Assembly (NCBI RefSeq): GCF_018598225.1
Contig: NZ_JAHESF010000015.1
Location: 62,001 to 126,000, forward strand
Origin: Chryseosolibacter histidinae
GTDB lineage: Bacteria > Bacteroidota > Bacteroidia > Cytophagales > Cyclobacteriaceae
Length of the DNA stretch: 64,000 bases
Direction of reading: 5' to 3'
The notes under the pieces: model-generated
The model's database searches: none
The model's input: the letters and a program-made list of their open reading frames with translations, nothing else
Told to the model about the DNA's origin: nothing
Translations under genes and position numbers: made by a program
Part shown: positions 1 to 64,000 of the stretch, piece by piece
Position numbering within the stretch: the stretch's first letter is position 1
Layout: each line of letters begins with the position of its first letter

Positions 1-2757
1 CTGTTTGAAGAGTATACCTACGATTATGACAATGCTGGCCGTGTATTAAAGATCAGGCATTCGGTCAATGGTGCTACACCCTTGATTCTTGTCTCTAACA
101 AGTATGATGAGCTCGGGCGGCTTGTGGAGAAGAATCTGCACTCAAACGATGGCGGTAGCACTTATCTGCAATCTGTGGATTACCAATACAACATCCGCGG
201 ATGGATCACACATATCAACAATAGCTCGCTTGCTGCACAGGCAGGGGACTCACAGAGCGATCTGTTCGGGATGGAGATAGAATACAATCCAACATCTCTG
301 TCTCCTATTAACAGTGCTTATACAACGGAAAAATACTATGACGGTAAGATCTCAGCTGTTAAGTGGAAAACCAATACACTGCAAAGCGGTGTGACTCCAG
401 CGGAACGCATTTACGGATTTGACTACGACGCGCTGAGTCGCATTAAATACGCTTATTCTGCCACTAAGAACGCTGGTGCTTGGAATGCAGAAGGTGGGAT
501 GTTTGATGAGGAGATCACGGGTTATGACAAACACGGAAACATCAACGGGCTGAAGCGTTACAACAAAGTTCAAGGAGCCAAAACGCTGATCGATGATCTG
601 ACTTATGACTATTATACATCATCAGATGAAAAGACCGATCACATCATCAATATGGAGGATGTAACCGGCAACAAATTAGGCTTTCGGCCGGCCGCAGCCA
701 GTGATCCTGAAGAATATAGATATGATGAGAATGGAAATCTCAAGTTCGATCATAACAAGAGCGTTTCGGAGGTTACGTACAATCATTTGAACCTGCCTAC
801 GATGGTGCAATTCACCAGGAGTGGTGGACAGGTAGATAGGATTTATTATACGTATGATGCGTTAGGGAACAAGTTGTCCCGGAAAATTAATGTTAATGGC
901 ACAGACGTTTGGACAACCAGGTACAGTAAGAAATATCAGTATGATGAAAACAGGCTTTCCTTCTTTCTTCATCCCGAGGGAAGGGTCCTTAACAACGGCA
1001 CAGGCTATGATTATGAATATTTTCTGAGTGACTACCTGGGCAACACAAGGGTCGGATTTGGCTCCTTCAAAGAAACCGCCAGCTACAGGGCTACCATGGA
1101 ACCTGGCCTGGCAACTGTCGAACAGAATCTGGGATTCAGGAATCTGAATGAGACAAGACCCGCAACAGCTACGGTCAACTATACACCGGCTTCTGAAAAT
1201 ACACCGTCTCCTGACAGGGCTGCCAAGCTCAATGGCCTGGCAGGTACGCCGATAGGTCCGGCGAAATATCTGAAGGTGCAGCAGGGTGATGCGGTATATA
1301 TGGAAGTGTTCGCACGTTATAACCAGGGTGGCAGCAATACCAACAATATTGTTTCATCAGCATTGGTGAGCGCATTAACAGGCGCTAACAGCTTCAATAT
1401 TGCTAACAGTGGTGAGACGGCAACGCTTTGGTCTGGTTTCAATACTTATGCGCCATCGGCATCAATCGGACTTGGTCAAACTTCTACGACACCTAAGGCA
1501 TACCTGGTATACCTGTTTTTTGACGATGCCAATAATTTTATAAGGTTCGGCACTAAAGGAATTTCTGAACAGGCGTATGGTAAGTTCGAAAAGCTTGACC
1601 GTTCATTTACCGCAACTACAAATGGGCATCTCTACATCTATGTAGCCAACGAAAACAACCAGGCAAACGTAGACGTTTACTTCGACGAATTTTACATCGT
1701 TCATCAAAAGAATGCCGCGTCGTTGCAGGTAACACAAGCAACAGACTATTATCCTTTTGGTCTTCCATTCAATGAATATCATTCCGACAGGTTGTATGCC
1801 GTGAGCACGGACGCTGTCAATCCTCAGAATAATAAGTACAGCACGTCGTTACGGAATCGTATGCTGTTTCAGGGAAAGTCATTTGAGAAAGATCTTGACC
1901 TGAACTGGTATGATTTCGAAGCGAGGATGTATGAGCCTGCGTTAGGAAGATTCAATAGTGTTGATCCTTTGGCCGAGAATTTCTACGGTCACTCTCCTTA
2001 TAATTTTGTGCTGAATAACCCGCTTTCCTTTGTTGACCCGGATGGCCGGACGGCAAATCCTGCTTATAATATGACCTGGCCTTTTTATAACGCTCAACTC
2101 CTAGCTCAAGCACAATGGCAGAATACAGCTTATCAGTATGGGCAGATGGCTAATAATGCCTCTTATGTCATGCAGCAGCGTTTGTGGGCGCCGACGCTTG
2201 AAAAGTGGAATACAGATATGGCCCATAGGGCAGGCAATTATAATCCATATCAGTCTTATGGAGAGCAATATGCGAGCGGTCGACACGGCACTTTCCTTCA
2301 GGTGATGTCGTATGTGGGAGGAGCCATACCTATCGTTGGTGGTGTAGCACATGGATTGATTGATGCCAGAAATGGGGATTATGGGAGTGCTACCTTGAAT
2401 TTGGGGGGCGGGCTTACGGAATTAGGAGCATTTTCCAGTCTTCTGCGAACTATTCGCACAATAAGCACTGCTTCTGAAGTTCAAACCGTCGCCACTAAGA
2501 TGGTAATACAAGCTGAAAGTAACGTTTTCCTTGTTACAAAGGAAGGAGTAGTGCTACCGAAAGGAGCAAAGATTCCAAGTGAATTTGTAGAAAATCCTTT
2601 CCGCAGCTCTAACTATGGAATAGTAGAAAATGGGAAATTTATTGAGAAACTGCGAATTGACCCACCAACACCAGCGAATATGAAAGGACCGAATTTCAGT
2701 CACTATCACTTGAATGGTAAGGGAAAACATTTTACAGGAAATTGGCCTTGGTGGTAA
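1..2757 (+). CDS. RHS/YD-repeat polymorphic toxin protein, C-terminal part (5' end outside window)
   Basis: The reading frame is open from the first base, so the gene starts upstream; about 918 residues are visible. The translated part shows YD-type repeats such as YTYDYDNAGR and YRYDENGNL, then the conserved RHS core ending YEPALGRFNSVDPLAEN...LSFVDPDGR near base 2050. RHS proteins form a shell that encloses a variable C-terminal toxin, cleaved off after the core. The roughly 235 residues after VDPDGR are the variable tip: a hydrophobic glycine-rich linker (GGAIPIVGG...) and a final segment from about base 2530 containing VLPKGAKIPSEFVENPF and GPNFSHYHLNGKGKHF. The His-rich end could be a catalytic site, but I cannot assign a toxin family. 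The tip and the next gene are more AT-rich than the core, as expected for exchangeable toxin modules. Confidence 0.9.
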   Translation: MFEEYTYDYDNAGRVLKIRHSVNGATPLILVSNKYDELGRLVEKNLHSNDGGSTYLQSVDYQYNIRGWITHINNSSLAAQAGDSQSDLFGMEIEYNPTSLSPINSAYTTEKYYDGKISAVKWKTNTLQSGVTPAERIYGFDYDALSRIKYAYSATKNAGAWNAEGGMFDEEITGYDKHGNINGLKRYNKVQGAKTLIDDLTYDYYTSSDEKTDHIINMEDVTGNKLGFRPAAASDPEEYRYDENGNLKFDHNKSVSEVTYNHLNLPTMVQFTRSGGQVDRIYYTYDALGNKLSRKINVNGTDVWTTRYSKKYQYDENRLSFFLHPEGRVLNNGTGYDYEYFLSDYLGNTRVGFGSFKETASYRATMEPGLATVEQNLGFRNLNETRPATATVNYTPASENTPSPDRAAKLNGLAGTPIGPAKYLKVQQGDAVYMEVFARYNQGGSNTNNIVSSALVSALTGANSFNIANSGETATLWSGFNTYAPSASIGLGQTSTTPKAYLVYLFFDDANNFIRFGTKGISEQAYGKFEKLDRSFTATTNGHLYIYVANENNQANVDVYFDEFYIVHQKNAASLQVTQATDYYPFGLPFNEYHSDRLYAVSTDAVNPQNNKYSTSLRNRMLFQGKSFEKDLDLNWYDFEARMYEPALGRFNSVDPLAENFYGHSPYNFVLNNPLSFVDPDGRTANPAYNMTWPFYNAQLLAQAQWQNTAYQYGQMANNASYVMQQRLWAPTLEKWNTDMAHRAGNYNPYQSYGEQYASGRHGTFLQVMSYVGGAIPIVGGVAHGLIDARNGDYGSATLNLGGGLTELGAFSSLLRTIRTISTASEVQTVATKMVIQAESNVFLVTKEGVVLPKGAKIPSEFVENPFRSSNYGIVENGKFIEKLRIDPPTPANMKGPNFSHYHLNGKGKHFTGNWPWW

Positions 2758-2775
2758 ACTATAAACAACAATAAA

Positions 2776-3141
2776 ATGAACTTTAATGATATTTATTGGC
2801 ATGATGCGATTATAAAAAATATACAAATCGATAGGAATAGTCCAGGCATTAAGGACACTATCATATTTGAAGTCGAATTGCCAGAAGAAAAAGGGAAAAC
2901 TAATTTTATTTTTGAAGAGGTTTATTGGGCTTCTATGAATTTGAATTTTGGCATAGTGGCAAATGAAACTATTTTAAATGCATCCGAACTTGAAGAAAGT
3001 GATCAGGATTTAAAAAGCCTTTACTCAAAGTGGAAGGGAGTAATTAGTGATGTGAAATTGAAAATTTATAAGTTTAGTTTGAATTCAACAGGGAGTGAAA
3101 TAAAAATTATTGCAAAAAGGTTTAGAGAGGATAAGCATTGA
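2776..3141 (+). CDS. Probable immunity protein for the RHS toxin tip
   Basis: A 121-residue acidic cytoplasmic protein (no signal peptide or membrane segment) beginning MNFNDIYWHDAIIKNIQID. It starts 18 nt after the RHS stop codon on the same strand, the standard place for the cognate immunity gene of a polymorphic toxin. Base composition is very AT-rich (about 32% GC over three sampled 60-base lines), unlike the genes further right. Many lysines and aromatic residues and a mixed alpha/beta pattern are compatible with a small toxin-binding protein. The immunity role is inferred from position and composition; no named family is recognised. Confidence 0.65.
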   Translation: MNFNDIYWHDAIIKNIQIDRNSPGIKDTIIFEVELPEEKGKTNFIFEEVYWASMNLNFGIVANETILNASELEESDQDLKSLYSKWKGVISDVKLKIYKFSLNSTGSEIKIIAKRFREDKH

Positions 3142-3308
3142 TGGAAACGTATAACGTTGTAGGTAAAATTCATGTTCTCTTCGATAAAAGAATAAGTCAT
3201 TCTCTTTTAAGAAATGATTCGATAGGTGTCGCGCCATGTTTGAATCATAGTGATAATAAACCGGGTGTTCGTAAAGAGATCAGTGTATTCAGCAGCAGCT
3301 TCCAATAA
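3141..3308 (+). CDS. Possible 55-residue ORF coupled to the immunity gene
   Basis: An ATG overlaps the stop codon of the preceding gene (TGATG), which would allow translational coupling, and opens a 55-codon frame ending TAA. The product begins METYNVVGKIHVLFDKR. It has no recognisable family, signal peptide or membrane segment. It may be a genuine small gene, or a decayed fragment left by exchange of toxin modules. Confidence 0.25.
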   Translation: METYNVVGKIHVLFDKRISHSLLRNDSIGVAPCLNHSDNKPGVRKEISVFSSSFQ

Positions 3309-3317
3309 AATTTATTC

Positions 3318-4703
3318 ATGAACAAGGTTGGTTTACTTATGTCATTGATCTTTTTGCCCTGTTATATACATGCTCAAAGCTTAAACGTCAATCTTTCTCC
3401 CAGGCACTCCCAAAAACTTTCAACGATCAAATCGGGTCACAAAAGGCTGACGAAGTTTTATAAATTCTATAAGAGAGACAGTGCAAAACATTTCAGGAAA
3501 CAAGAGAAGTACTACAAGAAACTTCTTGATAGCACCTATCGTGCTGACCACAAGCAGGAGAGAATTCGAAAACGCCTGGCCAGAAAAGGAATAATGGTGC
3601 CGAATAACAAACTCTCACAAATGGACTCGTTAGATGCTAAATTGAAGCAATGGTACGTTGTGGCGAAAGATTCGAGTGCATCCGATAGTCTACGCGTGGA
3701 AGCAAAACAGAAAGTAAAACAGCTTGCTTTACAAAAGGCCAGCCTTTATCCTGGTTTTCAGCACCTGATGGAGCAATATCAGCTCAACGGAGACTCAGTG
3801 AATTGGCAATCAGTTGCAGCTCAGGTTCCCGGAATCGATACCCTCGCCGGTGTTTTTGATTCAAACCCTGAGCAATTGTTTTCTATGGCAGAAAACCGTG
3901 CAGTGAGCCAGTTTCAAAAACTAACGGGAGCTGGCACACTGTCGGAGGAGTTTGCAGAAGCGGGGAAGCTAAAGAACCTGCCCGGGCAATACAGCAAACA
4001 GTATGAGCAGTACACAGACCAGGAAAGGTTAAAAGAACAGGGAAAGGATAAAGCGGTAGGAGAGGCACTCGACTATTTTGCCACGCACGTAGGTAAACTG
4101 CAAATGTCTCAGGCAAAGGTCAGTAAGCTTTTGTCAAAATACAGAGACATATCAAATTCTGAAGATCTCAGCACTGCGGTAAAAAGGACATCTATGCAAG
4201 GTAAAACCTTTTGGGAGCACCTCGTGATTGGTGGTAATTTCAACATTGTGAGCACCAGCCCGGTTTCTATCGATCTGTCGCCACTGCTAGGTTATAAATT
4301 CACAACGAGGTTTTCGCTAGGCGTGGGCATGAATTACCGGCATACTTTCAGGGACAGTATAAAACACAACTGGTATGTCTCACCGGTGAACACCAGCTTT
4401 AAAGGGTTCGCTAATTACGGTGTCTTCAAAGGTTTTTTTACTTATGGTGAATGGGAGCGAAGTCGACTATCTGGTAAGTTAAATGATCACGCTAAACGTG
4501 AATGGAGGAACAACTACTTTGTTGGTATCGGTAAGAAGATCCTAGTTCATCCAAAGCTCTATTTGAACACGACCCTGCTGTACAACCTTAATAACGAAGA
4601 TAAAAACCCGATTCATCCAAGACGGTTTCAAATCAGATTCGGTTTCCAGCTCAGCGAACTGGCTACTCGCAAGGAAAGGATCACCTATGACCCTAACAGG
4701 TAA
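3318..4703 (+). CDS. Secreted protein with coiled-coil body and barrel-like C-terminus
   Basis: 461 residues. The N-terminus has a short signal peptide (MNKVGLLMSLIFLPCYIHAQ). Residues about 25-290 are very rich in Lys, Gln and Glu and predicted helical (YKRDSAKHFRKQEKYYKK...). Residues about 295-455 alternate aromatic and polar positions with glycines (VIGGNFNIVSTSPVSIDLSPLLGYKF, FSLGVGMNYRHTF) like a small outer-membrane beta-barrel. It sits 9 nt after the possible small ORF and follows the RHS gene, so it could help localise or export the RHS protein; this is only a neighbourhood inference. No named domain was recognised. Confidence 0.75.
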   Translation: MNKVGLLMSLIFLPCYIHAQSLNVNLSPRHSQKLSTIKSGHKRLTKFYKFYKRDSAKHFRKQEKYYKKLLDSTYRADHKQERIRKRLARKGIMVPNNKLSQMDSLDAKLKQWYVVAKDSSASDSLRVEAKQKVKQLALQKASLYPGFQHLMEQYQLNGDSVNWQSVAAQVPGIDTLAGVFDSNPEQLFSMAENRAVSQFQKLTGAGTLSEEFAEAGKLKNLPGQYSKQYEQYTDQERLKEQGKDKAVGEALDYFATHVGKLQMSQAKVSKLLSKYRDISNSEDLSTAVKRTSMQGKTFWEHLVIGGNFNIVSTSPVSIDLSPLLGYKFTTRFSLGVGMNYRHTFRDSIKHNWYVSPVNTSFKGFANYGVFKGFFTYGEWERSRLSGKLNDHAKREWRNNYFVGIGKKILVHPKLYLNTTLLYNLNNEDKNPIHPRRFQIRFGFQLSELATRKERITYDPNR

Positions 4704-4793
4704 AGCAGGGTCTGAGCTGTTTTTCCGCAATCGATGTAATACGAAATATTTCACCCAAAATTACATTCCGCAACCAGACACCTTCCAGTGCGT

Positions 4794-4801
4794 TATATTT
4801 G
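4794..4801 (+). promoter_or_regulatory. Candidate -7 element TATATTTG upstream of the SemiSWEET gene
   Basis: An exact match to the Bacteroidota TAnnTTTG element lies 18 nt before the ATG at 4820. I see no clear TTG -33 element at the usual spacing, so this is a partial match. Confidence 0.45.
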
Positions 4802-4819
4802 TGTAAGCAATTTAAAACT

Positions 4820-5077
4820 ATGAATTCCATCCAGCTACTTGGATTAGCAGCCGGTTCGTTGACAACAGCAGCGTTTCTTCCGCAGGTGATCAAAACCTGG
4901 AAGACACGTTCTGCCAAAGACCTTTCTTTAGGAATGTTCTCCCTGTTTTGTCTTGGTGTGGCCCTTTGGCTTACCTATGGACTGATCGTCAGAGACATTC
5001 CGGTGATCGCGGCCAACCTGCTCACCCTGATGCTCGCTTCTACCTTATTGTTCTTCAAGCTCCGTTTTAAAGAGTAA
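4820..5077 (+). CDS. SemiSWEET-type PQ-loop sugar transporter
   Basis: An 85-residue three-helix membrane protein. It contains the PQ-loop signature FLPQVIKTWKTRSAKDLSLGMF and two further hydrophobic helices (LFCLGVALWLTYGLI; VIAANLLTLMLASTLLFF). SemiSWEETs dimerise to form a bidirectional sugar (or small solute) channel in the inner membrane. The ATG at 4820 was preferred over an in-frame TTG at 4799 because it gives the normal family N-terminus. The 3' end overlaps the 3' end of the convergent permease gene by 11 bp. Confidence 0.9.
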   Translation: MNSIQLLGLAAGSLTTAAFLPQVIKTWKTRSAKDLSLGMFSLFCLGVALWLTYGLIVRDIPVIAANLLTLMLASTLLFFKLRFKE

Positions 5078-6722
5078 GCTGGCGCCAGCCGGTTTTCCGG
5101 TATAAGTTGAAAAGCCAGTAGACAACCAGTGCCTGTACAGGGATGGCTGCCATGAGCAGTGCCGGACTTTTTGCCAGCAGATAGTGCGTGAGTCCCAAAG
5201 CACCAGCCAGGATCAGCACGATCAGGCCTCGGATAAAACTTCCCGCCTGGTTTCGCGCGTTGGGCGCAACCGATAGCGGCAGATAACGCCGGTTGATCAG
5301 CACCAGGATCAGCAGCATCAACAGGTTGTTGAGCAGGCCGAAAACAATATCACCCAGCACCTTCCAGCCCCACACCACGCCAATGACGAGGCTGATGACC
5401 ATGTATCCCGGTAGGAACAACCTCACGAAAAGCGCCTTCACTGTTCCGGCAAGAATATCTCCCGGCGTTTCCAGCGGAGAGGAGAAATAGATCCAGCTCG
5501 CCTTGAAGTCATCCGAATAAGGTATCTCATACAGTGCCACCTGCAGGATCATGAACGAGAGATAGATCAGGAACAGGTAACTCTGGGTATCGGGTAGATT
5601 ATGCCAGGCGTTCGTAAATCCGCCCTGGTCCCTGAACATGAAGATGAATCCGAATACAAGAATATAACCGAACGAAGGATACACTTTCAGCTTGATCTTT
5701 CTGTCGCGGCCCACAACACGCGAGATGAGCTCGAAGGCAGCCTGCTCCAGTCGGTTGCGTGTGATCAGCGGTGCGATGCGCATGCCCCATCCGGCTTTGG
5801 TGCTTTTTGCTTCGGTTGTCTTTGTTTCAACACCCATTACACCCAGCTTTCTGGTGAACGCCGGCGCGAGGTATTTGTTCACGACGTAAAATCCGAGTAC
5901 CGGGAGTGTAATGGCAAAAACGGTGAGGATCAGGTGTGCCGCATCGGTTGTTTTAAGGTGCCAGGTTTCGAGCGCACCGGCCATCCACACGGGTGGGGCG
6001 AGAAAACTCCACCATTTGAATTCAAAAACGTAATCCTCAAGATTCAACCTGCCGGCTATTCGTGGCATCAGCTGATAGCCTCCCATAATGGCAACCGCCA
6101 TTACGATCTGGAAATAGTTGATCACATTTTTCAGGCGCTCTTCGCTGGCGTATTGAAGAATGAGCAGGTAGAAAGCATTGGTGATGAACACTGCCGTGAT
6201 CACGGCCAGGGTAGTGGCCACAATAAAAAGCAACAGCATCACAAAACCGTACTTTAACAGCACTACCAACGCGGGAAAAGCCGACAGCCCTATGGTGATC
6301 TGGCTGAGGTAAAGGAAAATATGCGTGGTGCGGGCGATGAACAACGTGCGGCTATCGACCGGCCTGGGCAGGATGATGGTATTGTCGCTGGTGTCGAGCA
6401 GGATAGACGAAAAGTCCGTGATCAGTGTCATCGCCACCATCACCATAATGTAGCTGAAGAACACAACCATCGCCAGCATAAAAGAAGAAACGCCATACAG
6501 GCCCAGCGCGATGAAACCTCCGAACAGCGCGTAGAAGAACATGGTCATCAGAAATGTATTGGCCGGTTCCTTGTTCTCTTTTTTTCGGTAAGAGATCACC
6601 TGCCTTCGGTTGTCCATGGTCAGTTTGATGCTCACAATGGCGCGAAGCTGCGGGTAGTTAACGCCCATCAGCTTGTAAAGGCCCCGCAGCAGGTCGAGCA
6701 CTTTCAGAAGGATGTCGTTCAT
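5067..6722 (-). CDS. ABC transporter permease (large multi-helix membrane protein)
   Basis: 551 residues with about a dozen hydrophobic segments, for example LMTMFFYALFGGFIALGLYG, HLILTVFAITLPVLGFYVV and GFLIVLILAG-type helices near the end. It starts 2 nt after the ATP-binding gene on the same strand, so the two almost certainly form one exporter-type ABC system. The size and the soluble loop in the middle (about residues 290-340) resemble the large ABC-2 permeases of Bacteroidota. The substrate cannot be deduced. Confidence 0.8.
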   Translation of the reverse strand: MNDILLKVLDLLRGLYKLMGVNYPQLRAIVSIKLTMDNRRQVISYRKKENKEPANTFLMTMFFYALFGGFIALGLYGVSSFMLAMVVFFSYIMVMVAMTLITDFSSILLDTSDNTIILPRPVDSRTLFIARTTHIFLYLSQITIGLSAFPALVVLLKYGFVMLLLFIVATTLAVITAVFITNAFYLLILQYASEERLKNVINYFQIVMAVAIMGGYQLMPRIAGRLNLEDYVFEFKWWSFLAPPVWMAGALETWHLKTTDAAHLILTVFAITLPVLGFYVVNKYLAPAFTRKLGVMGVETKTTEAKSTKAGWGMRIAPLITRNRLEQAAFELISRVVGRDRKIKLKVYPSFGYILVFGFIFMFRDQGGFTNAWHNLPDTQSYLFLIYLSFMILQVALYEIPYSDDFKASWIYFSSPLETPGDILAGTVKALFVRLFLPGYMVISLVIGVVWGWKVLGDIVFGLLNNLLMLLILVLINRRYLPLSVAPNARNQAGSFIRGLIVLILAGALGLTHYLLAKSPALLMAAIPVQALVVYWLFNLYRKTGWRQLTL

Positions 6723-6724
6723 CG

Positions 6725-7501
6725 TTATTTGCTTTCGAGGATGTTGATGAATTGCCCGGCGGCGGAAACGTGCTGCTGGTTGCCGGTAAGCTCTGTGAAG
6801 ATCTTCTCCAGCGATCCGCGGTGCGCCTGTGAATTGAGCTCTTCGAAGGTGCCGTTGGCGATCATCTCACCTTTGTTGATGATCACAATGCGGTCCGAGA
6901 TCTTTTCTACAACGTCCATGATGTGCGAGCTGTAAAAAATTGTTTTGCCACTGCGTTTCAATTGAGTCAGGATCTCCTTCACCAGGATCACCGCGTTGGC
7001 ATCGAGTCCGGAGAGTGGTTCATCCAGGAAAAGCAACGAAGGGTTGTGGATCATGCCGGCGATGAGCAACACTTTCTGGCGCATGCCTTTTGAGAAGGTG
7101 GTCATGCGCGATTCCATGTAGTTGCCGAGCTCGAAGAGGTTCAGGAGCTCTTTTCCTTTTTTCTCTATTTCGGTTCGTTCAAGTTTGTAGAGCTGCCCGA
7201 TGAAATGCAGGTATTCCAGCGGCGTAAGCGTTTCATACAACGCCGCATTTTCAGGGATGTATCCGATGCGTCGTTTTACTTCGAGCGGTTCTTTGCGGAT
7301 GTCGAAGCCCAGCACCGTTGCTTCGCCGTCGAAATCGGGAATGATACCTGTCAGGATCTTGATGGTGGTACTTTTGCCTGCGCCGTTGGGCCCGATGTAA
7401 CCAACGATCTCCCCGGCCTGAATGGTGAGGTTGATGTCGCTCAGTACTTTTGTTTTGAATGACTTCGATAAATTCTGTGTAATGATAACAGCAGGGTTCA
7501 T
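6725..7501 (-). CDS. ABC transporter ATP-binding protein
   Basis: 258 residues, complete nucleotide-binding domain. Walker A GPNGAGKST is at 37-45; the signature motif FSKGMRQKV from about 136 replaces canonical LSGGQ with the SKGM form common in ABC-2 type exporters. Walker B LLFLDEP follows from 156, then the D-loop SGLD and the switch His in SSHIMD (residue 193). It is the first gene of a two-gene operon with the permease 2 nt downstream. Likely energises export or membrane-protein handling; the substrate is unknown. Confidence 0.95.
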   Translation of the reverse strand: MNPAVIITQNLSKSFKTKVLSDINLTIQAGEIVGYIGPNGAGKSTTIKILTGIIPDFDGEATVLGFDIRKEPLEVKRRIGYIPENAALYETLTPLEYLHFIGQLYKLERTEIEKKGKELLNLFELGNYMESRMTTFSKGMRQKVLLIAGMIHNPSLLFLDEPLSGLDANAVILVKEILTQLKRSGKTIFYSSHIMDVVEKISDRIVIINKGEMIANGTFEELNSQAHRGSLEKIFTELTGNQQHVSAAGQFINILESK

Positions 7502-7561
7502 AACAAGGGCAGATTAGCGTGGGTAACGTAAAGATGATAAACAAATCGGTAAAATGGGAGT

Positions 7562-7665
7562 CGGTAGTCAGTAATCAGTAACCGGTAATCAGTGATCAGT
7601 AATCAGTAATCGGTATCGGTCGTACTGTGCCTACCGATCACCGATTTACCGAATACCGATTACCA
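7562..7665. repeat. Heptamer inverted-repeat element, CAGTAAT/CGGTAAT family (copy 1)
   Basis: The left arm (7562-7620) is a run of degenerate 7-mers, CAGTAAT and CGGTAAT. After a spacer of about 10 nt, the right arm (7631-7665) carries the complement (CCGATTA, CCGATCA). The arms can pair into one long hairpin. The right arm ends directly at the stop codon of the minus-strand DUF4269 gene (7666-7668). The same heptamer recurs at 50988-51102. Confidence 0.85.
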
Positions 7666-8196
7666 TTATTCCTCCAGTGAAAGCAGGGATTCATACGGAT
7701 CTCCCTGTAGTCCAAGCAACACGGCAAAGGCTGGTTCGGTTTTAGTACCCTGCATTTTAAGTTCCATCACCCGGCGTCTGAAGGTATCACCGCCTTTTTC
7801 CAAAAGTTTATACTCGATGAGCATGTGGCGGTAAGCCATTTGTTCTCTTGGATCGGTTGCCTGAAAGAACAGCTCGAATAAAAATCCCTCAAGGTGGAAA
7901 CGACAGATCAGCGTAGGCACCGATCGGGTATTTTTTTGCAGAATAGAAAAACCAGAATAGGCGGCAAATGTACGCAGCAGAAATTTTTCAACACTTTCAA
8001 AGTCGCTGCTCTGGCAAATGATGTCGAGATCACTTTTTCCGTCGATGAAAAGGTCAAGCGGCAAAGTGCCGGTTAATATGGGACGGAACGGTCTGAGGTG
8101 GTACAATATTTTTGAATGTATGAGCAGATCGTAAGCTTTCCGCTGGATAGGGGAACCGCTTCTTAGGTAGCTGATGTTTTCGAAATCTGGCAGCAT
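7666..8196 (-). CDS. DUF4269 family nucleotidyltransferase-like protein
   Basis: About 176 residues, matching the DUF4269 family. The segment LTGTLPLDLFIDGKSDLDI has the layout of a nucleotidyltransferase-fold active site (G-S/T, then D-x-D), and FHLEGFLFELFFQ plus YRHMLIEYKLLEKGGDTFRRRV are conserved family blocks. Family members have no established reaction that I know of. The ATG at 8196 was chosen over a TTG at 8202. A TATGTTTG element lies immediately upstream and leaves almost no leader. Confidence 0.85.
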   Translation of the reverse strand: MLPDFENISYLRSGSPIQRKAYDLLIHSKILYHLRPFRPILTGTLPLDLFIDGKSDLDIICQSSDFESVEKFLLRTFAAYSGFSILQKNTRSVPTLICRFHLEGFLFELFFQATDPREQMAYRHMLIEYKLLEKGGDTFRRRVMELKMQGTKTEPAFAVLLGLQGDPYESLLSLEE

Positions 8197-8199
8197 ACG

Positions 8200-8207
8200 C
8201 AAACATA
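8200..8207 (-). promoter_or_regulatory. Candidate -7 element TATGTTTG just before the DUF4269 start
   Basis: On the minus strand TATGTTTG matches TAnnTTTG and ends only 3 nt before the ATG at 8196. If used, transcription would start at or next to the ATG, giving a leaderless mRNA. No obvious -33 TTG was seen. Confidence 0.35.
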
Positions 8208-8301
8208 AAGTTAGTCAAAATGGCCAGATAGACGTCGTTTTGTCTGCGAGATTGGAATGGTAATTGTTCTTATGACATTGGCACCAGGAAGGGGAGGAAG
8301 C

Positions 8302-8682
8302 ATGAAAAGAGCAAATTATTTGGATCTGATAACATCGATCGATGTTCTGAATACGGTGAATGGTGGTGTGAGTGAGCCGCAGATCAATCTCATCCACTAT
8401 GAAGATTTCCGCGAGATCCGTCTGAAAATACCCGGTATCAAGCTGGATGAAATACATGTGGAAGTACATAACAACACGCTTTCCATTTTTTATTTCATCA
8501 ACATCATCTGCACCGACAGAATGATCCAGCTTCCGCGATTTGTTTATAACCGTAACGTACCGTATTACATCGATATCAGCAAGATCAAAGCGCGGCTGGA
8601 AAATGAAGAGCTGGTAGTGAACCTGCCGTTCAACCGGCTGGCCAATGGTTATCATAAAGAGATCAAGGTGAACGAAGGGTAA
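8302..8682 (+). CDS. Divergent Hsp20/alpha-crystallin-like protein
   Basis: A 126-residue protein. The core has the alpha-crystallin pattern: FREIRLKIPGIKLDEIHVEVHNNTLSIF (strands including the conserved P-G), then LPRFVYNRNVPYYIDISKIKARLENEELVVNLPF, which ends in the A-x-x-x-N-G-x-L-like block (here ARLENEELVV). Small heat-shock proteins bind unfolded clients without ATP. The protein lacks the usual C-terminal I-x-I tail. The ATG at 8302 follows a purine-rich GGGGAGGAAG ribosome-binding sequence, which favours it over an upstream in-frame start. Confidence 0.75.
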   Translation: MKRANYLDLITSIDVLNTVNGGVSEPQINLIHYEDFREIRLKIPGIKLDEIHVEVHNNTLSIFYFINIICTDRMIQLPRFVYNRNVPYYIDISKIKARLENEELVVNLPFNRLANGYHKEIKVNEG

Positions 8683-8804
8683 ACAATTGACAGTTGACGA
8701 GAAAACAATTGACAACATGTGCGGTATACGTCACTGGATCAGTGCTGTACCCAGGTGGCCTTGTATATCTGTTGTCAATTGCCCTTTTGTCAACTGTCAA
8801 CTAT
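8683..8804. repeat. Heptamer inverted-repeat element, CAGTTGA/CAATTGA family
   Basis: Directly after the TAA stop of the Hsp20-like gene, the left arm (8683-8718) reads ACAATTGACAGTTGAC and repeats ACAATTGACAAC. The right arm (8769-8804) carries the complements GTTGTCAATTG and GTCAACTGTCAAC. Period is 7. The spacer of about 50 nt also contains short self-complementary words. Confidence 0.85.
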
Positions 8805-8878
8805 TAAGTTCCGCAACTTTTCACATGGAATTTTATCCTGCCGATCGGTATCTTTAGCTTTTATGCTAACCGATCTTT

Positions 8879-10063
8879 ATGCCATACGCACTTGCTGACC
8901 AGTCAACGCTGACCTCATCGTCTGTAAAAACACGCATTGCTTCCATAGACATTCTTCGCGGCCTGGTGATGGTGATCATGGCGATCGATCATGTGCGTGA
9001 CTTCTGGGGTGTGGCACCGTTCCGCCCTGAAGATGTGACTCAAACTTCGGTGCCGCTGTTCTTCACGCGCTGGATTACCCACCTGTGTGCTCCAACGTTC
9101 GTTTTCCTCGCAGGCGTCAGTGTATTTCAGCTCGCGCAGAAAAGATCACGGAAGGAGGTGAGTGTGTTTTTGCTCACGAGAGGACTCTGGCTCGTGGTGG
9201 TGGAAGTTGTTGTGTTCACTTTCATTGTAGAATGGCGTTATCAGTTCATCATCTTTGCCGTGCTTTGGGTAATAGGCTGGTCGATGATCCTGCTGGCGGC
9301 CCTGATCTGGTTACCGCGGAAGGTGCTCGCTGCACTGGCGATTGTTGTTGTAGCGGGGCATAATCTTTTGCCCGGTATCCAGGCCGTTACGGCGTCCAAT
9401 CTTTTTCCCGCGTTGCTGGTGAACAGCCCTTTTGTGTTTCCATTGGGTGAAGGTATGCCGACATTGCTGGTAGCCTATACCATTTTGCCCTGGACCGCGG
9501 TGATGATCGCAGGGTATGTTGTTGGTCACTGGTTCACACTTCCTGCCGAACGGCTGAATCGTCAGCTGTGCATGCTGGGAGTGGTGCTGCTTGGGGTTTT
9601 TCTGGTGGTGCGGGCTCTCAATGTTTATGGCGATCCGGTTCCCTGGAGTGTTCAGTCAAGAGGATGGATCTTTACGGTGTGCTCATTTTTGAATGTGACC
9701 AAATATCCGCCGTCGCTGTTGTTTCTCTCTGTGACTATCGGCATCGGCGTGTTGCTGCTGTCTTTTTTCAACAGGCATCAGAACCGAGTTACGGCCTGGC
9801 TGCAGGTGTTTGGCCAGGTGCCCTTCTTTTACTTCCTGCTACACTTTGTCGTTATCAGTGTAGCTGCGTATGCCTGGACCGTGGTGGCTTATGGCAAGCC
9901 CGTCAATCTTTCGTTTGCGGCTGAGCTTCCGCAGGCATATGCGTTTCGTCTCTGGCGGATCTACCTGGTTTGGGCGCTTGTGGTGGCTGCCTTGTATTTT
10001 CCATGCCGATGGTTTGGACACTACAGGAAAAAGCATGCATACTGGTGGCTTTCTTATCTGTAG
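8879..10063 (+). CDS. DUF1624 / heparan-alpha-glucosaminide N-acetyltransferase-like membrane protein
   Basis: 394 residues and around ten membrane helices. The N-terminal block IASIDILRGLVMVIMAIDHVRDFW matches the conserved start of the DUF1624/YeiB-type acyltransferase family, where the His after AID is the proposed acyl-transfer residue, followed by APTFVFLAGVSVFQLAQK. Eukaryotic relatives transfer acetyl groups from cytoplasmic acetyl-CoA to sugars across the membrane; the bacterial substrate is unknown. The gene stands alone between two hairpin-forming intergenic regions. Confidence 0.85.
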   Translation: MPYALADQSTLTSSSVKTRIASIDILRGLVMVIMAIDHVRDFWGVAPFRPEDVTQTSVPLFFTRWITHLCAPTFVFLAGVSVFQLAQKRSRKEVSVFLLTRGLWLVVVEVVVFTFIVEWRYQFIIFAVLWVIGWSMILLAALIWLPRKVLAALAIVVVAGHNLLPGIQAVTASNLFPALLVNSPFVFPLGEGMPTLLVAYTILPWTAVMIAGYVVGHWFTLPAERLNRQLCMLGVVLLGVFLVVRALNVYGDPVPWSVQSRGWIFTVCSFLNVTKYPPSLLFLSVTIGIGVLLLSFFNRHQNRVTAWLQVFGQVPFFYFLLHFVVISVAAYAWTVVAYGKPVNLSFAAELPQAYAFRLWRIYLVWALVVAALYFPCRWFGHYRKKHAYWWLSYL

Positions 10064-10139
10064 AAGAGCATCAGGGATGAGGCGTCAGAATGTTTTGCCC
10101 CGGTTTTGCGGACTGGGCGGTAAATAATCGTAATCAAGA

Positions 10140-10243
10140 CTTGCTTTCTTTCAGCAACGCTGCAACGGGAAGCTTACGGTTTTAGAAGCAGTTGCTTTTA
10201 TCGTCAGTTGCGGACGGACGATCGTCGGTAGAAAGAAAGCAAG
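10140..10243. repeat. Intergenic inverted repeat with 13-bp perfect arms
   Basis: CTTGCTTTCTTTC at 10140-10152 is exactly complementary to GAAAGAAAGCAAG at 10231-10243. The intervening 78 nt contains further GCAAC/GTTGC pairs. It lies between the convergent 3' ends of the DUF1624 gene and the NUMOD4-HNH gene. Unlike the other repeats it is not made of heptamers. A transcribed structured RNA or bidirectional terminator is possible, although no T-tract follows either arm. Confidence 0.55.
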
Positions 10244-10282
10244 CCAACTTTAATAGTCATACACAAGTTGTTGAACTGGTGA

Positions 10283-10849
10283 TCATACGGTAACGTGCGA
10301 CCAGTTCTCACCTGTTTTAATCCGGTGTATCTGCATATCAGAAACCTTGAACTGTTTAGCAAGCGCTTTCAGTGTAGGTTGGTTCTTGGCCTTCAGTGCA
10401 CGTTTGATCTGACGAACTTTGCCGGCATTCAATTTCGGTCCTTCTTCCGGATTCTGGCGCAGCACCACATTCGGGTCTTTCAATGCATGGGAGATCTGGT
10501 CTTCATGCTTTACCCATTTCAGATTATCTGCTTTATTGTTCTCTTTCATGTGATCGACATGGATCACGAAGTTGTGCTTCGGGCTCGGTTTTTTGGTAAA
10601 GTATTCCGCCACGAGACGGTGCAGGTAATAATTCTGACGATTGGCTTCACGGCCGATGGTCACGCTGGGATAACCTTGTGTAAGGCGCGGACGAAGGATG
10701 TAACCTTCTTCGATCTTGGTTTTAAAACTTACGATCCTTCCACGGTTGGAAATGGCGTACCGCTTGGTAGTCACGCCCTTCTTTAGCTCCAGTTCCTTCC
10801 AGCGCTCGCCGGACAGAAACTTGACAGAATTGTTCTTTGTTGTTGCCAT
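10283..10849 (-). CDS. NUMOD4 / HNH-type protein with C-terminal helix-turn-helix
   Basis: 188 residues. Residues about 13-60 (ERWKELE...RYAISNRGRIVSFKTK) match NUMOD4, a module of homing endonucleases. Residues about 75-125 (HRLVAEYF...VIHVDHMKENNKADNLKWV) match the HNH_3 core with the H, D, NN and DNL-W positions present. The last 45 residues (LNAGKVRQIKRALKAK...LAKQFKVSDMQIHRIKTGENW) form a DNA-binding helix-turn-helix. It lies 6 nt downstream of the aminotransferase gene on the same strand. It sits in a normal operon and not inside an intron or intein, so it may be a domesticated DNA-binding protein and not an active mobile endonuclease. Confidence 0.85.
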   Translation of the reverse strand: MATTKNNSVKFLSGERWKELELKKGVTTKRYAISNRGRIVSFKTKIEEGYILRPRLTQGYPSVTIGREANRQNYYLHRLVAEYFTKKPSPKHNFVIHVDHMKENNKADNLKWVKHEDQISHALKDPNVVLRQNPEEGPKLNAGKVRQIKRALKAKNQPTLKALAKQFKVSDMQIHRIKTGENWSHVTV

Positions 10850-10855
10850 AAGAAT

Positions 10856-11758
10856 TTAGTTAAGTTGTTTGGAAAACTTGGGTATTAGGTTTTTGAAGTG
10901 TTCTATGATCTTTTTATAGGTCTTCTTGCCTGAATGGTTGATGATCTTACGGCCGTCGATCTCGGTGACGGGCGTGAGCTCTCCCATTGTACCGGTTGCA
11001 AAAACTTCGTCTGCTGTATAGAATTCTGTAAGTGACAGATTTTTTTCTGCCACAGGTATCTTCAGCTCCGCGCAAATTTCTATGGTAAGGCCGCGGGTGA
11101 TGCCGTGAAGACAGGCATCGGCGTGCGGCGTAAATACTGAACCATCCTTGATGAGGAAAATATTTGTATCGTTAAGCTCTGCCACAAATCCGTGGTCATC
11201 GAGCATGATGGCCGCGTCTGCTCCGGCAACGTTGGCCTGGATCTTGGCCAGGATGTTATTGAGCAGGTTGTTGTGGTGGATCTTGGAGTCGAGGAATTGC
11301 GGGTTGTTCCTCCGTTGTGAGGAGGTGATCACCCTGATCCCCGAGTCGTTGTCATACACCAGCGGTTTCCATTCGGCCAGCACGATCAGGCACGAGCCCT
11401 TTGTGTTCAGGCGCGGATCCATGCCTGACGTAACCTTCTCGCCACGGGTCAGCGTAAGCCTGATGTGGGTGTTGTCAGTCATACCGTTGGCCTGAAGGGT
11501 TTCGGCAATGGCCTTTTTGATCTCTTCCCTGGAGGGGATGTGCGCAAATGCCAACGCATGCGCTGAAGCCTGGAGGCGGTCAAGGTGGTGGTCGAGGCAG
11601 AAAATGCCTTCTTTATAGAGCCTCAACCCTTCCCATACTGCGTCTCCGCCCTGCACTACGCTGTCGAAAACGGAAACTTTTGCCTCTTGACGTGGCATGA
11701 GCCTCCCTCCAACGTGAATAAAGATGTTAGAGTTTTGTGGATTAAATTTTTGCAACAT
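10856..11758 (-). CDS. Class IV PLP-dependent aminotransferase (branched-chain type)
   Basis: 300 residues, fold type IV. The N-terminal domain has the family block VFDSVVQGGDAVWEGLRLYKEGIFCLDHHLDRL. The PLP-binding lysine is predicted at K159 in FLDSKIHHNNLLN, and the cofactor-phosphate region is seen in DEVFATGTMGELTPVTEIDG. The family contains branched-chain-amino-acid aminotransferase, D-amino-acid aminotransferase and aminodeoxychorismate lyase; overall layout favours the first, but the specificity is not certain. It heads a two-gene operon with the NUMOD4-HNH gene and follows a sulfotransferase gene on the same strand, about 110 nt apart. Confidence 0.9.
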   Translation of the reverse strand: MLQKFNPQNSNIFIHVGGRLMPRQEAKVSVFDSVVQGGDAVWEGLRLYKEGIFCLDHHLDRLQASAHALAFAHIPSREEIKKAIAETLQANGMTDNTHIRLTLTRGEKVTSGMDPRLNTKGSCLIVLAEWKPLVYDNDSGIRVITSSQRRNNPQFLDSKIHHNNLLNNILAKIQANVAGADAAIMLDDHGFVAELNDTNIFLIKDGSVFTPHADACLHGITRGLTIEICAELKIPVAEKNLSLTEFYTADEVFATGTMGELTPVTEIDGRKIINHSGKKTYKKIIEHFKNLIPKFSKQLN

Positions 11759-11869
11759 ACTTCACCTGTAGCTACACGTACGTGAGCTAATCAATTAACC
11801 AGTAAAATCCTTTTCAATCGGGCGGGTAAAAATGGGCTTGAGTAAAGTAAAGATTATTTTCGCTATGGG

Positions 11870-12580
11870 TCAAGCTTTTATGGAAAATGGTAACAGTTTT
11901 TCGTAATAACCCCTGGCCTGCTGATAGAGAGGCCCCAAATGTTGCGGTAAAGGGCGATCGCTGGTCTGCTGTTTTTTAAAACCCGTGGACTGGTGTACAT
12001 TCTCATACCAGTAAGGAGCCCAAACACCATCATAAGGTTTCGCACCGGCCTTCCAATGAAGCATGGCAGGCTGAAAACCAATAGCACAACGGTGGCAAAG
12101 CTTTTCCAGCACACTGGCAGGATCTTCCAATAACAGTCCCGAATCAAGAACAATCGGTTGTTCGCCCTTTTTTTCCAGTTGTTGGAAAAGTTGATACTGA
12201 TACTCGATGCCGATGTCGCGCATCACAGGATTTTCAATCACCTGTGCATAGCTGGCGATGATCTGCTTCGGGTCGCGGATGAGGAAAATATGGATCGCTT
12301 TTTCGATAAACGGAGCTTGCATCACCTCCATGTGGTGCGCCATATTTTTTACGAACAACACCGGTTTGCCTGCCGAAGCGAGCTGCGCCTTTACGGTAGC
12401 TTCGTCGGGCGACTGAGAAGCCAGCACTTCATCCCTTCCGGGATGTTGCGCACCACTTTTTGAAAGGTAGAGCGCATAAAACGGCTCATCTTCAACTTGG
12501 ATGTCATTCCTTTGGGCAAAAGAATACATGAGGGCCGTAGAAATATTTCTGGGGCCCGAGATCAGGTTCAGTGTTGTCAA
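11870..12580 (-). CDS. P-loop sulfotransferase-like protein
   Basis: 236 residues. The N-terminus TLNLISGPRNISTALMYSFAQR is the 5'-phosphosulfate-binding P-loop of the sulfotransferase superfamily, and IHIFLIRDPKQIIASYAQV is the 3'-phosphate-binding block (RDPxxxxxS). A TTG start at 12580 gives the expected family N-terminus and no in-frame ATG exists nearby. It lies 7 nt downstream of the zinc-finger gene and upstream of the aminotransferase, an arrangement that suggests shared metabolism, but the acceptor substrate is unknown. Confidence 0.8.
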   Translation of the reverse strand: MTTLNLISGPRNISTALMYSFAQRNDIQVEDEPFYALYLSKSGAQHPGRDEVLASQSPDEATVKAQLASAGKPVLFVKNMAHHMEVMQAPFIEKAIHIFLIRDPKQIIASYAQVIENPVMRDIGIEYQYQLFQQLEKKGEQPIVLDSGLLLEDPASVLEKLCHRCAIGFQPAMLHWKAGAKPYDGVWAPYWYENVHQSTGFKKQQTSDRPLPQHLGPLYQQARGYYEKLLPFSIKA

Positions 12581-12587
12581 CGGAATA

Positions 12588-12956
12588 TCAATTAAAATCT
12601 TTCTTGATCACCAGCAGGCATTGCTCTTTTTCAAGAGGCAAATACCCGTGCTCGTAACAGTAAAAATACTGCGCACCACCTTTTGTGGTATCAATGCTGG
12701 TGAAATAATTGAAGTTGAAGCCTCTGGATGCGAGCTTGTCCTGGCTTACCCTGCTGGTGCCATCCGGATTCAGCGCCATGAGAATACGTCTGTTCCTGCG
12801 AAGGATGTTGTTCACGTTTCTCATGTAACCGATGTCGTGGCTGTTGAGCCTGTTGTTGTAGGCGATCCGGCAGGTGTCTGAGCAAAATTTTTTGTCGATC
12901 CTTCCCCTGAACGCAGCCTGGCATTCAAGGCAAAGTTTTTCTTGAGGAGAGGGCAT
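12588..12956 (-). CDS. Small zinc-ribbon protein of unknown function
   Basis: 122 residues. The N-terminal third has a four-cysteine zinc ribbon, CLECQAAFRGRIDKKFCSDTC. The middle is basic (RNVNNILRRNRRILMAL), suggesting nucleic-acid contact, and the C-terminal part is beta-rich (GFNFNYFTSI...YFYCYEHGYLPL). The gene is first in a unit with the sulfotransferase (7 nt apart) and is divergent from ssb. I recognise it as conserved in Bacteroidota but know of no assigned function. Confidence 0.75.
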   Translation of the reverse strand: MPSPQEKLCLECQAAFRGRIDKKFCSDTCRIAYNNRLNSHDIGYMRNVNNILRRNRRILMALNPDGTSRVSQDKLASRGFNFNYFTSIDTTKGGAQYFYCYEHGYLPLEKEQCLLVIKKDFN

Positions 12957-12977
12957 CTTAAAATGTTTACAAACGAA

Positions 12978-12991
12978 TATAATCGATTATA
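12978..12991. promoter_or_regulatory. 14-bp perfect palindrome between the zinc-ribbon gene and ssb
   Basis: TATAATCGATTATA is a perfect palindrome in the divergent intergenic space, 22 bp upstream of the minus-strand ATG (12956) and 115 bp upstream of ssb. It is placed to act as an operator for the minus-strand unit. No matching regulator is encoded beside it. Confidence 0.35.
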
Positions 12992-13105
12992 AGCGTTTTT
13001 CATACGACTGCACCCTTTTTCAGCCCCCACCTTTGCATCGTCAGTCGCGATAACAAACAAACTGGCAAACCATAAAAATCATTAACCATCAAAAAATCAT
13101 CACTT

Positions 13106-13462
13106 ATGAAAAGCATGAGAAACAGCGTGCAACTGATCGGAAGATTGGGCAGGGATCCCGAAGTGAAAAGTTTCAGCAAAAGTAAAAAGGCATCATTCTC
13201 GATCGCTACCAGCGACAACTACAAAAATCAGAAAGGTGAAAAGGTGGAGGAAACGCAATGGCACAACATCGTGATCTGGGGCAAGCTGGCCGACGTGGCA
13301 GAAAAATACCTTAAAAAGGGGAATGAGGTTATGGTGGAAGGAAAGCTGGTGCACCGCGTCTATGAAGCCGAAGGAGAAAAGCGTTACATCACAGAGGTCA
13401 ACGTGAACGAGCTACTGATGCTGGGCAGTCCCACTAAAGAAGGTGATAAAGAGCAGCCATAG
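13106..13462 (+). CDS. ssb: Single-stranded DNA-binding protein
   Basis: 118 residues with the OB fold of SSB: NSVQLIGRLGRDPEVKSF, ASFSIATSDNYKN, ETQWHNIVIWGKLADVAEKYLKKGNEVMVEGKL and a terminal NVNELLMLG. It protects single-stranded DNA in replication and repair. The protein is short: it lacks the long Gln/Gly-rich linker and the classical acidic DDDIPF tip of the main SSB, ending GDKEQP. It is therefore likely an accessory SSB used in competence, recombination or mobile elements. A second ATG three codons in (13115) is an alternative start. Confidence 0.9.
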   Translation: MKSMRNSVQLIGRLGRDPEVKSFSKSKKASFSIATSDNYKNQKGEKVEETQWHNIVIWGKLADVAEKYLKKGNEVMVEGKLVHRVYEAEGEKRYITEVNVNELLMLGSPTKEGDKEQP

Positions 13463-13510
13463 CCGCACGGGCTGCCCGGTTCCCGTAAGAATCGGGTAGT
13501 CTGAGGGGTT

Positions 13511-13555
13511 CTAGCCGTTCGGGCCATCCAAGGGGTGGTCTGACGGCTAGTTTTT
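13511..13555 (+). terminator. Rho-independent terminator after ssb
   Basis: Stem CTAGCCGT (13511-13518) pairs with ACGGCTAG (13543-13550), with a partly paired interior, followed directly by five T residues. It lies 49 nt after the ssb stop codon. Confidence 0.7.
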
Positions 13556-13742
13556 GCAGTTTAAAGTTTAAGATTTAAGGTTAAAGTTGGGTTCGTCGCA
13601 GCAACGGTAAGTTGTTAAATCTGCTATCGGCCTTGAATGAATCAGATTCCACCAACCGGCAACGGGCAACCATTCACCGCTCCTAACTTTAAGCCTTGAA
13701 CTTTAAACTTCAAACTTTAAACTTCAAACTTCAAACTTTTAA
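13556..13742. repeat. Heptamer inverted-repeat element, TTTAAAG family
   Basis: The left arm (13556-13590) reads GTTTAAAGTTTAAGATTTAA and onward. The right arm (13684-13742) carries the complements, with at least seven 7-mers of AACTTTA and AACTTCA type. The spacer is about 95 nt. It begins immediately after the ssb terminator, so it is one of the two elements not abutting a stop codon, and it fills the whole 304-bp gap up to the BatA-family gene. Confidence 0.85.
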
Positions 13743-13753
13743 CCTCCCCGGGT

Positions 13754-13761
13754 TATCTTTG
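13754..13761 (+). promoter_or_regulatory. Candidate -7 element TATCTTTG directly before the BatA-family gene
   Basis: An exact TAnnTTTG match ends 5 nt before the ATG at 13767. If functional, the mRNA would be leaderless or nearly so. The -33 region is occupied by the heptamer repeat arm and shows no TTG at the normal spacing. Confidence 0.4.
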
Positions 13762-13766
13762 GGCGA

Positions 13767-15767
13767 ATGACGTTTTTATATCCAACCTTTCTTTGGGCTT
13801 TAGCAGCGCTTTCCATACCGGTACTCATTCATCTTTTCAATTTCAGGAAAACAACGCGGATCTATTTTTCCAACACCCGCTTCCTGAAGCTTGTAAAAGA
13901 AGTGACAACGGCTAAACGGAAGCTCAAGCACTACCTTATCCTTGCTTCAAGGTTGCTGTTCCTGCTCTTTGTGGTGCTGGCATTTGCCCAGCCGCTGATC
14001 CCGGCCCGTGAACAGCTGGGGGCAGGCAGAAGCATTGTGCTGTACATCGACAACTCCCAAAGCATGTCTGCCCAGCTCGGCGATAAGACCCGGGCAATCG
14101 ATGCGGCGCTGAGCTTCGCCCAGAACATCGTTGAGCTCTTCCCGCCAGACACGCGGTATAAGATCCTTACCAATGACTTTGCCCCTTTCTCCAATGCATT
14201 CAAGACCCGGAGTGAAGCCCTGGACCTGCTGGCACAGGTGCGCCTCTCGCCCGTAAGCCGCTCCATGGAGGAAATAAAACAAAGGCTTGAACAGGACGGT
14301 GTAAACCGGTCGCGCGAATTCTTCTGGATCTCAGACTTTCAAAAATCCACCGCCGGAAAGATCCCCGCGGCATGGGACAGCACTACCCGGTGGCACCTGG
14401 TACCGATCGCCCTGGCACCGCTGCCCAATGTTTTTCTCGACTCGGCTTACCTCGAAAATCCGTTTGCGGCAGGCGGAGAAAAAAATGTGCTGAAGGTGAA
14501 GGTGCGGAACGAAGGGCGGTCTGAAGTTGACCTGCTCAACCTCAAGCTGACCATCAATAACATCCAGGCCGGAACCGTTACCATCGGCATCCCCCAGAAC
14601 GGTATCACAGAGACCAGCTTCGATCTTACCACAGCCCTCTCAGGTTTGAACAGGGCCGTGATCTCGTTCAATGATTTTCCCGTGAGCTTTGACAACGAAT
14701 TCTTCCTGGCCCTCAATTTCACAGACAAGATCAATATCATCGAGATCAAACCCGACAACGCAATTACCCCCGTTGAGAAGGTCTTTGGCAACAAGCAGGT
14801 CTTTAACTTCAGAAGTTTCCCGGTAGGCAATTTCAATTACAGCCTGCTGGGGCAATCAGATCTTGTGGTGGTGAACGGCCTCAATAAGCTCGACGCGTCG
14901 CTGAGTCTTTCGTTGCGCACCTATTTGAACGAATCGGGCACGCTGCTGCTGATCCCCGGTACAAGTCCCGATGCCGCAAGCCTTCAGCAGTTTGCAGGTA
15001 ATAATCCGCTGAAGGTTATTACGGGGGCCGCGTCACTCCAGGAGCTTGACCGCCCCGACTTCAATAATCCTTTTTTTGAAAATGTATTTGAAGAGCGCTC
15101 CGTTTCCATTGCCATGCCCCGGGCCAGCCGGGTGCTTGACTGGGGCATTGATCGCTCGGCCATTCTTCGCTTCAAGAACGATCAGCCATTTCTTTCAAGG
15201 TTTGGCCAGGGCGGCACCTTGTACCTGATGGCGTCGCCATTGAAGTCGGCCTTCACCGATTTTTACAACCACGCGCTGTTTGTGCCTGTGATGTACAGGA
15301 TCGCCGGCAGCAGCCGCAAGAACGACAGCAGGTTGTATCATACCCTGAACGAAGACTTCATCACCCTGCGCGTGGATAGCCTTTCGCCCGATGAATCGTT
15401 GCGCCTGGTAGGGGCCCAGGAGATCGTGCCCGCGCAGCGCAAGGTGAGCGACATTGTTTACCTCGACATTCCGAAATTCTCTGTGGCCCAGGGATTTTAC
15501 AACGTGGTTTCGAACCGCGACACCGTGAGCCTGGTAGCCTTCAATCCCGACAAGGCAGAATCCCTGCTCGATCAGTTTACAGGCGAAGAAGTGCACGAGC
15601 AGATGGGGAACGGAAAAAACATAACTATTTTTGAGGCTGCTTCCACGGAGGCTTTCAGCAACGAAATAAAAGCGAGATATTTGGGCAAACCTTTATGGAA
15701 GTATGCCATCATGCTGGCTTTGTTCTTCCTGCTGGCAGAGGTTCTGCTGATCCGCTTTCTAAAATAA
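13767..15767 (+). CDS. BatA-domain / VWA membrane protein
   Basis: 666 residues. Residues 1-80 match the BatA N-terminal domain (FLYPTFLWALAALSIPVLIHLFNFRKTTRIYFSNTRFL), with two membrane helices. A VWA-like domain follows: IVLYIDNSQSM carries a complete MIDAS DxSxS (D95, S97, S99). A long periplasmic region contains beta-sandwich and glutamine-amidotransferase-like segments, and a final helix KYAIMLALFFLLAEVLLIRF anchors the C-terminus. It heads a plus-strand run with the dihydroorotase-like gene 6 nt downstream. The exact role of this protein in the envelope is not known. Confidence 0.85.
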   Translation: MTFLYPTFLWALAALSIPVLIHLFNFRKTTRIYFSNTRFLKLVKEVTTAKRKLKHYLILASRLLFLLFVVLAFAQPLIPAREQLGAGRSIVLYIDNSQSMSAQLGDKTRAIDAALSFAQNIVELFPPDTRYKILTNDFAPFSNAFKTRSEALDLLAQVRLSPVSRSMEEIKQRLEQDGVNRSREFFWISDFQKSTAGKIPAAWDSTTRWHLVPIALAPLPNVFLDSAYLENPFAAGGEKNVLKVKVRNEGRSEVDLLNLKLTINNIQAGTVTIGIPQNGITETSFDLTTALSGLNRAVISFNDFPVSFDNEFFLALNFTDKINIIEIKPDNAITPVEKVFGNKQVFNFRSFPVGNFNYSLLGQSDLVVVNGLNKLDASLSLSLRTYLNESGTLLLIPGTSPDAASLQQFAGNNPLKVITGAASLQELDRPDFNNPFFENVFEERSVSIAMPRASRVLDWGIDRSAILRFKNDQPFLSRFGQGGTLYLMASPLKSAFTDFYNHALFVPVMYRIAGSSRKNDSRLYHTLNEDFITLRVDSLSPDESLRLVGAQEIVPAQRKVSDIVYLDIPKFSVAQGFYNVVSNRDTVSLVAFNPDKAESLLDQFTGEEVHEQMGNGKNITIFEAASTEAFSNEIKARYLGKPLWKYAIMLALFFLLAEVLLIRFLK

Positions 15768-15773
15768 AGATTG

Positions 15774-17033
15774 ATGAAGATTTTAATTCAATCACCCCTA
15801 ATACTCGATCCCAACTCACCCTTTCATCAAAAAGAAAAAAATGTTCTCGTCAGCAATGGCCGTATCACCGAGATCGGCGACAAGAACTACACGGCAGACA
15901 AAGTGATCAGGGCCGAAGGCATGTTGCTTTCACCGGGGTGGTTTGACCTGGGCACCTTTGTGGGAGACCCCGGCCTGGAACACAAGGAAGACCTTAACTC
16001 CGCAGCCCGTGCCGCCGCGGCAGGAGGGTTCACGGAAATTGCCGTGCTGCCCAACACCGTTCCGGCCGTGCAGACCAAGAACGAGATCAGCTACCTCATG
16101 CGCAACAACGAGAACAGGCTGGTGCAGGTGCATGTGCTGGCTTCGGTAACGCGCAACAACAAGGGTGAAGAGCTCACGGAGATGATTGACCTTCACGAGG
16201 CCGGTGCCGTGGGCTTCACCGATGGACTCAAACCCATCTGGCATACCGATATCATGCTGAAGGCGCTGCAATACCTGCAGAAGTTCAACGGCGTGCTGAT
16301 CGATCACCCCGAAGACAACTGGCTCAACATGTTCGGCCAGATGCACGAAGGCATCAACAGCACGAGGCTTGGTTTGAAAGGTATGCCGCGCATCGCTGAA
16401 GAGATCGTGGTAAGCAAATACCTGGAGCTGCTGGCCTATGCCGGAGGACGCCTGCATTTTTCGCGGATCTCCACCGCCAAATCGGTTGAGCTGATCAAAG
16501 CTGCCCGGAAGAAGCTGAACGTCAGCTGCGATGTTACAGCATACCAACCGTTGCTGGAAGATAGCCTGCTCGTTGATTTCGATACCAATTACAAGGTGAA
16601 TCCGCCCCTGCGGGAAAAGGCAGACAACGATGCCCTGATCAAAGGATTGAAAGAAGGCAGCATCGATGTGATCTGCTCCGGCCACGTAGCCCATGATGAC
16701 GAAAGCAAGAACCTGGAGTTCGACCTGGCCGACTTCGGTATCATCAGCCTGCAGACCTTCGGCGCCAACCTAGTGTCACTGTCGCGCAATGTTGACTGGG
16801 ATGTGCTGATCGAAAAGGTCACGGTGGGGCCGCGCCGTGTGCTGAACCTGGAGATGCCCCGCATCGAAGAAGATACGAAGGCTAACCTCACCCTGTTCGA
16901 TCCCCAACGCGAATGGGTACTGGACGAGAAGAGCAACAGCTCCAAATCGAAGAACTCGCCCTGGTTCGGGCAGCAGCTCAGGGGAAAGGCCGTAGCTGTA
17001 TTCAACAATACTAAACACGCGTTCGATCTTTAA
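15774..17033 (+). CDS. Dihydroorotase-like protein, probably non-catalytic
   Basis: 419 residues, full-length amidohydrolase-fold protein of the type I dihydroorotase family. The essential D-x-H-x-H-x-R-P-G motif reads FDLGTFVGDPG: both metal-binding His and the substrate-binding Arg are replaced (residues 60, 62 and 64 are G, F and G). The later His ligand in ihiaHvST is Arg in LHFSRISTAKS, and the catalytic Asp of TDHAPH is Gly in CSGHVAHDD. The Asp of FTDG and the His of DHPED remain. This matches non-catalytic PyrC' subunits that support aspartate transcarbamoylase, although no pyrB is present here. The ATG at 15774 is preferred to a TTG one codon upstream. Confidence 0.85.
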   Translation: MKILIQSPLILDPNSPFHQKEKNVLVSNGRITEIGDKNYTADKVIRAEGMLLSPGWFDLGTFVGDPGLEHKEDLNSAARAAAAGGFTEIAVLPNTVPAVQTKNEISYLMRNNENRLVQVHVLASVTRNNKGEELTEMIDLHEAGAVGFTDGLKPIWHTDIMLKALQYLQKFNGVLIDHPEDNWLNMFGQMHEGINSTRLGLKGMPRIAEEIVVSKYLELLAYAGGRLHFSRISTAKSVELIKAARKKLNVSCDVTAYQPLLEDSLLVDFDTNYKVNPPLREKADNDALIKGLKEGSIDVICSGHVAHDDESKNLEFDLADFGIISLQTFGANLVSLSRNVDWDVLIEKVTVGPRRVLNLEMPRIEEDTKANLTLFDPQREWVLDEKSNSSKSKNSPWFGQQLRGKAVAVFNNTKHAFDL

Positions 17034-17034
17034 C

Positions 17035-17556
17035 ATGAAACCCCTTGTCAAGGTACCTTTGTTCTACGGGCTCATCGCGGGAGGCCTGGGTGCCGTGCTG
17101 GTGATCGGGTTGTACTACATTACCGAGCACCCGTTCCTGATCCCTGTTTTTTTTGATTTCCGGATCTTTCTTTTCGGCGTGTTCATCTTTTTTGTGCTGA
17201 AAGAGCTGCGCGACCATTATCAGGGTGGTGTATTGTATTTCGGGCAGGGACTCATGGCCAGCTTTATTTTTATAACTGTGTACGGGCTCCTGGCGTCGAC
17301 CCTGGTCACGCTGTTCGCCACCTGGGAGAACGCCTTTGTGACAACCTTTATCGATCTGTTCACCAAGCAGGTACGGGCGCTTGGCCCGGATGAGGTCAAA
17401 CAGATCGGAAAAGAGAATATCGACCGTAATTTGGAAGCGCTGGCGTCGACTAATGCTTTCTGGATGGGATGGAACTACTTTAAGCAATGCTATTGGATAG
17501 GGCTTCTGGTAAGTATCATTTTATCGGTAATTTTAAGACGTCAACCTAAAACCTAA
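17035..17556 (+). CDS. DUF4199 family membrane protein (first copy)
   Basis: 173 residues, four hydrophobic segments: LIAGGLGAVLVIGLYYI, FFDFRIFLFGVFIFFVLKEL, GLMASFIFITVYGLLASTLVTLF and YWIGLLVSIILSVIL. The layout, with an amphipathic loop between helices 3 and 4, matches DUF4199. It starts one nucleotide after the dihydroorotase-like stop codon (TAACATG), so translation is likely coupled. Function unknown. Confidence 0.8.
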   Translation: MKPLVKVPLFYGLIAGGLGAVLVIGLYYITEHPFLIPVFFDFRIFLFGVFIFFVLKELRDHYQGGVLYFGQGLMASFIFITVYGLLASTLVTLFATWENAFVTTFIDLFTKQVRALGPDEVKQIGKENIDRNLEALASTNAFWMGWNYFKQCYWIGLLVSIILSVILRRQPKT

Positions 17557-17568
17557 AACCTCACACTT

Positions 17569-18126
17569 ATGGAAGAAACAGCAGTTGTCCAACAATCGTC
17601 CTGGTTCCAGGATGCCATGAAAAAAGGCTTAATACTGGGCGTGATACATATTGTTCTTTTTCTTGTTATTTATGTGGCTTTTCCCAGTAAATTGACGGGA
17701 TTTTCCTACCTGTTTATCATCCTGGCGGTAAATCTTGGTTATACGATATACCAGGGTATTCAATGGAGAAAAAGTGTAGGAGGTTATGTTAGCTATGGAG
17801 CTGCTTTCAAATACGCATTTATCGTATTGCTTTTTAATGGATTGCTCGGTACGGTGTTTACAGCAATATTTTTGCTGATCGATCCGGCGTTTCCTGACCA
17901 GATGGCCCAATCGCAACTGGATACCTCTATATATTGGGCCCAGAAGTTTGGTGCACCGGAAGATGCGGTGGAGCAGATAAGGGATAAGTACAACCCGGAA
18001 GACGTAACGAAACGTTTTACGCCTCTGGGAATGTTAACAGGCTTTGGCATTGCGCTATTATTTTATGGCTTGGGCGCATTGATCATCGGCCTTTTTGTAA
18101 GAAAACGTGAGCCTGAAATGATTTAA
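17569..18126 (+). CDS. DUF4199 family membrane protein (second copy)
   Basis: 185 residues with the same four-helix plan (LILGVIHIVLFLVIYVAF, YLFIILAVNLGYTIYQGIQWRK, YAFIVLLFNGLLGTVFTAIFLL, GFGIALLFYGLGALIIGLFV). It lies 12 nt after the first copy, a tandem pair from an old duplication with divergent sequences. The stop codon overlaps the start of the glycosyltransferase gene (TAATG). The pairing suggests a hetero-oligomer, but that is inference. Confidence 0.85.
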   Translation: MEETAVVQQSSWFQDAMKKGLILGVIHIVLFLVIYVAFPSKLTGFSYLFIILAVNLGYTIYQGIQWRKSVGGYVSYGAAFKYAFIVLLFNGLLGTVFTAIFLLIDPAFPDQMAQSQLDTSIYWAQKFGAPEDAVEQIRDKYNPEDVTKRFTPLGMLTGFGIALLFYGLGALIIGLFVRKREPEMI

Positions 18127-19133
18127 TGAACAGAGAGAATCTTGATATTTCCGTAGTAATACCCGCACAAGACGAAGAGGAATCACTTCCGGAATTGTGT
18201 CAATGGATAGGCCGTGTGATGCAAGCGCACGGCTTTTCCTTTGAAGTGATCATGATCGACGATGGAAGCACAGACCAGACGTGGCAGAAGATAGTGGAGA
18301 TCAACGCCGCCGACAGCCGCTTCAAAGGCATCCGTTTCAATCGCAATTTTGGTAAATCCGCCGCCCTGCAAACCGGCTTCCGGGCCGCCAAGGGCAACGT
18401 GGTGATCACCATGGACGCCGACCTCCAGGACAGCCCTGACGAGATCCCGGAGCTCTATAAGATGATCAGCGAAAAAGGATTTCACCTCGTATCGGGCTGG
18501 AAGAAAAAAAGATACGACCCGCTCTCGAAGACCATCCCCTCCAAGTTCTTCAATTACATTACCCGGAAGCTGTCAGGCATCGACCTGCACGACTTCAACT
18601 GCGGACTGAAGGCCTATCAGACCTCCGTGGTCAAGAATATCACGGTGTATGGAGAAATGCACCGCTACATTCCCCTGATCGCAAAATGGGCTGGTTTTAC
18701 CAGGATCACGGAAAAACCGGTAGAGCACCAGGAGCGCAAATATGGCCGTACCAAATTCGGGCTCGAACGTTTTATCAATGGTTTCCTCGACCTGCTGTCG
18801 ATCACTTTTGTGAGCCGCTTCCGGCAAAAGCCCATGCACTTTTTTGGAACCTTTGGAACACTGTCTATGGCGATCGGTTTTCTGTTCACCGTCAAGCTGT
18901 TCTGGGATAAAATGGATTCACTGTTCTTTTCAAAGTTGCCCATGAAAAGGGATATTACGGCCCAACCGCTATTTTACCTGGCACTGGTAGCCCTGATCAT
19001 CGGGGTGCAGCTGTTCGTAACTGGGTTCCTTGCCGAGATGATCGCCATGCAAAGCTTGTCTAAGAGGGATTATCTGGTGATAGACGAAGTAGGGTTGCAG
19101 GATCTCCCCACGAAGAAGATCGTTATTCAGTAG
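18126..19133 (+). CDS. GT2 glycosyltransferase (dolichol-phosphate-mannose-synthase/DPM1 or ArnC type)
   Basis: 335 residues. The catalytic GT-A domain begins DISVVIPAQDEEESLPEL, has the DDGSTDQTW block, and the metal-binding DADLQD at about residues 97-102. Two C-terminal membrane helices (FGTLSMAIGFLFTVKLFW and ALVALIIGVQLFVTGFLAEM) are typical of polyprenyl-phosphate glycosyltransferases such as ArnC/GtrB. It probably transfers a sugar from a nucleotide donor to undecaprenyl phosphate at the inner membrane. Translation is coupled by a one-base overlap with the upstream DUF4199 gene. Its own TAG stop lies inside a CAGTAGG heptamer. Confidence 0.9.
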   Translation: MNRENLDISVVIPAQDEEESLPELCQWIGRVMQAHGFSFEVIMIDDGSTDQTWQKIVEINAADSRFKGIRFNRNFGKSAALQTGFRAAKGNVVITMDADLQDSPDEIPELYKMISEKGFHLVSGWKKKRYDPLSKTIPSKFFNYITRKLSGIDLHDFNCGLKAYQTSVVKNITVYGEMHRYIPLIAKWAGFTRITEKPVEHQERKYGRTKFGLERFINGFLDLLSITFVSRFRQKPMHFFGTFGTLSMAIGFLFTVKLFWDKMDSLFFSKLPMKRDITAQPLFYLALVALIIGVQLFVTGFLAEMIAMQSLSKRDYLVIDEVGLQDLPTKKIVIQ

Positions 19134-19281
19134 GCAGTAGGCAAAATGGCAGTAGGCAAAGTTCGTGCTGCGATTTTGTTAGGTGCTGCTGCCGAACCCG
19201 AAAATAAAAAAAGTGATTTGTTTGACCCACCATTTGCCTACTGCTCCGATGCCTATCGGGGTTTGCCTACTGCCTACTATT
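19128..19281. repeat. Heptamer inverted-repeat element, CAGTAGG family (copy 1)
   Basis: The left arm starts inside the last codons of the upstream gene (19128-19160; CAGTAGGCAGTAGGC), so the stop codon TAG is part of the repeat. The right arm (19230-19281) carries GCCTACTG units. The central part also holds a short GTTCG...CGAAC stem. The related element at 21641-21706 keeps only the right-arm type of heptamer. Confidence 0.85.
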
Positions 19282-19304
19282 AACTTACTGTCTACGGGTC
19301 ACCA

Positions 19305-20276
19305 ATGAATCCCAGGTTTTCAATAATCATCCCCGTCTACAACAGGCCACAGGAGGTACAGGAGCTTCTGGAAAGTTTGATCTTACAAACGCGAAAAGAT
19401 TTCGAAGTTATCATTGTGGAAGACGGGTCGTCAGTCCGTTGTGACACCGTGGTTGACCCGTACCGCGACCGTTTGTCCATTCAATATATCTACAAACCCA
19501 ACTCGGGGCCGGGTCCAAGCCGCAACGTAGGCTACCAGCAGGCCAGGGGTGATTATTTTGTAGTGTTCGATTCAGACTGCATTCTGCCGCCCGCATATTT
19601 TGAGGCTGTGGAGCGTGGGTTGCAGGAATCTGGTTTTGATGCCTGGGGTGGTCCCGACAAAGGCCATGAGAATTTCACCACGGTTCAACGCGCGATGGCT
19701 TATACCATGTCTTCGGTGCTTACAACGGGGGGGATCAGGGGCGGAAAAAAACGGATCGGCTGGTTTCAGCCCCGGAGCTTCAACATGGGCATTTCACGCA
19801 AGGTGTTCGAGGTTACCGGGGGATTCAAATTCGACCGTTTTGCGGAGGATATTGAATTCAGCATCCGCATGCGGAACCAGGGCTTCAACGTAGGACTGAT
19901 TCCCGATGCCTTTGTGTACCATAAAAGGAGGACCTCATTCGGCCAGTTCTATAAACAGGTATTCAATTTCGGAAAAGGCCGCGCCCTGATTGGAAAAGTA
20001 TACCCACAGGAGGTCAAAATCACCCACTGGGTTCCCGCGCTCTTTACCCTGGGTACCCTGATGATGCTGGCGACCCTGCTCGTGGATGTACGTTGGTTCG
20101 GATTCCTGTTTTCAGGATTCCTGTTTTACCTCCTGGCCATTTTTATACATGCCGTACTCACCACCCGGAGCCTTGCCGTGGGGGTGCTGGCAGTGCCTTC
20201 AGCGCTCATCCAGTTCTTTGGCTATGGTCTTGGTTTTTTACAAGAACGGTTAAAATCATACGTGAGAAAATCCTGA
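19305..20276 (+). CDS. GT2 glycosyltransferase with C-terminal membrane segments
   Basis: 323 residues. GT-A fold: FSIIIPVYNRPQEVQELLESL, IIVEDGSS, GPGPSRNVGYQQARGDYFVVFDSDC with the DSD metal motif, and FAEDIEFSIRMR as the catalytic ED block. Two or three hydrophobic helices follow (LFTLGTLMMLATLLV, FLFSGFLFYLLAIFIHAVL), so the enzyme is membrane-tethered. It is separated from the upstream glycosyltransferase by a heptamer element and may be transcribed separately. Substrate unknown. Confidence 0.9.
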   Translation: MNPRFSIIIPVYNRPQEVQELLESLILQTRKDFEVIIVEDGSSVRCDTVVDPYRDRLSIQYIYKPNSGPGPSRNVGYQQARGDYFVVFDSDCILPPAYFEAVERGLQESGFDAWGGPDKGHENFTTVQRAMAYTMSSVLTTGGIRGGKKRIGWFQPRSFNMGISRKVFEVTGGFKFDRFAEDIEFSIRMRNQGFNVGLIPDAFVYHKRRTSFGQFYKQVFNFGKGRALIGKVYPQEVKITHWVPALFTLGTLMMLATLLVDVRWFGFLFSGFLFYLLAIFIHAVLTTRSLAVGVLAVPSALIQFFGYGLGFLQERLKSYVRKS

Positions 20277-20358
20277 TACCGCTAAAAGCAGGCATCGAAC
20301 CGTTGCAAATTCCTTAACTTTTTGCAATATTCGGTAGAATTAATCCCTTCAATCTTAC

Positions 20359-21612
20359 ATGAAAACCTGTACCTATGCCCTCGGCCTGCTGATATCGGTA
20401 TGTCTGTCATTTACCACACAAGCGCAACATGCCACGGAGCTGGCGCCGGGTTATTACATCGTGGTGAGCGCTTACGCACCTGCCCATGAGAACATCGCGC
20501 GCAGCTATGCTACCATCCTTCAGCAGAAAGGCTTCCAGGCAGATTACGGATTTAACTCGAGCCGGAATTACTTCTTCGTTTACCTGCGGTATTTCACAGA
20601 TCTGAAAGAGTCGCTCCGGGAGATGCAAAAGACGAGGAAGCAATCAGAATTTGCGGGCGCCTGGGTGCGTGTGGTTTCCGGCAATATCACGGCTGCAAAT
20701 GCAAAACAGGAAACACAGCAAGCGCCCCAGGCAACCGTGTCAGCGAGTGAACCGGATGGCAAAGCCACGGAGACGGCGTCGCTTAATCAGTCTGACATCG
20801 CCGCGCAAAGCCCTGCCCCGGTGACGTTCGTATCGCTTCAGGTCGATGAGACCGAAGTCACAGACAACCCGGAGATCAAACAATATGCGCAGATGACGCT
20901 CGGCAACACAGAGGTATTTCTGAGCCTGTACGACGCGGCCAATAACCGTATCGTTGATGGTGTGGTGAAAGTGATGGACGCCGATCGCAAAAGACTGATC
21001 AAGGAAGTAAGGGGCAACGAGTACCTGTTGCTGCCGGATCCTAAAAATAAATCGGGCCGGCTCACGCTGATCTGTGAATCGATTGGCTATCGTCGCATCG
21101 AGCAGGAGCTCAACTATCCGTTGCCGCTGGCCGACACGGTGAAAGATTATGTGGACCTTATGGGCACCACCATTGTGATGAACTTCAACCTGACCCGTTA
21201 CCGCGCAGGTGATGTGACCACGCTTTCGGGTGTGAGCTTTTATAACAATGCAGCGCTGATGCTTCCCGAATCGAAACCCGACCTTGACTTGCTGCTGCAG
21301 ATGATGCGGGAGAATCCCCGTTGTCGCATACGCCTGCACGGCCATGCCAATGGAAATTATCACGGGCGCATCATCACATTGGGAGCGAACAAGAACTTCT
21401 TCTCCCTGGAGGGTGGCAAAGAGGGCACGGGCTCAGCCAAAGATCTTTCCGAGAGCCGCGCTGATGTAGTAAAAGAATACCTGCAGAGCCACGGCATTGA
21501 CGCAGCCCGCATGGAGGTGAAGGCCTGGGGTGGCAAGAAACCCCTCTATAACGAGAACAGTGCCAATGCCAAAAAGAATTTGCGCGTGGAGGTAGAGGTG
21601 CTCTCTGAATAG
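20359..21612 (+). CDS. OmpA-family outer-membrane protein with SPOR-like N-terminal domain
   Basis: 417 residues. A signal peptide (cleavage probably after TTQAQ) leads into a region of about 75 residues, YYIVVSAYAPAHENIARSYATILQQKGF...YFFVYLRYF, with the pattern of an SPOR-like domain. A Gln/Ala-rich linker follows, then a beta domain, and a C-terminal OmpA peptidoglycan-binding domain (SFYNNAALMLPESKPDLDLLLQMM..., IRLHGHANG, LSESRADVVKEYLQSHGID, RVEVEVL). The protein should link the outer membrane to peptidoglycan. Similar proteins occur near gliding and type IX secretion genes, but none is seen here. Confidence 0.85.
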   Translation: MKTCTYALGLLISVCLSFTTQAQHATELAPGYYIVVSAYAPAHENIARSYATILQQKGFQADYGFNSSRNYFFVYLRYFTDLKESLREMQKTRKQSEFAGAWVRVVSGNITAANAKQETQQAPQATVSASEPDGKATETASLNQSDIAAQSPAPVTFVSLQVDETEVTDNPEIKQYAQMTLGNTEVFLSLYDAANNRIVDGVVKVMDADRKRLIKEVRGNEYLLLPDPKNKSGRLTLICESIGYRRIEQELNYPLPLADTVKDYVDLMGTTIVMNFNLTRYRAGDVTTLSGVSFYNNAALMLPESKPDLDLLLQMMRENPRCRIRLHGHANGNYHGRIITLGANKNFFSLEGGKEGTGSAKDLSESRADVVKEYLQSHGIDAARMEVKAWGGKKPLYNENSANAKKNLRVEVEVLSE

Positions 21613-21640
21613 AAACCTGGTCCCTGGCATCTGGGCGGGT

Positions 21641-21706
21641 CGGTTGCCTACCGCTCCCGATAATTATCGGTCCCGATAGCTATCGGGATTGCCTACTGCC
21701 TACTGG
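21641..21706. repeat. Partial CAGTAGG-family element with two perfect palindromes
   Basis: CCGATAATTATCGG (21657-21670) is followed directly by TCCCGATAGCTATCGGGA (21671-21688), both perfect palindromes, then GCCTACTGCCTACTGG. The second palindrome recurs at 53405-53422 and, shortened to 14 bp, at 22620-22633. Only the right-arm type of heptamer is clear; the expected left arm is degenerate. It lies between the OmpA-family stop and the next start. Confidence 0.75.
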
Positions 21707-21765
21707 CTTAACAATTTGTTAATATTTCTATTTTTTAGAACTTTTGCGTCCGAATAACCCGGCCT

Positions 21766-22542
21766 ATGAAAAAAGTTCTGAAAAGTTTTTTTCTCATCAT
21801 CAACTATAAGACCTTGGTTGTTACCGCCCTGTCTGTAATCTCCACGTATGTGTGTTACAGACTGGGACTTACGGCCAAGTTTCCGGATATGCTGGTGGGT
21901 GTGGCCATCGTATTCCCGGTGGTATTCTCTATCGGTTCGGCATACAATCGCCGCGAAACTGCACTGCAGCGCTTCTCCGATTTTAAAGGCCATGCCATTG
22001 CCATGTATTATGCTTCACGCGATTGGCCTACAGACAAGAACAATGATCTGCCCAACCGTGTGCGCTCGCTGGTGAACGAAATGATCATCCTGATGCGCAC
22101 CATGTTCACTTCCCGGCAGAAGGCGGAGTGGCAGCAAAATGAAAAGAAGATCTACGGATATTTTTCCAAGCTCTCACACCTCACCATGGAATTTCGCCAG
22201 TATGGTGTGCAGGCGGGAGAGATCTCGCGTGTGAACCAGTACGTGAGCAAAATGATCATTGCTTTCGATAACCTGCGGATCATTCATGACTACCGCACAC
22301 CCATTACGCTCAGGGCCTACAGCAAAGTATTTATCTACGTGTTTCCCGTGATCTACGGACCTTACTTCGCCAGCACTTTCAACGACTTCTCTGCGAGTCT
22401 CGAATACGTGATGCCCGTGCTCTACAGCTTTATTCTCGTAAGCCTCGACAACATCCAGGACCACCTCGAGCACCCGTTTGACGAAGTAGGCGAAGACGAC
22501 ATCCGCATCGACGAGAACGAGATCATCGCTCATATGGAATAA
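21766..22542 (+). CDS. Bestrophin-like membrane protein
   Basis: 258 residues with hydrophobic helices (TLVVTALSVISTYVCYRLGL, MLVGVAIVFPVVFSIGSAY, VFIYVFPVIYGPYFA, VMPVLYSFILVSL). The C-terminal block HDYRTPITLRAYSKVF and LDNIQDHLEHPFDEVGEDDI has the spacing of bestrophins, whose conserved acidic ENPF-D-D tail contributes to the ion channel gate. The N-terminal half is less similar. A membrane channel is likely; calling it a bestrophin is moderate inference. Confidence 0.65.
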   Translation: MKKVLKSFFLIINYKTLVVTALSVISTYVCYRLGLTAKFPDMLVGVAIVFPVVFSIGSAYNRRETALQRFSDFKGHAIAMYYASRDWPTDKNNDLPNRVRSLVNEMIILMRTMFTSRQKAEWQQNEKKIYGYFSKLSHLTMEFRQYGVQAGEISRVNQYVSKMIIAFDNLRIIHDYRTPITLRAYSKVFIYVFPVIYGPYFASTFNDFSASLEYVMPVLYSFILVSLDNIQDHLEHPFDEVGEDDIRIDENEIIAHME

Positions 22543-22700
22543 TTAAAGGAGCAGGGACATCACTATCCCTAGCTCCTTACTTCAACCTACTAGCTATGTC
22601 TTAAGTACGAGGTACGATCCCGATAGCTATCGGAACGAGGTACGGAGGATCCGGCTTCGGGCGACTCCTTACTCCTTAATTCTTACTCCTTACTCCTTTT
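22543..22700. repeat. Mosaic heptamer element, TAAGGAG/GTACGAG family (copy 1)
   Basis: It fills the gap between two convergent genes and abuts both stops. From the left stop it reads TAATTAAAGGAG; from the right stop (minus strand) it reads TGAAAAAGGAGTAAGGAG. Nested inside is a core of about 45 bp with GTACGAGGTACGATCC and the palindrome CCGATAGCTATCGG (22620-22633). That core recurs in inverted orientation at 53395-53441. Confidence 0.85.
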
Positions 22701-23792
22701 TCACGCGAATACCGGAACGTCTTCAAAAACCGGATAATCTGTGTAACCTTCCTTGCCCGCCGTATAGAACAGATCGAACTTGGGTTGGTTGAGCGGAAGT
22801 TTGCTTTTGAAACGATCGACCAGGTCAGGGTTGGCGATGAAGGGCACGCCGAATGAAACGAGGTCGCCGTAGCCCTGGCTCAGCGCTTCCTCTGCTTTTA
22901 CTGCACTGTAGCCACCGGAGAGGATCACTGTATTGGTGAAGATCTTCCTGATCGCTTTCGTCAGCTCGTTTGGCTCTCCTTTAACAGACTGATCGGTAAT
23001 GTGCAGATAGGCGATGTCAAGTTTTTTCAACGCTTCTGCCAGGTAAAGGTACGTGGCTTCAGTTTCAGGGTAAGCATGTGTTTCGTTATAGGTGCCGAAA
23101 GGAGAGAGGCGAATACCCACTTTGTCTTTGCCGATGGCGTTGATCACGGCCGAGACAACTTCCAGCAGGAAGCGCGACCTGTTCTCAATGCTTCCACCAT
23201 ACTGGTCGGTGCGCCGGTTGGAATGAGGATTTAAAAATTGTTTGATGAGATAGCCGTTGGCGCCATGCAGCTCGATGCCGTCGAAGCCGGCGCGGATCGC
23301 ATTGCGTGCTGCCTGTACATATTCATCGATGGTTAATAAGATATCTTCAACTGACATTTCCTTGGCTGCAGGCAATTCCAGAACACCTTTTGCATCCACC
23401 CACATTTTTGTATTCTCGAGCTTCACTGCGGAGGGCCCTAATACGGTAGCACCTGCAGGGAGGTTGTCAGCATGAGCTACCCGGCCTGTATGCATCAGCT
23501 GTACCACGATCTTGCCACCTTTCTCATGCACTGCATCCGTCACTTTTTTCCAGCCAGCAACCTGTTCATCTGAAAAAATGCCAGGGATGCGGGCATAACC
23601 CAGGCCATTAGGCGAGGGAGAAGTGCCTTCAGTGATCAGCAGGCCGGCGGCAGCGCGCTGGGCATAAAATTCGGCCATGGTCTCGTTGGGAATATTACCA
23701 ATGGCGCGACTCCGGGTCATGGGGGCCATTACAATGCGGTTGTTGAGCTCAAGTCCGCTCAAGCGGTAAGGTGTGAATAAGGTGTTTGCCAT
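22701..23792 (-). CDS. Alkene reductase, Old Yellow Enzyme family
   Basis: About 363 residues from ATG 23792. FMN-binding TIM barrel: LFTPYRLSGLELNNRIVMAPMTRSRA, LLITEGTSPSPNGLGY, VVQLMHTGRVAH, and the substrate-binding block FDGIELHGANGYLIKQFLNPHSNRRTDQYGGSIENRSRF with the His/Asn pair and the Tyr. It reduces activated C=C bonds or nitro groups with NAD(P)H. It is the second gene of a unit with the ArsR-type regulator 69 nt upstream, so it probably responds to electrophiles or redox stress. An earlier in-frame ATG (23837) lies inside the inverted repeat and is less likely. Confidence 0.92.
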   Translation of the reverse strand: MANTLFTPYRLSGLELNNRIVMAPMTRSRAIGNIPNETMAEFYAQRAAAGLLITEGTSPSPNGLGYARIPGIFSDEQVAGWKKVTDAVHEKGGKIVVQLMHTGRVAHADNLPAGATVLGPSAVKLENTKMWVDAKGVLELPAAKEMSVEDILLTIDEYVQAARNAIRAGFDGIELHGANGYLIKQFLNPHSNRRTDQYGGSIENRSRFLLEVVSAVINAIGKDKVGIRLSPFGTYNETHAYPETEATYLYLAEALKKLDIAYLHITDQSVKGEPNELTKAIRKIFTNTVILSGGYSAVKAEEALSQGYGDLVSFGVPFIANPDLVDRFKSKLPLNQPKFDLFYTAGKEGYTDYPVFEDVPVFA

Positions 23793-23807
23793 ACGTTCAT
23801 TCTTTAA

Positions 23808-23829
23808 TTTAAATATTGATATATTTAAA
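23808..23829. promoter_or_regulatory. 22-bp inverted repeat upstream of the alkene reductase, possible ArsR-type operator
   Basis: TTTAAATAT and ATATTTAAA are perfect 9-bp arms around TGAT, lying 16 bp upstream of the ATG at 23792 and 32 bp downstream of the regulator's stop. It fits the dyad operators of ArsR-type regulators and could give the reductase its own control. Confidence 0.45.
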
Positions 23830-23861
23830 AACTTCAATGTATTTATGACAAAAAAGAAGCG

Positions 23862-24155
23862 CTAATCGTTCTTCAATTTTTCTAAAAATTTCAGATAATC
23901 GTTCAACACGCTGGTATTCAGGGTGTATTTGAAGTTCCTTCCTTCTTTTTCGGGCTCGATAAGGCCTGCTTCCGTCAGAATTTTCACGTGGTGCGAGATA
24001 GAAGGCTGTGCAAGGTCTATGATGTCGTGGATCTCTGAACACTGGGCACAACCGCCTTTTTTAGTGATGTGCTGCAGAATATTGAGTCTGTTCCTGTCGC
24101 CAAGGGCTTTGGAGATCTTTTCGATCGCTTTCAGGTCCTGAGTTTTCGTTGCCAT
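23862..24155 (-). CDS. ArsR-family winged-helix transcriptional regulator
   Basis: 97 residues. ALGDRNRLNILQHITK is the ArsR N-terminal helix pair, and SEIHDIIDLAQPSISHHVKILTEAGLIEPEKEGRNFKYTL is the winged helix with the QPSISHHVKIL recognition helix. Two cysteines in GGCAQCSEI precede it and could sense metals, thiols or electrophiles. Its position ahead of an alkene reductase suggests it represses that gene until an electrophile modifies the cysteines; that sensing role is inference. The start codon follows the TACGTTTG element at 24169-24176. Confidence 0.9.
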   Translation of the reverse strand: MATKTQDLKAIEKISKALGDRNRLNILQHITKKGGCAQCSEIHDIIDLAQPSISHHVKILTEAGLIEPEKEGRNFKYTLNTSVLNDYLKFLEKLKND

Positions 24156-24157
24156 AC

Positions 24158-24176
24158 AATTATAATTACAAACGTA
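24158..24176 (-). promoter_or_regulatory. Promoter and dyad of the ArsR gene
   Basis: On the minus strand TACGTTTG (24176-24169) is an exact TAnnTTTG match, and the palindrome AATTATAATT (24158-24167) lies between it and the ATG at 24155. Such overlap fits autorepression by the encoded regulator. The -33 position has TTT and not TTG. Confidence 0.45.
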
Positions 24177-24285
24177 ACAAGGAAATTGGTGTTATAAAAG
24201 TTCAGCCTGAGCCTTGTGCCACAGTCACTTCACAAGAGGCAACACCTTTTGTGGAACTACCTTTAAAATGGGCCATTTACCGCGA

Positions 24286-26685
24286 TCACCTCACTGTAAA
24301 AGTTTGTACAGTGCTGCCTGCATCTCCGCTTTTGGCGAGCCCCTGAACGGATATCTGAAACGTGCCGGTAACATCAGAGGTATAGAATTCGAGTGTACAG
24401 GTACCATCGGTGCCGGTGGTTACGTGTGGTGCCCAGTAAATAAGATAACGCCGGTCTGGCATGCGGCTGCCGAACTGCTGCTGGTTTGTGTAATGCGGGC
24501 TGCTGAACTCGCGGTACTGTTGCAGCGCTTCATAATTCAGTGAAATGCTTCCGGGATCCATCTCAACACCAGCAATGTCTCCCTGATAAGTGGTGTAGCT
24601 CACAATACCGGGCATAGACAATGGTCCGAGGTGATATTTTCGCTTCACTACTTCCAACTTTTTCACCTTCCTGGGGTCTACCTCCATGATGCGGTCGGCA
24701 TCGAAGAGCGGCACACCGTCTAGCAGGATCATAGGGTCTGCTGAGAACACACCGCCGTTGGTGGCATCGATCACGATAAAATGAAATCCATCTTTCCGCT
24801 TGCGCACAAATACACCCGGAACATATTCACGCATCACCTCTTCCATCACGGGAAATCGCGTGTACCGGTCGAGGTAATAGGTCTCGTCTGCTTTCCCATA
24901 AAATGCAAGCGTATCAGAAATGGGCTGCGCAGCCTGCGTTGATGTTTCTTCATAAAAGATATCCTGCACCTGCATGGCAATGCTTCGTTCCAGGAATTTT
25001 TTCTCGGCGCCCGCGGGCAGCCTGAAAGGGCTTATACCTGCGGCAGGTTCGGAAGAGAACGGATTCTTTACTTCGAGCCTGGCGTTGCCCGACTGATTAG
25101 GCGTGGTAAGCATCAGCATTTTGTGCTGTCCTGTGAGGAGGCCTACATCGAACAACAGCTCGCCCCTGGCATTGCTGCGGGCTCCACGGAACCGCACCTG
25201 TTTTCCGGGTACGGCAAGATACGTGAGCACGCTGCCTTTGGTGGTATCGCTGGCCCGGGTTGCGCTGGCACGTACGATATGTCCGCGGTACTCCGGAATG
25301 TGCGCGAAGGTGAGGTCCGATGAAAGGATCTTGTCCCAGTTGAATTTCCGCCATCCCCGGGTAAGCATGAGGTTGTCAGTAGCCAGTGCAACGTCGGCAT
25401 CGTTGGGTGTAAAGTAATAGGCCGGCAGCTCCACTTTTCCCTGCAGGTCGGAAGAGAGCATCAGGTAGCGGAAGATGTCATGCGGATTGTGAGCGGAAAG
25501 TGAGTCGATCTTTGTGATGGCTACAGAAAGGTTTGCCGGTACGGGCTGATCGCGTAAGCCTGACTGGAGCTGCAGGGTAACCTTTCGCCGGGTGCCGTAT
25601 TGCTGCTGATCGGTGCTGGCCCTGATGGTGAGCGCGGGTGAAGGCTGCCTGAAGTATAAACGTTCACATACGGGGCGTTGTGCTTCATCCAGGATGGTGA
25701 AATGGTTTACGCCTTCGCGCAGGTTGTTCCTGTCGATCACAAACTCGCATTGCTGTGCCTTCAGTATTTTCATCTCTGCGCGAATGACCACGTTGCGGCT
25801 ATGGGCAAACAGGTAAACAAAAGCCGGGTTGGTTCCGTTAGGCTTGCAGCTCACGCTGATCTTCACCTGATTGTTGTTTTCCGTTACAGCCATCACATAA
25901 CCGGTATCACTGATCTTCGGGAACGCATGCACTACAGGGCGGCCGTTGTGGTCTCTCACCACCGCGCGGTATTCCTGGCCGGCTGCGGGTGTGAACGAAA
26001 AACGTCCCATGCCGAAGCGGTGCGGCCTGAACGTTACGATGGTGTCGTTTTGCTGGTTGATAATGGCACCGTTGCGGTGTATGCCGTTACCCGACATGTC
26101 TGTGATCGTAAACGCAACCTGGCCTGGCAAGCCGTATACGAGCTGGCCACCTTCCGGGAAAAATGCGATGCGATGATCAGCGGTTGACTTGCTTGCTTCG
26201 ATTTCAGGTTTTGTAAAAGGATTCACGATCGTGATCTCCTGCCGGAAGAAAAAACCGGCGTCGAAGTTCTTCATCCACTGGGTGTAAGCCCTCAGGGTGT
26301 AATTGCCCGAAGGAATGGTGGCCGGCAGGAAAGCCGAACCTTTTCCCATGCCGTTGCTGAGCTCAACCTTCACCTGGACCATCGGCGCATTGTTCCTGTC
26401 AAGGATCTCGACATAAGCGACCTTGCTTACATTCAGCGGTTTGTGAAAGCTTCCATCCACATAGTAGATGCTGAACCAGAGTGTTTCACCCGTGAAATAA
26501 AAATACTGATCGAGGTGCACGTACAGTTTCTCCTGCAGTGCATGACGACGGTAGGTATCAAATTTTTTGGTGATCGAGTCAAGCCCGGCCTGCTGGCAGT
26601 GTGCCACGTGCGCACTCAAAAACATCAGCAGTGCGAACAGTGCCTTGATTGTATGAGGTTGATATTTTATTTGCAGCGCCATCAT
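24286..26685 (-). CDS. MG2-domain-containing secreted protein of a TonB receptor cluster
   Basis: About 799 residues. After a signal peptide ending AHC, the block KLYVHLDQYFYFTGETLWFSIYYVDGSFHKPLNVSKVAYVEILD, then LPATIPSGNYTLRAYTQWM, matches the MG2 (alpha-2-macroglobulin-like) proteins that accompany Bacteroidota outer-membrane receptors. Further beta-sandwich modules follow, and the tail has a TonB-plug-like segment (GGVFSADPMILLDGVPLFDADRIMEVDPRKVKKLEVVKRKY). The ATG at 26685 overlaps the upstream DUF4249 stop (ATGA), so the start was placed there and not at 26739. It probably contributes a surface or periplasmic component to substrate capture. Confidence 0.85.
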   Translation of the reverse strand: MMALQIKYQPHTIKALFALLMFLSAHVAHCQQAGLDSITKKFDTYRRHALQEKLYVHLDQYFYFTGETLWFSIYYVDGSFHKPLNVSKVAYVEILDRNNAPMVQVKVELSNGMGKGSAFLPATIPSGNYTLRAYTQWMKNFDAGFFFRQEITIVNPFTKPEIEASKSTADHRIAFFPEGGQLVYGLPGQVAFTITDMSGNGIHRNGAIINQQNDTIVTFRPHRFGMGRFSFTPAAGQEYRAVVRDHNGRPVVHAFPKISDTGYVMAVTENNNQVKISVSCKPNGTNPAFVYLFAHSRNVVIRAEMKILKAQQCEFVIDRNNLREGVNHFTILDEAQRPVCERLYFRQPSPALTIRASTDQQQYGTRRKVTLQLQSGLRDQPVPANLSVAITKIDSLSAHNPHDIFRYLMLSSDLQGKVELPAYYFTPNDADVALATDNLMLTRGWRKFNWDKILSSDLTFAHIPEYRGHIVRASATRASDTTKGSVLTYLAVPGKQVRFRGARSNARGELLFDVGLLTGQHKMLMLTTPNQSGNARLEVKNPFSSEPAAGISPFRLPAGAEKKFLERSIAMQVQDIFYEETSTQAAQPISDTLAFYGKADETYYLDRYTRFPVMEEVMREYVPGVFVRKRKDGFHFIVIDATNGGVFSADPMILLDGVPLFDADRIMEVDPRKVKKLEVVKRKYHLGPLSMPGIVSYTTYQGDIAGVEMDPGSISLNYEALQQYREFSSPHYTNQQQFGSRMPDRRYLIYWAPHVTTGTDGTCTLEFYTSDVTGTFQISVQGLAKSGDAGSTVQTFTVR

Positions 26686-27821
26686 TTCCAGAATGAAGGT
26701 TTGGTAGTAGTGCCTCCTTTTGTACGGCAGTCGATACACGAACCGGCTGAGGTCAGGTAGCCTTCAACGAAAGGCGAGCCATAACTATCGATCAGCAAGG
26801 TTCCTGGACCATAGTTGACGATGTCTTCGAGTTTAATGGAATCCGCAACACAGAAGTCGCGGGTTGTTTCCTGTAAGTGCCTGGGAAGCTCTATAAAAGA
26901 TACGAACATACGCTTTTCCACTACGGTGCCTCCGCTGAAGAACCCCAGCACGGGTTGCGACGGGTCAGTGGCATTGTAAAAGTTACCGGTGATCTCCGAG
27001 GGCATTGGGTCGAACAGTCCCCCCAGCCTCTCCGTGGTCTGCTCAAGCTGCAGCCAGTAGTTGTAAGCTTCTTCTGTGAGGGTCTGCTGCTTTACCAGTA
27101 CGCTGTATTTTCTTGCCAGCTTCCAACTGGCCTTCGGTATGAAGATGAGCGGGTATTGGCGGATCACGTCTTCCTGCAGCTTGGACGAAGATCCCACGAA
27201 AATGCCCGTGGAGTTAACCGTGCGCCAGCACATGTACATATACTCCTCAAAAGGACGCGGCACGATCACGCCAGGCTCGAGTATTTTCACAATGGACGCG
27301 AAATTCGAAGTATATTCCCAGGTTTCGGTGTAACTCCATTTATAATACCGCGAATTGTTTGAGGGATCATGGGTGTCGACATAAATAAAGATACCGTCAC
27401 TTTCAGGCAGCCAGTACACGTTGTCTATTTCCGGTGAAGTTTTGACGCTGACAAACTCCGAGAAGAAATCTTCCTTACCCGATGTTCGGATATGCATGCG
27501 GTATTTTTTTGTTGCGCTTACCGTCACACCCTGCGTTGAATACTGACCGCTGCGCTGCTCCTGAAGGGGATAAACGGCTCCCTGGTCATCTTCCAGTGTA
27601 ACCACAGCACCCGACTCTGGCGGGATCTCAGTAGCGTATAAAGGTTGTGTACGTGACAGTGATACAGTGACGGTGCCATCGTTGGTGCTCAGATAGGCAT
27701 CGGCCACCAGGTAATTGGTTTCCTGCCTGACCACCGGCGGATTATAAGGCTCGACACATCCCATGGCCATCAGCAACATGGCAAAAGAGAAAGGAAAGCC
27801 GAGCCTGATCAGTTTCATCAT
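26682..27821 (-). CDS. DUF4249 family lipoprotein
   Basis: 379 residues. The N-terminus has a lipobox (LLMAMGC, with Cys about residue 22), then VEPYNPPVVRQETNYLVADAYLST and a beta-rich N-domain, both typical of DUF4249. These lipoproteins are encoded with TonB-dependent receptors and are thought to act like SusD partners at the cell surface. The start codon overlaps the receptor stop by one base (TGATG), so the pair is translationally coupled. Paired Cys residues (CIDC near the C-terminus) could form a disulfide. Confidence 0.88.
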   Translation of the reverse strand: MMKLIRLGFPFSFAMLLMAMGCVEPYNPPVVRQETNYLVADAYLSTNDGTVTVSLSRTQPLYATEIPPESGAVVTLEDDQGAVYPLQEQRSGQYSTQGVTVSATKKYRMHIRTSGKEDFFSEFVSVKTSPEIDNVYWLPESDGIFIYVDTHDPSNNSRYYKWSYTETWEYTSNFASIVKILEPGVIVPRPFEEYMYMCWRTVNSTGIFVGSSSKLQEDVIRQYPLIFIPKASWKLARKYSVLVKQQTLTEEAYNYWLQLEQTTERLGGLFDPMPSEITGNFYNATDPSQPVLGFFSGGTVVEKRMFVSFIELPRHLQETTRDFCVADSIKLEDIVNYGPGTLLIDSYGSPFVEGYLTSAGSCIDCRTKGGTTTKPSFWK

Positions 27822-30577
27822 CAGAATTTAAAGTTATAGGTGATGGTAGGGATCGGCCTTGCAAACACCGAGAGCTTATAGCCCTTGATGGCATTGTTTT
27901 GCGAGACAAAGAAAACAGAATAGGCGTTGGCCCGTCCTGTGAGGTTGTACACGGCAAAGGTCCATGAGCTGTGCGCCAGTTTCCTCACCTTGTGATTGCC
28001 TTCAATGTTGATGGAAATGTCGGAGCGGAAATAATCAGGAATGCGATACTGGTTACGGTCGGAGTACAGCACACGAGGTGTTCCGTTGACGTTATACACA
28101 GCGATCGGAAGCGTGATAGGGCGGCCCGTGTTGTAAACGAGGTTAAGCGAAAAATTGAACCGCCGGCTGAACTTGTAGTTGCCGATGAAATTCACGGCAT
28201 GGGGCTTGTCAAAGTTGCTGGGATAATACTTACCCTTGTTCACGGTCTCCGAAGGGAAAGCCGATTCTGTTTTCAGGAACGACCGTGAGTAGGTGTAGGT
28301 AACCCAACCGTTGAGCTTGCCGGAAGATTTTTTGACCATCCACTCGATGCCGTAAGCTTTGCCTTTGGCCTCCAGCACGTCGGTCTCGATGTAGTGGTTC
28401 AGCAAAAGTGTTGCGCCACCTTTGTAGTCGATGGTGTTCTGCAAGGTCTTGTAGTAGCCCTCGAGCGACATTTCGATCAGTCCGCTTTTCAGGTTCTTGT
28501 AAATGCCGATGGAATACTGGTCTCCCATCTGTGGCCGGATATGCCGGTCGCTCAGCTTCCAGATATCCGTTGGCTGAATGGCCGTGGTGTTGGAGAGCAT
28601 CTGAATATACTGGCGCATTCTGTTGTAGCTCAGCTTCAGCGAAGCATTCTTGCTCAAAGAATAACGAAGCGAGAACCGGGGCTCGGCTCCGCTGTAGTCG
28701 GCGATTGATTTACCGCTACCATAATACACTGTGTCCGTGATGTTGGTCTTTTCTCGCGGCAGCCCGTTGCCATAAACGTAAACGTCGCGCGGGCCCAGGT
28801 ACTGATAAAAAGAATAACGCAATCCCAGGTACAGCGACAGCTTCGGATTGATCTCGTACTGGTCGCTGATGTAAACGGCACTTTCACGTCCATGCTCGCG
28901 GTCGATCTTGTCTGGCAGTATCTGCGATTCAGTGCCGTAAGGTTTCATGTCGCCGGGCAACAGGTAGTAACGTGTGCTGTTGATACCTGCGTTCACGGTG
29001 TGTTTTGAATTGGGGAAGTAGCTGAGGTCTGCCTTCGCGCTCCACTGTTGGATGTTGAAGTCCATGGTAAAGGCGTTCAGGGGCACCCTTTCACTCGAGA
29101 TATTGAACTCGTATTGGCTGTAACTTCCCGTGAGAACGCCATAAAGCTTGTTATTAAAAACATGTTTCCATTTCAGCGAGGCGTTCTGGTCGGTGTACTT
29201 GTATAAGGTATCGCTGTTCAGCTTGAACTCATCCTCGCTTGTGTAGGCCGAGAGGTACACGCTGTTGTTGTCATTGATCTTATGCGTTACCTGCGCGGTA
29301 AGGTCGTAGAACGAAGCCTTGCTGTTTCGAAGCGACCGGGTGTTCAACCGGCGCATCAGCCAGTTCGAATAGGTAGAGCGTACGCCCAGCACGAAAGAGG
29401 TTTTGTCTTTAATGATGGGCCCTTCTACTGTAAACCTTCCGGTGATAGGACTGATGCCGCCCGACCCTGAGAATTTTTTGGTGTTCCCTTCACGCGAATG
29501 CACATCGAGCACGGCAGAAAGGCGGCCACCGTATTCGGCACCGATGCTGCTTTTATAGAGCTCCACATTTTTAAGCACATCCGGGTTGAACGTTGAGAAG
29601 AAGCCGAACACGTGCGAAGGATTGTACACCACAGCATCGTTGAAGAGGATGAGGTTCTGGTTGGCGGCGCCGCCCCGGATGTTGAGGCCCACCGTACCTT
29701 CGCCAACGCTCTGCACGCCGGGCAGGGTGAGCACCACCTTCATGATGTCAGTTTCGCCGAGCGCCAGCGGGATCTGTTTCATGGTCTTGATGTCGAGCTT
29801 CTCCATGCCCATCTGCACGCCTGAAACGCGCAGGTCCTGATCCGACTCCACAACAACTTCTTTCAGGGGTGTGACATCCTCATCCATTTCAATATCGAGT
29901 CTGCCGCTGGCATAGAGCATAATGAGGCGTTGGGTTCCTTTCATGCCCACACTTTTGATCTTCACCTCGTACCGGCCTTTGGGGAGGGTAAGCGCATAGT
30001 AGCCGAACTGGTCAGTAGTAACTCCGATGGTGGGATTCTCCACGAAGACCACGGCGCCGATCACCGGTTCGCCGGAAGTGGCGTTGCGGATGTTGCCTGC
30101 GACGGTGGCATTGCCCTGCAGGTTGGTGGTTCTTGCGCCGATGTTATAAAGTTTTGCTTCCGCTATTTTTTTCTGCTTTTCCCTTCGCTCGTAGTCTGAG
30201 TAATCGAAGCTTTGTGCTGGCCTCGATACACTTTTCGTTTCTTCGAAAAAGCCGGGCGTAAGCTGGGTCAGGATCTTCCTTTCGCGGGTGATGTAAATTG
30301 TATTATTGTCGTCAATGGCATAGTTGAGATCGGTGCCGGCGAAGACCTCATCCAGCAGGGCCGAAATGTTCTTGTTCTGCACCTGCGCCTGTATGGAGAG
30401 GCTGTCTGTCCATGCCGGTTTATAATAGAAACGATAATTGGTCTGGCCCTCCACGGCAGCAACGAACTGGCTGAAGGTCATGCCCCTGAAGTCGCCGCTG
30501 ATGCGATGATCCGATTGTGCCCTGGCTACCAGAAAGCCGGATAAGCAGATCAGCAGTAAAAGGTAACGTGCCTTCAT
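27821..30577 (-). CDS. TonB-dependent outer-membrane receptor with STN and carboxypeptidase-like domains
   Basis: 918 residues. Signal peptide MKARYLLLLICLSGFLVARA; STN domain about residues 22-100 (FRGMTFSQFVAAVEGQTNYRFYYK...NNTIYITRERK); carboxypeptidase-like regulatory domain about 165-245 (GEPVIGAVVFVENPTIGVTTDQFGYYALTLPKG); plug domain (GTVGLNIRGGAANQNLILFNDAVVYNPSHVFGFFSTFNPDVLKNVELYKSSIGAEYGGRLSAVLDV); then the beta-barrel. It imports or senses an unidentified ligand. It lies between the small secreted protein (4-bp ATGA overlap) and the DUF4249 gene (one-base overlap). Confidence 0.93.
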   Translation of the reverse strand: MKARYLLLLICLSGFLVARAQSDHRISGDFRGMTFSQFVAAVEGQTNYRFYYKPAWTDSLSIQAQVQNKNISALLDEVFAGTDLNYAIDDNNTIYITRERKILTQLTPGFFEETKSVSRPAQSFDYSDYERREKQKKIAEAKLYNIGARTTNLQGNATVAGNIRNATSGEPVIGAVVFVENPTIGVTTDQFGYYALTLPKGRYEVKIKSVGMKGTQRLIMLYASGRLDIEMDEDVTPLKEVVVESDQDLRVSGVQMGMEKLDIKTMKQIPLALGETDIMKVVLTLPGVQSVGEGTVGLNIRGGAANQNLILFNDAVVYNPSHVFGFFSTFNPDVLKNVELYKSSIGAEYGGRLSAVLDVHSREGNTKKFSGSGGISPITGRFTVEGPIIKDKTSFVLGVRSTYSNWLMRRLNTRSLRNSKASFYDLTAQVTHKINDNNSVYLSAYTSEDEFKLNSDTLYKYTDQNASLKWKHVFNNKLYGVLTGSYSQYEFNISSERVPLNAFTMDFNIQQWSAKADLSYFPNSKHTVNAGINSTRYYLLPGDMKPYGTESQILPDKIDREHGRESAVYISDQYEINPKLSLYLGLRYSFYQYLGPRDVYVYGNGLPREKTNITDTVYYGSGKSIADYSGAEPRFSLRYSLSKNASLKLSYNRMRQYIQMLSNTTAIQPTDIWKLSDRHIRPQMGDQYSIGIYKNLKSGLIEMSLEGYYKTLQNTIDYKGGATLLLNHYIETDVLEAKGKAYGIEWMVKKSSGKLNGWVTYTYSRSFLKTESAFPSETVNKGKYYPSNFDKPHAVNFIGNYKFSRRFNFSLNLVYNTGRPITLPIAVYNVNGTPRVLYSDRNQYRIPDYFRSDISINIEGNHKVRKLAHSSWTFAVYNLTGRANAYSVFFVSQNNAIKGYKLSVFARPIPTITYNFKF

Positions 30578-31293
30578 GGTTGTTTTTTTAAAGTATCGTA
30601 ATGGGCAGCCACGCGGCGCAAGGCCTCTTCCCGCATGAACTTGAAGTGTAATTTATTTTTGCTGATGAATTGGCGGAGCGCGGGTTTTTCATCCTCCAGC
30701 ACCTTGAGCATGGAGGCTTTGCTTTTTACAGGGAAGTACGCGCCGTTTTTGAAAATGAAGTAGCGGTACCGTGGATCGAACTCGATATCGATGCTTTGCC
30801 CGGAGATCTTTTCGCGGATCACTTTTTGGCGCCGCGCTACCACCTTGGTCTCGCCGTCATATAACACATGATAGAATCCGGCTTTGGGCAAAGTCTTGTG
30901 ACTGAGCTTTAAAAAAGCCTCATCGCCGATGGTGAAGGCGTCGAGCTTTTCCCACACCAGCACGATCTGGTCGGCATTGTAGTAGTTCTCGGTCACTACT
31001 TTATCGGAGGTGATGTCGTAAAGCAACGGCACATCTTCATAATACTGGCCGTCATAGGTCACGGTTCCTGTTACCCAATCGTCGTTTTCAAAAAACGGAT
31101 GCTGGTCGTTATTAGACCGGTTTGGCTCCCGGTACTGGCTGCCGTTGTAGAGCGATGTCTGTCCCTGGATGGAAGTGGTATAAAACCCGATGGTGTTCTT
31201 CACCGCATCCCGCACAAACAGCGTGTCGGCAGCGGGTTGGGCCAGTGCCAGCGATGCACAGAAGAGCAAGTAAACGGTGAGGGCTTTATACAT
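30574..31293 (-). CDS. Secreted protein, first gene of the TonB/DUF4249/MG2 operon
   Basis: 239 residues with signal peptide MYKALTVYLLFCASLALA. The mature part is beta-rich: YDGQYYEDVPLLYDITSDKVV, LVWEKLDAFTIGDEAFLKLS, FYHVLYDGETKVVARRQKVIREK, RYFIFKNGAYFPVKSKASMLKVL. It overlaps the receptor gene by 4 bp (ATGA), and all four genes share this tight linkage, so they should form one functional unit. No family name is recognised. The start codon itself overlaps the stop of a 19-codon upstream frame. Confidence 0.75.
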   Translation of the reverse strand: MYKALTVYLLFCASLALAQPAADTLFVRDAVKNTIGFYTTSIQGQTSLYNGSQYREPNRSNNDQHPFFENDDWVTGTVTYDGQYYEDVPLLYDITSDKVVTENYYNADQIVLVWEKLDAFTIGDEAFLKLSHKTLPKAGFYHVLYDGETKVVARRQKVIREKISGQSIDIEFDPRYRYFIFKNGAYFPVKSKASMLKVLEDEKPALRQFISKNKLHFKFMREEALRRVAAHYDTLKKQP

Positions 31294-31352
31294 CAGGGTG
31301 CCACGTTAGGAGTAGTGACTATGAAAAATAAATTATAATCTTTTAAAATCAT
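31293..31352 (-). CDS. Possible 19-residue leader ORF overlapping the secreted-protein gene
   Basis: A minus-strand ATG at 31352 opens MILKDYNLFFIVTTPNVAP and stops with TGA, whose last base is the first of the next ATG (TGATG). The overlap pattern matches the other junctions of this operon. It could be a leader that couples translation, or simply chance. Confidence 0.2.
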   Translation of the reverse strand: MILKDYNLFFIVTTPNVAP

Positions 31353-31387
31353 GGTACCACCCGTGGAATAATTTGAATTCTTTGAAT

Positions 31388-31658
31388 GGTCCACGGTCCG
31401 CAGTCCACGGACCACAGCAGTGCAGTGCGACATCGCAGGATCGTACCTTGTAGTATCAGGCCCCCTACCGGATGTTAGGGGTGTTTCTGATAGTCGGGAT
31501 CCTTCGCGCGCACAAGGCCAGCACGCCTGCACTGCTCAGGATACCGGCTCAGACGGATTGGATAAAAATAAAAAAAGCCCCGGAGGGCTTTTTAAAAAAC
31601 TGTGAACTATCGACCACCTCGTTTGCTGAAGCTACGAACGCAGCCGATGTGTGGACTA
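31388..31658. repeat. Heptamer inverted-repeat element, GTCCACG/GTCCACA family (copy 1)
   Basis: Left arm 31388-31418 (GGTCCACGGTCCGCAGTCC and onward). The right arm is degenerate and split: CTGTGAACTATCGACCACC at 31600-31618 and GTGTGGACTA at 31649-31658. Read on the minus strand, the rny stop codon TAG is the first three bases of TAGTCCACAC, so the stop lies inside the repeat. The rny terminator sits in the spacer. The same heptamer family recurs at 36466-36597 and 48930-49094. Confidence 0.7.
31572..31593 (-). terminator. Intrinsic terminator downstream of rny
   Basis: AAAAAGCCC (31572-31580) pairs with GGGCTTTTT (31585-31593) around the tetraloop CGGA. On the minus strand a long T-rich tail follows. 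It lies about 65 nt beyond the rny stop codon; the same hairpin may also work in the other direction. Confidence 0.8.
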
Positions 31659-33224
31659 TTTAGCGTACGCCACGCTTCTCATTTCACGGATCACCGTTAC
31701 TTTTATCTGGCCAGGGTACTGCATGTCGCGTTCGATCTTTTGTGAGATATCGAAGCTCAGCTGGCTGGCGCGTTCGTCGGTTGCCTTTTCTGCGTCAACG
31801 ATCACGCGCAGCTCACGGCCGGCCTGTATCGCATAACATTTTTCAACACCGTCGAAGCTCAGGCCTACGTCTTCAAGCTCCCTGAGGCGTTTGATGTATT
31901 GTTCCATCACTTCACGCCTTGCGCCGGGACGAGCACCGCTGATGGCGTCGCAGGCCTGAACGATCGGGGAGATGATGTTGGTCATTTCGATCTCGTCGTG
32001 GTGCGCGCCAATGGCGTTGCAGATCACGGGATGTTCTTTCCATTTCTGGGCGAGCTCCATACCCACAATGGCGTGGGGCTTTTCGAGCTCTTCGGTCCAT
32101 ACCTTGCCGATGTCGTGCAGGAGGCCTGCGCGTTTGGCTTGCTTTACGTTGAGGCCCAGCTCGGTTGCCATGATGGCGCAGAGGTTGGCTACTTCACGTG
32201 AATGCTGCAGCAGGTTCTGGCCATACGACGAACGGAAGCGCATGCGGCCTACCATCTTCACCAGCTCGGGGTGGAGGCCATGGATGCCGAGGTCGATCAC
32301 GGTACGCTCTCCGATCTCTACAATCTCATCTTCAATGTTCTTGGTGGTTTTGGCAACAATCTCTTCAATGCGGGCGGGGTGGATGCGTCCGTCCTGAACC
32401 AGCCGGTGCAGCGAGAGGCGGGCGATCTCCCTTCTTACGGGGTCGAAGCCCGAAATGATGATGGCTTCCGGGGTATCGTCTACAATGATCTCAACGCCGG
32501 TGGCAGCTTCCAGTGCGCGGATGTTGCGTCCTTCGCGGCCGATCACCTTTCCTTTGATATCGTCGCTTTCAATGTTGAATACCGATACACAGTTCTCGAT
32601 GGCGTGTTCGGTGGCGGTGCGCTGGATGGTCTCTACTACGATCTTCTTGGCTTCTTTGGTGGCAGACAGCTTGGCCTGCTCCATGATGTCTTTGATGTAG
32701 CTGGAGGCCTTGGTCTGGGCTTCGTCTTTCAGAGAGGCGATCAGCTGCTCGCGCGCTTCTTCGGCGGTGAGCTTGGAAAGGTTTTCCAACATCTGGATCT
32801 TCTGCTGGTTGAACTTGTCCAGCTCTTCTTTGCGTTTTTTCACGTGCTCAAGCTGGGCGGCCAGGTCGGTGCGGATGTCGTCGAGCTCTCCTTCCTTGCG
32901 TTTGATGCTTTCCATCTCCTTGCTGAGCGACTGTTCACGTTGTTTGATCTTCTGCTCGTTGCTGATGATCTGGCTCTTCTTGCGGTTGGCCTCTTCTTCG
33001 AATTCGCTCCTCATTTTGAGGATCTTTTCTTTGGCCTCCAGGATCTTGTCCTTTTTGAGGTTCTCACCTGCGATCTCGGCTTCTTTGAGAATGAGCTTCG
33101 ATTTTTCTTCGGTTTCTTCGTTTACACGGGCTTGTTTTCTTTTGGAGATCGCTGAACCGATCAACAGGCCGACGATAACCGAAGCAACGGTGCTTACGAT
33201 AATGGCTATGACTGTCGTTGACAT
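31656..33224 (-). CDS. rny: Ribonuclease Y
   Basis: 522 residues, the normal length. N-terminal membrane anchor ([23 protein letters not shown]), long coiled coil (residues about 35-200, with [32 protein letters not shown]), KH domain containing [30 protein letters not shown], then an HD metal-dependent phosphohydrolase domain with [11 protein letters not shown] and LLHDIGK. It initiates mRNA decay at the inner membrane. It follows zapA on the same strand after a hairpin directly before the start. Confidence 0.95.
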
Positions 33225-33225
33225 A

Positions 33226-33253
33226 AAAAATAATAAGGGTTATGAATTAACCC
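33226..33253 (-). terminator. Terminator-like hairpin just before the rny start
   Basis: On the minus strand GGGTTA (33253-33248) pairs with TAACCC (33242-33237) and is followed by TTATTATTTTTT running into the rny ATG at 33224. It could terminate zapA transcription or attenuate read-through into rny; a role as a structured 5' leader is also possible. No promoter match lies between zapA and this hairpin. Confidence 0.5.
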
Positions 33254-33292
33254 CGGTATGCCGCTTTGGCTGGGAAGTAATGGGCGGAAGAA

Positions 33293-33583
33293 TTAAAGGA
33301 TAGACTGGGAGACGATGTGGTTCAGCTGGCTGACCTTCTCAAACACGGTCTGATCGATGACCTGGTGTGTTTCTTCAGCCGCCATTTTATCAACCAGGCA
33401 ATCAAATGCCACCATGGCTAACAGATCCTGCTTGTCGTCGATACCGAACTGCTCCTTGTAAGATTTTAACTTTTCATTGATGAGTTTGCCGGCAATCCTT
33501 ACCCTCTCTTCGTCCGAACGCTTTACCTTCATAGGGTATTCGCGGTCGGCTATCCTGATTTTTATCGAAAGTTCCTCCATCAA
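33293..33583 (-). CDS. zapA: Cell division protein ZapA
   Basis: 96 residues matching ZapA: EELSIKIRIADREYPMKVKRSDEERVRIAGKLINEKL (N-terminal dimer head), then a helix ending TVFEKVSQLNHIV. ZapA crosslinks FtsZ filaments in the Z ring. It is 15 nt downstream of a short coiled-coil gene on the same strand, a placement like the ZapA/ZapB-type partnership. The start is at a double Met (33583 or 33580). Confidence 0.9.
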   Translation of the reverse strand: MMEELSIKIRIADREYPMKVKRSDEERVRIAGKLINEKLKSYKEQFGIDDKQDLLAMVAFDCLVDKMAAEETHQVIDQTVFEKVSQLNHIVSQSIL

Positions 33584-33598
33584 ATAATCTTACGGTTG

Positions 33599-33925
33599 CT
33601 ATCTACTTAAGTGAGCGATGCATTTATCGATCTCTCGAATATACTCGTCTACCTTTTTCTTCAACTCCAGAACACTTCCGTCTTCCGGGTGTAAATTATC
33701 CACAATTTTAGTGATTTTCAGTTGATTATGAAAACCCGAGATCTGTTCATCACGCGCCTTTACTGCAGACCGGAGCTCCTGATTCTCCGATCTTAGGGTT
33801 TTTAGCTCTTCTTTGAGGCTTTTATGCTCATTGATAAGTACCAGAAGTTTTCTTTCTAAACCGCTTAGATTGGATTTTAATACTTCCTGATCCATTTCCT
33901 TTAGTGGGTTATCGAAGACCATCAT
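33599..33925 (-). CDS. Small coiled-coil protein next to zapA
   Basis: 108 residues, mostly one helix with heptad-like leucines: LSGLERKLLVLINEHKSLKEELKTLRSENQELRSAV. There is no signal peptide or membrane segment. It lies between pheT (32 nt upstream) and zapA (15 nt downstream). Position and structure suggest a ZapB-like divisome adaptor, but sequence alone does not prove it. Confidence 0.75.
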   Translation of the reverse strand: MMVFDNPLKEMDQEVLKSNLSGLERKLLVLINEHKSLKEELKTLRSENQELRSAVKARDEQISGFHNQLKITKIVDNLHPEDGSVLELKKKVDEYIREIDKCIAHLSR

Positions 33926-33957
33926 ACCGGTCTTACATTATTCTGTCTTTTTTCTTC

Positions 33958-36375
33958 CTATTTCCGGATCACCGCACCGAGCTTCTGCTCAAATGCCCGC
34001 ATCAGGCGGTCCATTGTCTTGTCTATCTCCTCGTCGGTCAGCGTTTTGGTCTCATCCAGCAGCGTAAAACTCAGTGCGTACGCTTTTTTACCTTTCGGGA
34101 TGTTTTCTCCCTCGTAAACGTCGAAAGCAACAATGTTTTTGATTAGCCGCTTCTCGGTCTCCAGGATCAGCTTGCGGATATCATCGAACCTTACCGGTGA
34201 ATCAAGCACAAGGGACAGATCACGCTTTACTTCCGGAAATTTCGGAACGTCCTTAATTACTAACTTAGGACTTGCCGACCTGAAAAGCAAGGAAGTGTTT
34301 AGTTCGGCGTAAAATAATTCCTGCCTGATCCCGAAATCCTTCAATAACAATGATTTCACTTTTCCCAGCCTTCCGATCTCCTGGTCGCGCAGCATCAGCT
34401 TAGCTCCATATTCCAGTAACTGATCCTGAACGTCCTCCTGTTTAATGTCTTGTATACCTGATTTTTGCAAAATGTGACTGACCTGCTGCGCAAGATCGTA
34501 ATAACGGACAGCCTGTGTCTTGCGCTGCCAGTTCTCTGTCTCCAGATTACCGGTCATGTAAAGGGCAAGTCTTTCGTCTTCCTCGTATTTGCCTGAAACC
34601 CGGTTGTATGTTTTTCCGAATTCGTACAGTTTGAGGTCTTTCTGTTTCCGGTTGATGTTGTAAGCGCACACTTCGAGCCCCGTGAACAGCATCGTCTGGC
34701 GCAGGATGCCCTGCTCTTCACTGAGCTTGTTCAGGATCTCCACCGCTTCACCCTTGAATGTGAGGTTGTGCTTTTGCTGGTATGACTGATTGGTAAGAGA
34801 ATTGGTCCAGATCTCGTAAAAGCCATTGGCCACCAGCATCTCTCCGATGGTGCGTTTGTAACGGTCAATGTTCTTCACCGGGAATTCCGCGAGATAATCG
34901 GTGCGGGCCGTATCAGACAGCTCGATGTTGTTGAAACCGTAAATGCGCAGGATCTCTTCGGCGATGTCTGCCTCCTGCATCACATCCACGCGGTAAGGCG
35001 GTACCGATACGGTGTACCTGTCGTTCTGGATGTTGGAGACCTCGATGTCGAGCCTTTTGAGGATGGCCACCACTTCGTCGCGGGGTATCACCTTGCCGAT
35101 CAGGCGGTTGATGTTCTTGTCTTTCACTTCGAAGATCCGGTTCTCGATCTTCTTCGCGTATACATCCACAATCTCTGACGATATTTTGCCACCGGCGATC
35201 TCCCTGATGAGCAGGGCCGCGCGTTTCAGGGCATACACGGTGATGTGAGGATCGGTGCCGCGTTCGAAACGGAACGATGCATCGGTCTTCAGCTGGTGAT
35301 GCATGGCAGTCTTGCGCACGTATTGTGCGGAGAAATGCGCGCTCTCCAGAAAAATATTCCTGGTTTTGGCGGTAATGCCCGAAGTGATGCCTCCGAAAAC
35401 ACCGGCGATGCACATGCCTTCTCCCTTACCGTTGCAGATCATCAGGTCGTTAGCAGACAAAGTCCTCTCCTTGTTGTCGAGGGTTGTGAATTTGCTGCCC
35501 GCCGGTAATGTTTTTACGATCACCTTGCCACCCGCGATCTCATCGGCATCAAAAGCGTGCATGGGCTGACCCATCTCGTGACAAATGTAGTTGGTGATAT
35601 CCACGATGTTGTTGATCGGGGTGAGCCCGATGGTGAGCAACCTGTTCTTCAGCCATGCCGGCGATTCCGCAACGGTTACACCCGTAAGTGTAACACCTGA
35701 ATATCTCGGGCATGCGTCTGCATTCTCGATCACCACGGGAATTGAAAGGTCATGGTTATCGGTCTTGAAATGATCCACCGCGGGCCATTTGATGAGCCTG
35801 TTCCTGGATGCTTTGATGTCGCGTGCAACACCAATGTGTGAGGTGGCGTCTGCGCGGTTGGGTGTTAACCCGATCTCGATGGTATGATCGTTCTCTATTT
35901 TGAAAAATTCAGCTGCAGGGGTTCCGTTGGCAGCGGTGGTGTTGAGCACCATGATGCCTGCGTGGCTTTCGCCGAGGCCGATCTCGTCTTCGGCGCAGAT
36001 CATACCTTCGGACTGCTCGCCCCGGATCTTGGCGGCCTTGATCGCGAACGGTTCTCCTTTGGTGGGGTACACCGTTGTGCCGATGAGCGCCACCACAACT
36101 TTCTGCCCGGCAGCTACATTGGAGGCACCACAGACAATGTTCAACGGCCTTTCACCGCCAACGTCAACCGTTGTTAAAGACAGTTTATCAGCATTGGGAT
36201 GTTTGGCGCAGGTGAGCACCTCGCCGATCACCAGTCCCTTCAGGCCACCTTTTACAGTTTCAAAAGCGTGAACATGTTCAACTTCCAGTCCCGTGGACGT
36301 CAGCACTTTTCCGATCTCCTCGGGCGATTCGGGGATGTCGATATATTCTTTCAGCCAGTTGTACGATATGGTCAT
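33958..36375 (-). CDS. pheT: Phenylalanine-tRNA ligase, beta subunit
   Basis: 805 residues, normal for bacterial PheT. N-terminal tRNA-binding OB domain about residues 40-150 (GLVIGEVLTCAKHPNADKLSLTTVDVG..NIVCGASNVAAGQKVVVA); B3/B4 editing region including the block HQLKTDASFRFERGTDP; B5 domain; catalytic-like core; and C-terminal anticodon-binding FDX-ACB domain (KFPEVKRDLSLVLDSPVRFDDIRKLI...SFTLLDETKTLTDEEID). It attaches phenylalanine to tRNA together with PheS, encoded elsewhere. It is first in the unit leading to the coiled-coil gene and zapA. Confidence 0.97.
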   Translation of the reverse strand: MTISYNWLKEYIDIPESPEEIGKVLTSTGLEVEHVHAFETVKGGLKGLVIGEVLTCAKHPNADKLSLTTVDVGGERPLNIVCGASNVAAGQKVVVALIGTTVYPTKGEPFAIKAAKIRGEQSEGMICAEDEIGLGESHAGIMVLNTTAANGTPAAEFFKIENDHTIEIGLTPNRADATSHIGVARDIKASRNRLIKWPAVDHFKTDNHDLSIPVVIENADACPRYSGVTLTGVTVAESPAWLKNRLLTIGLTPINNIVDITNYICHEMGQPMHAFDADEIAGGKVIVKTLPAGSKFTTLDNKERTLSANDLMICNGKGEGMCIAGVFGGITSGITAKTRNIFLESAHFSAQYVRKTAMHHQLKTDASFRFERGTDPHITVYALKRAALLIREIAGGKISSEIVDVYAKKIENRIFEVKDKNINRLIGKVIPRDEVVAILKRLDIEVSNIQNDRYTVSVPPYRVDVMQEADIAEEILRIYGFNNIELSDTARTDYLAEFPVKNIDRYKRTIGEMLVANGFYEIWTNSLTNQSYQQKHNLTFKGEAVEILNKLSEEQGILRQTMLFTGLEVCAYNINRKQKDLKLYEFGKTYNRVSGKYEEDERLALYMTGNLETENWQRKTQAVRYYDLAQQVSHILQKSGIQDIKQEDVQDQLLEYGAKLMLRDQEIGRLGKVKSLLLKDFGIRQELFYAELNTSLLFRSASPKLVIKDVPKFPEVKRDLSLVLDSPVRFDDIRKLILETEKRLIKNIVAFDVYEGENIPKGKKAYALSFTLLDETKTLTDEEIDKTMDRLMRAFEQKLGAVIRK

Positions 36376-36411
36376 AATTGGAGGCTTAGCCTTTGAAATG
36401 ATTTAAACCTT

Positions 36412-36419
36412 CAAAAATA
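36412..36419 (-). promoter_or_regulatory. Candidate -7 element TATTTTTG upstream of pheT
   Basis: On the minus strand TATTTTTG (36419-36412) matches TAnnTTTG, 36 nt before the ATG at 36375, leaving a normal leader. No TTG is seen at the -33 position. Confidence 0.4.
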
Positions 36420-36465
36420 AAGGTCTTTGATGAAATCTCCCCTAAAAGTTGTGAAAACTCTTGAA

Positions 36466-36597
36466 TAGTCGACGGTCCACAGACGACGGTCGACGGTTAG
36501 ACCGGGTGAAAGATCACCGGTTCTGTGTTTCGTTGTCAGAAAAGCGAAAACAGCAACAAAACTGCCGTGGACTGTGGTCTGTCGACTGTGGACTTTA
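36466..36597. repeat. Heptamer inverted-repeat element, GTCCACA/GTCGACG family (copy 2)
   Basis: Left arm 36466-36500 (TAGTCGACGGTCCACAGACG and onward); right arm 36564-36597 (GTGGACTGTGGTCTGTCGAC and onward). Read on the minus strand, the DUF1684 stop TAA is followed at once by AGTCCACAGTCGAC. The spacer contains a second small inverted repeat (CCGGGTGA...TCACCGG). Confidence 0.85.
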
Positions 36598-37212
36598 GTG
36601 ATAACTCTTCTCGCCGGCTTTCAACGCAACTTTCAGCAGGTTCTCGGTGGGAGGCAGGGGGCAGGAGTAGGTATTGTCGTAAGCACAGTACGGATTGTAG
36701 GCTTCATTAAAATCGAGGGTGATAGACGTGGCTCCGGGCACCTTGTTCAGGTCGAGGTAACGTCCGGCGCCATAGGTCTCGCGGGCACTGGTCTCGTCGC
36801 CGAACGCCAGGAATAATTTTCCGCGGAAGGGGCCCATCTCCATCACTTCGAGGATCAGCAGTTTGCAATCCACACCGTCCACTGAAAAAGTTGCATGGGC
36901 GTATTCCATGTAACGCTGGCTCTTGCCGTCGTTGGTGGAGAGCGCCACCATCTTTTTATTCTCCACAGGGGTGAGGTTGGCCACAACGCGGTAGCGCGCG
37001 TCGGGAGCAAAATACCGTAGCCCGTTGAACGTGCCTTCTGCTTTGGCGAATGGCGACTCCGGCGATGTGCGCATGAACCTGTCTTTCTCTTCCCGTGCTT
37101 TCAGGATCTTGTTTGCATAGGCGGGGTCTGTATCGTTTCCCTGAAAACCATAGAACACAATGATGATGACCAGTACCACCGTGAGCAGCAACAGGATATT
37201 TTTTTTCTTCAT
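36595..37212 (-). CDS. DUF1684 family membrane-anchored protein
   Basis: 205 residues. An N-terminal membrane anchor (NILLLLTVVLVIIIVFYGF) precedes the DUF1684 domain: MEYAHATFSVDGVDCKLLILE, KLFLAFGDETSARETYGAGRYLD and the family end block FNEAYNPYCAYDNTYSCPLPPTEN. Function is unknown. It starts one nucleotide after the serine hydrolase stop codon, so the two are certainly co-transcribed and possibly act together. Confidence 0.9.
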   Translation of the reverse strand: MKKKNILLLLTVVLVIIIVFYGFQGNDTDPAYANKILKAREEKDRFMRTSPESPFAKAEGTFNGLRYFAPDARYRVVANLTPVENKKMVALSTNDGKSQRYMEYAHATFSVDGVDCKLLILEVMEMGPFRGKLFLAFGDETSARETYGAGRYLDLNKVPGATSITLDFNEAYNPYCAYDNTYSCPLPPTENLLKVALKAGEKSYH

Positions 37213-37213
37213 G

Positions 37214-38497
37214 TTAACGTTTGATCAGTTTCGATTGCTGGGCGAGGATAGCCTGCTCGTCCTGCCAGTGGAGAATGGAATCGCGCTGGTTGAAATATAA
37301 GCTGAAAAAATAAGGAACGCTGTTGTCAGGCAGGCTGCCGGGGCCGTTGCTCAGCACACAGATGCCGATCTTGTCTTTACGGTTGATGGCCAGCTCGCTC
37401 CTGTAGCCGTTCACATATCCGCCGTGATAGAGCAGGGTGTCGTTCCGGAAATTGAGCACCCGCCAGCCAAGGGCGTAGTATGAGTCAGCGCGTTCTATCC
37501 ATCGCCTGAAGTTCCGGTTCTTCGAGCGGGCTTTCACAGAAGGTGTAAAGATCGAATCGAGGGTTGCATCCTGGATAAAATCCTTGCGCGTGCCCAGCAG
37601 CACTTTCAGGTATTGGGCCATGTCTGAAATGCTGGCGTTGATGCCGCCCGCGGGAGCAACATTATAATAAGTGTCGTTGATAGAGGTGACACGCCATCCT
37701 TTGCGCCACTGTAAATGAGGTCTCGCCACATTTTTGTTCAGCAGGATGTCGGAATAGCTCATGGAAGCGTCGGTCATTTTCAGGGGGATAAAAACCCTTT
37801 CCGCCATCTGCTGCTCGTAGGTTTTTCCGGTGGCAGAGCGGATCACTTCTCCGATGAGGCTGTAGGCTACATTCTGGTAGCTGTAGATCTCGCCGGGCTT
37901 TTTTCCCGTAAGGTTCACGTCTTTCAGCAGCGCCAGCATACTTTTCAGGTCCATGCCTTCTTCCACCATGTTGGTGTAGGTGTGATAGGGCAGCCCCGTG
38001 GTGTGCGACAGCACGTGTTTGATGGTGAGATTGTCTGTGAAAACCTGCGACTTGAGCGAAAAATCAGGCAGGTGTTTTACGATGCGGTCGTTCCAGTGGA
38101 GGATTCCGTCTTCGATCAGCAGGCCGGTCAGCAGGGGTGCGAAACATTTTGAAACAGACGCCAGCCTGAAAACGGTGTGAACGTCAATGGAGTCTGTTGT
38201 GCCCACCTGCTTCACGCCAAAACCTTTCAGGTAGATGATGGAAGTATCCTGTACAATGGCGATGGCCACGCCGGGGGTGCCGGTTTGGGCCTGCAGCTTG
38301 AGGATATCACCTTCGTACTCGTTCAGGAGTCCAAGAACATAAGGGTTGGGCTCGAGCTGTGCCGGAAGAGTTACGTGGGGCACGGGTGTTTTTCCCTGTG
38401 GCTGTTCCGAAAGGTTGATCAGGAGGGCGCAAAAAGAGACCAGTGCAAGCACCCATAAAACGATCTTGATTTTCCTGTTGCCTTTTCTCTTTCTCAT
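37214..38497 (-). CDS. Serine hydrolase, beta-lactamase/penicillin-binding-protein class C-like
   Basis: 427 residues with an N-terminal membrane or signal helix (IVLWVLALVSFCALLINLS). Catalytic motifs are present: SxxK in FRLASVSKCFAP, YxN in YSYQNVAYS, and H-G-G in LLYHGGYVNGYRS (in place of KTG). These enzymes hydrolyse esters, peptides or D-amino-acid substrates outside the cytoplasm. It lies 20 nt downstream of radC and just upstream of the DUF1684 gene. Substrate not predictable. Confidence 0.9.
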   Translation of the reverse strand: MRKRKGNRKIKIVLWVLALVSFCALLINLSEQPQGKTPVPHVTLPAQLEPNPYVLGLLNEYEGDILKLQAQTGTPGVAIAIVQDTSIIYLKGFGVKQVGTTDSIDVHTVFRLASVSKCFAPLLTGLLIEDGILHWNDRIVKHLPDFSLKSQVFTDNLTIKHVLSHTTGLPYHTYTNMVEEGMDLKSMLALLKDVNLTGKKPGEIYSYQNVAYSLIGEVIRSATGKTYEQQMAERVFIPLKMTDASMSYSDILLNKNVARPHLQWRKGWRVTSINDTYYNVAPAGGINASISDMAQYLKVLLGTRKDFIQDATLDSIFTPSVKARSKNRNFRRWIERADSYYALGWRVLNFRNDTLLYHGGYVNGYRSELAINRKDKIGICVLSNGPGSLPDNSVPYFFSLYFNQRDSILHWQDEQAILAQQSKLIKR

Positions 38498-38517
38498 GCT
38501 ACACTTCCCTCCCCTTA

Positions 38518-39219
38518 TTACAACATTCCGTCGTCTGCAAAACTAAAATAATTCTGCCCTGACACTATCAAATGATCGAGAACCTGAATCTCCAGCAGTT
38601 TACCTGCTTCTTTAAGCTTTCTGGTGAGCTGGATGTCGGCCGGGCTGGCGATCAGGTTGCCCGACGGATGGTTATGCGCCAGTATCACGCCGCTAGCCAG
38701 TGTTTCAAGCGCGGCCTTGAAGATTATTTTAGGATCGGCCACGGTACCGGCTACGCCGCCCTGACTGATCTGTTGTTTCCGGATCACCCGATTGGCGCGG
38801 TTCACCAGGATGATCCAGAACTCTTCATGCTGGATATCCTGCAGGTGGGGTCTCAGCAGCTCAAAAGCGTCTTTGGAGCCCGAGATCCTGGGTTTGTCTT
38901 CGGCTTCGAGGTCTTTCCGCCTTCTGCCCAGCTCCAGCGCCGCAACCACTGCAATGGCCTTGGCCTCGCCGATGCCCTTTATTTTCATCAGGTCGTTCAC
39001 GGAAAGCCTGGCAAGCTCGTGCAGATTGTTGCCTGTAGACCTCAGTATTTTTTTGGCGAGGTCTACGGCGCTCATGGTCTTGTTGCCTGAGCCCAGCAGG
39101 ATGGCAAGGAGCTCGGCATCCGATAACGAAGTGGTGCCTTTCAGCATAAGCTTCTCGCGCGGCCGGTCTTGCGGCGACCAGTGCTTGATATTGGGAACCT
39201 TTGAATCACTCACTTCCAT
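38518..39219 (-). CDS. radC: RadC-family JAB/MPN metalloprotein
   Basis: About 233 residues. N-terminal helix-hairpin-helix region (SLSDAELLAILLGSG, NDLMKIKGIGEAKAIAVVAALELGRR) and a JAMM metal site HNHPSGNLIASPAD near the C-terminus, giving the H-x-H-x10-D pattern. The RadC name comes from an old repair phenotype that was later withdrawn; the true role of the family is not settled. The ATG at 39219 is preceded at once by TATATTTG, leaving almost no leader. Confidence 0.92.
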   Translation of the reverse strand: MEVSDSKVPNIKHWSPQDRPREKLMLKGTTSLSDAELLAILLGSGNKTMSAVDLAKKILRSTGNNLHELARLSVNDLMKIKGIGEAKAIAVVAALELGRRRKDLEAEDKPRISGSKDAFELLRPHLQDIQHEEFWIILVNRANRVIRKQQISQGGVAGTVADPKIIFKAALETLASGVILAHNHPSGNLIASPADIQLTRKLKEAGKLLEIQVLDHLIVSGQNYFSFADDGML

Positions 39220-39223
39220 AAAC

Positions 39224-39231
39224 CAAATATA
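39224..39231 (-). promoter_or_regulatory. Candidate -7 element TATATTTG directly before radC
   Basis: An exact TAnnTTTG match on the minus strand, ending 4 nt before the ATG at 39219. Transcription would start at or beside the start codon, giving a leaderless message. Confidence 0.45.
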
Positions 39232-39272
39232 GCCGCCGGCTTGTGAAAATGGTTTACCCCTAAACAAAAATA

Positions 39273-39301
39273 AAACCCTTCCCGGTGCCCGGAAAGGGTT
39301 T
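39273..39301 (-). terminator. Terminator downstream of rpsT
   Basis: AAACCCTT and AAGGGTTT (8 bp) enclose CCGG/CCGG with one mismatch; on the minus strand the tail is TTTTATTTTTG. It lies 26 nt beyond the rpsT stop codon. Confidence 0.85.
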
Positions 39302-39326
39302 CAGATATCTGAAAGATATAATGGAA

Positions 39327-39581
39327 TTACTTCAGTGCGTTCACCTGCTTGGCCAGCTTCGATTTCTGGTTGGCAGCCTTTTTCCAGTGAATGATGTTCT
39401 TTTTGGCCAGTTTATCGATCATGGAAGAAACCTCTTTCAACAGGGCTTCAGCTTCTGATTTCACTGTGGTGGCCTTAAGCTTTTTTACAACCGTGCGGGT
39501 GGTTTTGTGCTGGTAACGGTTTCTTACCCGTTTAGCTTCATTTGCCCGGATTCTTTTCTCTGCTGACTTATGATTTGCCAT
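39327..39581 (-). CDS. rpsT: 30S ribosomal protein S20
   Basis: 84 residues matching S20: ANHKSAEKRIRANEAKRVRNRYQHKTTRTVVKKL, and the C-terminal block KNIIHWKKAANQKSKLAKQVNAL. Very basic, all-helical; binds 16S rRNA. Single gene with its own promoter (39606-39635) and terminator (39273-39301). Confidence 0.97.
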   Translation of the reverse strand: MANHKSAEKRIRANEAKRVRNRYQHKTTRTVVKKLKATTVKSEAEALLKEVSSMIDKLAKKNIIHWKKAANQKSKLAKQVNALK

Positions 39582-39605
39582 GGTGCTACTTCAAAATAAG
39601 GACTG

Positions 39606-39635
39606 CAAAGGTAGAAGTTAAAACCGAATTTGCAA
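39606..39635 (-). promoter_or_regulatory. rpsT promoter, TTG-N19-TACCTTTG
   Basis: On the minus strand TTG (39635-39633) is separated by exactly 19 nt from TACCTTTG (39613-39606), the full Bacteroidota -33/-7 consensus. The predicted leader before the ATG at 39581 is about 20 nt. Confidence 0.85.
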
Positions 39636-39639
39636 TGCC

Positions 39640-40309
39640 TGACGTCAATCAATTCTGGCTTTGTGCTCAAAAAATGGCGAAATACCTGCCTCAGGGCCAT
39701 TTTTACGCAGTTTTCCGACCCTAAAATACCACTTTTAAGCTGATGTCTGCCAGCGGCCGCTCGCCAGCCCACTCCTGGTTCCTCAACTGCCGGTATGGAT
39801 TATTTAAGTGATTGTGAAGCCTGCTCCAACAGGGTTACGCTGGTAAAACGTTATGTCCAAATTGGTCAGAGGGCGCCGTGGGGCACCATGTGCTGAAAAA
39901 CGGAAGCATGAAATTTCACGGCAATGGCAAGAGTGCACGGCCACGCACAACAGAGTCAACGGTTGCGTTACTGGCCGGCCGGGCATCAGGCATGACCAAA
40001 AAAAACAAAACCCCGGACATCCTCCGGGGTTTGTTATAAGGATTAAAGAAAAGACCCTCTCTTTGAAAACTTTAATCTTGGAATAAAGATACCCGGTCAG
40101 CCCTCACTATAAATCGCCTGAATGTTTATTCATCTTACACCAGTAATCAGGCTTTGTTTTATACAGCCATCCTGCATTCGCCGCACGTAACCAGTAAACG
40201 ATCCGTTGTCGACCGATCGTGTCACGTGGTTGACGCCGAGAGATTATAGGGGCATTGTTGCATTTTCAGGGCAAACCTTACCTCTGATTTTACCCGCGCT
40301 CAGACCTGC
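39640..40309. other. Gene-free region with isolated hairpins
   Basis: About 670 bp with no credible gene; short frames on both strands have no family features. It holds a strong hairpin at 40008-40032 and a second one at 40041-40077 (GATTAAAG...CTTTAATC). A transcribed small RNA is possible on either strand. No tmRNA, SRP RNA or RNase P signature was found. Confidence 0.4.
40003..40032 (-). terminator. Strong terminator hairpin without a matching gene
   Basis: AAACCCCGGA (40008-40017) pairs perfectly with TCCGGGGTTT (40023-40032) around CATCC. On the minus strand a tail of mostly T residues follows (from the A-run at 39998-40007). No minus-strand gene ends just to the right, so the transcript it stops is unknown. 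On the plus strand it could end a transcript from the gene-free region. Confidence 0.65.
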
Positions 40310-40976
40310 ATGTATTCCATTAAAAAATCGACTGCGATATTGGGCGCCTGTCTGCTGGCTTTTTGCGCATGTACCCGTTGCGGCACTGCGAACCATCCCA
40401 ATATTTTTTGAATCTGTAACACTACGATTTCCCAAAGGAATGGAAGCAAAAGAATTTGCCGATATCATGAACACCATCACTTTTAACGTAAGTGAGAACG
40501 ACCTCCAGGTTTATGGAAGGGACTATATCCGTGACCTGGAGAGCAGCTACAGGATCAGGAAGCGAAATCAGGGCCCTCCCAAAGAACCCACCGATCCATT
40601 GTTGTCGCTCATCAGCGGTTACGATACCTCGCGCCTGGAGATCGGTGCGATCACCTTCAACAAAGTGATCAGGCAGGATGGTCATTACTATTACTTCGGC
40701 AGGTGTGAGGCCGATGACCTGGTCATTGAAAAAAGTACCGGGCACGTGCTGCTGAAGATGTACGCGAAAGACCACATCCTCAACTCCTGCGCCAGCAACA
40801 GCAGCAAATTCCTGGATGCACTTTTTATCGCTGCAAGCTACCTGGCCCAGTTCCCCATAGGGGCCGATGTATCAAAAGAAGAAGATGTTTGCGTGGTGTC
40901 TGCGCAATGTGCTGTGGTAGCCGGAGGTGAAACGCACATCAATTTTTACAAGATGCTGTTGGGCTGTTATGAGTGA
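40310..40976 (+). pseudogene. Lipoprotein gene split by a frameshift in a run of six T
   Basis: The ATG at 40310 opens a clear lipoprotein signal (MYSIKKSTAILGACLLAFC, with C-A-C at the lipobox) that stops at 40411 after 33 codons, inside the run TTTTTT (40404-40409). Reading five T instead of six joins it to ESVTLRFPKGMEAKEFADIMN, giving a 221-residue lipoprotein. A separate start at 40206 in the downstream frame would translate the signal region out of frame and is rejected; ATG 40440 is a possible internal start. The body (HYYYFGRCEADDLVIEKSTGHVLLKM...) loosely resembles SUKH-type proteins. It may be a sequencing error, phase variation or a true pseudogene. Confidence 0.6.
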
Positions 40977-41248
40977 GGCATTCCCAATGCCTATTTCCCC
41001 GGTGTAATATCCATTTCATTTTTTGTTGTTTTATACTTCCACGCCGATGGGTGTGAAAGGGATTCACTTTTTTCTGCGCACACTTGAGTTCTCTTCTGCA
41101 AGAGAAATTGCTGCAGAATTTATTACCGGTAGACGAGTATCCTTTACGAATTGTGGCTCAATTTTTCATTACTTTTAGACGTAAGGTTTTTCCGGGAAAG
41201 AAAGGAGCGGCATGTTGAAAAGTAACAAGACTACGTATTACCGGGTCA

Positions 41249-41836
41249 ATGAAAGAAAACACTCCCTTCAATGAAGCCAAAATGCTTTCGCTGCTGGTGC
41301 AGGGCAGCGAACATACTTTCACCCGCATCTTTGATCGTTACCACCCGAGGGTATTTGCTGCAGCGCTTGACCTTCTCAAATCACGCGAGCTCGCCAAAGA
41401 TGTTGTACAAGACGTGTTCCTGAAAGTATGGACGCGCAGAGAGGCCTTCGAGAATGTGCGGAACCTCGAAGCCTTCATTTTCACCATGGCGAAAAATATT
41501 ACCCTGAACATTCTCCGGAAAAAAGCTACCGAAGTGGCCGCGGCATATCAGTATGCGATCAGGCGGGATAAGGCTTGCAGCACGGCCGAACATCCGCTGG
41601 CTGATCAGCAATACGCCACGCTGCTGAAAGAGACCCTGGAAAAACTACCACCACAACAGCGACGCGTATATGAGCTTTCACGCATGGAAGGACTCACGCA
41701 CGAAGACATCGCCCTCAGACTCAACATTTCTGACCGCACCGTCAACAATCATATGAACACCGCCCTGAGGTTTATCCGCGAGAGGCTTGAGCCGCACATG
41801 GGTCTCATGTTACTTCCCCTTGTCATCAGCATTTAA
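41249..41836 (+). CDS. ECF sigma factor of the first SusC/SusD locus
   Basis: 195 residues. Sigma region 2: FTRIFDRYHPRVFAAALDLLKSRELAKDVVQDVFLKVWTRR; region 4: LPPQQRRVYELSRMEGLTHEDIALRLNISDRTVNNHMNTALRFIRE. These match the Bacteroidota ECF sigmas normally paired with FecR anti-sigma factors. Here the next gene is SusC and no FecR follows. A hydrophobic tail (MGLMLLPLVISI) follows region 4. It probably switches on the adjacent SusC/SusD genes. Confidence 0.93.
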   Translation: MKENTPFNEAKMLSLLVQGSEHTFTRIFDRYHPRVFAAALDLLKSRELAKDVVQDVFLKVWTRREAFENVRNLEAFIFTMAKNITLNILRKKATEVAAAYQYAIRRDKACSTAEHPLADQQYATLLKETLEKLPPQQRRVYELSRMEGLTHEDIALRLNISDRTVNNHMNTALRFIRERLEPHMGLMLLPLVISI

Positions 41837-42029
41837 ATAAAGCAACACCCGGTCGCTCCAGCATTGTGCAATTGCACAGTAAGTTGCGCAGTTATGTGCA
41901 CACCGTTACTGTCGCCTGATACTTTTCAAACAAAACCCATGTTTGCACATCAGGTTTGTTGCGCGTTTTTACGTCATCTGCTACAGATGAGTTGATCTCA
42001 TCTTTCAAGTCGAACCTTAATTAAAACAT

Positions 42030-45000
42030 ATGATAAGAAAACTATTGAACCTTATGAATCCGCTACGGACTTCGTTGGGGCTGGGGGTGATCCTGCTGCT
42101 CTTTTCGAATGCAACGTGGGCGCAGCAAGTTTCCGGTAAAGTGAGCGCCGATGATGGCGAAGCGTTGCCCGGTGTTAATGTGATCGTTGACGGCACATCC
42201 ATCGGTACAACCACGGATGCCAGTGGTCAGTATACATTGAGTGTTGGCAGCCCTAATGCAGTGCTCGTATTTTCCTTTATAGGCTATACCACCCAGCGTG
42301 TGGCGGTAGACAATAAAACTGTTGTTAACGTAACACTGCTTCCGGATATTCAAACACTCAATGAAGTTGTTGTGGTAGGATATGGAACGCAGAAGAAAGT
42401 GAATCTTACGGCAGCGGTGTCAACAGTCTCTTCTGAAGAGATCGTTTCCAGGCAGGCTCCCAATACGGTCTCTTTGTTGCAGGGCCGTACGCCCGGCCTC
42501 CAGATCGTTCAGAATTCGGGCCTGCCGGGAGCTGAAGATAACCAGATCCGGATCCGCGGACAGGGCACGTTCAGCTCTGCGGGCAGCAACCCACTGGTAC
42601 TGATCGACGGTGTTGAAGGCAAGCTCGAGTTGCTGAATCCCAATGTGATCGAAGATATTTCCGTGTTGAAAGATGCGGCTTCGGCGGCCATCTACGGTTC
42701 GCGCGCTGCAAACGGTGTGATCCTCGTGACCACTAAAAAAGGAAAGGAAGGCCGCCTCAACATCGAATACAACTACAATTACTCCCTGCAGGACCCATCG
42801 ATCAAGATCGATCGTGTGACCAACTCGGTGGAGTACATGGAGCTGATGAACAAGGCGATCGACTACTCCGGAAGACAGACACAATGGCGATACACCGATG
42901 CGCAGATCGAGGCATACCGTCAGGGATCCGTCACCAACCCCGCGCAATATCCCAGCGCCGACTGGACTTCATATCTCATCCGCAAAGCTCCGATCCACAA
43001 ACATTATCTCGGGATCAACGGTGGTAAAGGTGGCACCACTTTCAATGTCGGCCTGGGGGTGCTTGACGAGACCGGGCTATTGTTAGCTACTGATTATTCC
43101 CGTTATGATGCGCAGGTCAATTTCAAAACAAACCTGGGCGGGCGTGTGACCTTTGGGAGTAATATTTCCATGGCAAAAGGAAAACGTCATGATTCAGCGC
43201 TGACGACCGGCAACACAGGACCTCAGCTGATCGACTCCAACAGCTCTGAAGATCAAATGTTGTCAGCCTATGCGGCACCTCCGACGAGCACACCTTTGCT
43301 GGCCGATGGCAGTGGGAGGTTCACAGCTTATGCTTTTCAGAACAAAGGCGGTAACAAGAACCCGATCGCTATTGCCACAGACGGTGGTGGAAAAGAATTC
43401 GTCAATAACTATATACTGTTCACACCTTATATAGATGTTAAGATCCTGGAAGGATTGACGGCCCAGGTCAAGGGCTCCGTCCGTTTCCAGGAAGAGATGG
43501 CCAAGGCGCTGGTGGTGTCGTCTGTAGGCTATGAGTTCTTCCCTGATGCCAATGGCGTTTACAATCAGGGCGCGATATGGAATGGCGGCGCCAACTCGCT
43601 TGCACAGCGCAACACGCGTGAGAATCAGTATACGCTGTTTGGAACACTCAATTACACAAAAACCATTGGCAGCGATCATCATATCACAGGCCTGGCGGGC
43701 TTTCAGCAGGAAAGTTTCCGCTACGACCGTCTCGATGCTTACCGCACCAAACTTCCATCCAAACAGCTTTGGGAGCTCGCAGCAGGGCCTGCGGCAAGTC
43801 AGACCACCGGCAGCGATGCTTATGAGTGGGCGCTTCGGTCGTTTTTTGGACGGGCGAATTATGATTACAAGGATCGCTACCTGTTCGAGGCAAGCTTCCG
43901 TTATGATGCTTCATCACGTTTTCCGGAGAGCAATCGCTGGGCATTTTTCCCATCGCTTTCGGGAGGCTGGCGTCTCTCGGAAGAATCTTTCATGACCGGT
44001 ATCAGCTGGATCGACGAGCTGAAGCTGCGCGGATCGTGGGGGCAGCTGGGTAATCAGAATATCGGTAACTATCCTTATCAGGATATACTGCATATCTCGA
44101 CGGCACCTGATGATGAGGTATTGGATTATAATTTCGGCGGCGTGCTGACGCAAGGGATCTCCAAGCGTTCGTTGAACAATACCAACATCCGGTGGGAGAC
44201 CACCACCGTAACGGACCTCGGATTGGATTTTGCGCTCTTCAACGCAAAATTGTTCGGTTCAGTAGACTGGTATAAAAAGACCACGAAAGATATCCTGCGA
44301 AGCCTGCAGGTGCCCGATCATATCGGACTGGAAGCTCCTACGATCAACGACGGTATCCTCGAGAATACCGGCTGGGAGTTCATTCTCGGGTACAGAAACA
44401 AGATCGGAGATTTCAGCTACAGCGTTAATGGAAACCTGGAAACATACCGGAACAAACTGATCAGGTTCGGCGCACGGGAGATCAGCGGTGTCAACATCCG
44501 TCAGGAAGGACTTCCTTACAATACTTATTATGTGCTGCTCCAGGACGGTATTTACCAAAACCAAAATGAGGTCACTAACGGACCCACCCCTGCCTATACA
44601 AGCATACTGCCTCAGCCAGGTGACCTGAGATTCAAAGATATCAGCGGCCCCGATGGTGTTCCGGATGGCGTGGTAGACCTGACCTATGACCGGGCACCGG
44701 TGGAAGGCGTATTTCCAAAGTTCAATTACGGCATGAACCTTTCCGCTTCGTATAAAGGTTTCGACCTGAGCGTTTTTGTGCAAGGTGTTTATGGAAGGAA
44801 AACGTATGTTACAGGCTGGGGAGTTTCTCCGTTCAACCAGGCATCGGCGCCGCCTTCCTGGTGGAAAACAGATGCCTGGGATGGCGAAGGAACGTCCAAC
44901 TCCGTTCCGCACATCTATGTAGACAGCGGATACACCCCTAATTCACAGAACTCCACGTTCTGGCTGGGCAACTCTTCTTACCTGCGCTTGAAGAATGTAC

Positions 45001-45203
45001 AACTGGGCTACACACTCCCGGTTGCATGGAGCCAGAAGGTGAAACTGCAGAGCCTCAGGGTATACACCGCCGCCGACAACCTGGTGACCTTTACCAAGTT
45101 CTTCCAGGGACTGGATCCTGAACGTACGGCAACGAATTCGGCACGTGCCGCCATCTATCCTCAGTCAACCATTTATTCATTTGGCGTCAGAGCAACCTTA
45201 TAA
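42030..45203 (+). CDS. SusC/RagA-type TonB-dependent receptor (without STN domain)
   Basis: 1057 residues. Signal sequence to about residue 32 (LLLFSNATWAQQ), carboxypeptidase-like domain (VSGKVSADDGEALPGVNVIVDGTSIGTTTDASGQYTL), TonB box-like LNEVVVVGYGTQKK, plug domain (QIRIRGQGTFSSAGSNPLVLIDGVEG, YGSRAANGVILVTTKKGKEG) and the SusC-type barrel. It forms the outer-membrane channel of a SusCD importer. No STN domain precedes it, so it cannot signal through FecR in the usual way. SusD lies 11 nt downstream. Confidence 0.96.
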   Translation: MIRKLLNLMNPLRTSLGLGVILLLFSNATWAQQVSGKVSADDGEALPGVNVIVDGTSIGTTTDASGQYTLSVGSPNAVLVFSFIGYTTQRVAVDNKTVVNVTLLPDIQTLNEVVVVGYGTQKKVNLTAAVSTVSSEEIVSRQAPNTVSLLQGRTPGLQIVQNSGLPGAEDNQIRIRGQGTFSSAGSNPLVLIDGVEGKLELLNPNVIEDISVLKDAASAAIYGSRAANGVILVTTKKGKEGRLNIEYNYNYSLQDPSIKIDRVTNSVEYMELMNKAIDYSGRQTQWRYTDAQIEAYRQGSVTNPAQYPSADWTSYLIRKAPIHKHYLGINGGKGGTTFNVGLGVLDETGLLLATDYSRYDAQVNFKTNLGGRVTFGSNISMAKGKRHDSALTTGNTGPQLIDSNSSEDQMLSAYAAPPTSTPLLADGSGRFTAYAFQNKGGNKNPIAIATDGGGKEFVNNYILFTPYIDVKILEGLTAQVKGSVRFQEEMAKALVVSSVGYEFFPDANGVYNQGAIWNGGANSLAQRNTRENQYTLFGTLNYTKTIGSDHHITGLAGFQQESFRYDRLDAYRTKLPSKQLWELAAGPAASQTTGSDAYEWALRSFFGRANYDYKDRYLFEASFRYDASSRFPESNRWAFFPSLSGGWRLSEESFMTGISWIDELKLRGSWGQLGNQNIGNYPYQDILHISTAPDDEVLDYNFGGVLTQGISKRSLNNTNIRWETTTVTDLGLDFALFNAKLFGSVDWYKKTTKDILRSLQVPDHIGLEAPTINDGILENTGWEFILGYRNKIGDFSYSVNGNLETYRNKLIRFGAREISGVNIRQEGLPYNTYYVLLQDGIYQNQNEVTNGPTPAYTSILPQPGDLRFKDISGPDGVPDGVVDLTYDRAPVEGVFPKFNYGMNLSASYKGFDLSVFVQGVYGRKTYVTGWGVSPFNQASAPPSWWKTDAWDGEGTSNSVPHIYVDSGYTPNSQNSTFWLGNSSYLRLKNVQLGYTLPVAWSQKVKLQSLRVYTAADNLVTFTKFFQGLDPERTATNSARAAIYPQSTIYSFGVRATL

Positions 45204-45214
45204 TATTTACACCG

Positions 45215-46708
45215 ATGAAAACGAATATAAGATCAGTAAGCTTTTTTATTGCAGCCATCATGTTGCTATCGGCTTGCAGTGATTTTCTGGAAAAGGAGCC
45301 GTTGACGAGATTGAGCTCTGAAACGTTCTGGAAAACGGAACAGGATGTACAGGCGGCGCTAGCTGCTACCTATTCGGCATACCGGACCAGCATTTTTGGT
45401 TCGGCCAGGGGCGCCAACGGTGTTTCGTTCGATCTGGAAAGCCTGTCGGATAATGCCATCATCACTTCAAGCTTTGCAGGCTACCAGGGAATCATGCAGG
45501 GCGGTATCGGTCCCAGCACGGGAGGAGCGATCAACCAGTTCTGGAGCGATTGTTATAATGGTATAGCTAAATGCAATTATTTCCTTGATAATGTCGACAA
45601 GGCAAAGGGCTTTCTTACAGATGCCAATTACAATAAGTACAAAGCCGAAGCGCTGTTCAACCGTTGTTACTTTTACAACGAACTGGTGCAATTATATGGA
45701 GCAGTTCCTTTGATACTGGTATCTCAGGATCTGAACAGCGGATACCAGAATGTGCCGCGTACACCGAAGGCTGAAGTGGTGACACAGCTACTCCAGGATA
45801 TCGATGTAGCCATCGCCGGTTTACCCAATTCAGCTTACACCGATGGCCATGCCGTTAAGGGAAGCGCCATCATGCTGAAAGTACGCATCCTGATGAACAA
45901 CCAGCGTTACAATGAGGCCGCAAGCGCCGCATGGAGTCTCATCGGAGATGCGGCTAACCCGTTCAGGCTTTACAACAATTATCCCGGTATTTTTTTCAAA
46001 GAACAGAAGAACAATCCCGAGATCATGTTCTCGGTTCAATACCAGGCCCCGGATGATTATCATCAGCTGGATCAGTATGTCAGCAGCCGTATGTCCGTGT
46101 TCCCCACGCCGCAGCTACGCGACTCTTATGAGACCAATCCGGTGACAGGGCTGAAGGATCCACGTTTGAAGATGACTATTTTTCAGGCAGGTGATCCATG
46201 GGTTAACAATACCAAAACGGGTACTTTCTCCAATGACGGCCGCGTATCGGAAGGTGCTATACCATTCACCAACATGGCATTTAAAAAATGGATCGATCCT
46301 GCGCTCCGTACCGCCAACTCATCCAATCTGAGCGATCAGCATATCGTGAAGATGCGTTATGCAGATCTGCTGTTACTATATGCGGAAGCGATGTTTGAAA
46401 GCGGTCAGGGAAGCGATGCACGTGCGCTCAAAGCGTTGAACGATGTGCGTGCCCGGCCCGGCGTGGATATGCCTCCCGTACCTGCGTTGACCCAGGACAT
46501 TATCCGAAACGAACGCCGTGTTGAGCTGGCCTACGAAGGACTGCGTTACAATGATTTGATCCGCTGGAATATTGCTCACATCAATATCCCCCAGATCCAG
46601 TATCACCAGAACGGAAGCAAGCGTAAATTCGATGGCTACCTCTGGCCCATCCCGCAGGGTCAGATGGACATCATGCAGGGCGTGTGGCAAAACAACGCAC
46701 CCTGGTAA
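45215..46708 (+). CDS. SusD/RagB family substrate-binding lipoprotein
   Basis: 497 residues. Lipobox LLSAC near residue 21, then SDFLEKEPLTRLSSETFWKTEQDVQAALAATYSAYR, TPR-like helices (YNKYKAEALFNRCYFYNELVQLYGAVPLI), and the SusD end block ERRVELAYEGLRYNDLIRWN. It covers the SusC barrel and captures the substrate at the surface. An intrinsic terminator follows 30 nt after the stop. Confidence 0.96.
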   Translation: MKTNIRSVSFFIAAIMLLSACSDFLEKEPLTRLSSETFWKTEQDVQAALAATYSAYRTSIFGSARGANGVSFDLESLSDNAIITSSFAGYQGIMQGGIGPSTGGAINQFWSDCYNGIAKCNYFLDNVDKAKGFLTDANYNKYKAEALFNRCYFYNELVQLYGAVPLILVSQDLNSGYQNVPRTPKAEVVTQLLQDIDVAIAGLPNSAYTDGHAVKGSAIMLKVRILMNNQRYNEAASAAWSLIGDAANPFRLYNNYPGIFFKEQKNNPEIMFSVQYQAPDDYHQLDQYVSSRMSVFPTPQLRDSYETNPVTGLKDPRLKMTIFQAGDPWVNNTKTGTFSNDGRVSEGAIPFTNMAFKKWIDPALRTANSSNLSDQHIVKMRYADLLLLYAEAMFESGQGSDARALKALNDVRARPGVDMPPVPALTQDIIRNERRVELAYEGLRYNDLIRWNIAHINIPQIQYHQNGSKRKFDGYLWPIPQGQMDIMQGVWQNNAPW

Positions 46709-46738
46709 TTGTTCTGTAACCGTGAAGCATTAAGAAAA

Positions 46739-46767
46739 GAGCCGGGAGCAATTCCGGCTTTTTTTTT
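46739..46767 (+). terminator. Terminator of the first SusC/SusD operon
   Basis: AGCCGG (46740-46745) pairs with CCGGCT (46754-46759), followed by an uninterrupted T run to 46767. The A-rich left flank can extend the stem by several A-T pairs. Confidence 0.85.
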
Positions 46768-46873
46768 AAACAATTTTTCATTTCCAAAAAAAGGCAGCAG
46801 ATATAGTCATTTGGACCTTTCGCTGGGTCTTTACTATATTAGGCCAGTAGACTATTCTATTCCGTATCGATAT

Positions 46874-47089
46874 ATGGATAAGTTCAAAGACCTCCTTCAG
46901 CGCTTCAGCAAAAACACGGCATCGCAGCCGGAAGCTGAAGAATTCCTGCGCATGAGCCAAAACGACGAGGCGGCTGCCGAAATTGAAAAGCACATGGACG
47001 ACCTGTTGGCGCGCGACGATGAGCAAAAGGGGCTGAATGAGCAGGAATGGACTGAATCGATCCAGCAGATCTTAAAGAAAAGAGTATAG
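46874..47089 (+). CDS. 71-residue protein resembling the cytoplasmic head of FecR anti-sigma factors
   Basis: MDKFKDLLQRFSKNTASQPEAEEFLRMSQ resembles the N-terminal cytoplasmic part of Bacteroidota FecR proteins, which binds the ECF sigma. The product ends after 71 residues with no membrane helix or periplasmic FecR domain. It follows an operon whose sigma factor lacks a normal FecR, so it may act as a free mini anti-sigma. The FecR relationship is a pattern judgement; a small unrelated helical protein is possible. Confidence 0.6.
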   Translation: MDKFKDLLQRFSKNTASQPEAEEFLRMSQNDEAAAEIEKHMDDLLARDDEQKGLNEQEWTESIQQILKKRV

Positions 47090-47174
47090 CATGTAGAATT
47101 TAGAATATAGAATGAGGTATTTGTATTATTCTAAATTCTAACTCCTAAATTCTAAATTCTGTTTTAAAATTCTA
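47087..47174. repeat. Heptamer inverted-repeat element, TAGAATT family
   Basis: Sits between two convergent genes and touches both stops. From the left stop TAG it reads TGTAGAATTTAGAATATAGA; the right arm (47126-47174) carries TTCTAAATTCTAACTCCTAA and onward. On the minus strand the AraC stop TAG is itself the first part of TAGAATT. Spacer only about 8 nt. Confidence 0.9.
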
Positions 47175-48050
47175 TCTCAAATGACTGGGCGGATATCCAT
47201 ATCGTTTTTTAAACAGATCATTGAAATGCGACAGCTTCTTGTACCCGATGCTGGCGGCGATCTCGCTGACCGGTAGTTTTGAGTCGCGAAGAAAAGCCCG
47301 TGCCCTTTTCATACGTTCTTCCAGCACAAACTGCTGCATGGTGACGTTGTACATGGCTTTGAAATCCTTCCGCAGCTTGTGTTTGTCTATTTTCATTTTG
47401 CCGGCCACAGCGTCGGCAGAGAAACGATCCTGTAAATGATCGATCAGGTATTTGCGCACAAGCTCCAGCCGGTGCCGGGTGAGCTGTTTTGTATTGCGCA
47501 TGGCGATGTTATTGAGGCACTCTAACAGGATCTCGAGCACGCGCACATTCATAAACGTTTGCCAGCAGATGCCGGTCCAGTCGTTGTGCAGTATCTCGTT
47601 TATTTTCTTTCGCATGTCGGTGGTGCACTCCAGGATCTTTTCACTCGCTGAAAAGAACTGTTGTTCCCTGATACTTTTAAGCATCTCGCTGAGAATGGGG
47701 AAGTGCGCTTCCAGACGTTGAAGGTACTCAACAGAGAGGTGAATGCTGAAGGTCTCCGATCTGCCGGGCGCTACAGTGCATTGGTAAGTAGCGGTGGGCA
47801 CGCATACCAGGGCATATTGTTGCGGGCGAAGGCTGTAACTTTTGCCATTGATGGTGTAATGTACGCGGGCCCCCAGGTTAAAATGCAGTCCGATGAAATC
47901 ACGCCGCTGGGCTATTGAAAAGGTGGTGGCGGAAGTAACAGTGCGGCTGGCGTGCGAGAGGTACGCAAAGCCCAGCTTATCCTTCTCCAGGGGGTCTGCA
48001 AGGCCTGCCAGCGTTAGCGGCACGAGGGTATTTGTGGTATTGAGGTTCAT
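47172..48050 (-). CDS. AraC-family transcriptional regulator
   Basis: About 292 residues. N-terminal ligand-sensing region (DFIGLHFNLGARVHYTINGKSYSLRPQQYALVCVP is cupin-like), and a C-terminal AraC DNA-binding domain: YLIDHLQDRFSADAVAGKMKIDKHKLRKDFKAMYNVTMQQFVLEERMKRARAFL and LPVSEIAASIGYKKLSHFNDLFKKRYGYPPSHLR. The ATG at 48050 fits the sensor domain; an upstream in-frame ATG at 48098 is possible. Its targets are not evident; the divergent neighbour is a zinc-ribbon gene. Confidence 0.92.
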   Translation of the reverse strand: MNLNTTNTLVPLTLAGLADPLEKDKLGFAYLSHASRTVTSATTFSIAQRRDFIGLHFNLGARVHYTINGKSYSLRPQQYALVCVPTATYQCTVAPGRSETFSIHLSVEYLQRLEAHFPILSEMLKSIREQQFFSASEKILECTTDMRKKINEILHNDWTGICWQTFMNVRVLEILLECLNNIAMRNTKQLTRHRLELVRKYLIDHLQDRFSADAVAGKMKIDKHKLRKDFKAMYNVTMQQFVLEERMKRARAFLRDSKLPVSEIAASIGYKKLSHFNDLFKKRYGYPPSHLR

Positions 48051-48185
48051 AAAACGTGGGGTTAACCGACTTAATTTCGCAAAATCGCCAGAACGCATGT
48101 TTACGTTTTCCGGATAAAATTTTATGATTTTTGAAAATTTTCATCGCCACTAGTCATCGTTTCGTGCGTCCGTGTCTTATTTAAA

Positions 48186-48424
48186 ATGCAAAACGCAAAA
48201 AAGCGCAAAGGAACCGCAGAGACCGCAGAGAAGTATATGCAGTATTTCCTCTGGCCTGCGCAGATCTGTTTGAATCGCTTATCGGATACGGCAGGAGAAC
48301 ACAAAGATTTCGCTAATGCTCGTTCAAGGAGAACTCTGCGCCCTCTGCGTGTTCTCCGCGATCTCCGCGGTTAAAAAAAACTTAGCCGCTTTGCCTCTTC
48401 GTGCACTTTGCGTGAACTGCATTG
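48186..48424. repeat. Nonamer inverted-repeat element (CCGCAGAGA / TCTCCGCG type)
   Basis: Between two divergent genes. The left arm (48186-48231) ends with ACCGCAGAGACCGCAGAG, two identical 9-mers; the right arm (48324-48424) carries CTCTGCGCC, CTCTGCGTG, TTCTCCGCG and ATCTCCGCG, then CTTTGCGTG-type words that complement the AAACGCAAA part of the left arm. Period 9, not 7. Similar CTCTGCG/CTTTGCG words are, as far as I recall, common intergenic repeats in many environmental bacteria. The remaining bases of this 530-bp gap show nothing recognisable. Confidence 0.75.
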
Positions 48425-48629
48425 TTATTAAAGTACTTCTTAGTCTCAGGAGTTTCCTCTAAATGGGTAACGTTGGCAAAATCAGGACCGGAACGCCTCT
48501 CTTCAAATCCTTGCATTGATTAAGAAGGTTTAGGTTAATATATCTCAGCTCGGCTTCCGGTTCCTGATTTTATTTTAAAATGTAATACTGAAAATATTTC
48601 CATCCTTGAAATTACTGCTACAGCGTTGG

Positions 48630-48932
48630 ATGGGGCGTAAGCCAGGCCCCAAAAAAGATCTTCATGGTTTTGTTAAGGACGAGCAGCATGTATGCCGCGC
48701 CTGTATGAATCCCCTGTCAGGCTGGAGCCTCACCGGTTCGCTCGAAGAAGATGATATCCTCGTCTGCGCCACCTGCGGCCGCTCCGGAAGATTCAGCAAC
48801 AAGTTCGGCCTGGTACCCATGACCAACGACGAGATCATAGGCCTGTTCCTGGAATTACCACTTCAGGACTGGCTGAAAATGCACGAGCTCGAATACAAGA
48901 TCCGGCAGGAACGACAACGCGGAAATGCATAG
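48630..48932 (+). CDS. Small zinc-ribbon protein
   Basis: 100 residues from ATG 48630. Two CxxC pairs (CRACMN and CATCGR) spaced about 29 residues apart should bind one zinc ion. The C-terminal part is helical (NDEIIGLFLELPLQDWLKMHELEYKIRQERQR). No family is recognised. The TAG stop lies inside the following TAGTCCACA heptamer. A TTG upstream (48606) would add eight residues and is less likely. Confidence 0.65.
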   Translation: MGRKPGPKKDLHGFVKDEQHVCRACMNPLSGWSLTGSLEEDDILVCATCGRSGRFSNKFGLVPMTNDEIIGLFLELPLQDWLKMHELEYKIRQERQRGNA

Positions 48933-49094
48933 TCCACAGCCCACGGTCGACGGTCCACAGCAATGCCGTGCTAAATCAGCGTTTGCTTATTTCGAGACGG
49001 TAGTAGTACCTGCCAATGGCTATCTGGATACGAAGTGCGGTCATGGCCGACACACTACACGGCCGTGGACTGTCGACTGTGAACCGTGGACTCT
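48930..49094. repeat. Heptamer inverted-repeat element, GTCCACA/GTCGACG family (copy 3)
   Basis: Starts with the stop codon of the zinc-ribbon gene: TAGTCCACAGCCCACGGTCG and onward (48930-48960). The right arm (49059-49094) reads GCCGTGGACTGTCGACTGTG and onward. Spacer about 98 nt. Same family as 31388-31658 and 36466-36597. Confidence 0.88.
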
Positions 49095-49178
49095 TCGGTA
49101 ATCTTTTCTTAACGAATTAATAATCAACATTCATTACGGTGCCCTTCATTATCTGATAATTTTCGGTTTAATTCTGCA

Positions 49179-50987
49179 ATGAGGTTTCGTATCAATACAA
49201 TAACCACACGGTTGTTCTTTTCTTTCGGTATCCTTGTCTTCAATATTGTGATCATTTCAGTGCTGGCCCTGTTCTTCCTCTGGCGCACAGGTGTGATCAG
49301 CAAGATCAGCCACCGCATCGACAACCAGCGGATCCTGGCCATACAGCTTATTAAAACCGATCTCGATTTTCTGCGGTTTGAAACCGTCAATCAGCAGTAT
49401 TATGAAACAGGGCAGAGTTCGCTACTGCAGCAGCGCGACAGCCTCTCAGAATTGATTCGCAATCAGAACCTGTTATTATACGGCGAAATGGTGGCGAACG
49501 ACTTCCTGATCGACTATGAGTTTCACCAGATCGACAGTGCGCTTGCCATCTACAATACTACTTTCAGCGTGCTCACGTCCAGGATCAACGAGCGCGGCTT
49601 TAAAGATCACGGGCTGGAGGGCATCATGCGTGAGTATGCACACCAGCTCGAGAACATGCATACTGCCATTCCTATGACGGAGCTGCTCACCCTGCGCCGC
49701 CATGAAAAAGATTTCATGCTGCGCAAGGAAGACCGTTACATAGATCGCTTCAATGAAGTGGCCGCCAGGGCATTGCTGGCCATGAACCAGAAGGGACAAC
49801 AGGCTTGCGCCGAGATCCTCGGAAATTACCAGGCTGCATTCAGGCATCTCACGGCACTCGACTACGAGATCGGCGTCACGCCCCAGGAAGGACTGCTCGG
49901 CAAGCTGAACGTTCAAACGAAGGTGATGTCAGACCGGCTGGCGCAGCTCACACTGCTGTCGAACGAGCGTAAAGACGAGGTGATCAAAAAAAGCGCGATC
50001 ATCTTTTCGGTGATCTCTTTTATTCTCATCGTTTTTTCGATGATCCTTACTTATTACACTTCCACCCGGCTGGCAAGACCGATCCGGAAGCTTTCATCCA
50101 CCATCGGAAAATTTATTGTGAACGAAGGGCTGAATGAAAAGGAGCTGGAGAATGCGGCCGTCGCCGATGAGATCGGTAATCTTTCACATTCCTTTATCAA
50201 GCTGAGCCGCAAATTGAAAACACAGTTCAGCGAGATCCTCCACCAGAACAAAGAACTGCAAAAGCTCAACGAAGAGCTCGACCGTTTTATCTATAGCGCT
50301 GCCCACGACCTCAAGTCGCCACTGGCGTCGTTGCACGGACTGGTTTTACTGGCCGAAAGAGAGATCAACAGTCCACAGCATGCGCATTACTTCGAGATGA
50401 TGAGCGCTTCGCTGGGCAAGCTCGATGGATTTATCCGCGACATCACCGACTACGCCAAGAACAAAAGACAGCAGCTCAGGGTAGAACGTGTGGATGCGGA
50501 GCGTATGGTACGGGAGATCCTCGAAAGCGTGAGGTTCCTTCCCCAGGCGGACCGCATGCAGGTGATTGTGAACATCGAAGGAGCTGATTTCTATACCGAC
50601 AAAACCCGGCTCGAGATCATCCTTAAAAACCTGATCTCAAATTCCTTTCGCTACATGGACTTCACCAAGAGCGATCCCTTTATCAGGATAGAGGGTGTGG
50701 TGAGCGAAACCTGTATGAATATTTCGGTGGCCGATAACGGCATCGGTATTGCCAGGCAACACATTCGCAAAGTGTTCGATATGTTCTACAGGGCCGTTGA
50801 ACATTCAAAAGGAACGGGCATCGGATTGTTCCTCGTAAAAGAGTCGGTGAAGATGCTGCGGGGCCGGATCTCTGTAAAGTCGAGCCTCGGTGAGTGGACC
50901 GTTTTTTACCTGAACCTGCCTAATCTCAGGCAAGGCAATGTGAACACACCTGAAAGCGAAGCCGTGATACTGGACGAGATGATCTAG
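49179..50987 (+). CDS. Membrane sensor histidine kinase
   Basis: 602 residues. Two membrane helices (LFFSFGILVFNIVIISVLALFFLW near 12-35 and IIFSVISFILIVFSMILTYY near 275-295) flank a large helical periplasmic sensor domain of about 235 residues. HAMP linker, then HisKA with the phosphorylated His at about residue 376 (FIYSAAHDLKSPLASLHGL), N-box LKNLISNSFRYMD, G1 VADNGIGI and G2 GTGIGLFLV of the HATPase domain. No response regulator gene is adjacent. The YfiR-family gene follows after a repeat. Confidence 0.94.
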   Translation: MRFRINTITTRLFFSFGILVFNIVIISVLALFFLWRTGVISKISHRIDNQRILAIQLIKTDLDFLRFETVNQQYYETGQSSLLQQRDSLSELIRNQNLLLYGEMVANDFLIDYEFHQIDSALAIYNTTFSVLTSRINERGFKDHGLEGIMREYAHQLENMHTAIPMTELLTLRRHEKDFMLRKEDRYIDRFNEVAARALLAMNQKGQQACAEILGNYQAAFRHLTALDYEIGVTPQEGLLGKLNVQTKVMSDRLAQLTLLSNERKDEVIKKSAIIFSVISFILIVFSMILTYYTSTRLARPIRKLSSTIGKFIVNEGLNEKELENAAVADEIGNLSHSFIKLSRKLKTQFSEILHQNKELQKLNEELDRFIYSAAHDLKSPLASLHGLVLLAEREINSPQHAHYFEMMSASLGKLDGFIRDITDYAKNKRQQLRVERVDAERMVREILESVRFLPQADRMQVIVNIEGADFYTDKTRLEIILKNLISNSFRYMDFTKSDPFIRIEGVVSETCMNISVADNGIGIARQHIRKVFDMFYRAVEHSKGTGIGLFLVKESVKMLRGRISVKSSLGEWTVFYLNLPNLRQGNVNTPESEAVILDEMI

Positions 50988-51102
50988 TAACGGAGTCAGT
51001 AATCGGTAATCAGTAACCAGTAATCAGGATCAGTAACGTGGAGGGATAATACAACGCTCGAACCGATTACTGAATACCGATTACCCGATTACCGTTTACC
51101 AT
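50988..51102. repeat. Heptamer inverted-repeat element, CAGTAAT/CGGTAAT family (copy 2)
   Basis: Starts 3 nt after the TAG of the histidine kinase: left arm 50991-51037 (GGAGTCAGTAATCGGTAATC and onward), right arm 51061-51102 (ACCGATTACTGAATACCGAT and onward). Same heptamers as 7562-7665, 43 kb away. Confidence 0.9.
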
Positions 51103-51180
51103 TTTGTTTAATAATGCCCCCGTAACATCCGGATAACAGCAACGCACTAGTATTGACGGATCACCAACGAATCATTCAGG

Positions 51181-51714
51181 ATGCGTATTCGAAGTCTTAC
51201 AAGATCGATAAGGTTTATCGCACTTTGCACACTCTTCACGTTGACCAGGGGCCAGGTGTGGTCGCAATCGCAGGAAAAAATATATTCGGCGATGATGCTC
51301 AATTTTGCAAGAGGTATACAATGGCCCGAAACAAAAAACAACGGAAATTTTGTCATCGGTGTGCTGGAGTATCCTCCGTTGGCGGCGGAGCTGGGTACAG
51401 CAACGGCCTCCGCTAAAATAGGAAATCAGAAGATCGAGGTAAAAGAAATTCAGCGACCCGAGGAGGTTGGAGGATGCCATATCCTTTTTATCCCTGCTTA
51501 CAAAGCCAGGGCCCTGGCTGCGGTGCTGGAAAAAATAGGTGTTCAGCCGACACTCATTATTACCAATAAGATGGACTATGCCAGAAAAGGAAGCGGCGTG
51601 AATTTTCTGCTGGTGGAAGGTAAACTGAAATATGAGATCAACTGCGGATCGATCGAGCGCAGAGGTATGAAGATCTCTGCCAACGTGAAAAGAATGGGGA
51701 TCATCGTGGAATAA
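51181..51714 (+). CDS. YfiR/DUF4154-family periplasmic protein
   Basis: 177 residues with a signal peptide (IRFIALCTLFTLTRGQVWSQ). The mature part matches DUF4154/YfiR: KIYSAMMLNFARGIQWPE, FVIGVLEYPPLAAEL, CHILFIPAYKARALAAVL, LIITNKMDYARKGSGVNFLLVEGKLKYEINCGSIERRGMKISANVK. YfiR proteins repress diguanylate cyclases or kinases from the periplasm. Its place right after a sensor kinase with a large periplasmic domain suggests it modulates that kinase. Confidence 0.88.
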   Translation: MRIRSLTRSIRFIALCTLFTLTRGQVWSQSQEKIYSAMMLNFARGIQWPETKNNGNFVIGVLEYPPLAAELGTATASAKIGNQKIEVKEIQRPEEVGGCHILFIPAYKARALAAVLEKIGVQPTLIITNKMDYARKGSGVNFLLVEGKLKYEINCGSIERRGMKISANVKRMGIIVE

Positions 51715-51751
51715 AATTAACCTAGCGAAATCGGAGAGGAAGGCGCAGGCA

Positions 51752-51782
51752 CAAAAAAAGGTGCCATTTGTTCAATGGCACC
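51752..51782 (-). terminator. Terminator downstream of the small periplasmic protein gene
   Basis: GGTGCCATT (51760-51768) pairs with AATGGCACC (51774-51782) around TGTTC. On the minus strand a run of T residues follows (the A-run at 51752-51759). It terminates the 51840-52223 gene and could also act on the convergent YfiR-family transcript. Confidence 0.85.
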
Positions 51783-51839
51783 CGTAATGTTTCAGCCTTC
51801 TGTTTGGTCAGCACGAAACAAACTCTTCAGACGAGCAGA

Positions 51840-52223
51840 TTATTTTTTCTGGTCATCTTTTTGCTCTTTGTCCAGCTTATTGCCGTCCTTGTCGAACTTC
51901 ACAGTTTTGGTTTCTGCACCGTTTCTCAGGTCAAGGATGTAAATTTCTTCTCCTGCTTTTGTGGCGTTCTCACCTTGTACACCGGAGTCGCTCATGGTCG
52001 ACTTGTAGGCTGCAGCTACTGTCCAGCCTTGGTAGTCCTGACTTTCGATGGCCCTTTTAACAGGGTCCGGAAGGTCGCTCACCTGTACCTGTTCACGTTG
52101 CTGGTCCTGAGATGTAGTAGTAGTGGACTGTTGAGGCTGTGGTTGTACCGAAGTTGTATCCTGTGCGTTAACAAAAGCAACACCACCCAACAACAGGCCT
52201 ATTGATAACAATAACTTTTTCAT
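51840..52223 (-). CDS. Small periplasmic PepSY-like protein
   Basis: 127 residues with signal peptide MKKLLLSIGLLLGGVAFVNAQ. A Gln/Thr/Ser-rich linker is followed by LPDPVKRAIESQDYQGWTVAAAYKS...EEIYILDLRNGAETKTVKFDKDGNKL, which has the pattern of the PepSY-like (DUF2874-type) beta-alpha fold common in Bacteroidota. Function unknown; single gene with its own terminator. Confidence 0.75.
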   Translation of the reverse strand: MKKLLLSIGLLLGGVAFVNAQDTTSVQPQPQQSTTTTSQDQQREQVQVSDLPDPVKRAIESQDYQGWTVAAAYKSTMSDSGVQGENATKAGEEIYILDLRNGAETKTVKFDKDGNKLDKEQKDDQKK

Positions 52224-52383
52224 GACTTTAAAGAGTTTAGTTTAACATATTTTCCCGCCTTTAATTCGAATGTCGTACCTATCTGGCAAGGCCGCTTCTA
52301 ACTCATTGCCATTCAGGGCTCAAAAAAAACGACTATTCCATACGCCCGCTTAACGTGTTGCATTATTCTACAGCGGTGGGAAA

Positions 52384-52426
52384 ACCTCACCCCGACCGCC
52401 TCCTCCCAGAAGAGGGCAGGTGAGGT
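52384..52426. repeat. Intergenic GC-rich hairpin (ACCTCACC/GGTGAGGT)
   Basis: ACCTCACC (52384-52391) pairs with GGTGAGGT (52419-52426), with a pyrimidine-rich/purine-rich interior (CCTCCTCCC...GAAGAGGG). A/T stretches flank both sides. It lies in the divergent space upstream of the rhodanese gene. It resembles common short hairpin repeats seen in many bacteria. Confidence 0.6.
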
Positions 52427-52463
52427 ATTTTCAAGCAACAATTCTTATCGTTATCTTGATGGT

Positions 52464-53342
52464 ATGAAAAAAATAAGTGGCCTTTTCCTGCTCATGTGCC
52501 TGTTATTGGTGGCGAAAGCAGAAGATAAACCGATCCTGGTGTCAGTACAATGGTTGAAGGAACACCTCCGCGACCCAAATGTTGTGGTGCTTCAGACCAG
52601 TTTCCTGAAATTCGATTACGATCGCGAACACATTGAAGGAGCCCGCTACCTGTGGCCCGGATGGCTTGCGCCGGATTCGCCGGAAGGCGCCTACAATGCG
52701 CCGGACCTGAAAAAAGCTACCGAGCTGCTGCAAACATTGGGCGTGTCAGACAACTCTCACATTGTGTTGTGCCACATCCGCGGTGAGGTAAGCCCCACAG
52801 CGCGTATGTTCCTCACGTTAGAGCACCTGGGCTTCGCCGGGAAAGTATCTTTTTTGAACGGAGGCCTTGACGCCTGGAAAAAGGAAGGCAACCCTGTTAC
52901 GAAAGATGTGCCCGTGGTAAAAAAAGGAAATGTTAAGATCAGCCCTGGTGTTCCGCTGCTGGTAGACAAGAACTATGTGCTGAAAACATTGAAGTCTGAC
53001 AACGGCATTGTTGTGGATGCACGCATGCAGCGCTTCTATGACGGTGAGCCTACCGGCAATCCCCGCGACGGACACATCACAGGTGCCAAAAATATCCCCT
53101 ATACAGAAATGGTGGATCAGGCTAACATGTTCAAGCCACTGGACCAGCTCCAGGCTTATTTTACACCTGTATCCGGAAAGGACAAAGAATTAGTAACCTA
53201 TTGCTTCATTGGCCAGACCGCCAGTGTGGTATACATGGCTGGAAGATTGCTCGGCTACAATATGAAACTGTATGACGGCTCACTGCAGGAGTGGAGCAGA
53301 TTGGAGGAGCTACCGATGGAGAAAACAGAGAAAAAGGAGTAA
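52464..53342 (+). CDS. Periplasmic two-domain rhodanese (sulfurtransferase)
   Basis: 292 residues with a signal peptide (KISGLFLLMCLLLVAKAE). Two rhodanese domains: the N-terminal one (VSVQWLKEHLRDPNVVVLQTSF...HIEGARYLWPG) and the C-terminal one with the catalytic loop YCFIGQTAS, Cys present. The N-terminal domain also has a Cys in LCHIRGEVS. It transfers sulfur from thiosulfate-like donors to thiols. Its TAA stop lies inside a GGAGTAA heptamer. Confidence 0.92.
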   Translation: MKKISGLFLLMCLLLVAKAEDKPILVSVQWLKEHLRDPNVVVLQTSFLKFDYDREHIEGARYLWPGWLAPDSPEGAYNAPDLKKATELLQTLGVSDNSHIVLCHIRGEVSPTARMFLTLEHLGFAGKVSFLNGGLDAWKKEGNPVTKDVPVVKKGNVKISPGVPLLVDKNYVLKTLKSDNGIVVDARMQRFYDGEPTGNPRDGHITGAKNIPYTEMVDQANMFKPLDQLQAYFTPVSGKDKELVTYCFIGQTASVVYMAGRLLGYNMKLYDGSLQEWSRLEELPMEKTEKKE

Positions 53343-53441
53343 GAATTAAGGAGTAAATAGTAAGGAGGTGGCCCTTCGATTAAACACCGCGCTACGTACT
53401 TCGTTCCCGATAGCTATCGGGATCGTACCTCGTACCTTTAA
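53336..53441. repeat. Mosaic heptamer element, TAAGGAG/GTACGAG family (copy 2)
   Basis: It begins inside the last codons of the rhodanese gene (GGAGTAAGAATTAAGGAGTA and onward, 53336-53368). A shared core follows: TACGTACTTCG, palindrome TCCCGATAGCTATCGGGA (53405-53422), then GATCGTACCTCGTACC. The core is the reverse complement, with few differences, of the core at 22603-22645. The element lies between convergent genes. Confidence 0.88.
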
Positions 53442-53454
53442 GACTGGTTAATGA

Positions 53455-55020
53455 TTAACGCAATTTTCTTAGCTGCTCCAATACGGCACGGGCTTCGGCG
53501 ATGCGTTGTTCGATTCCTTTTTTGTAACGCCAGCTCTGATATTGTGGATCGTCGTTTACTTTCTGAAGATCAGCTTCCAGTTCAGTGAGGTATTTTTCGG
53601 CGAGCGTGATGTATTGCATGAGGGTTGCTTTGTTGTGAAAGCCACTGTTATTGACAGAAACATAAACGGGCGTGGTGTGCGCTGCCTGGTCAGCGTTGGC
53701 GTAACTTCTGGCGGCGATCCAGGAGCCTTCGTCTGCCGTGAGCGTTGTTTCAATGAAAAGATGAGCGGATGATTGGTTGCTTCCTTCCTGGGATTTCGAT
53801 GTGGCGATCACCTGTCCGTGCCTGACGAGCTCCAGCTTCTGCAGCGGAACCTGTGCCGGGTGACCGTAAGCATGCACCGTGACTTTCAAACGGGTACCCT
53901 TTTTCACCTGAAGCGTGTCACCGGGGATGGCATCATTTACTTTCAGGTCGAGCATTGGACCACTCGATACAAAAGTGTGACCTTTGCGAAGCGAATTTTT
54001 CCAGGCCGTGTACGACAGTGCCCCCGTGATCTGCGTATAGAACCTGGCGTTGCCGATGCGGGCATTTCTTTCCGGCCGCCCATGGTCGTGATCTTTTCCA
54101 CACCAGGGAAAATCAGATCCTGCTACAGCAGTAACAGCATACCCCAGGTCGAGCAGGTGATAATAATGCCTCAGCTGAAGCGGATCTTGCGACACGCAGA
54201 ACTGGAGCAGCTCCAGGAAATCTACTTTGCGTCGAAGCCCGTCGAGCATCAGGCCACGGTAGCCATGGAACGACTCTGCCTGGTGCGCGTACCCTGCCAT
54301 ACCGCCGAGCTGATGGAGTTTATCGAATACCTTATCATAGTAGTAATACTCACGCTCGTAGCGCACCTTGTCTGAGGCTCCCAACCCGATGGCATGGCCA
54401 ACCTCCGGTGTGCGTGGATCTTCCTGTCCTGAGGTGAGCAGGTGATTGCCTTGCTGATAGACCCCATTTTCACCCCACCCGTATTGCTCATAATAGGTTG
54501 CCCAAAAATCTCCCATGCGCAGCAGCACACCCACATGAACATCCTCTGCCTTGATCCAGGTCATCAATAAAGGATCTTCATGTGGCGAACGCCTGATGTG
54601 AATGTGATCATCTGCCGAATACCATCCACGCGCAGGCATGTCGATCCACCGTTGCAGGCGAAAAGTTTGGGTGTATTCTTTTCCGGATCTGATGGTGATG
54701 ATGTGCTGCTGGTCGAGGTATTCAATGCCTCTGGAAAGAGATACGTGATATTGTCCTTCGGGTAGTGAGAGCTGAAAAGTTCCATCAACGTAAAAAGCGC
54801 TGTCGGGCTGGAATCCGTATCCGTCGGCATGGTCCCACACACCATACATAACCGCAACTGCCTGCTGTGGAAGAATCTTCACAACATGGTTATCACGCGT
54901 AATCCGAACCCTTGCTGCAACAGGATCTCCGGTGAGACTGTCCACGATGGTGATGCTCATCGATCCATGGGACGTTCCATCCTGTGCTGCGCAAGTCACG
55001 CTGCCCAGCACCAGGAGCAA
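53455..55020 (-). CDS. CehA/McbA-type PHP-like metallohydrolase
   Basis: 521 residues. After a hydrophobic leader (LLLVLGSVTCAAQ) comes a transthyretin-like domain (ITIVDSLTGDPVAARVRITRD), then the metallohydrolase domain: SADDHIHIRR carries the first metal-binding pair, YAHQAESF and AGSDFPWCG further metal ligands. Such enzymes hydrolyse esters or carbamates. No ATG is in frame: the ATGs nearby are in other frames, so the TTG at 55020, or an unusual start slightly upstream in the open frame, must be used. Confidence 0.85.
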   Translation of the reverse strand: MLLVLGSVTCAAQDGTSHGSMSITIVDSLTGDPVAARVRITRDNHVVKILPQQAVAVMYGVWDHADGYGFQPDSAFYVDGTFQLSLPEGQYHVSLSRGIEYLDQQHIITIRSGKEYTQTFRLQRWIDMPARGWYSADDHIHIRRSPHEDPLLMTWIKAEDVHVGVLLRMGDFWATYYEQYGWGENGVYQQGNHLLTSGQEDPRTPEVGHAIGLGASDKVRYEREYYYYDKVFDKLHQLGGMAGYAHQAESFHGYRGLMLDGLRRKVDFLELLQFCVSQDPLQLRHYYHLLDLGYAVTAVAGSDFPWCGKDHDHGRPERNARIGNARFYTQITGALSYTAWKNSLRKGHTFVSSGPMLDLKVNDAIPGDTLQVKKGTRLKVTVHAYGHPAQVPLQKLELVRHGQVIATSKSQEGSNQSSAHLFIETTLTADEGSWIAARSYANADQAAHTTPVYVSVNNSGFHNKATLMQYITLAEKYLTELEADLQKVNDDPQYQSWRYKKGIEQRIAEARAVLEQLRKLR

Positions 55021-55213
55021 TGCGATCCATAAAACATTAAAAGAAGAGGCGTTAATAGCAGTAGTCTTTTGATTTTAAATTCTATGGAATTTAACACATT
55101 AAATCAAAAAACACGAAACGCGAATGTGCAGTTTTCAGCTACCGTCGACAAAATATACACCAGTCACGATCAGATGCTCACGGATAAAATAGTAGTGTCT
55201 TGTAAGTGTTTAG

Positions 55214-55912
55214 ATGACATTTTTTATTAAATTCGATTGCACGAAGCCTATTCCCAGACTTGAGATGTTTGCAAAATTCAATTCGGAACAACATGCTGTG
55301 TCACTTAAAAGTGAACTCCGTTCTGCGGAACTGGAAGACAGCACGTTGTGGAAACGCTTCAAAAGCGGAAATGATCTCGCCTTCTCTATAATATATAAGA
55401 AGTATGTTCAGCGACTCTATAATTATGGTATGCATACCTGCTACGACCGCGATCTTGTGCTGGACTGTTTGCAAGAGTTGTTTGGCAGGTTGTGGGACAA
55501 ACGCGCACAGGTTGCCGATGTGGAAGCGGTGAATTTTTATCTTTTCAAGTCTTTCCGGAGATTATTGCTTAGTAAGCTTGCACAAAGCCGCAAAGAATCA
55601 TTGCGTTTCCTGAATGCCGAAGCGCCGGGTTTTGAAATGCTCACCTCATTTGAAGATTCTATCATCCTAGAAGAAGCGAGCACGCAGCAGATCGCTCACC
55701 TGAAAAAAGCCATCACCACACTCACCAAACGCCAGCGGGAAGTCATTTTTTTAAAGTTTTTCAATGAGCTGAGCTATCAGGACGTAGCTGCTGTGATGGA
55801 AATGAATGTGGAATCCGTCTACAACCTCATGACCAAGGCGATCGATGCCCTGCGCAAAATACTGAAACGCGCCTACCTGTATTTTCCTGTATTGTTCCCT
55901 GCTTTCCTCTGA
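55214..55912 (+). CDS. ECF sigma factor of the second SusC/SusD locus
   Basis: 232 residues. Region 2: FSIIYKKYVQRLYNYGMHTCYDRDLVLDCLQELFGRLWDKR; region 4: LTKRQREVIFLKFFNELSYQDVAAVMEMNVESVYNLMTKAIDALRKIL. Typical Bacteroidota FecI-like sigma. FecR (104 nt downstream), STN-containing SusC and SusD follow, forming a complete trans-envelope relay. A second Met at codon 17 is an alternative start. Confidence 0.94.
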   Translation: MTFFIKFDCTKPIPRLEMFAKFNSEQHAVSLKSELRSAELEDSTLWKRFKSGNDLAFSIIYKKYVQRLYNYGMHTCYDRDLVLDCLQELFGRLWDKRAQVADVEAVNFYLFKSFRRLLLSKLAQSRKESLRFLNAEAPGFEMLTSFEDSIILEEASTQQIAHLKKAITTLTKRQREVIFLKFFNELSYQDVAAVMEMNVESVYNLMTKAIDALRKILKRAYLYFPVLFPAFL

Positions 55913-56015
55913 ATGAGGGTATTTTTTACACTTCTTAAAAATTTTTCCGGAATAATGATGAGGTGAGGAGCTGATGCCTCTCTTATAAGGCAGGATTCAC
56001 CAAAAATCGTTTGTC

Positions 56016-57017
56016 GTGAAGGACTATTCCAAGTTTTCGGTTAACGACTTTGTCCTGGATGATTTTTTCAGAGCCTGGGTCAAGGCGCCTGACGAACATT
56101 CCAGCACTTTCTGGATGCAGTGGCTGAAGGACCATCCCGAAAGGGCAAAGGACGTCGAAGAAGCGACAAACATTGTGAAGCATGTCGGGTTTCAGCAGTA
56201 CGCCATGTCTGGCGATGATATTGCAAACCTCTGGAACCGGATCAAAACTTACGAGAGCAAGCCCCAGGGTACCACAGCACCCGCGCGTGTATGGAGCACG
56301 TGGTACAAAGTTGCTGCATCGTTCCTGCTGCTGGCGTCTTCGTTCCTGGTCTACCGGCTTTGGAATGACACACACTATCTCGACTATCACACGGCCTATG
56401 GCGAGACCAAAACCATCGTGCTTCCAGACAGCTCTACGGTGATCCTGAATTCGAATTCAACCCTTCGTTTCCCAAGCCATTGGGAAGAACAGCCGGTGCG
56501 CGAGCTGTGGCTGCAGGGTGAAGCTTACTTCTCTGTGATCCACAAGCGTGATCATCAACCTTTCAAGGTCTACACGGGTGAAGGTGTGGCGGTGGAAGTG
56601 CTGGGCACCACGTTCAACGTTTACCATCGCACCGAAGAAACTAAAATCGTATTGAATACCGGCAAGATCAGGCTGCACCTGCCGGCGGAATCTGCGGCCC
56701 AAGATATTATCATGAAACCCGGTGACCTGGTGGAGTACAAACAAAAAAGTTACAGCCGCAGAATGGTGAACCCGGCCACCTACACGGCCTGGACGGAAAA
56801 AAAACTGGTGCTCGACCATACGAGCCTGCGTGACATGGTAGACATGCTCCGCGATAACTACGGCGTTGAGGTAGCCGTGGAGGCAGATTCTCTTTTGAAC
56901 CAGACGGTGTCAGGATCTATGCCAATCACCGATGTTGAAAGCCTGGTGAGCCAGATCGCGCAGACTTTTCAGCTAAAAATTACCAAACAGAAAAACAGGT
57001 ATTTGATGTACGAATAG
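56016..57017 (+). CDS. FecR-family anti-sigma factor
   Basis: 333 residues from a GTG start. The cytoplasmic head binds the sigma (residues about 1-85); one membrane helix follows (VAASFLLLASSFLVYRLW near 92-110); then the FecR periplasmic domain (YGETKTIVLPDSSTVILNSNSTLRF, VWLQGEAYFSV-type block) and the C-terminal DUF4974 domain (SLRDMVDMLRDNYGVEVAVEADS). It receives the signal from the STN domain of the SusC protein encoded 29 nt downstream and releases the sigma. Confidence 0.94.
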   Translation: MKDYSKFSVNDFVLDDFFRAWVKAPDEHSSTFWMQWLKDHPERAKDVEEATNIVKHVGFQQYAMSGDDIANLWNRIKTYESKPQGTTAPARVWSTWYKVAASFLLLASSFLVYRLWNDTHYLDYHTAYGETKTIVLPDSSTVILNSNSTLRFPSHWEEQPVRELWLQGEAYFSVIHKRDHQPFKVYTGEGVAVEVLGTTFNVYHRTEETKIVLNTGKIRLHLPAESAAQDIIMKPGDLVEYKQKSYSRRMVNPATYTAWTEKKLVLDHTSLRDMVDMLRDNYGVEVAVEADSLLNQTVSGSMPITDVESLVSQIAQTFQLKITKQKNRYLMYE

Positions 57018-57046
57018 AAGGATTAATAAAACTAACCCCTACGCCT

Positions 57047-60000
57047 ATGCGAAGTATCTTTACGTTAGTTGGCCTATCGCTGGTATTTTACCAGGGAATG
57101 TCGCAGTCATCGGAGGTTTATGCCACGGCGCATAGACTGCAACCACCAAAAACGCTGCTGCTGCTGAAATCGGGTACACTCAAGGAGAGATTGAAAGAGG
57201 TGGAGAAATTCTTCGGGGTCTCTATCGCTTATAAGGATGAGTGGGTTGAAGGTAAGCTCGTGGAGATCGTCATGTCGGGTTTCACGTCTGCCGAGCAGGC
57301 GCTCGATGATCTGCTGGAAGATACCGGATTGTATTACAGAAAAGCGGGTGACCATTTTTATGTGATCGCTCCCGTAAAACCGGAGTCGGGTCAACGCCGT
57401 TCACAAAGCGCATCCACCGGGCTTGCGCCACTGATTGCCAGCTCCAGTCTTGCAGGTGAGCTCAGGCTTTCCACTTATTTCCCGTCGCCGCTCACACTGA
57501 CTGAGACCCGCACGGCCATTAATATCACAGGCCGGGTTACAGACGAAGACAACCAGGCTTTTCCGGGCGTGAACATCATTGTCAAAGGTACTGCTGTTGG
57601 ATCGTCAACAGATGCTGATGGCAGGTACGCGATCTCCGTACCGGATGAGAATTCAACGCTCGTATTCTCATTTGTTGGATATGCCACACGCGAAGAAGTG
57701 GTGGGCTCGCGCACCGTGATCGATGTTACCATGGCACCCGATGTAAGAGCGTTGGATGAGATCGTGGTAACAGCGCTGGGCATTGAAAGATCAACAAAGA
57801 GCCTGGGATACGCCACGGCCAAGGTAAGCGCAGATGAGCTTACCGTTAATCGCACCCCTAACCTGATGAATGCGCTACAGGGCAAGATCGCCGGGGTTAG
57901 CATCTCCGGATTGGGCACCGGCCCCGCGGGTACTTCAAAGATCCGCATTCGTGGCCAGTCTTCCATCTCCGGGCAAAACAATCCCCTGATCGTTGTCAAC
58001 GGGGTGCCTATCGATAATACAAACTTCGGTACCAACCCTAACAACTCTGCTTCCGATGGTTCCATCGGAGTGCGGGGTGGCGGAGGTGGTAACGGCAATA
58101 CTTCCGATGGTGGCGACGGCCTGTCAAGCATCAACCCTGACGACGTTGAAAGCATGACCATCCTCAAAGGCGCTGCCGCGGCAGCATTGTACGGTTCGCG
58201 CGCCAAAGACGGCGTGATCATGATCACCACCAGGACCAAAGGTGAGGGAAGGGGTATCGGTGTTACCTACAACTTAAACTATACCAACGAAACACCCCTC
58301 GATTTCACTGACTACCAGTACGAGTATGGTCAGGGTGAAAACGGTGTCAGACCTACCACACCGAACCCAACATCGGGGCAGTGGTCGTTCGGAGAAAGGT
58401 TTCAGCCGGGCATGACGCAGATACTCTTCGATGGCGTTGAGGTGCCCTACGTGCCACAGCGCGATATCATTAAAAAGTTTTTCAGGAACGGTCAGAATAT
58501 GACCAATACACTTTCGCTGTCGTCAGGCAATGAAAAAGGTGGGTTTAATCTTTCGGTGTCGAATATGGAAAGCAAAGGTATCACGCCGAACAACTCGTTC
58601 AACCGGAAGGTCTTCAACCTGGGACTCGCCTACGATCTTTCCGATAAGCTGAACCTGAAAGCGAGCGCGAATTACTCGAATGAGTTCAACAAGAACCCGC
58701 CCAACGTCGGCCAGCAGGATAATACCATACCCGTATCGTTATACAATATGGCCAATTCCATGCCATTGGATCTGCTGAATGAAAAGAAGTACAATGCGCA
58801 AGGAAATGAATATATCTATTCCCGGTTCATGAACCGCACCAATCCTTACTGGACCTTGGCGGAGCAGTTTCAGAACATCCGCAGGGACAGGATCTTCGGC
58901 AACATTGCGTTGAAATACAAAGTGCTTCCGTGGTTGTCTGTGCAGGGACGTGTGGGTCAGGATTACTGGTCGCGCGATCAGGACTACAACAACTTCCCTA
59001 CGGGCCAGGCTTCGCGGGCCGCGGCGCCCTCCGGTTTTGTGAACGGCATTTACACCCAGGAGTCGCGCCGGTTCAGGGAGGTTAATACCGACGTGCTGAT
59101 CGAAGGGTCGCATGATTTCGGAGACATCACCTTGAACATGAATGCTGGCGCCAACCAGATGCGCCGTCGTTCTTATCTCAACAGCGTGCAGGTAACAGAT
59201 TTTATAATAAGGGATCTTTACACTGTTCAGAACGGAAGGGCGAAAGATCCGCTGTATGACCTTTCGGAAAGAGGTGTAGACTCATGGTACGGCTCTGCAG
59301 AGCTTTCGTATAAAGAATTTTTGTACCTGAACGGTACCTACAGAAAGGATAAGTTCTCAACCCTGTCTCCGGAAAATCAAAGCATCGGATATGCTTCGGT
59401 ATCGGGTACCTACGTCTTTTCCGAGACCTTTAATTCAAAACCGTCGTGGTTATCGTTTGGCAAGCTGCGGGCTGCTTATGCGGAGGTGGGAAGCGATACC
59501 GATGTACCGCCCTATTCCAACGTGCAGTTTTTTAGCACCAACGCGAATTTGGCACCCACGCCCTCCGGTGCGCTGCAACCTGTAGGCCAGGCGCAGTCGA
59601 TCTCCAACACGCTGTACAATCCGGATCTGAAACCCATGCGTGTTGCAGAAACAGAAGTAGGCCTTGAATTGAAGCTTTTCAACAATCGATTGAATTTCGA
59701 CGTGGCTGCTTACCGCAAGATCACCACCGACCAGATCGTGCAGGCGCAGATCTCCGACGCCTCGGGCTTTGTCGACCTTCGGATCAATAGCGGCAAGAGC
59801 CGGAATCACGGCATAGAGGCGCTGGTGAATGTTGTTCCCGTGGAAACGAATGACTTCGTCTGGGAATTCACAGCGAACGGCGCGTATAACATCACCAAAG
59901 TGATGAGCCTGATCACAGACAAGCCGGGCGAGCGCATCACCGTAGGAACGCACATCTTCAACGGCGAGCTGAGGCAGATCGTAGGAAAAGAGATGGGACA

Positions 60001-60628
60001 GCTGGCAGGCTTCGGTTTCAGAAGAGATGACCAGGGACGCCAGATCTTTGGTACCAATGGCCTTCCGCTGCGAACCCAGGACCTGATCACCTTCGGAAGC
60101 GCATTGCCTAAATGGGTTGGTGGATTTACGAATGCCTTCACCTATAAAGGGATCAATTTTTCGTTCCTCATCGATTTCAAGCTTGGTGGCAAAATGATCT
60201 CCGGCACAAACTTCAATGCTGTGCGCCACGGCCTTCATAAGATGACCCTGGAGGGCAGAGAAGGTGGTGTGGTTGGCAACGGCGTGACGGAGACCGGCGA
60301 AGTGAATACGGTTGCTGCTCCTGTTCAGGCTTACTGGGAGGTGGTGCGGACGCAGGCGCTGATCGAGCCGATCGTATATAACGCTGGCTACTGGAAACTG
60401 CGCCAGATCACCCTCGGGTACGACCTCACAAAATGGTTGCCGCAGAAGTTTCCCGTGAAGGCTGTCAGGCTCAGCTTCGTGGCCAACAATGTGCTGATGT
60501 TGAAAAAGTGGGTACCCAATATCGATCCTGAAACTTTTGGCTATAGCTCTGACAACCTGGTGGGCCTCGAGTCAACCGGCATTCCTTCCACAAGAAGTAT
60601 GGGATTCAATTTGAATGTTAAATTTTAA
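57047..60628 (+). CDS. SusC/RagA-type TonB-dependent transducer with STN domain
   Basis: 1193 residues. Signal peptide, then an STN domain at about 30-105 (LLLLKSGTLKERLKEVEKFF...LEDTGLYYRKAGDHFYVIAP) that contacts FecR; carboxypeptidase-like domain at about 160-230 (ITGRVTDEDNQAFPGVNIIVKGTAVGSSTDADGRY); plug with KIRIRGQSSISGQNNPLIVVNGVPID, and a Gly-rich insertion (GVRGGGGGNGNTSDGGDG); SusC barrel. It both imports a ligand and signals its presence. SusD lies 11 nt downstream. Confidence 0.96.
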   Translation: MRSIFTLVGLSLVFYQGMSQSSEVYATAHRLQPPKTLLLLKSGTLKERLKEVEKFFGVSIAYKDEWVEGKLVEIVMSGFTSAEQALDDLLEDTGLYYRKAGDHFYVIAPVKPESGQRRSQSASTGLAPLIASSSLAGELRLSTYFPSPLTLTETRTAINITGRVTDEDNQAFPGVNIIVKGTAVGSSTDADGRYAISVPDENSTLVFSFVGYATREEVVGSRTVIDVTMAPDVRALDEIVVTALGIERSTKSLGYATAKVSADELTVNRTPNLMNALQGKIAGVSISGLGTGPAGTSKIRIRGQSSISGQNNPLIVVNGVPIDNTNFGTNPNNSASDGSIGVRGGGGGNGNTSDGGDGLSSINPDDVESMTILKGAAAAALYGSRAKDGVIMITTRTKGEGRGIGVTYNLNYTNETPLDFTDYQYEYGQGENGVRPTTPNPTSGQWSFGERFQPGMTQILFDGVEVPYVPQRDIIKKFFRNGQNMTNTLSLSSGNEKGGFNLSVSNMESKGITPNNSFNRKVFNLGLAYDLSDKLNLKASANYSNEFNKNPPNVGQQDNTIPVSLYNMANSMPLDLLNEKKYNAQGNEYIYSRFMNRTNPYWTLAEQFQNIRRDRIFGNIALKYKVLPWLSVQGRVGQDYWSRDQDYNNFPTGQASRAAAPSGFVNGIYTQESRRFREVNTDVLIEGSHDFGDITLNMNAGANQMRRRSYLNSVQVTDFIIRDLYTVQNGRAKDPLYDLSERGVDSWYGSAELSYKEFLYLNGTYRKDKFSTLSPENQSIGYASVSGTYVFSETFNSKPSWLSFGKLRAAYAEVGSDTDVPPYSNVQFFSTNANLAPTPSGALQPVGQAQSISNTLYNPDLKPMRVAETEVGLELKLFNNRLNFDVAAYRKITTDQIVQAQISDASGFVDLRINSGKSRNHGIEALVNVVPVETNDFVWEFTANGAYNITKVMSLITDKPGERITVGTHIFNGELRQIVGKEMGQLAGFGFRRDDQGRQIFGTNGLPLRTQDLITFGSALPKWVGGFTNAFTYKGINFSFLIDFKLGGKMISGTNFNAVRHGLHKMTLEGREGGVVGNGVTETGEVNTVAAPVQAYWEVVRTQALIEPIVYNAGYWKLRQITLGYDLTKWLPQKFPVKAVRLSFVANNVLMLKKWVPNIDPETFGYSSDNLVGLESTGIPSTRSMGFNLNVKF

Positions 60629-60639
60629 ACCGGCAGATC

Positions 60640-62199
60640 ATGAAAAAAATATTCAGCTATACTTTTTTCGCAGTGCTGCTATCATGCATCACTGCCTGTG
60701 ACAGTGATTTCGACGAACTGAATACCAGCAAGGTGAACGTCACCTCCATCGATCCGGTGTTTCAGCTCAACCACGCCATCATCAACAGCTCTTTTGGCTC
60801 AGGTTCGGGTGGTGGCAGTGCGCTGATCTACGATATGGGTATTGTGCAGCAGATCATTACACCCAACTCTGGGGTAGTGGCAGGCGCCAACTATAACCAG
60901 GACAACCGTGAGGCTACACAAACGATGTGGCAGGGATATTACCGCAACGTGATCCGGAATACACGCGATGTGATCCATGCAACCCAGAGTCTTCCAGGCA
61001 GGACTAATCTCATGCACATGGCACGCATCCTTCAGGCGTACGGGTTCGTTGTACTCACCGACACGTATGGTGACATTCCATACTCACAGGGCGGCCTCGG
61101 TTACATCGATCGTGTGCTGTTTCCCATCTACGATTCCCAGGAAGATATCTACAAAGACATCATCAAAGAGCTGACCGAGGCTACCGCAGCCCTGGATGCA
61201 TCCGCACCAACAGAAAGCGCTGAGGTGCTCTATGGCGGCAACATCGCGCAATGGAAGAAATTCGGATATTCTCTGCTGCTGCGTGTGGGCATGAGGTTAA
61301 GCAAGGTGGATCCCACCCGTGCCGCGCAGATCGCGCTGAGTGCTTACCAGGGTGGCGTGATCACCTCCAATGCAGACAACGTGTTGGTGCGGCATACCGA
61401 TAATTTTGTCAATAATGTGGGCAATACTCTGAATGCTACCGAGGCCAGCAATTTTTATCTCACCGCCCCGTTCGTCAATCACCTGAAGAATACCAGCGAC
61501 CCGCGTCTCGGGGCCATTGCCGTAAGGTACATGGGCGCTAAATCAGGCCCTGAGCAGGTATTCAATCCCAGCCTGGCTACTTACAATGGCAACATCGATC
61601 CGGCGGTGCAGGTAGGCATGCCACTGGGTTATACCAACAGCACCATTGTGCCGGTGGCCACGAGTCTAGGGCTCGCAAGCTTTTACGAGTTCAGCCAGGT
61701 AGACCGCACGCGTATGGTAAAAAGGACCGCCCCGATGTTCCTGGTCACCGCTGCACAAACCTTGTTGCTTCTGGCCGAAGCCCGGCAACGCGGCTGGATC
61801 ACTGCGGGCACTGCCGACGAGTATTTCAGCAATGGCATCAGGGCACACATGGAACAACTGGCTTCGTACGATAGCCGTTCAGCTGTGCCGACCGCGGCCA
61901 TCGATACGTATGTCGCCAATAACCCCCTTTCACCGGGTACCGCGTTCGAACAGATCAATACACAATACTGGATCGCTTCTTTCTTGAACGGACCAGAAGC
62001 TTTTGCTAACTTCAGGCGAAGCGGTTTTCCGCAGCTGACACCCAATCCATTTCCCGGAAAAGGTATCACCGGAGATTTTATCAGACGCCTGACGTATCCC
62101 AATTCAGAAATTTCTGTGAACACGACGAATGTAAACGTCGCGATCGCAAGAATGGGACCTGATAATCTCGATACCCGGGTATGGTGGGATAAACCATAA
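60640..62199 (+). CDS. SusD-like lipoprotein (SusD_2 type)
   Basis: 519 residues. Lipobox LLSCITAC; N-terminal DSDFDELNTSKVNVTSIDPVFQLNHAI is the form found in the SusD-like_2 group. Helical repeats follow (LMHMARILQAYGFVVLTDTYGDIPYSQ, IAQWKKFGYSLLLRVGMRLS), and an end block FANFRRSGFPQLTPNPFP. It binds substrate over the SusC barrel. Ten nt separate it from the RraA-family gene. Confidence 0.94.
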   Translation: MKKIFSYTFFAVLLSCITACDSDFDELNTSKVNVTSIDPVFQLNHAIINSSFGSGSGGGSALIYDMGIVQQIITPNSGVVAGANYNQDNREATQTMWQGYYRNVIRNTRDVIHATQSLPGRTNLMHMARILQAYGFVVLTDTYGDIPYSQGGLGYIDRVLFPIYDSQEDIYKDIIKELTEATAALDASAPTESAEVLYGGNIAQWKKFGYSLLLRVGMRLSKVDPTRAAQIALSAYQGGVITSNADNVLVRHTDNFVNNVGNTLNATEASNFYLTAPFVNHLKNTSDPRLGAIAVRYMGAKSGPEQVFNPSLATYNGNIDPAVQVGMPLGYTNSTIVPVATSLGLASFYEFSQVDRTRMVKRTAPMFLVTAAQTLLLLAEARQRGWITAGTADEYFSNGIRAHMEQLASYDSRSAVPTAAIDTYVANNPLSPGTAFEQINTQYWIASFLNGPEAFANFRRSGFPQLTPNPFPGKGITGDFIRRLTYPNSEISVNTTNVNVAIARMGPDNLDTRVWWDKP

Positions 62200-62209
62200 T
62201 CCATTACCC

Positions 62210-63148
62210 ATGAAACTGAAGATGCACAGAACACTCCTTACTTGTCTCCTGGTGCTGACGCTCTGCACAACGGTTGCAGCGCAGCAGATCACCCTTACCC
62301 GCGAGCAGATCATCGCCCTCACACCCGAATGGAAAGGCGATCGTTTGGCCGATGGCAGGCCCAATGTTCCCGACAAATTGCTGGCCAGGCTCAGGAACAT
62401 CTCACTGGAGGAAGGCTGGGGCATTCTTCGTAACGCAGGTTATAACAACCAGTTCGAAGGCGACTGGATGGTGCTGAAACCGGGCGAAGTGCTGGTAGGC
62501 CGGGCGTTAACCGTTCAATACCTGCCCAAACGCCCTGATTACGACAAGGTGATCCGCGATAAGGGAAAAGCAGAGAACAGGATCGGTAACTTCAACTCCT
62601 GGCCTATTGATATGCTCAAGCCCGGCGATGTATATGTTGCCGACAGCTATGGCAAGATCGTTGACGGCACGCTGATCGGCGACAACCTCGGCAACTCCAT
62701 CTACGCGAAGTCGAAGAACGGTGTCATCTTCTACGGTTCTGTGCGCGACGCCGAAGGCCTGGAGAAGATCGAAGGATTCAACGCGTGGGTGAAAGGATAC
62801 GACCCCTCGTATATCCAGGAAATGATGCTGGGTGGCATCAACGTTCCCATTCGCATTGGCCGAACTACCGTGCTGCCCGGAGATGCCGTGCTGGCAAAAA
62901 AGAATGGCGTGGTCTTCATTCCGGCCCACCTTGTGGAAGACCTTGTGCTGAATGCCGAGTTCATCGCGTTGCGCGACCAGTTCGGTCACCAGCGTTTGCG
63001 CGAAGGAAAATACACACCCGGTCAGATCGATCAGCAGTGGACCGACACGATCAAGAAAGACTTCCTGAGCTGGCTCGATCAGAACCCCGGAAAACTTCCC
63101 ATGACACGCCAGGAGCTGGATGAGTACATGAAAAAAAGAACCTGGTGA
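62210..63148 (+). CDS. Secreted RraA-family protein (HMG/CHA-aldolase-like)
   Basis: 312 residues with a signal peptide (LLTCLLVLTLCTTVAAQQ). The RraA/aldolase fold is clear: LKPGEVLVGRALTVQYLP, LKPGDVYVADSYGKIVDGTLIGDNLGNSIYAKSKNGVIFYGSVRDAEGLEKIEGFNAWVKGYDPS, with the G-D-N-L and R-D motifs that bind substrate and metal in HMG/CHA aldolases. A second part follows (RIGRTTVLPGDAVLAKKNGVVFIPAHLVEDLV). Most relatives are cytoplasmic, so the signal peptide suggests extracytoplasmic retro-aldol cleavage of an imported acid. Belongs to the SusCD operon. Confidence 0.9.
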   Translation: MKLKMHRTLLTCLLVLTLCTTVAAQQITLTREQIIALTPEWKGDRLADGRPNVPDKLLARLRNISLEEGWGILRNAGYNNQFEGDWMVLKPGEVLVGRALTVQYLPKRPDYDKVIRDKGKAENRIGNFNSWPIDMLKPGDVYVADSYGKIVDGTLIGDNLGNSIYAKSKNGVIFYGSVRDAEGLEKIEGFNAWVKGYDPSYIQEMMLGGINVPIRIGRTTVLPGDAVLAKKNGVVFIPAHLVEDLVLNAEFIALRDQFGHQRLREGKYTPGQIDQQWTDTIKKDFLSWLDQNPGKLPMTRQELDEYMKKRTW

Positions 63149-63183
63149 AAATCATTGATGCGTTACCCTTAGAATAAGCCGTT

Positions 63184-64000
63184 ATGAAAAATCCATCACA
63201 GAAATTCGTCGAAAAGCTCGGGTTGAAAGACCCTGAGGCAGACGTGCAGAGGGAGCCTGCAGCGAAAGAGAATGAACGTAGAAATTTTCTGAAAAAAGCT
63301 GGCCTGGGTGGCATGATGCTCGGCGGGTTTATGTTCAGCTCCATTGAAGATACATTGGCACAGTCCACATCCAAAGTGAACCGTAACTCTGCGCCGTCCG
63401 ATCTCAAGATCACCGATATGCGTTATGCGGTGGTCATGAACGGCCATGCGCGGTGCCCGGTGATCCGCATCGACACCAACCAGGGGATCTATGGCCTCGG
63501 TGAAGTACGCGACGGTGCTTCGTGGCGGTATGCCATGTTCCTGAAGAGCCGCATCCTGGGCATGAACCCTTGCAGCGTGGAGCAGATCTTCAAACGTATC
63601 AAACAGTTCGGCTTCCATGCGCGGCAGGGCGGAGGCGTATGTGGGGTTGAGATGGCGCTGTGGGATATCGCCGGCAAGGCTTACAACATACCGGCCTACC
63701 AGCTGCTCGGTGGAAAATACCGTGATAAAGTGCGTCTGTATGCCGACACACCCGAGGGAAACGATGAGGCTGATTTTGCGGCCCGGGTCAACAAACGCAT
63801 CAACGACGAAGGATTCACCTTCATGAAAATGGATTTTGGCATCGAGCTGCTGAAAGGTATTCCCGGAACCACCTCCAACAGCAACTTCTGGGATATTGGC
63901 CGGCAGTGGACCAACGAGCCCATGACGTATGGTGGCACCGAACACCCTTTTACACAGGTGCAGATCACTGATAAAGGCCTGGAGATCATGACCCAGCGCA
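63184..64000 (+). CDS. Tat-exported enolase-superfamily (mandelate racemase/muconate lactonizing type) enzyme, partial
   Basis: The frame continues past the window end; about 272 residues are visible. The N-terminus carries a twin-arginine signal (NERRNFLKKAGLGGMMLGG), then the MR/MLE N-terminal capping domain (ITDMRYAVVMNGHARCPVIRIDTNQGIYGLGEVRDGASWRYAMF) and the start of the barrel (GVCGVEMALWDIAGKAYNIPAYQLLGGKYRDKVRLYAD, then FTFMKMDFG). Family members racemise or dehydrate sugar acids using Mg2+. It starts 35 nt after the RraA-family gene, so the two probably act in one pathway. Confidence 0.92.
   Translation, partial: MKNPSQKFVEKLGLKDPEADVQREPAAKENERRNFLKKAGLGGMMLGGFMFSSIEDTLAQSTSKVNRNSAPSDLKITDMRYAVVMNGHARCPVIRIDTNQGIYGLGEVRDGASWRYAMFLKSRILGMNPCSVEQIFKRIKQFGFHARQGGGVCGVEMALWDIAGKAYNIPAYQLLGGKYRDKVRLYADTPEGNDEADFAARVNKRINDEGFTFMKMDFGIELLKGIPGTTSNSNFWDIGRQWTNEPMTYGGTEHPFTQVQITDKGLEIMTQR

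Follow-up and report, generated by a model that had tools for sequence, protein, structure and literature searches.

Hairpin-shaped inserts with tandem heptanucleotide arms at gene ends of Chryseosolibacter histidinae

What are the runs of tandem heptanucleotides that recur between genes of Chryseosolibacter histidinae, and how did they come to occupy so many sites? The window examined here, a stretch of 64,000 nt from one contig of this genome, holds twelve intergenic loci which, according to the original prediction, share one design under many spellings. They are hairpin-shaped DNA inserts made of tandem 7-nt words and are numerous in the genome, where they sit at stop codons in tandem or convergent gaps and seldom in divergent gaps.

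The twelve loci and the design of the elements

Heptamer arrays are present at all twelve places, and the genome-wide count is larger. The original prediction further held that a complementary run follows a spacer in nearly all of them; this was borne out by clear same-family inverted pairs at eight of the twelve. The CAGTAAT/ATTACTG element at 7544-7668 has a 5' arm at 7544-7620, a loop of 11 nt and a 3' arm at 7632-7668, and another CAGTAAT element lies at 50986-51100, directly behind the stop codon of a sensor kinase gene (49179-50987). The CAGTTGA/CAACTGT pair at 8683-8802 stands behind the stop codon of an HSP20-like gene (8257-8682), while the TTTAAAG/AACTTTA pair at 13558-13743 has a loop of 96 nt and a nested AACCGGC arm (13653-13671). 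The TAG stop of a glycosyltransferase gene (18126-19133) lies in the first unit of the CAGTAGG/TGCCTAC element at 19128-19278, which also carries a CCGATGCCTATCGG-type palindrome within its 3' arm. The remaining clear pairs are a GTCSACR element with 30-nt arms (36465-36594), directly behind the DUF1684 stop on the minus strand, a TAGAATT/AATTCTA element between convergent genes (47081-47174) and a GTCCACR element (48928-49092) whose 102-nt loop had no second copy in a genome-wide search. The other four loci do not fit the claim as well. Downstream of the RNase Y gene, the GTCCACR array (31386-31417) of the element at 31386-31616 has a weak partner only (31599-31616, score 13), and an ordinary terminator (GC-stem and T-run) is retained in the loop. 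Between convergent genes at 22543-22698, the TAAGGAG array is on the right side (3' arm 22664-22698, nested GTACGAG arm 22603-22617) and the left partner amounts, by eye, to about one unit. A single TGCCTAC arm (21690-21708) makes up the right of the locus at 21637-21708, with a degenerate left part that is broken by CCCGATAGCTATCGGG-type palindromes and whose boundary was set by eye. The locus at 53334-53437, again between convergent genes and with a CCCGATAGCTATCGGG palindrome inside, is not self-complementary because its TAAGGAG and CGTACCT arms come from two unrelated families.

RNA folds of five window elements gave z-scores of -2.5 to -7.6 against 200 shuffles (7562-7668, -4.2; 8683-8806, -7.6; 36465-36594, -4.9; 47087-47174, -2.5; 50988-51100, -3.7); 3 of 200 shuffles folded as well as the element at 47087 and none did at the other four. 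No Rfam family matched the window at the gathering threshold.

Over 864 kb of the genome, a lag-7 scan with a threshold of 12 matches in 14 found 134 period-7 tandem arms vs. 2 in a Markov-5 control, and the same type of scan gave 1 to 22 arms for each period that is not a multiple of 7. Two outcomes named beforehand as speaking against the prediction, equal arm numbers in shuffled sequence and a period other than 7, did not occur. With family profiles, contig C45 yielded 129 arms at a score of at least 16 vs. 1 in its Markov control, which contained no neighbouring arm pairs. The Markov control was used in place of a reversed-family control (140 matches vs. 285 real at score 14), which was discarded as invalid since some families, such as ACTGTCA, are palindromic in letter order and read the same backwards.

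The word set comprises 32 heptamers, and there are nine families with pairs and two without. The unit is a polar inverted repeat: its 5' arm, usually of the RGT type, has about four heptamers and is followed by a spacer and the complementary arm. Family profiles place 145 of 251 arms at 28-35 nt, equal to four units; raw lag-7 runs are most frequently 21-27 nt long (60/119), a less sharp four-unit peak than by profile. Spacers are mostly unique and measure either ~5-35 nt or ~60-130 nt, with a total of ~110-150 nt for elements of the long-loop class. Polarity is nearly invariant: the 94 neighbouring same-family arm pairs of the nine families comprise 91 of GA, 1 of AG and 2 of AA polarity, the form names for AATTCTA and ATCTCAA having been assigned in this analysis. 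Across 395 genomes of the phylum, including this one, CAGTAGG hairpins with 60-90-nt gaps number 33 here, 2 in G338 and 4 in G520, and none of opposite polarity was found in these genomes. G exceeds C in the 5' arms of 8 of the 9 own families; by reading, this is not so in the congener G002. Inward stop codons in every frame were considered as a cause of polarity and rejected: by reading they fit many own families but not several G002 families.

Gene ends and relatives

Placement was scored against gene calls made as crude greedy ORFs. The first arm lies within 10 nt of a stop codon in 93 of 138 cases; with both arms counted, the figures are 30/105 here and 19/52 in G002. Arms fall in tandem (137), convergent (68) and divergent gaps (15) or inside crude ORFs (31), set against background gaps of at least 60 nt numbering 226 tandem, 83 convergent and 83 divergent. 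Of 25 convergent paired elements, 14 reach to within 15 nt of a stop at both ends and 9 at one end, and the heptamer array often provides the stop codon of the gene. The original prediction did not mention that the elements sit at stop codons, keep one polarity and have four-unit arms, nor the precedent in Xanthomonas discussed below.

Period 7 is again dominant in G002, which shares one of its 38 words (AAACCTT) with the 32 here and differs in the other 37. CAGTAGG pairs are also present in that congener. At 62 conserved junctions, the element was found here only in 12, in G002 only in 4 and in both in 2; because detection combined profiles with the lag scan on our own side but used only the lag scan in G002, the two one-sided counts cannot be compared directly. 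The G002 detector missed two further cases with an element in both (C26 80289|80737 and C26 124081|124142) and a G002 array at the DUF1684|pheT junction, which were recognized by eye or when a common detector was applied. Run on both genomes, the common detector gave 23 here, 7 in G002 and 3 in both among 101 orthologous gene ends, while shuffled own tails gave 0/101. The 3 shared ends (two junctions) do not indicate co-occurrence (p 0.19; p 0.36 with a cruder detector). Some sites with an element show a gain in junction length, e.g., 190 vs. 41 nt. As many conserved junctions in the congener are without an element, a good part of the gain is lineage specific. These comparisons and the G002 word set agree with the original prediction of a constant period 7 under changing sequence, with gain and loss between species. 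Among 48 other loci (first 400 nt), the DUF1684|pheT junction has a heptamer hairpin, with another word, in L077 (JP3-4) only. A recount over 80 relatives gave 12 arms. Many heptamer words occur in G014, long pure heptamer arrays in G079 and a gene-end array in six tandem copies in L169; the last two mean that local expansion does happen. Inverted partners accompany 62/119 arms here, 28/70 in G002 and 21/61 in G014, vs. 4, 5 and 3 in reversed-arm controls, although direct partners in G014 almost equal the inverted ones in number (18 vs. 21).

Origin of the elements

The arms and the loops behave differently. Foreign 3' arms of the same family score at least as well as an element's own arm in 61% of cases on average (63 of 96 elements tested), with own arms slightly better in the ACYRTGG family (17.8 vs. 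16.4). Arms are coupled at the family level, because ACYRTGG subfamilies covary between arms (15 CC, 7 TT and 1 mixed among 23 scored out of 26). Two loops searched genome-wide had no second copy, and 8 of 60 loops had another match at E<=1e-5 in the 864 kb, mostly via nested repeats and loop-wide in two at 76-77%. Loop alignment information was 28.2 where shuffles gave 20.7-23.4, and 25.4 where they gave 14.6-23.4; the loops are mostly unrelated, and their self-structure was slight (mean z -0.35; below -2 in 5/55). A loop-edge profile from one training family, GTGCAGTGTnA, scores in ACYRTGG, with p 4e-4 against the interior of the loop and 0.010 against shuffles, and in ACTGCCT, with 0.003 and 0.004 respectively, but fails vs. 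shuffles in ACTTTAA and ACTGTCA (0.14 each) and is borderline in G002 (0.09); its transfer is not fully independent, because the seed was picked after viewing the edges of several families.

We tentatively favor, at a little under an even chance, the view that the elements form a dispersed, REP-like class of 3'-end insertions whose arms are heptameric and which a putative protein spreads; no mobilizing protein was found in this analysis. A trans-acting protein may recognize the heptamer array, with four subsites and fixed polarity, and spread the unit, and families may diverge through co-evolution of protein and site. Insertions would persist for the most part just after a stop codon, one that the array itself often contributes, and there the hairpin could act as a two-way 3'-end barrier. 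Selection or conversion might hold the arms alike as the spacers drift; alternatively, each insertion might come with a newly made spacer. Counted in favor are the period of 7, fixed polarity (the CAGTAGG hairpins across the phylum included), arm length, stop-codon site, gap preference, the DUF1684|pheT junction, G002 junctions and words, partners, loop edge and ACYRTGG covariation. Against it, loops are mostly not shared, whereas whole-unit copying should leave more recent look-alikes; the raw run lengths of 21-27 nt, the both-arm stop counts, the direct partners of G014 and the post hoc loop-edge seed, with its two failing families and borderline G002 score, also count against. So does the absence of target duplication (2.42 vs. 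2.36 +- 0.10 in 72 elements) and of a consistent link with a Y1 (RAYT) transposase by PF01797 search and gene neighborhoods. PF01797 matches number 4 in G000, 4 and 5 in congeners and 0 in the array-bearing G079 (13 genomes in all). Among 20 neighborhoods of such genes (2 among the 4 own matches), arms lie within 1.5 kb in 5, with differing words, and L169 has arrays ~1.5 kb from a PF01797 gene.

The missing target duplication also counts against the elements being MITEs that have terminal repeats rich in heptamers and depend on an ordinary transposase for movement; their interiors are also little shared, and we find this quite improbable, even though the long-loop class has a fitting size and inverted ends, a weak subterminal motif is shared at the loop edge and some junctions show a net gain in length. 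Polymerase slippage on heptamers plus hairpin templating, which the original prediction offered beside a cognate protein, would make each one in place. A 7-nt slippage unit has been described (Mrazek 2007, as cited in PMC4679880), and the period is fixed while the spelling changes between two congeners, G014 is also rich in heptamer words and local expansion does occur in G079 and L169. If arms were templated, however, those of one element should match each other best, and foreign arms do as well on average. As the same words also recur at scores of unlinked loci, slippage plus templating is unsupported; profile arm lengths that peak at four units and a fixed polarity left unexplained add to making it improbable.

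A different account makes the elements terminators that stop transcription in both directions, or hairpins of mRNA 3' ends, selected at each gene end, with dispersal secondary. Stop-codon placement counts for such a role, as does the scarcity of intrinsic terminators in convergent gaps with an element (4/36 vs. 16/43 without, Fisher p 0.0096), a median MFE of -51 kcal/mol across 70 elements (taken without shuffles) and moderately T-rich flanks (at least 5 T in 10 nt in 35/144 vs. 16 expected by base composition, p 1e-5). The T enrichment slightly raised the probability given to this account and slightly lowered those given to the favored view and to slippage. TTTT within 12 nt is nevertheless confined to 13/144 flanks, and there is no sign of wobble at the RNA level, the transcribed strand of tandem cases having 45 G.U and 51 A.C mismatches. 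The RNase Y element still holds its ordinary terminator, tandem gaps have terminators alike with and without an element (14/74 vs. 20/138), and the DUF1684|pheT hairpin is missing in 47 of 48 relatives. We consider termination as the primary role unlikely, if less so than the two preceding accounts. If the elements do stop transcription, they would be a fast-evolving means of ending genes. The word set differs largely between congeners while the design stays, and the generating factor should therefore be searchable by comparing array-rich with array-poor relatives.

Comparison with known systems

STRR sequences of cyanobacteria are tandem heptamers, intergenic and strain specific, and the elements here resemble them in all three respects. 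In Nostoc, a member of another phylum, small dispersed repeats are reportedly nested in tandem heptamers, much as short palindromes of the CCCGATAGCTATCGGG type are nested within heptamer arrays here. The TAACTGA repeats of Beggiatoaceae share the same three features (PMC4679880). Most of their sets, according to that report, are direct arrays that precede start codons, with one inverted among 170 sets, unlike the inverted elements at gene ends described here. Tandem heptamers are over-represented in some bacteria, which has been explained by polymerase slippage or G-quadruplexes (PMC4679880, PMC4692102). Neither published account explains a four-unit arm, polarity and stop-codon site that hold over nine or more words without needed G-tracts. 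We found no report of multi-family heptamer hairpins in Bacteroidota in the open-access library searched.

REPs are palindromes of 20-40 bp with a GTAG or CGTC tag at one end. As described (PMC3733652), REP/BIME sequences occur in high copy, often as inverted pairs, in convergent and same-direction gaps, mostly <20 bp from 3' ends and often providing a TAG stop. The elements here are likewise high in copy, often inverted and at 3' ends in convergent or tandem gaps, but their arms are tandem heptamers and a transposase neighbor is not consistent. The original claim that they are unrelated to standard REP thus stands by sequence (GTAG within 20 nt around an outer end in 14/96 paired elements, 8 of which make up the entire CAGTAGG family; CGTC in 3/96; no consistent Y1 link) but not by location, which matches published REP.

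The nearest likeness is with the GGGAATC repeats of Xanthomonas. By their published description (PMC4692102), these have four units, inverted pairs and a stop-codon location, so the elements here are a variant of an already known type. It is conceivable, though we lean against it, that both belong to a geometry-defined class of proliferating elements across phyla (four heptamers, spacer, four complementary heptamers, one polarity, stop codon) in which each lineage rewrites the word in both arms, so that congeners can hold different words at one junction. If true, this would imply either a protein that senses the period and the polarity or a protein and a word that co-evolve as a set, and GGGAATC would then be a single case of the class and not a quadruplex system. 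The same source gives one word type per Xanthomonas genome and ties the four units to quadruplex G-tracts. Here, any GGG occurs in 19/96 pairs and at least four GGG in 0/96. In contrast to Xanthomonas as described there, this genome holds nine paired families and two without pairs instead of one word, and its consensus words are without a G3 run while the four-unit arms still persist.

Abundance and anatomy of the period-7 elements

The original prediction that these repeats keep a period of seven is borne out. In 864 kb, comprising the window (62001-126000 of contig C29) and 800 kb of four other contigs of the genome (8.04 Mb, 122 contigs), 134 period-7 arms (runs of tandem heptamers) were found vs. 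1 to 22 at periods other than 7 and its multiples and 2 in randomised fifth-order Markov sequence. ACT or ACC was present on one strand in 106 of 119 stricter arms compared with 39% of intergenic heptamers, and 97 heptamer arm groups were listed. Eleven family profiles detected 251 arms scoring at least 16 in the same 864 kb; on contig C45 alone they found 129, compared with a single arm in its Markov counterpart. Paired elements, consisting of a 5' arm, a loop and a complementary 3' arm, numbered 96 in nine families across the 864 kb, from which we extrapolate roughly 900 for the whole genome.

The pairs are strongly polarised, with the RGT form preceding the ACY form in 91 of 94 same-family neighbours, the reverse order in 1 and one form twice in 2. 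Profile arms measure 28-35 nt in 145/251 cases, while raw runs from the lag-7 scan are shorter (21-27 nt in 60/119). Loops are either short (about 5-35 nt) or long (about 60-130 nt), mostly according to family. Long loops tend to open with a weak motif, GTGCAGTGTnA, 2 nt in from the edge. An edge profile trained on the ACYGGCA family scored above shuffled and loop-interior controls on ACYRTGG edges (p 0.010 and 4e-4, respectively) and ACTGCCT edges (p 0.004 and 0.003), above the interior only on ACTTTAA edges (p 0.04; shuffled p 0.14), weakly in the congener G002 (p 0.09 and 0.012) and not above controls on ACTGTCA edges (p 0.14 and 0.26). This transfer is suggestive only, as the seed motif was picked after viewing the edges of several families. 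The sequence immediately flanking the arms is poor in G and enriched in T, with at least 5 T per 10 nt in 35/144 flanks vs. 16 expected; TTTT occurs in only 13/144.

Other repeats are nested within the elements. Palindromes of the CCCGATAGCTATCGGG type (64 exact genome copies), variants included, often interrupt arms; in the window they lie at 21670-21689, 22618-22635 and 53405-53422. They are likely a separate small dispersed repeat. Another palindrome, about CACAATCGCTTCGCGATTGTG, lies inside CAGTAGG arrays on contig C26 (113298-113321 and 134160-134185; loci L044 and L045). A repeat of ~185 nt, whose ends resemble CCGTCATCCTGA and whose cores are GGATCCTTC, occurs both in long loops and alone (C45:5070-5257; C26:66234-66429 and 121076-121270; in part at window 31496-31551). 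An ordinary terminator downstream of the RNase Y gene (window 31563-31600) also sits within the loop of a heptamer element.

Location at gene ends

The first arms in gaps number 138, of which 72 begin no more than 5 nt from a stop codon and 93 no more than 10 nt; counting either arm in the lag scan, 30/105 here and 19/52 in G002 lie within 10 nt. The array often incorporates the stop codon, and TAG accounts for 18/28 stops near ACYRTGG arms vs. 160/678 genes. Between convergent genes, 25 paired elements adjoin (within 15 nt) both stops in 14 cases and one stop in 9. Intrinsic terminators are scarcer in convergent gaps with an element (4/36 vs. 16/43 without), whereas in tandem gaps their frequency does not differ (14/74 with, 20/138 without). 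Six loci with CAGTAGG hairpins of 60-90 nt gaps were read: the hairpins lie within 6 nt of stops in L245 (this genome) and L246 (G338), and the remaining ones (L242, L243 and two from G520) are more than 50 nt from any stop according to our own ORF calls.

Turnover among relatives

RNase Y comparison placed the genome in Cytophagales, where Fulvivirgaceae bacterium JP3-4 is nearest and both Chryseolinea and Ohtaekwangia are close. The surroundings of this gene at 80 relative loci (1.45 Mb, one from JP3-4) held 12 period-7 arms, not above other periods, vs. 119 in our 864 kb. The DUF1684|pheT junction of the window carries a 130-nt element beginning at the stop codon; in the first 400 nt of 48 other loci, a heptamer hairpin was seen solely in JP3-4 (L077; GGCTATG words, 71-nt loop, 4 nt past the stop), and the lag-7 scan found an arm in none of the 48.

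Of 62 junctions conserved with G002, 12 have an element here only, 4 in G002 only, 2 in both and 44 in neither, our own side being scored with the more sensitive detector. The median length difference is 1 (-103 to 105) at the 44 junctions with no element and 85 (-546 to 221) at the 12; at several of those with large negative values, G002 contains other DNA or an array overlooked by its detector. With one detector on both sides, 101 orthologous gene ends gave 23 elements here, 7 in G002 and 3 in both, with 0/101 in shuffled own tails and no significant co-occurrence (p 0.19). At C26:78715|78849 both species have an element, with different words (GTCCATR here, GGCATTA in G002), and at window 19133, the second shared case of the 62, the G002 array stands at a different place in a longer gap. 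In 800 kb of G002 there are 38 words, only one of which (AAACCTT) recurs in our set of 32; CAGTAGG pairs are present in G002 too (6 vs. 29).

In G002, and in G014 from another family, inverted partners outnumber the reversed controls; in G014 direct partners are almost as frequent. This genome has 103 copies of the composite AGTCCACRGTCSACRGTCCAC. Among the family's 147 other genomes, five carry it (17, 9, 3, 2 and 1 copies) and the remainder, both congeners included, have none. CAGTAGG hairpins with 60-90 nt gaps were found in 3/395 genomes of the phylum, our own counted, and those of opposite polarity in none of the 395. In G439, of the same class and another order, the pattern used as backward control, ACGGATGAC..GTCATCCGT, was matched 19 times and represents a separate inverted repeat family.

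Dispersal and known systems

Slippage plus hairpin templating had been proposed as one possible generating mechanism, a cognate protein being the other. Local array expansion does occur (G079, L169); L169:2270-2620 (G100:C295) holds six tandem copies of ~60 nt, each with the last codons of an upstream gene, which we take to encode a nucleotide-sugar enzyme, its stop and heptamers. However, the words are dispersed, since they are found again at many loci, and slippage alone does not disperse them. Templating fares no better: in 63 elements, 61% of foreign same-family arms score at least as well as the element's own, so simple copying of one arm from the other in situ does not account for them. 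The CAC or CAT subfamily of ACYRTGG agrees between arms in 22/23 scored elements, and the two arms therefore move, or are retained, together. A search of the whole genome with two loops gave no second copy of either, and 8/60 loops matched elsewhere in the 864 kb, mostly via nested repeats and in two cases along the whole loop. Like arms with unlike loops indicate either constraint on the arms around old loops or loops newly made at insertion. No target duplication was seen at 72 elements, nor any consistent association with RAYT, the Y1 transposase of REPs. The reading we favour is that the elements would spread in REP-like fashion through a putative heptamer-reading protein and would then be filtered to gene ends, where they may exert a two-way terminator effect.

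According to PMC4692102, the Xanthomonas GGGAATC repeats share with these elements the four units, the inverted pairs and the stop-codon site on the coding strand, and their four units are connected by the authors with quadruplexes. Four GGG runs occur in 0/96 pairs here, so that explanation cannot be general. REPs, as described in PMC3733652, have in common with them the location and a TAG stop supplied by the repeat. The likeness to both indicates that the kind is already known and that the variant here is new.
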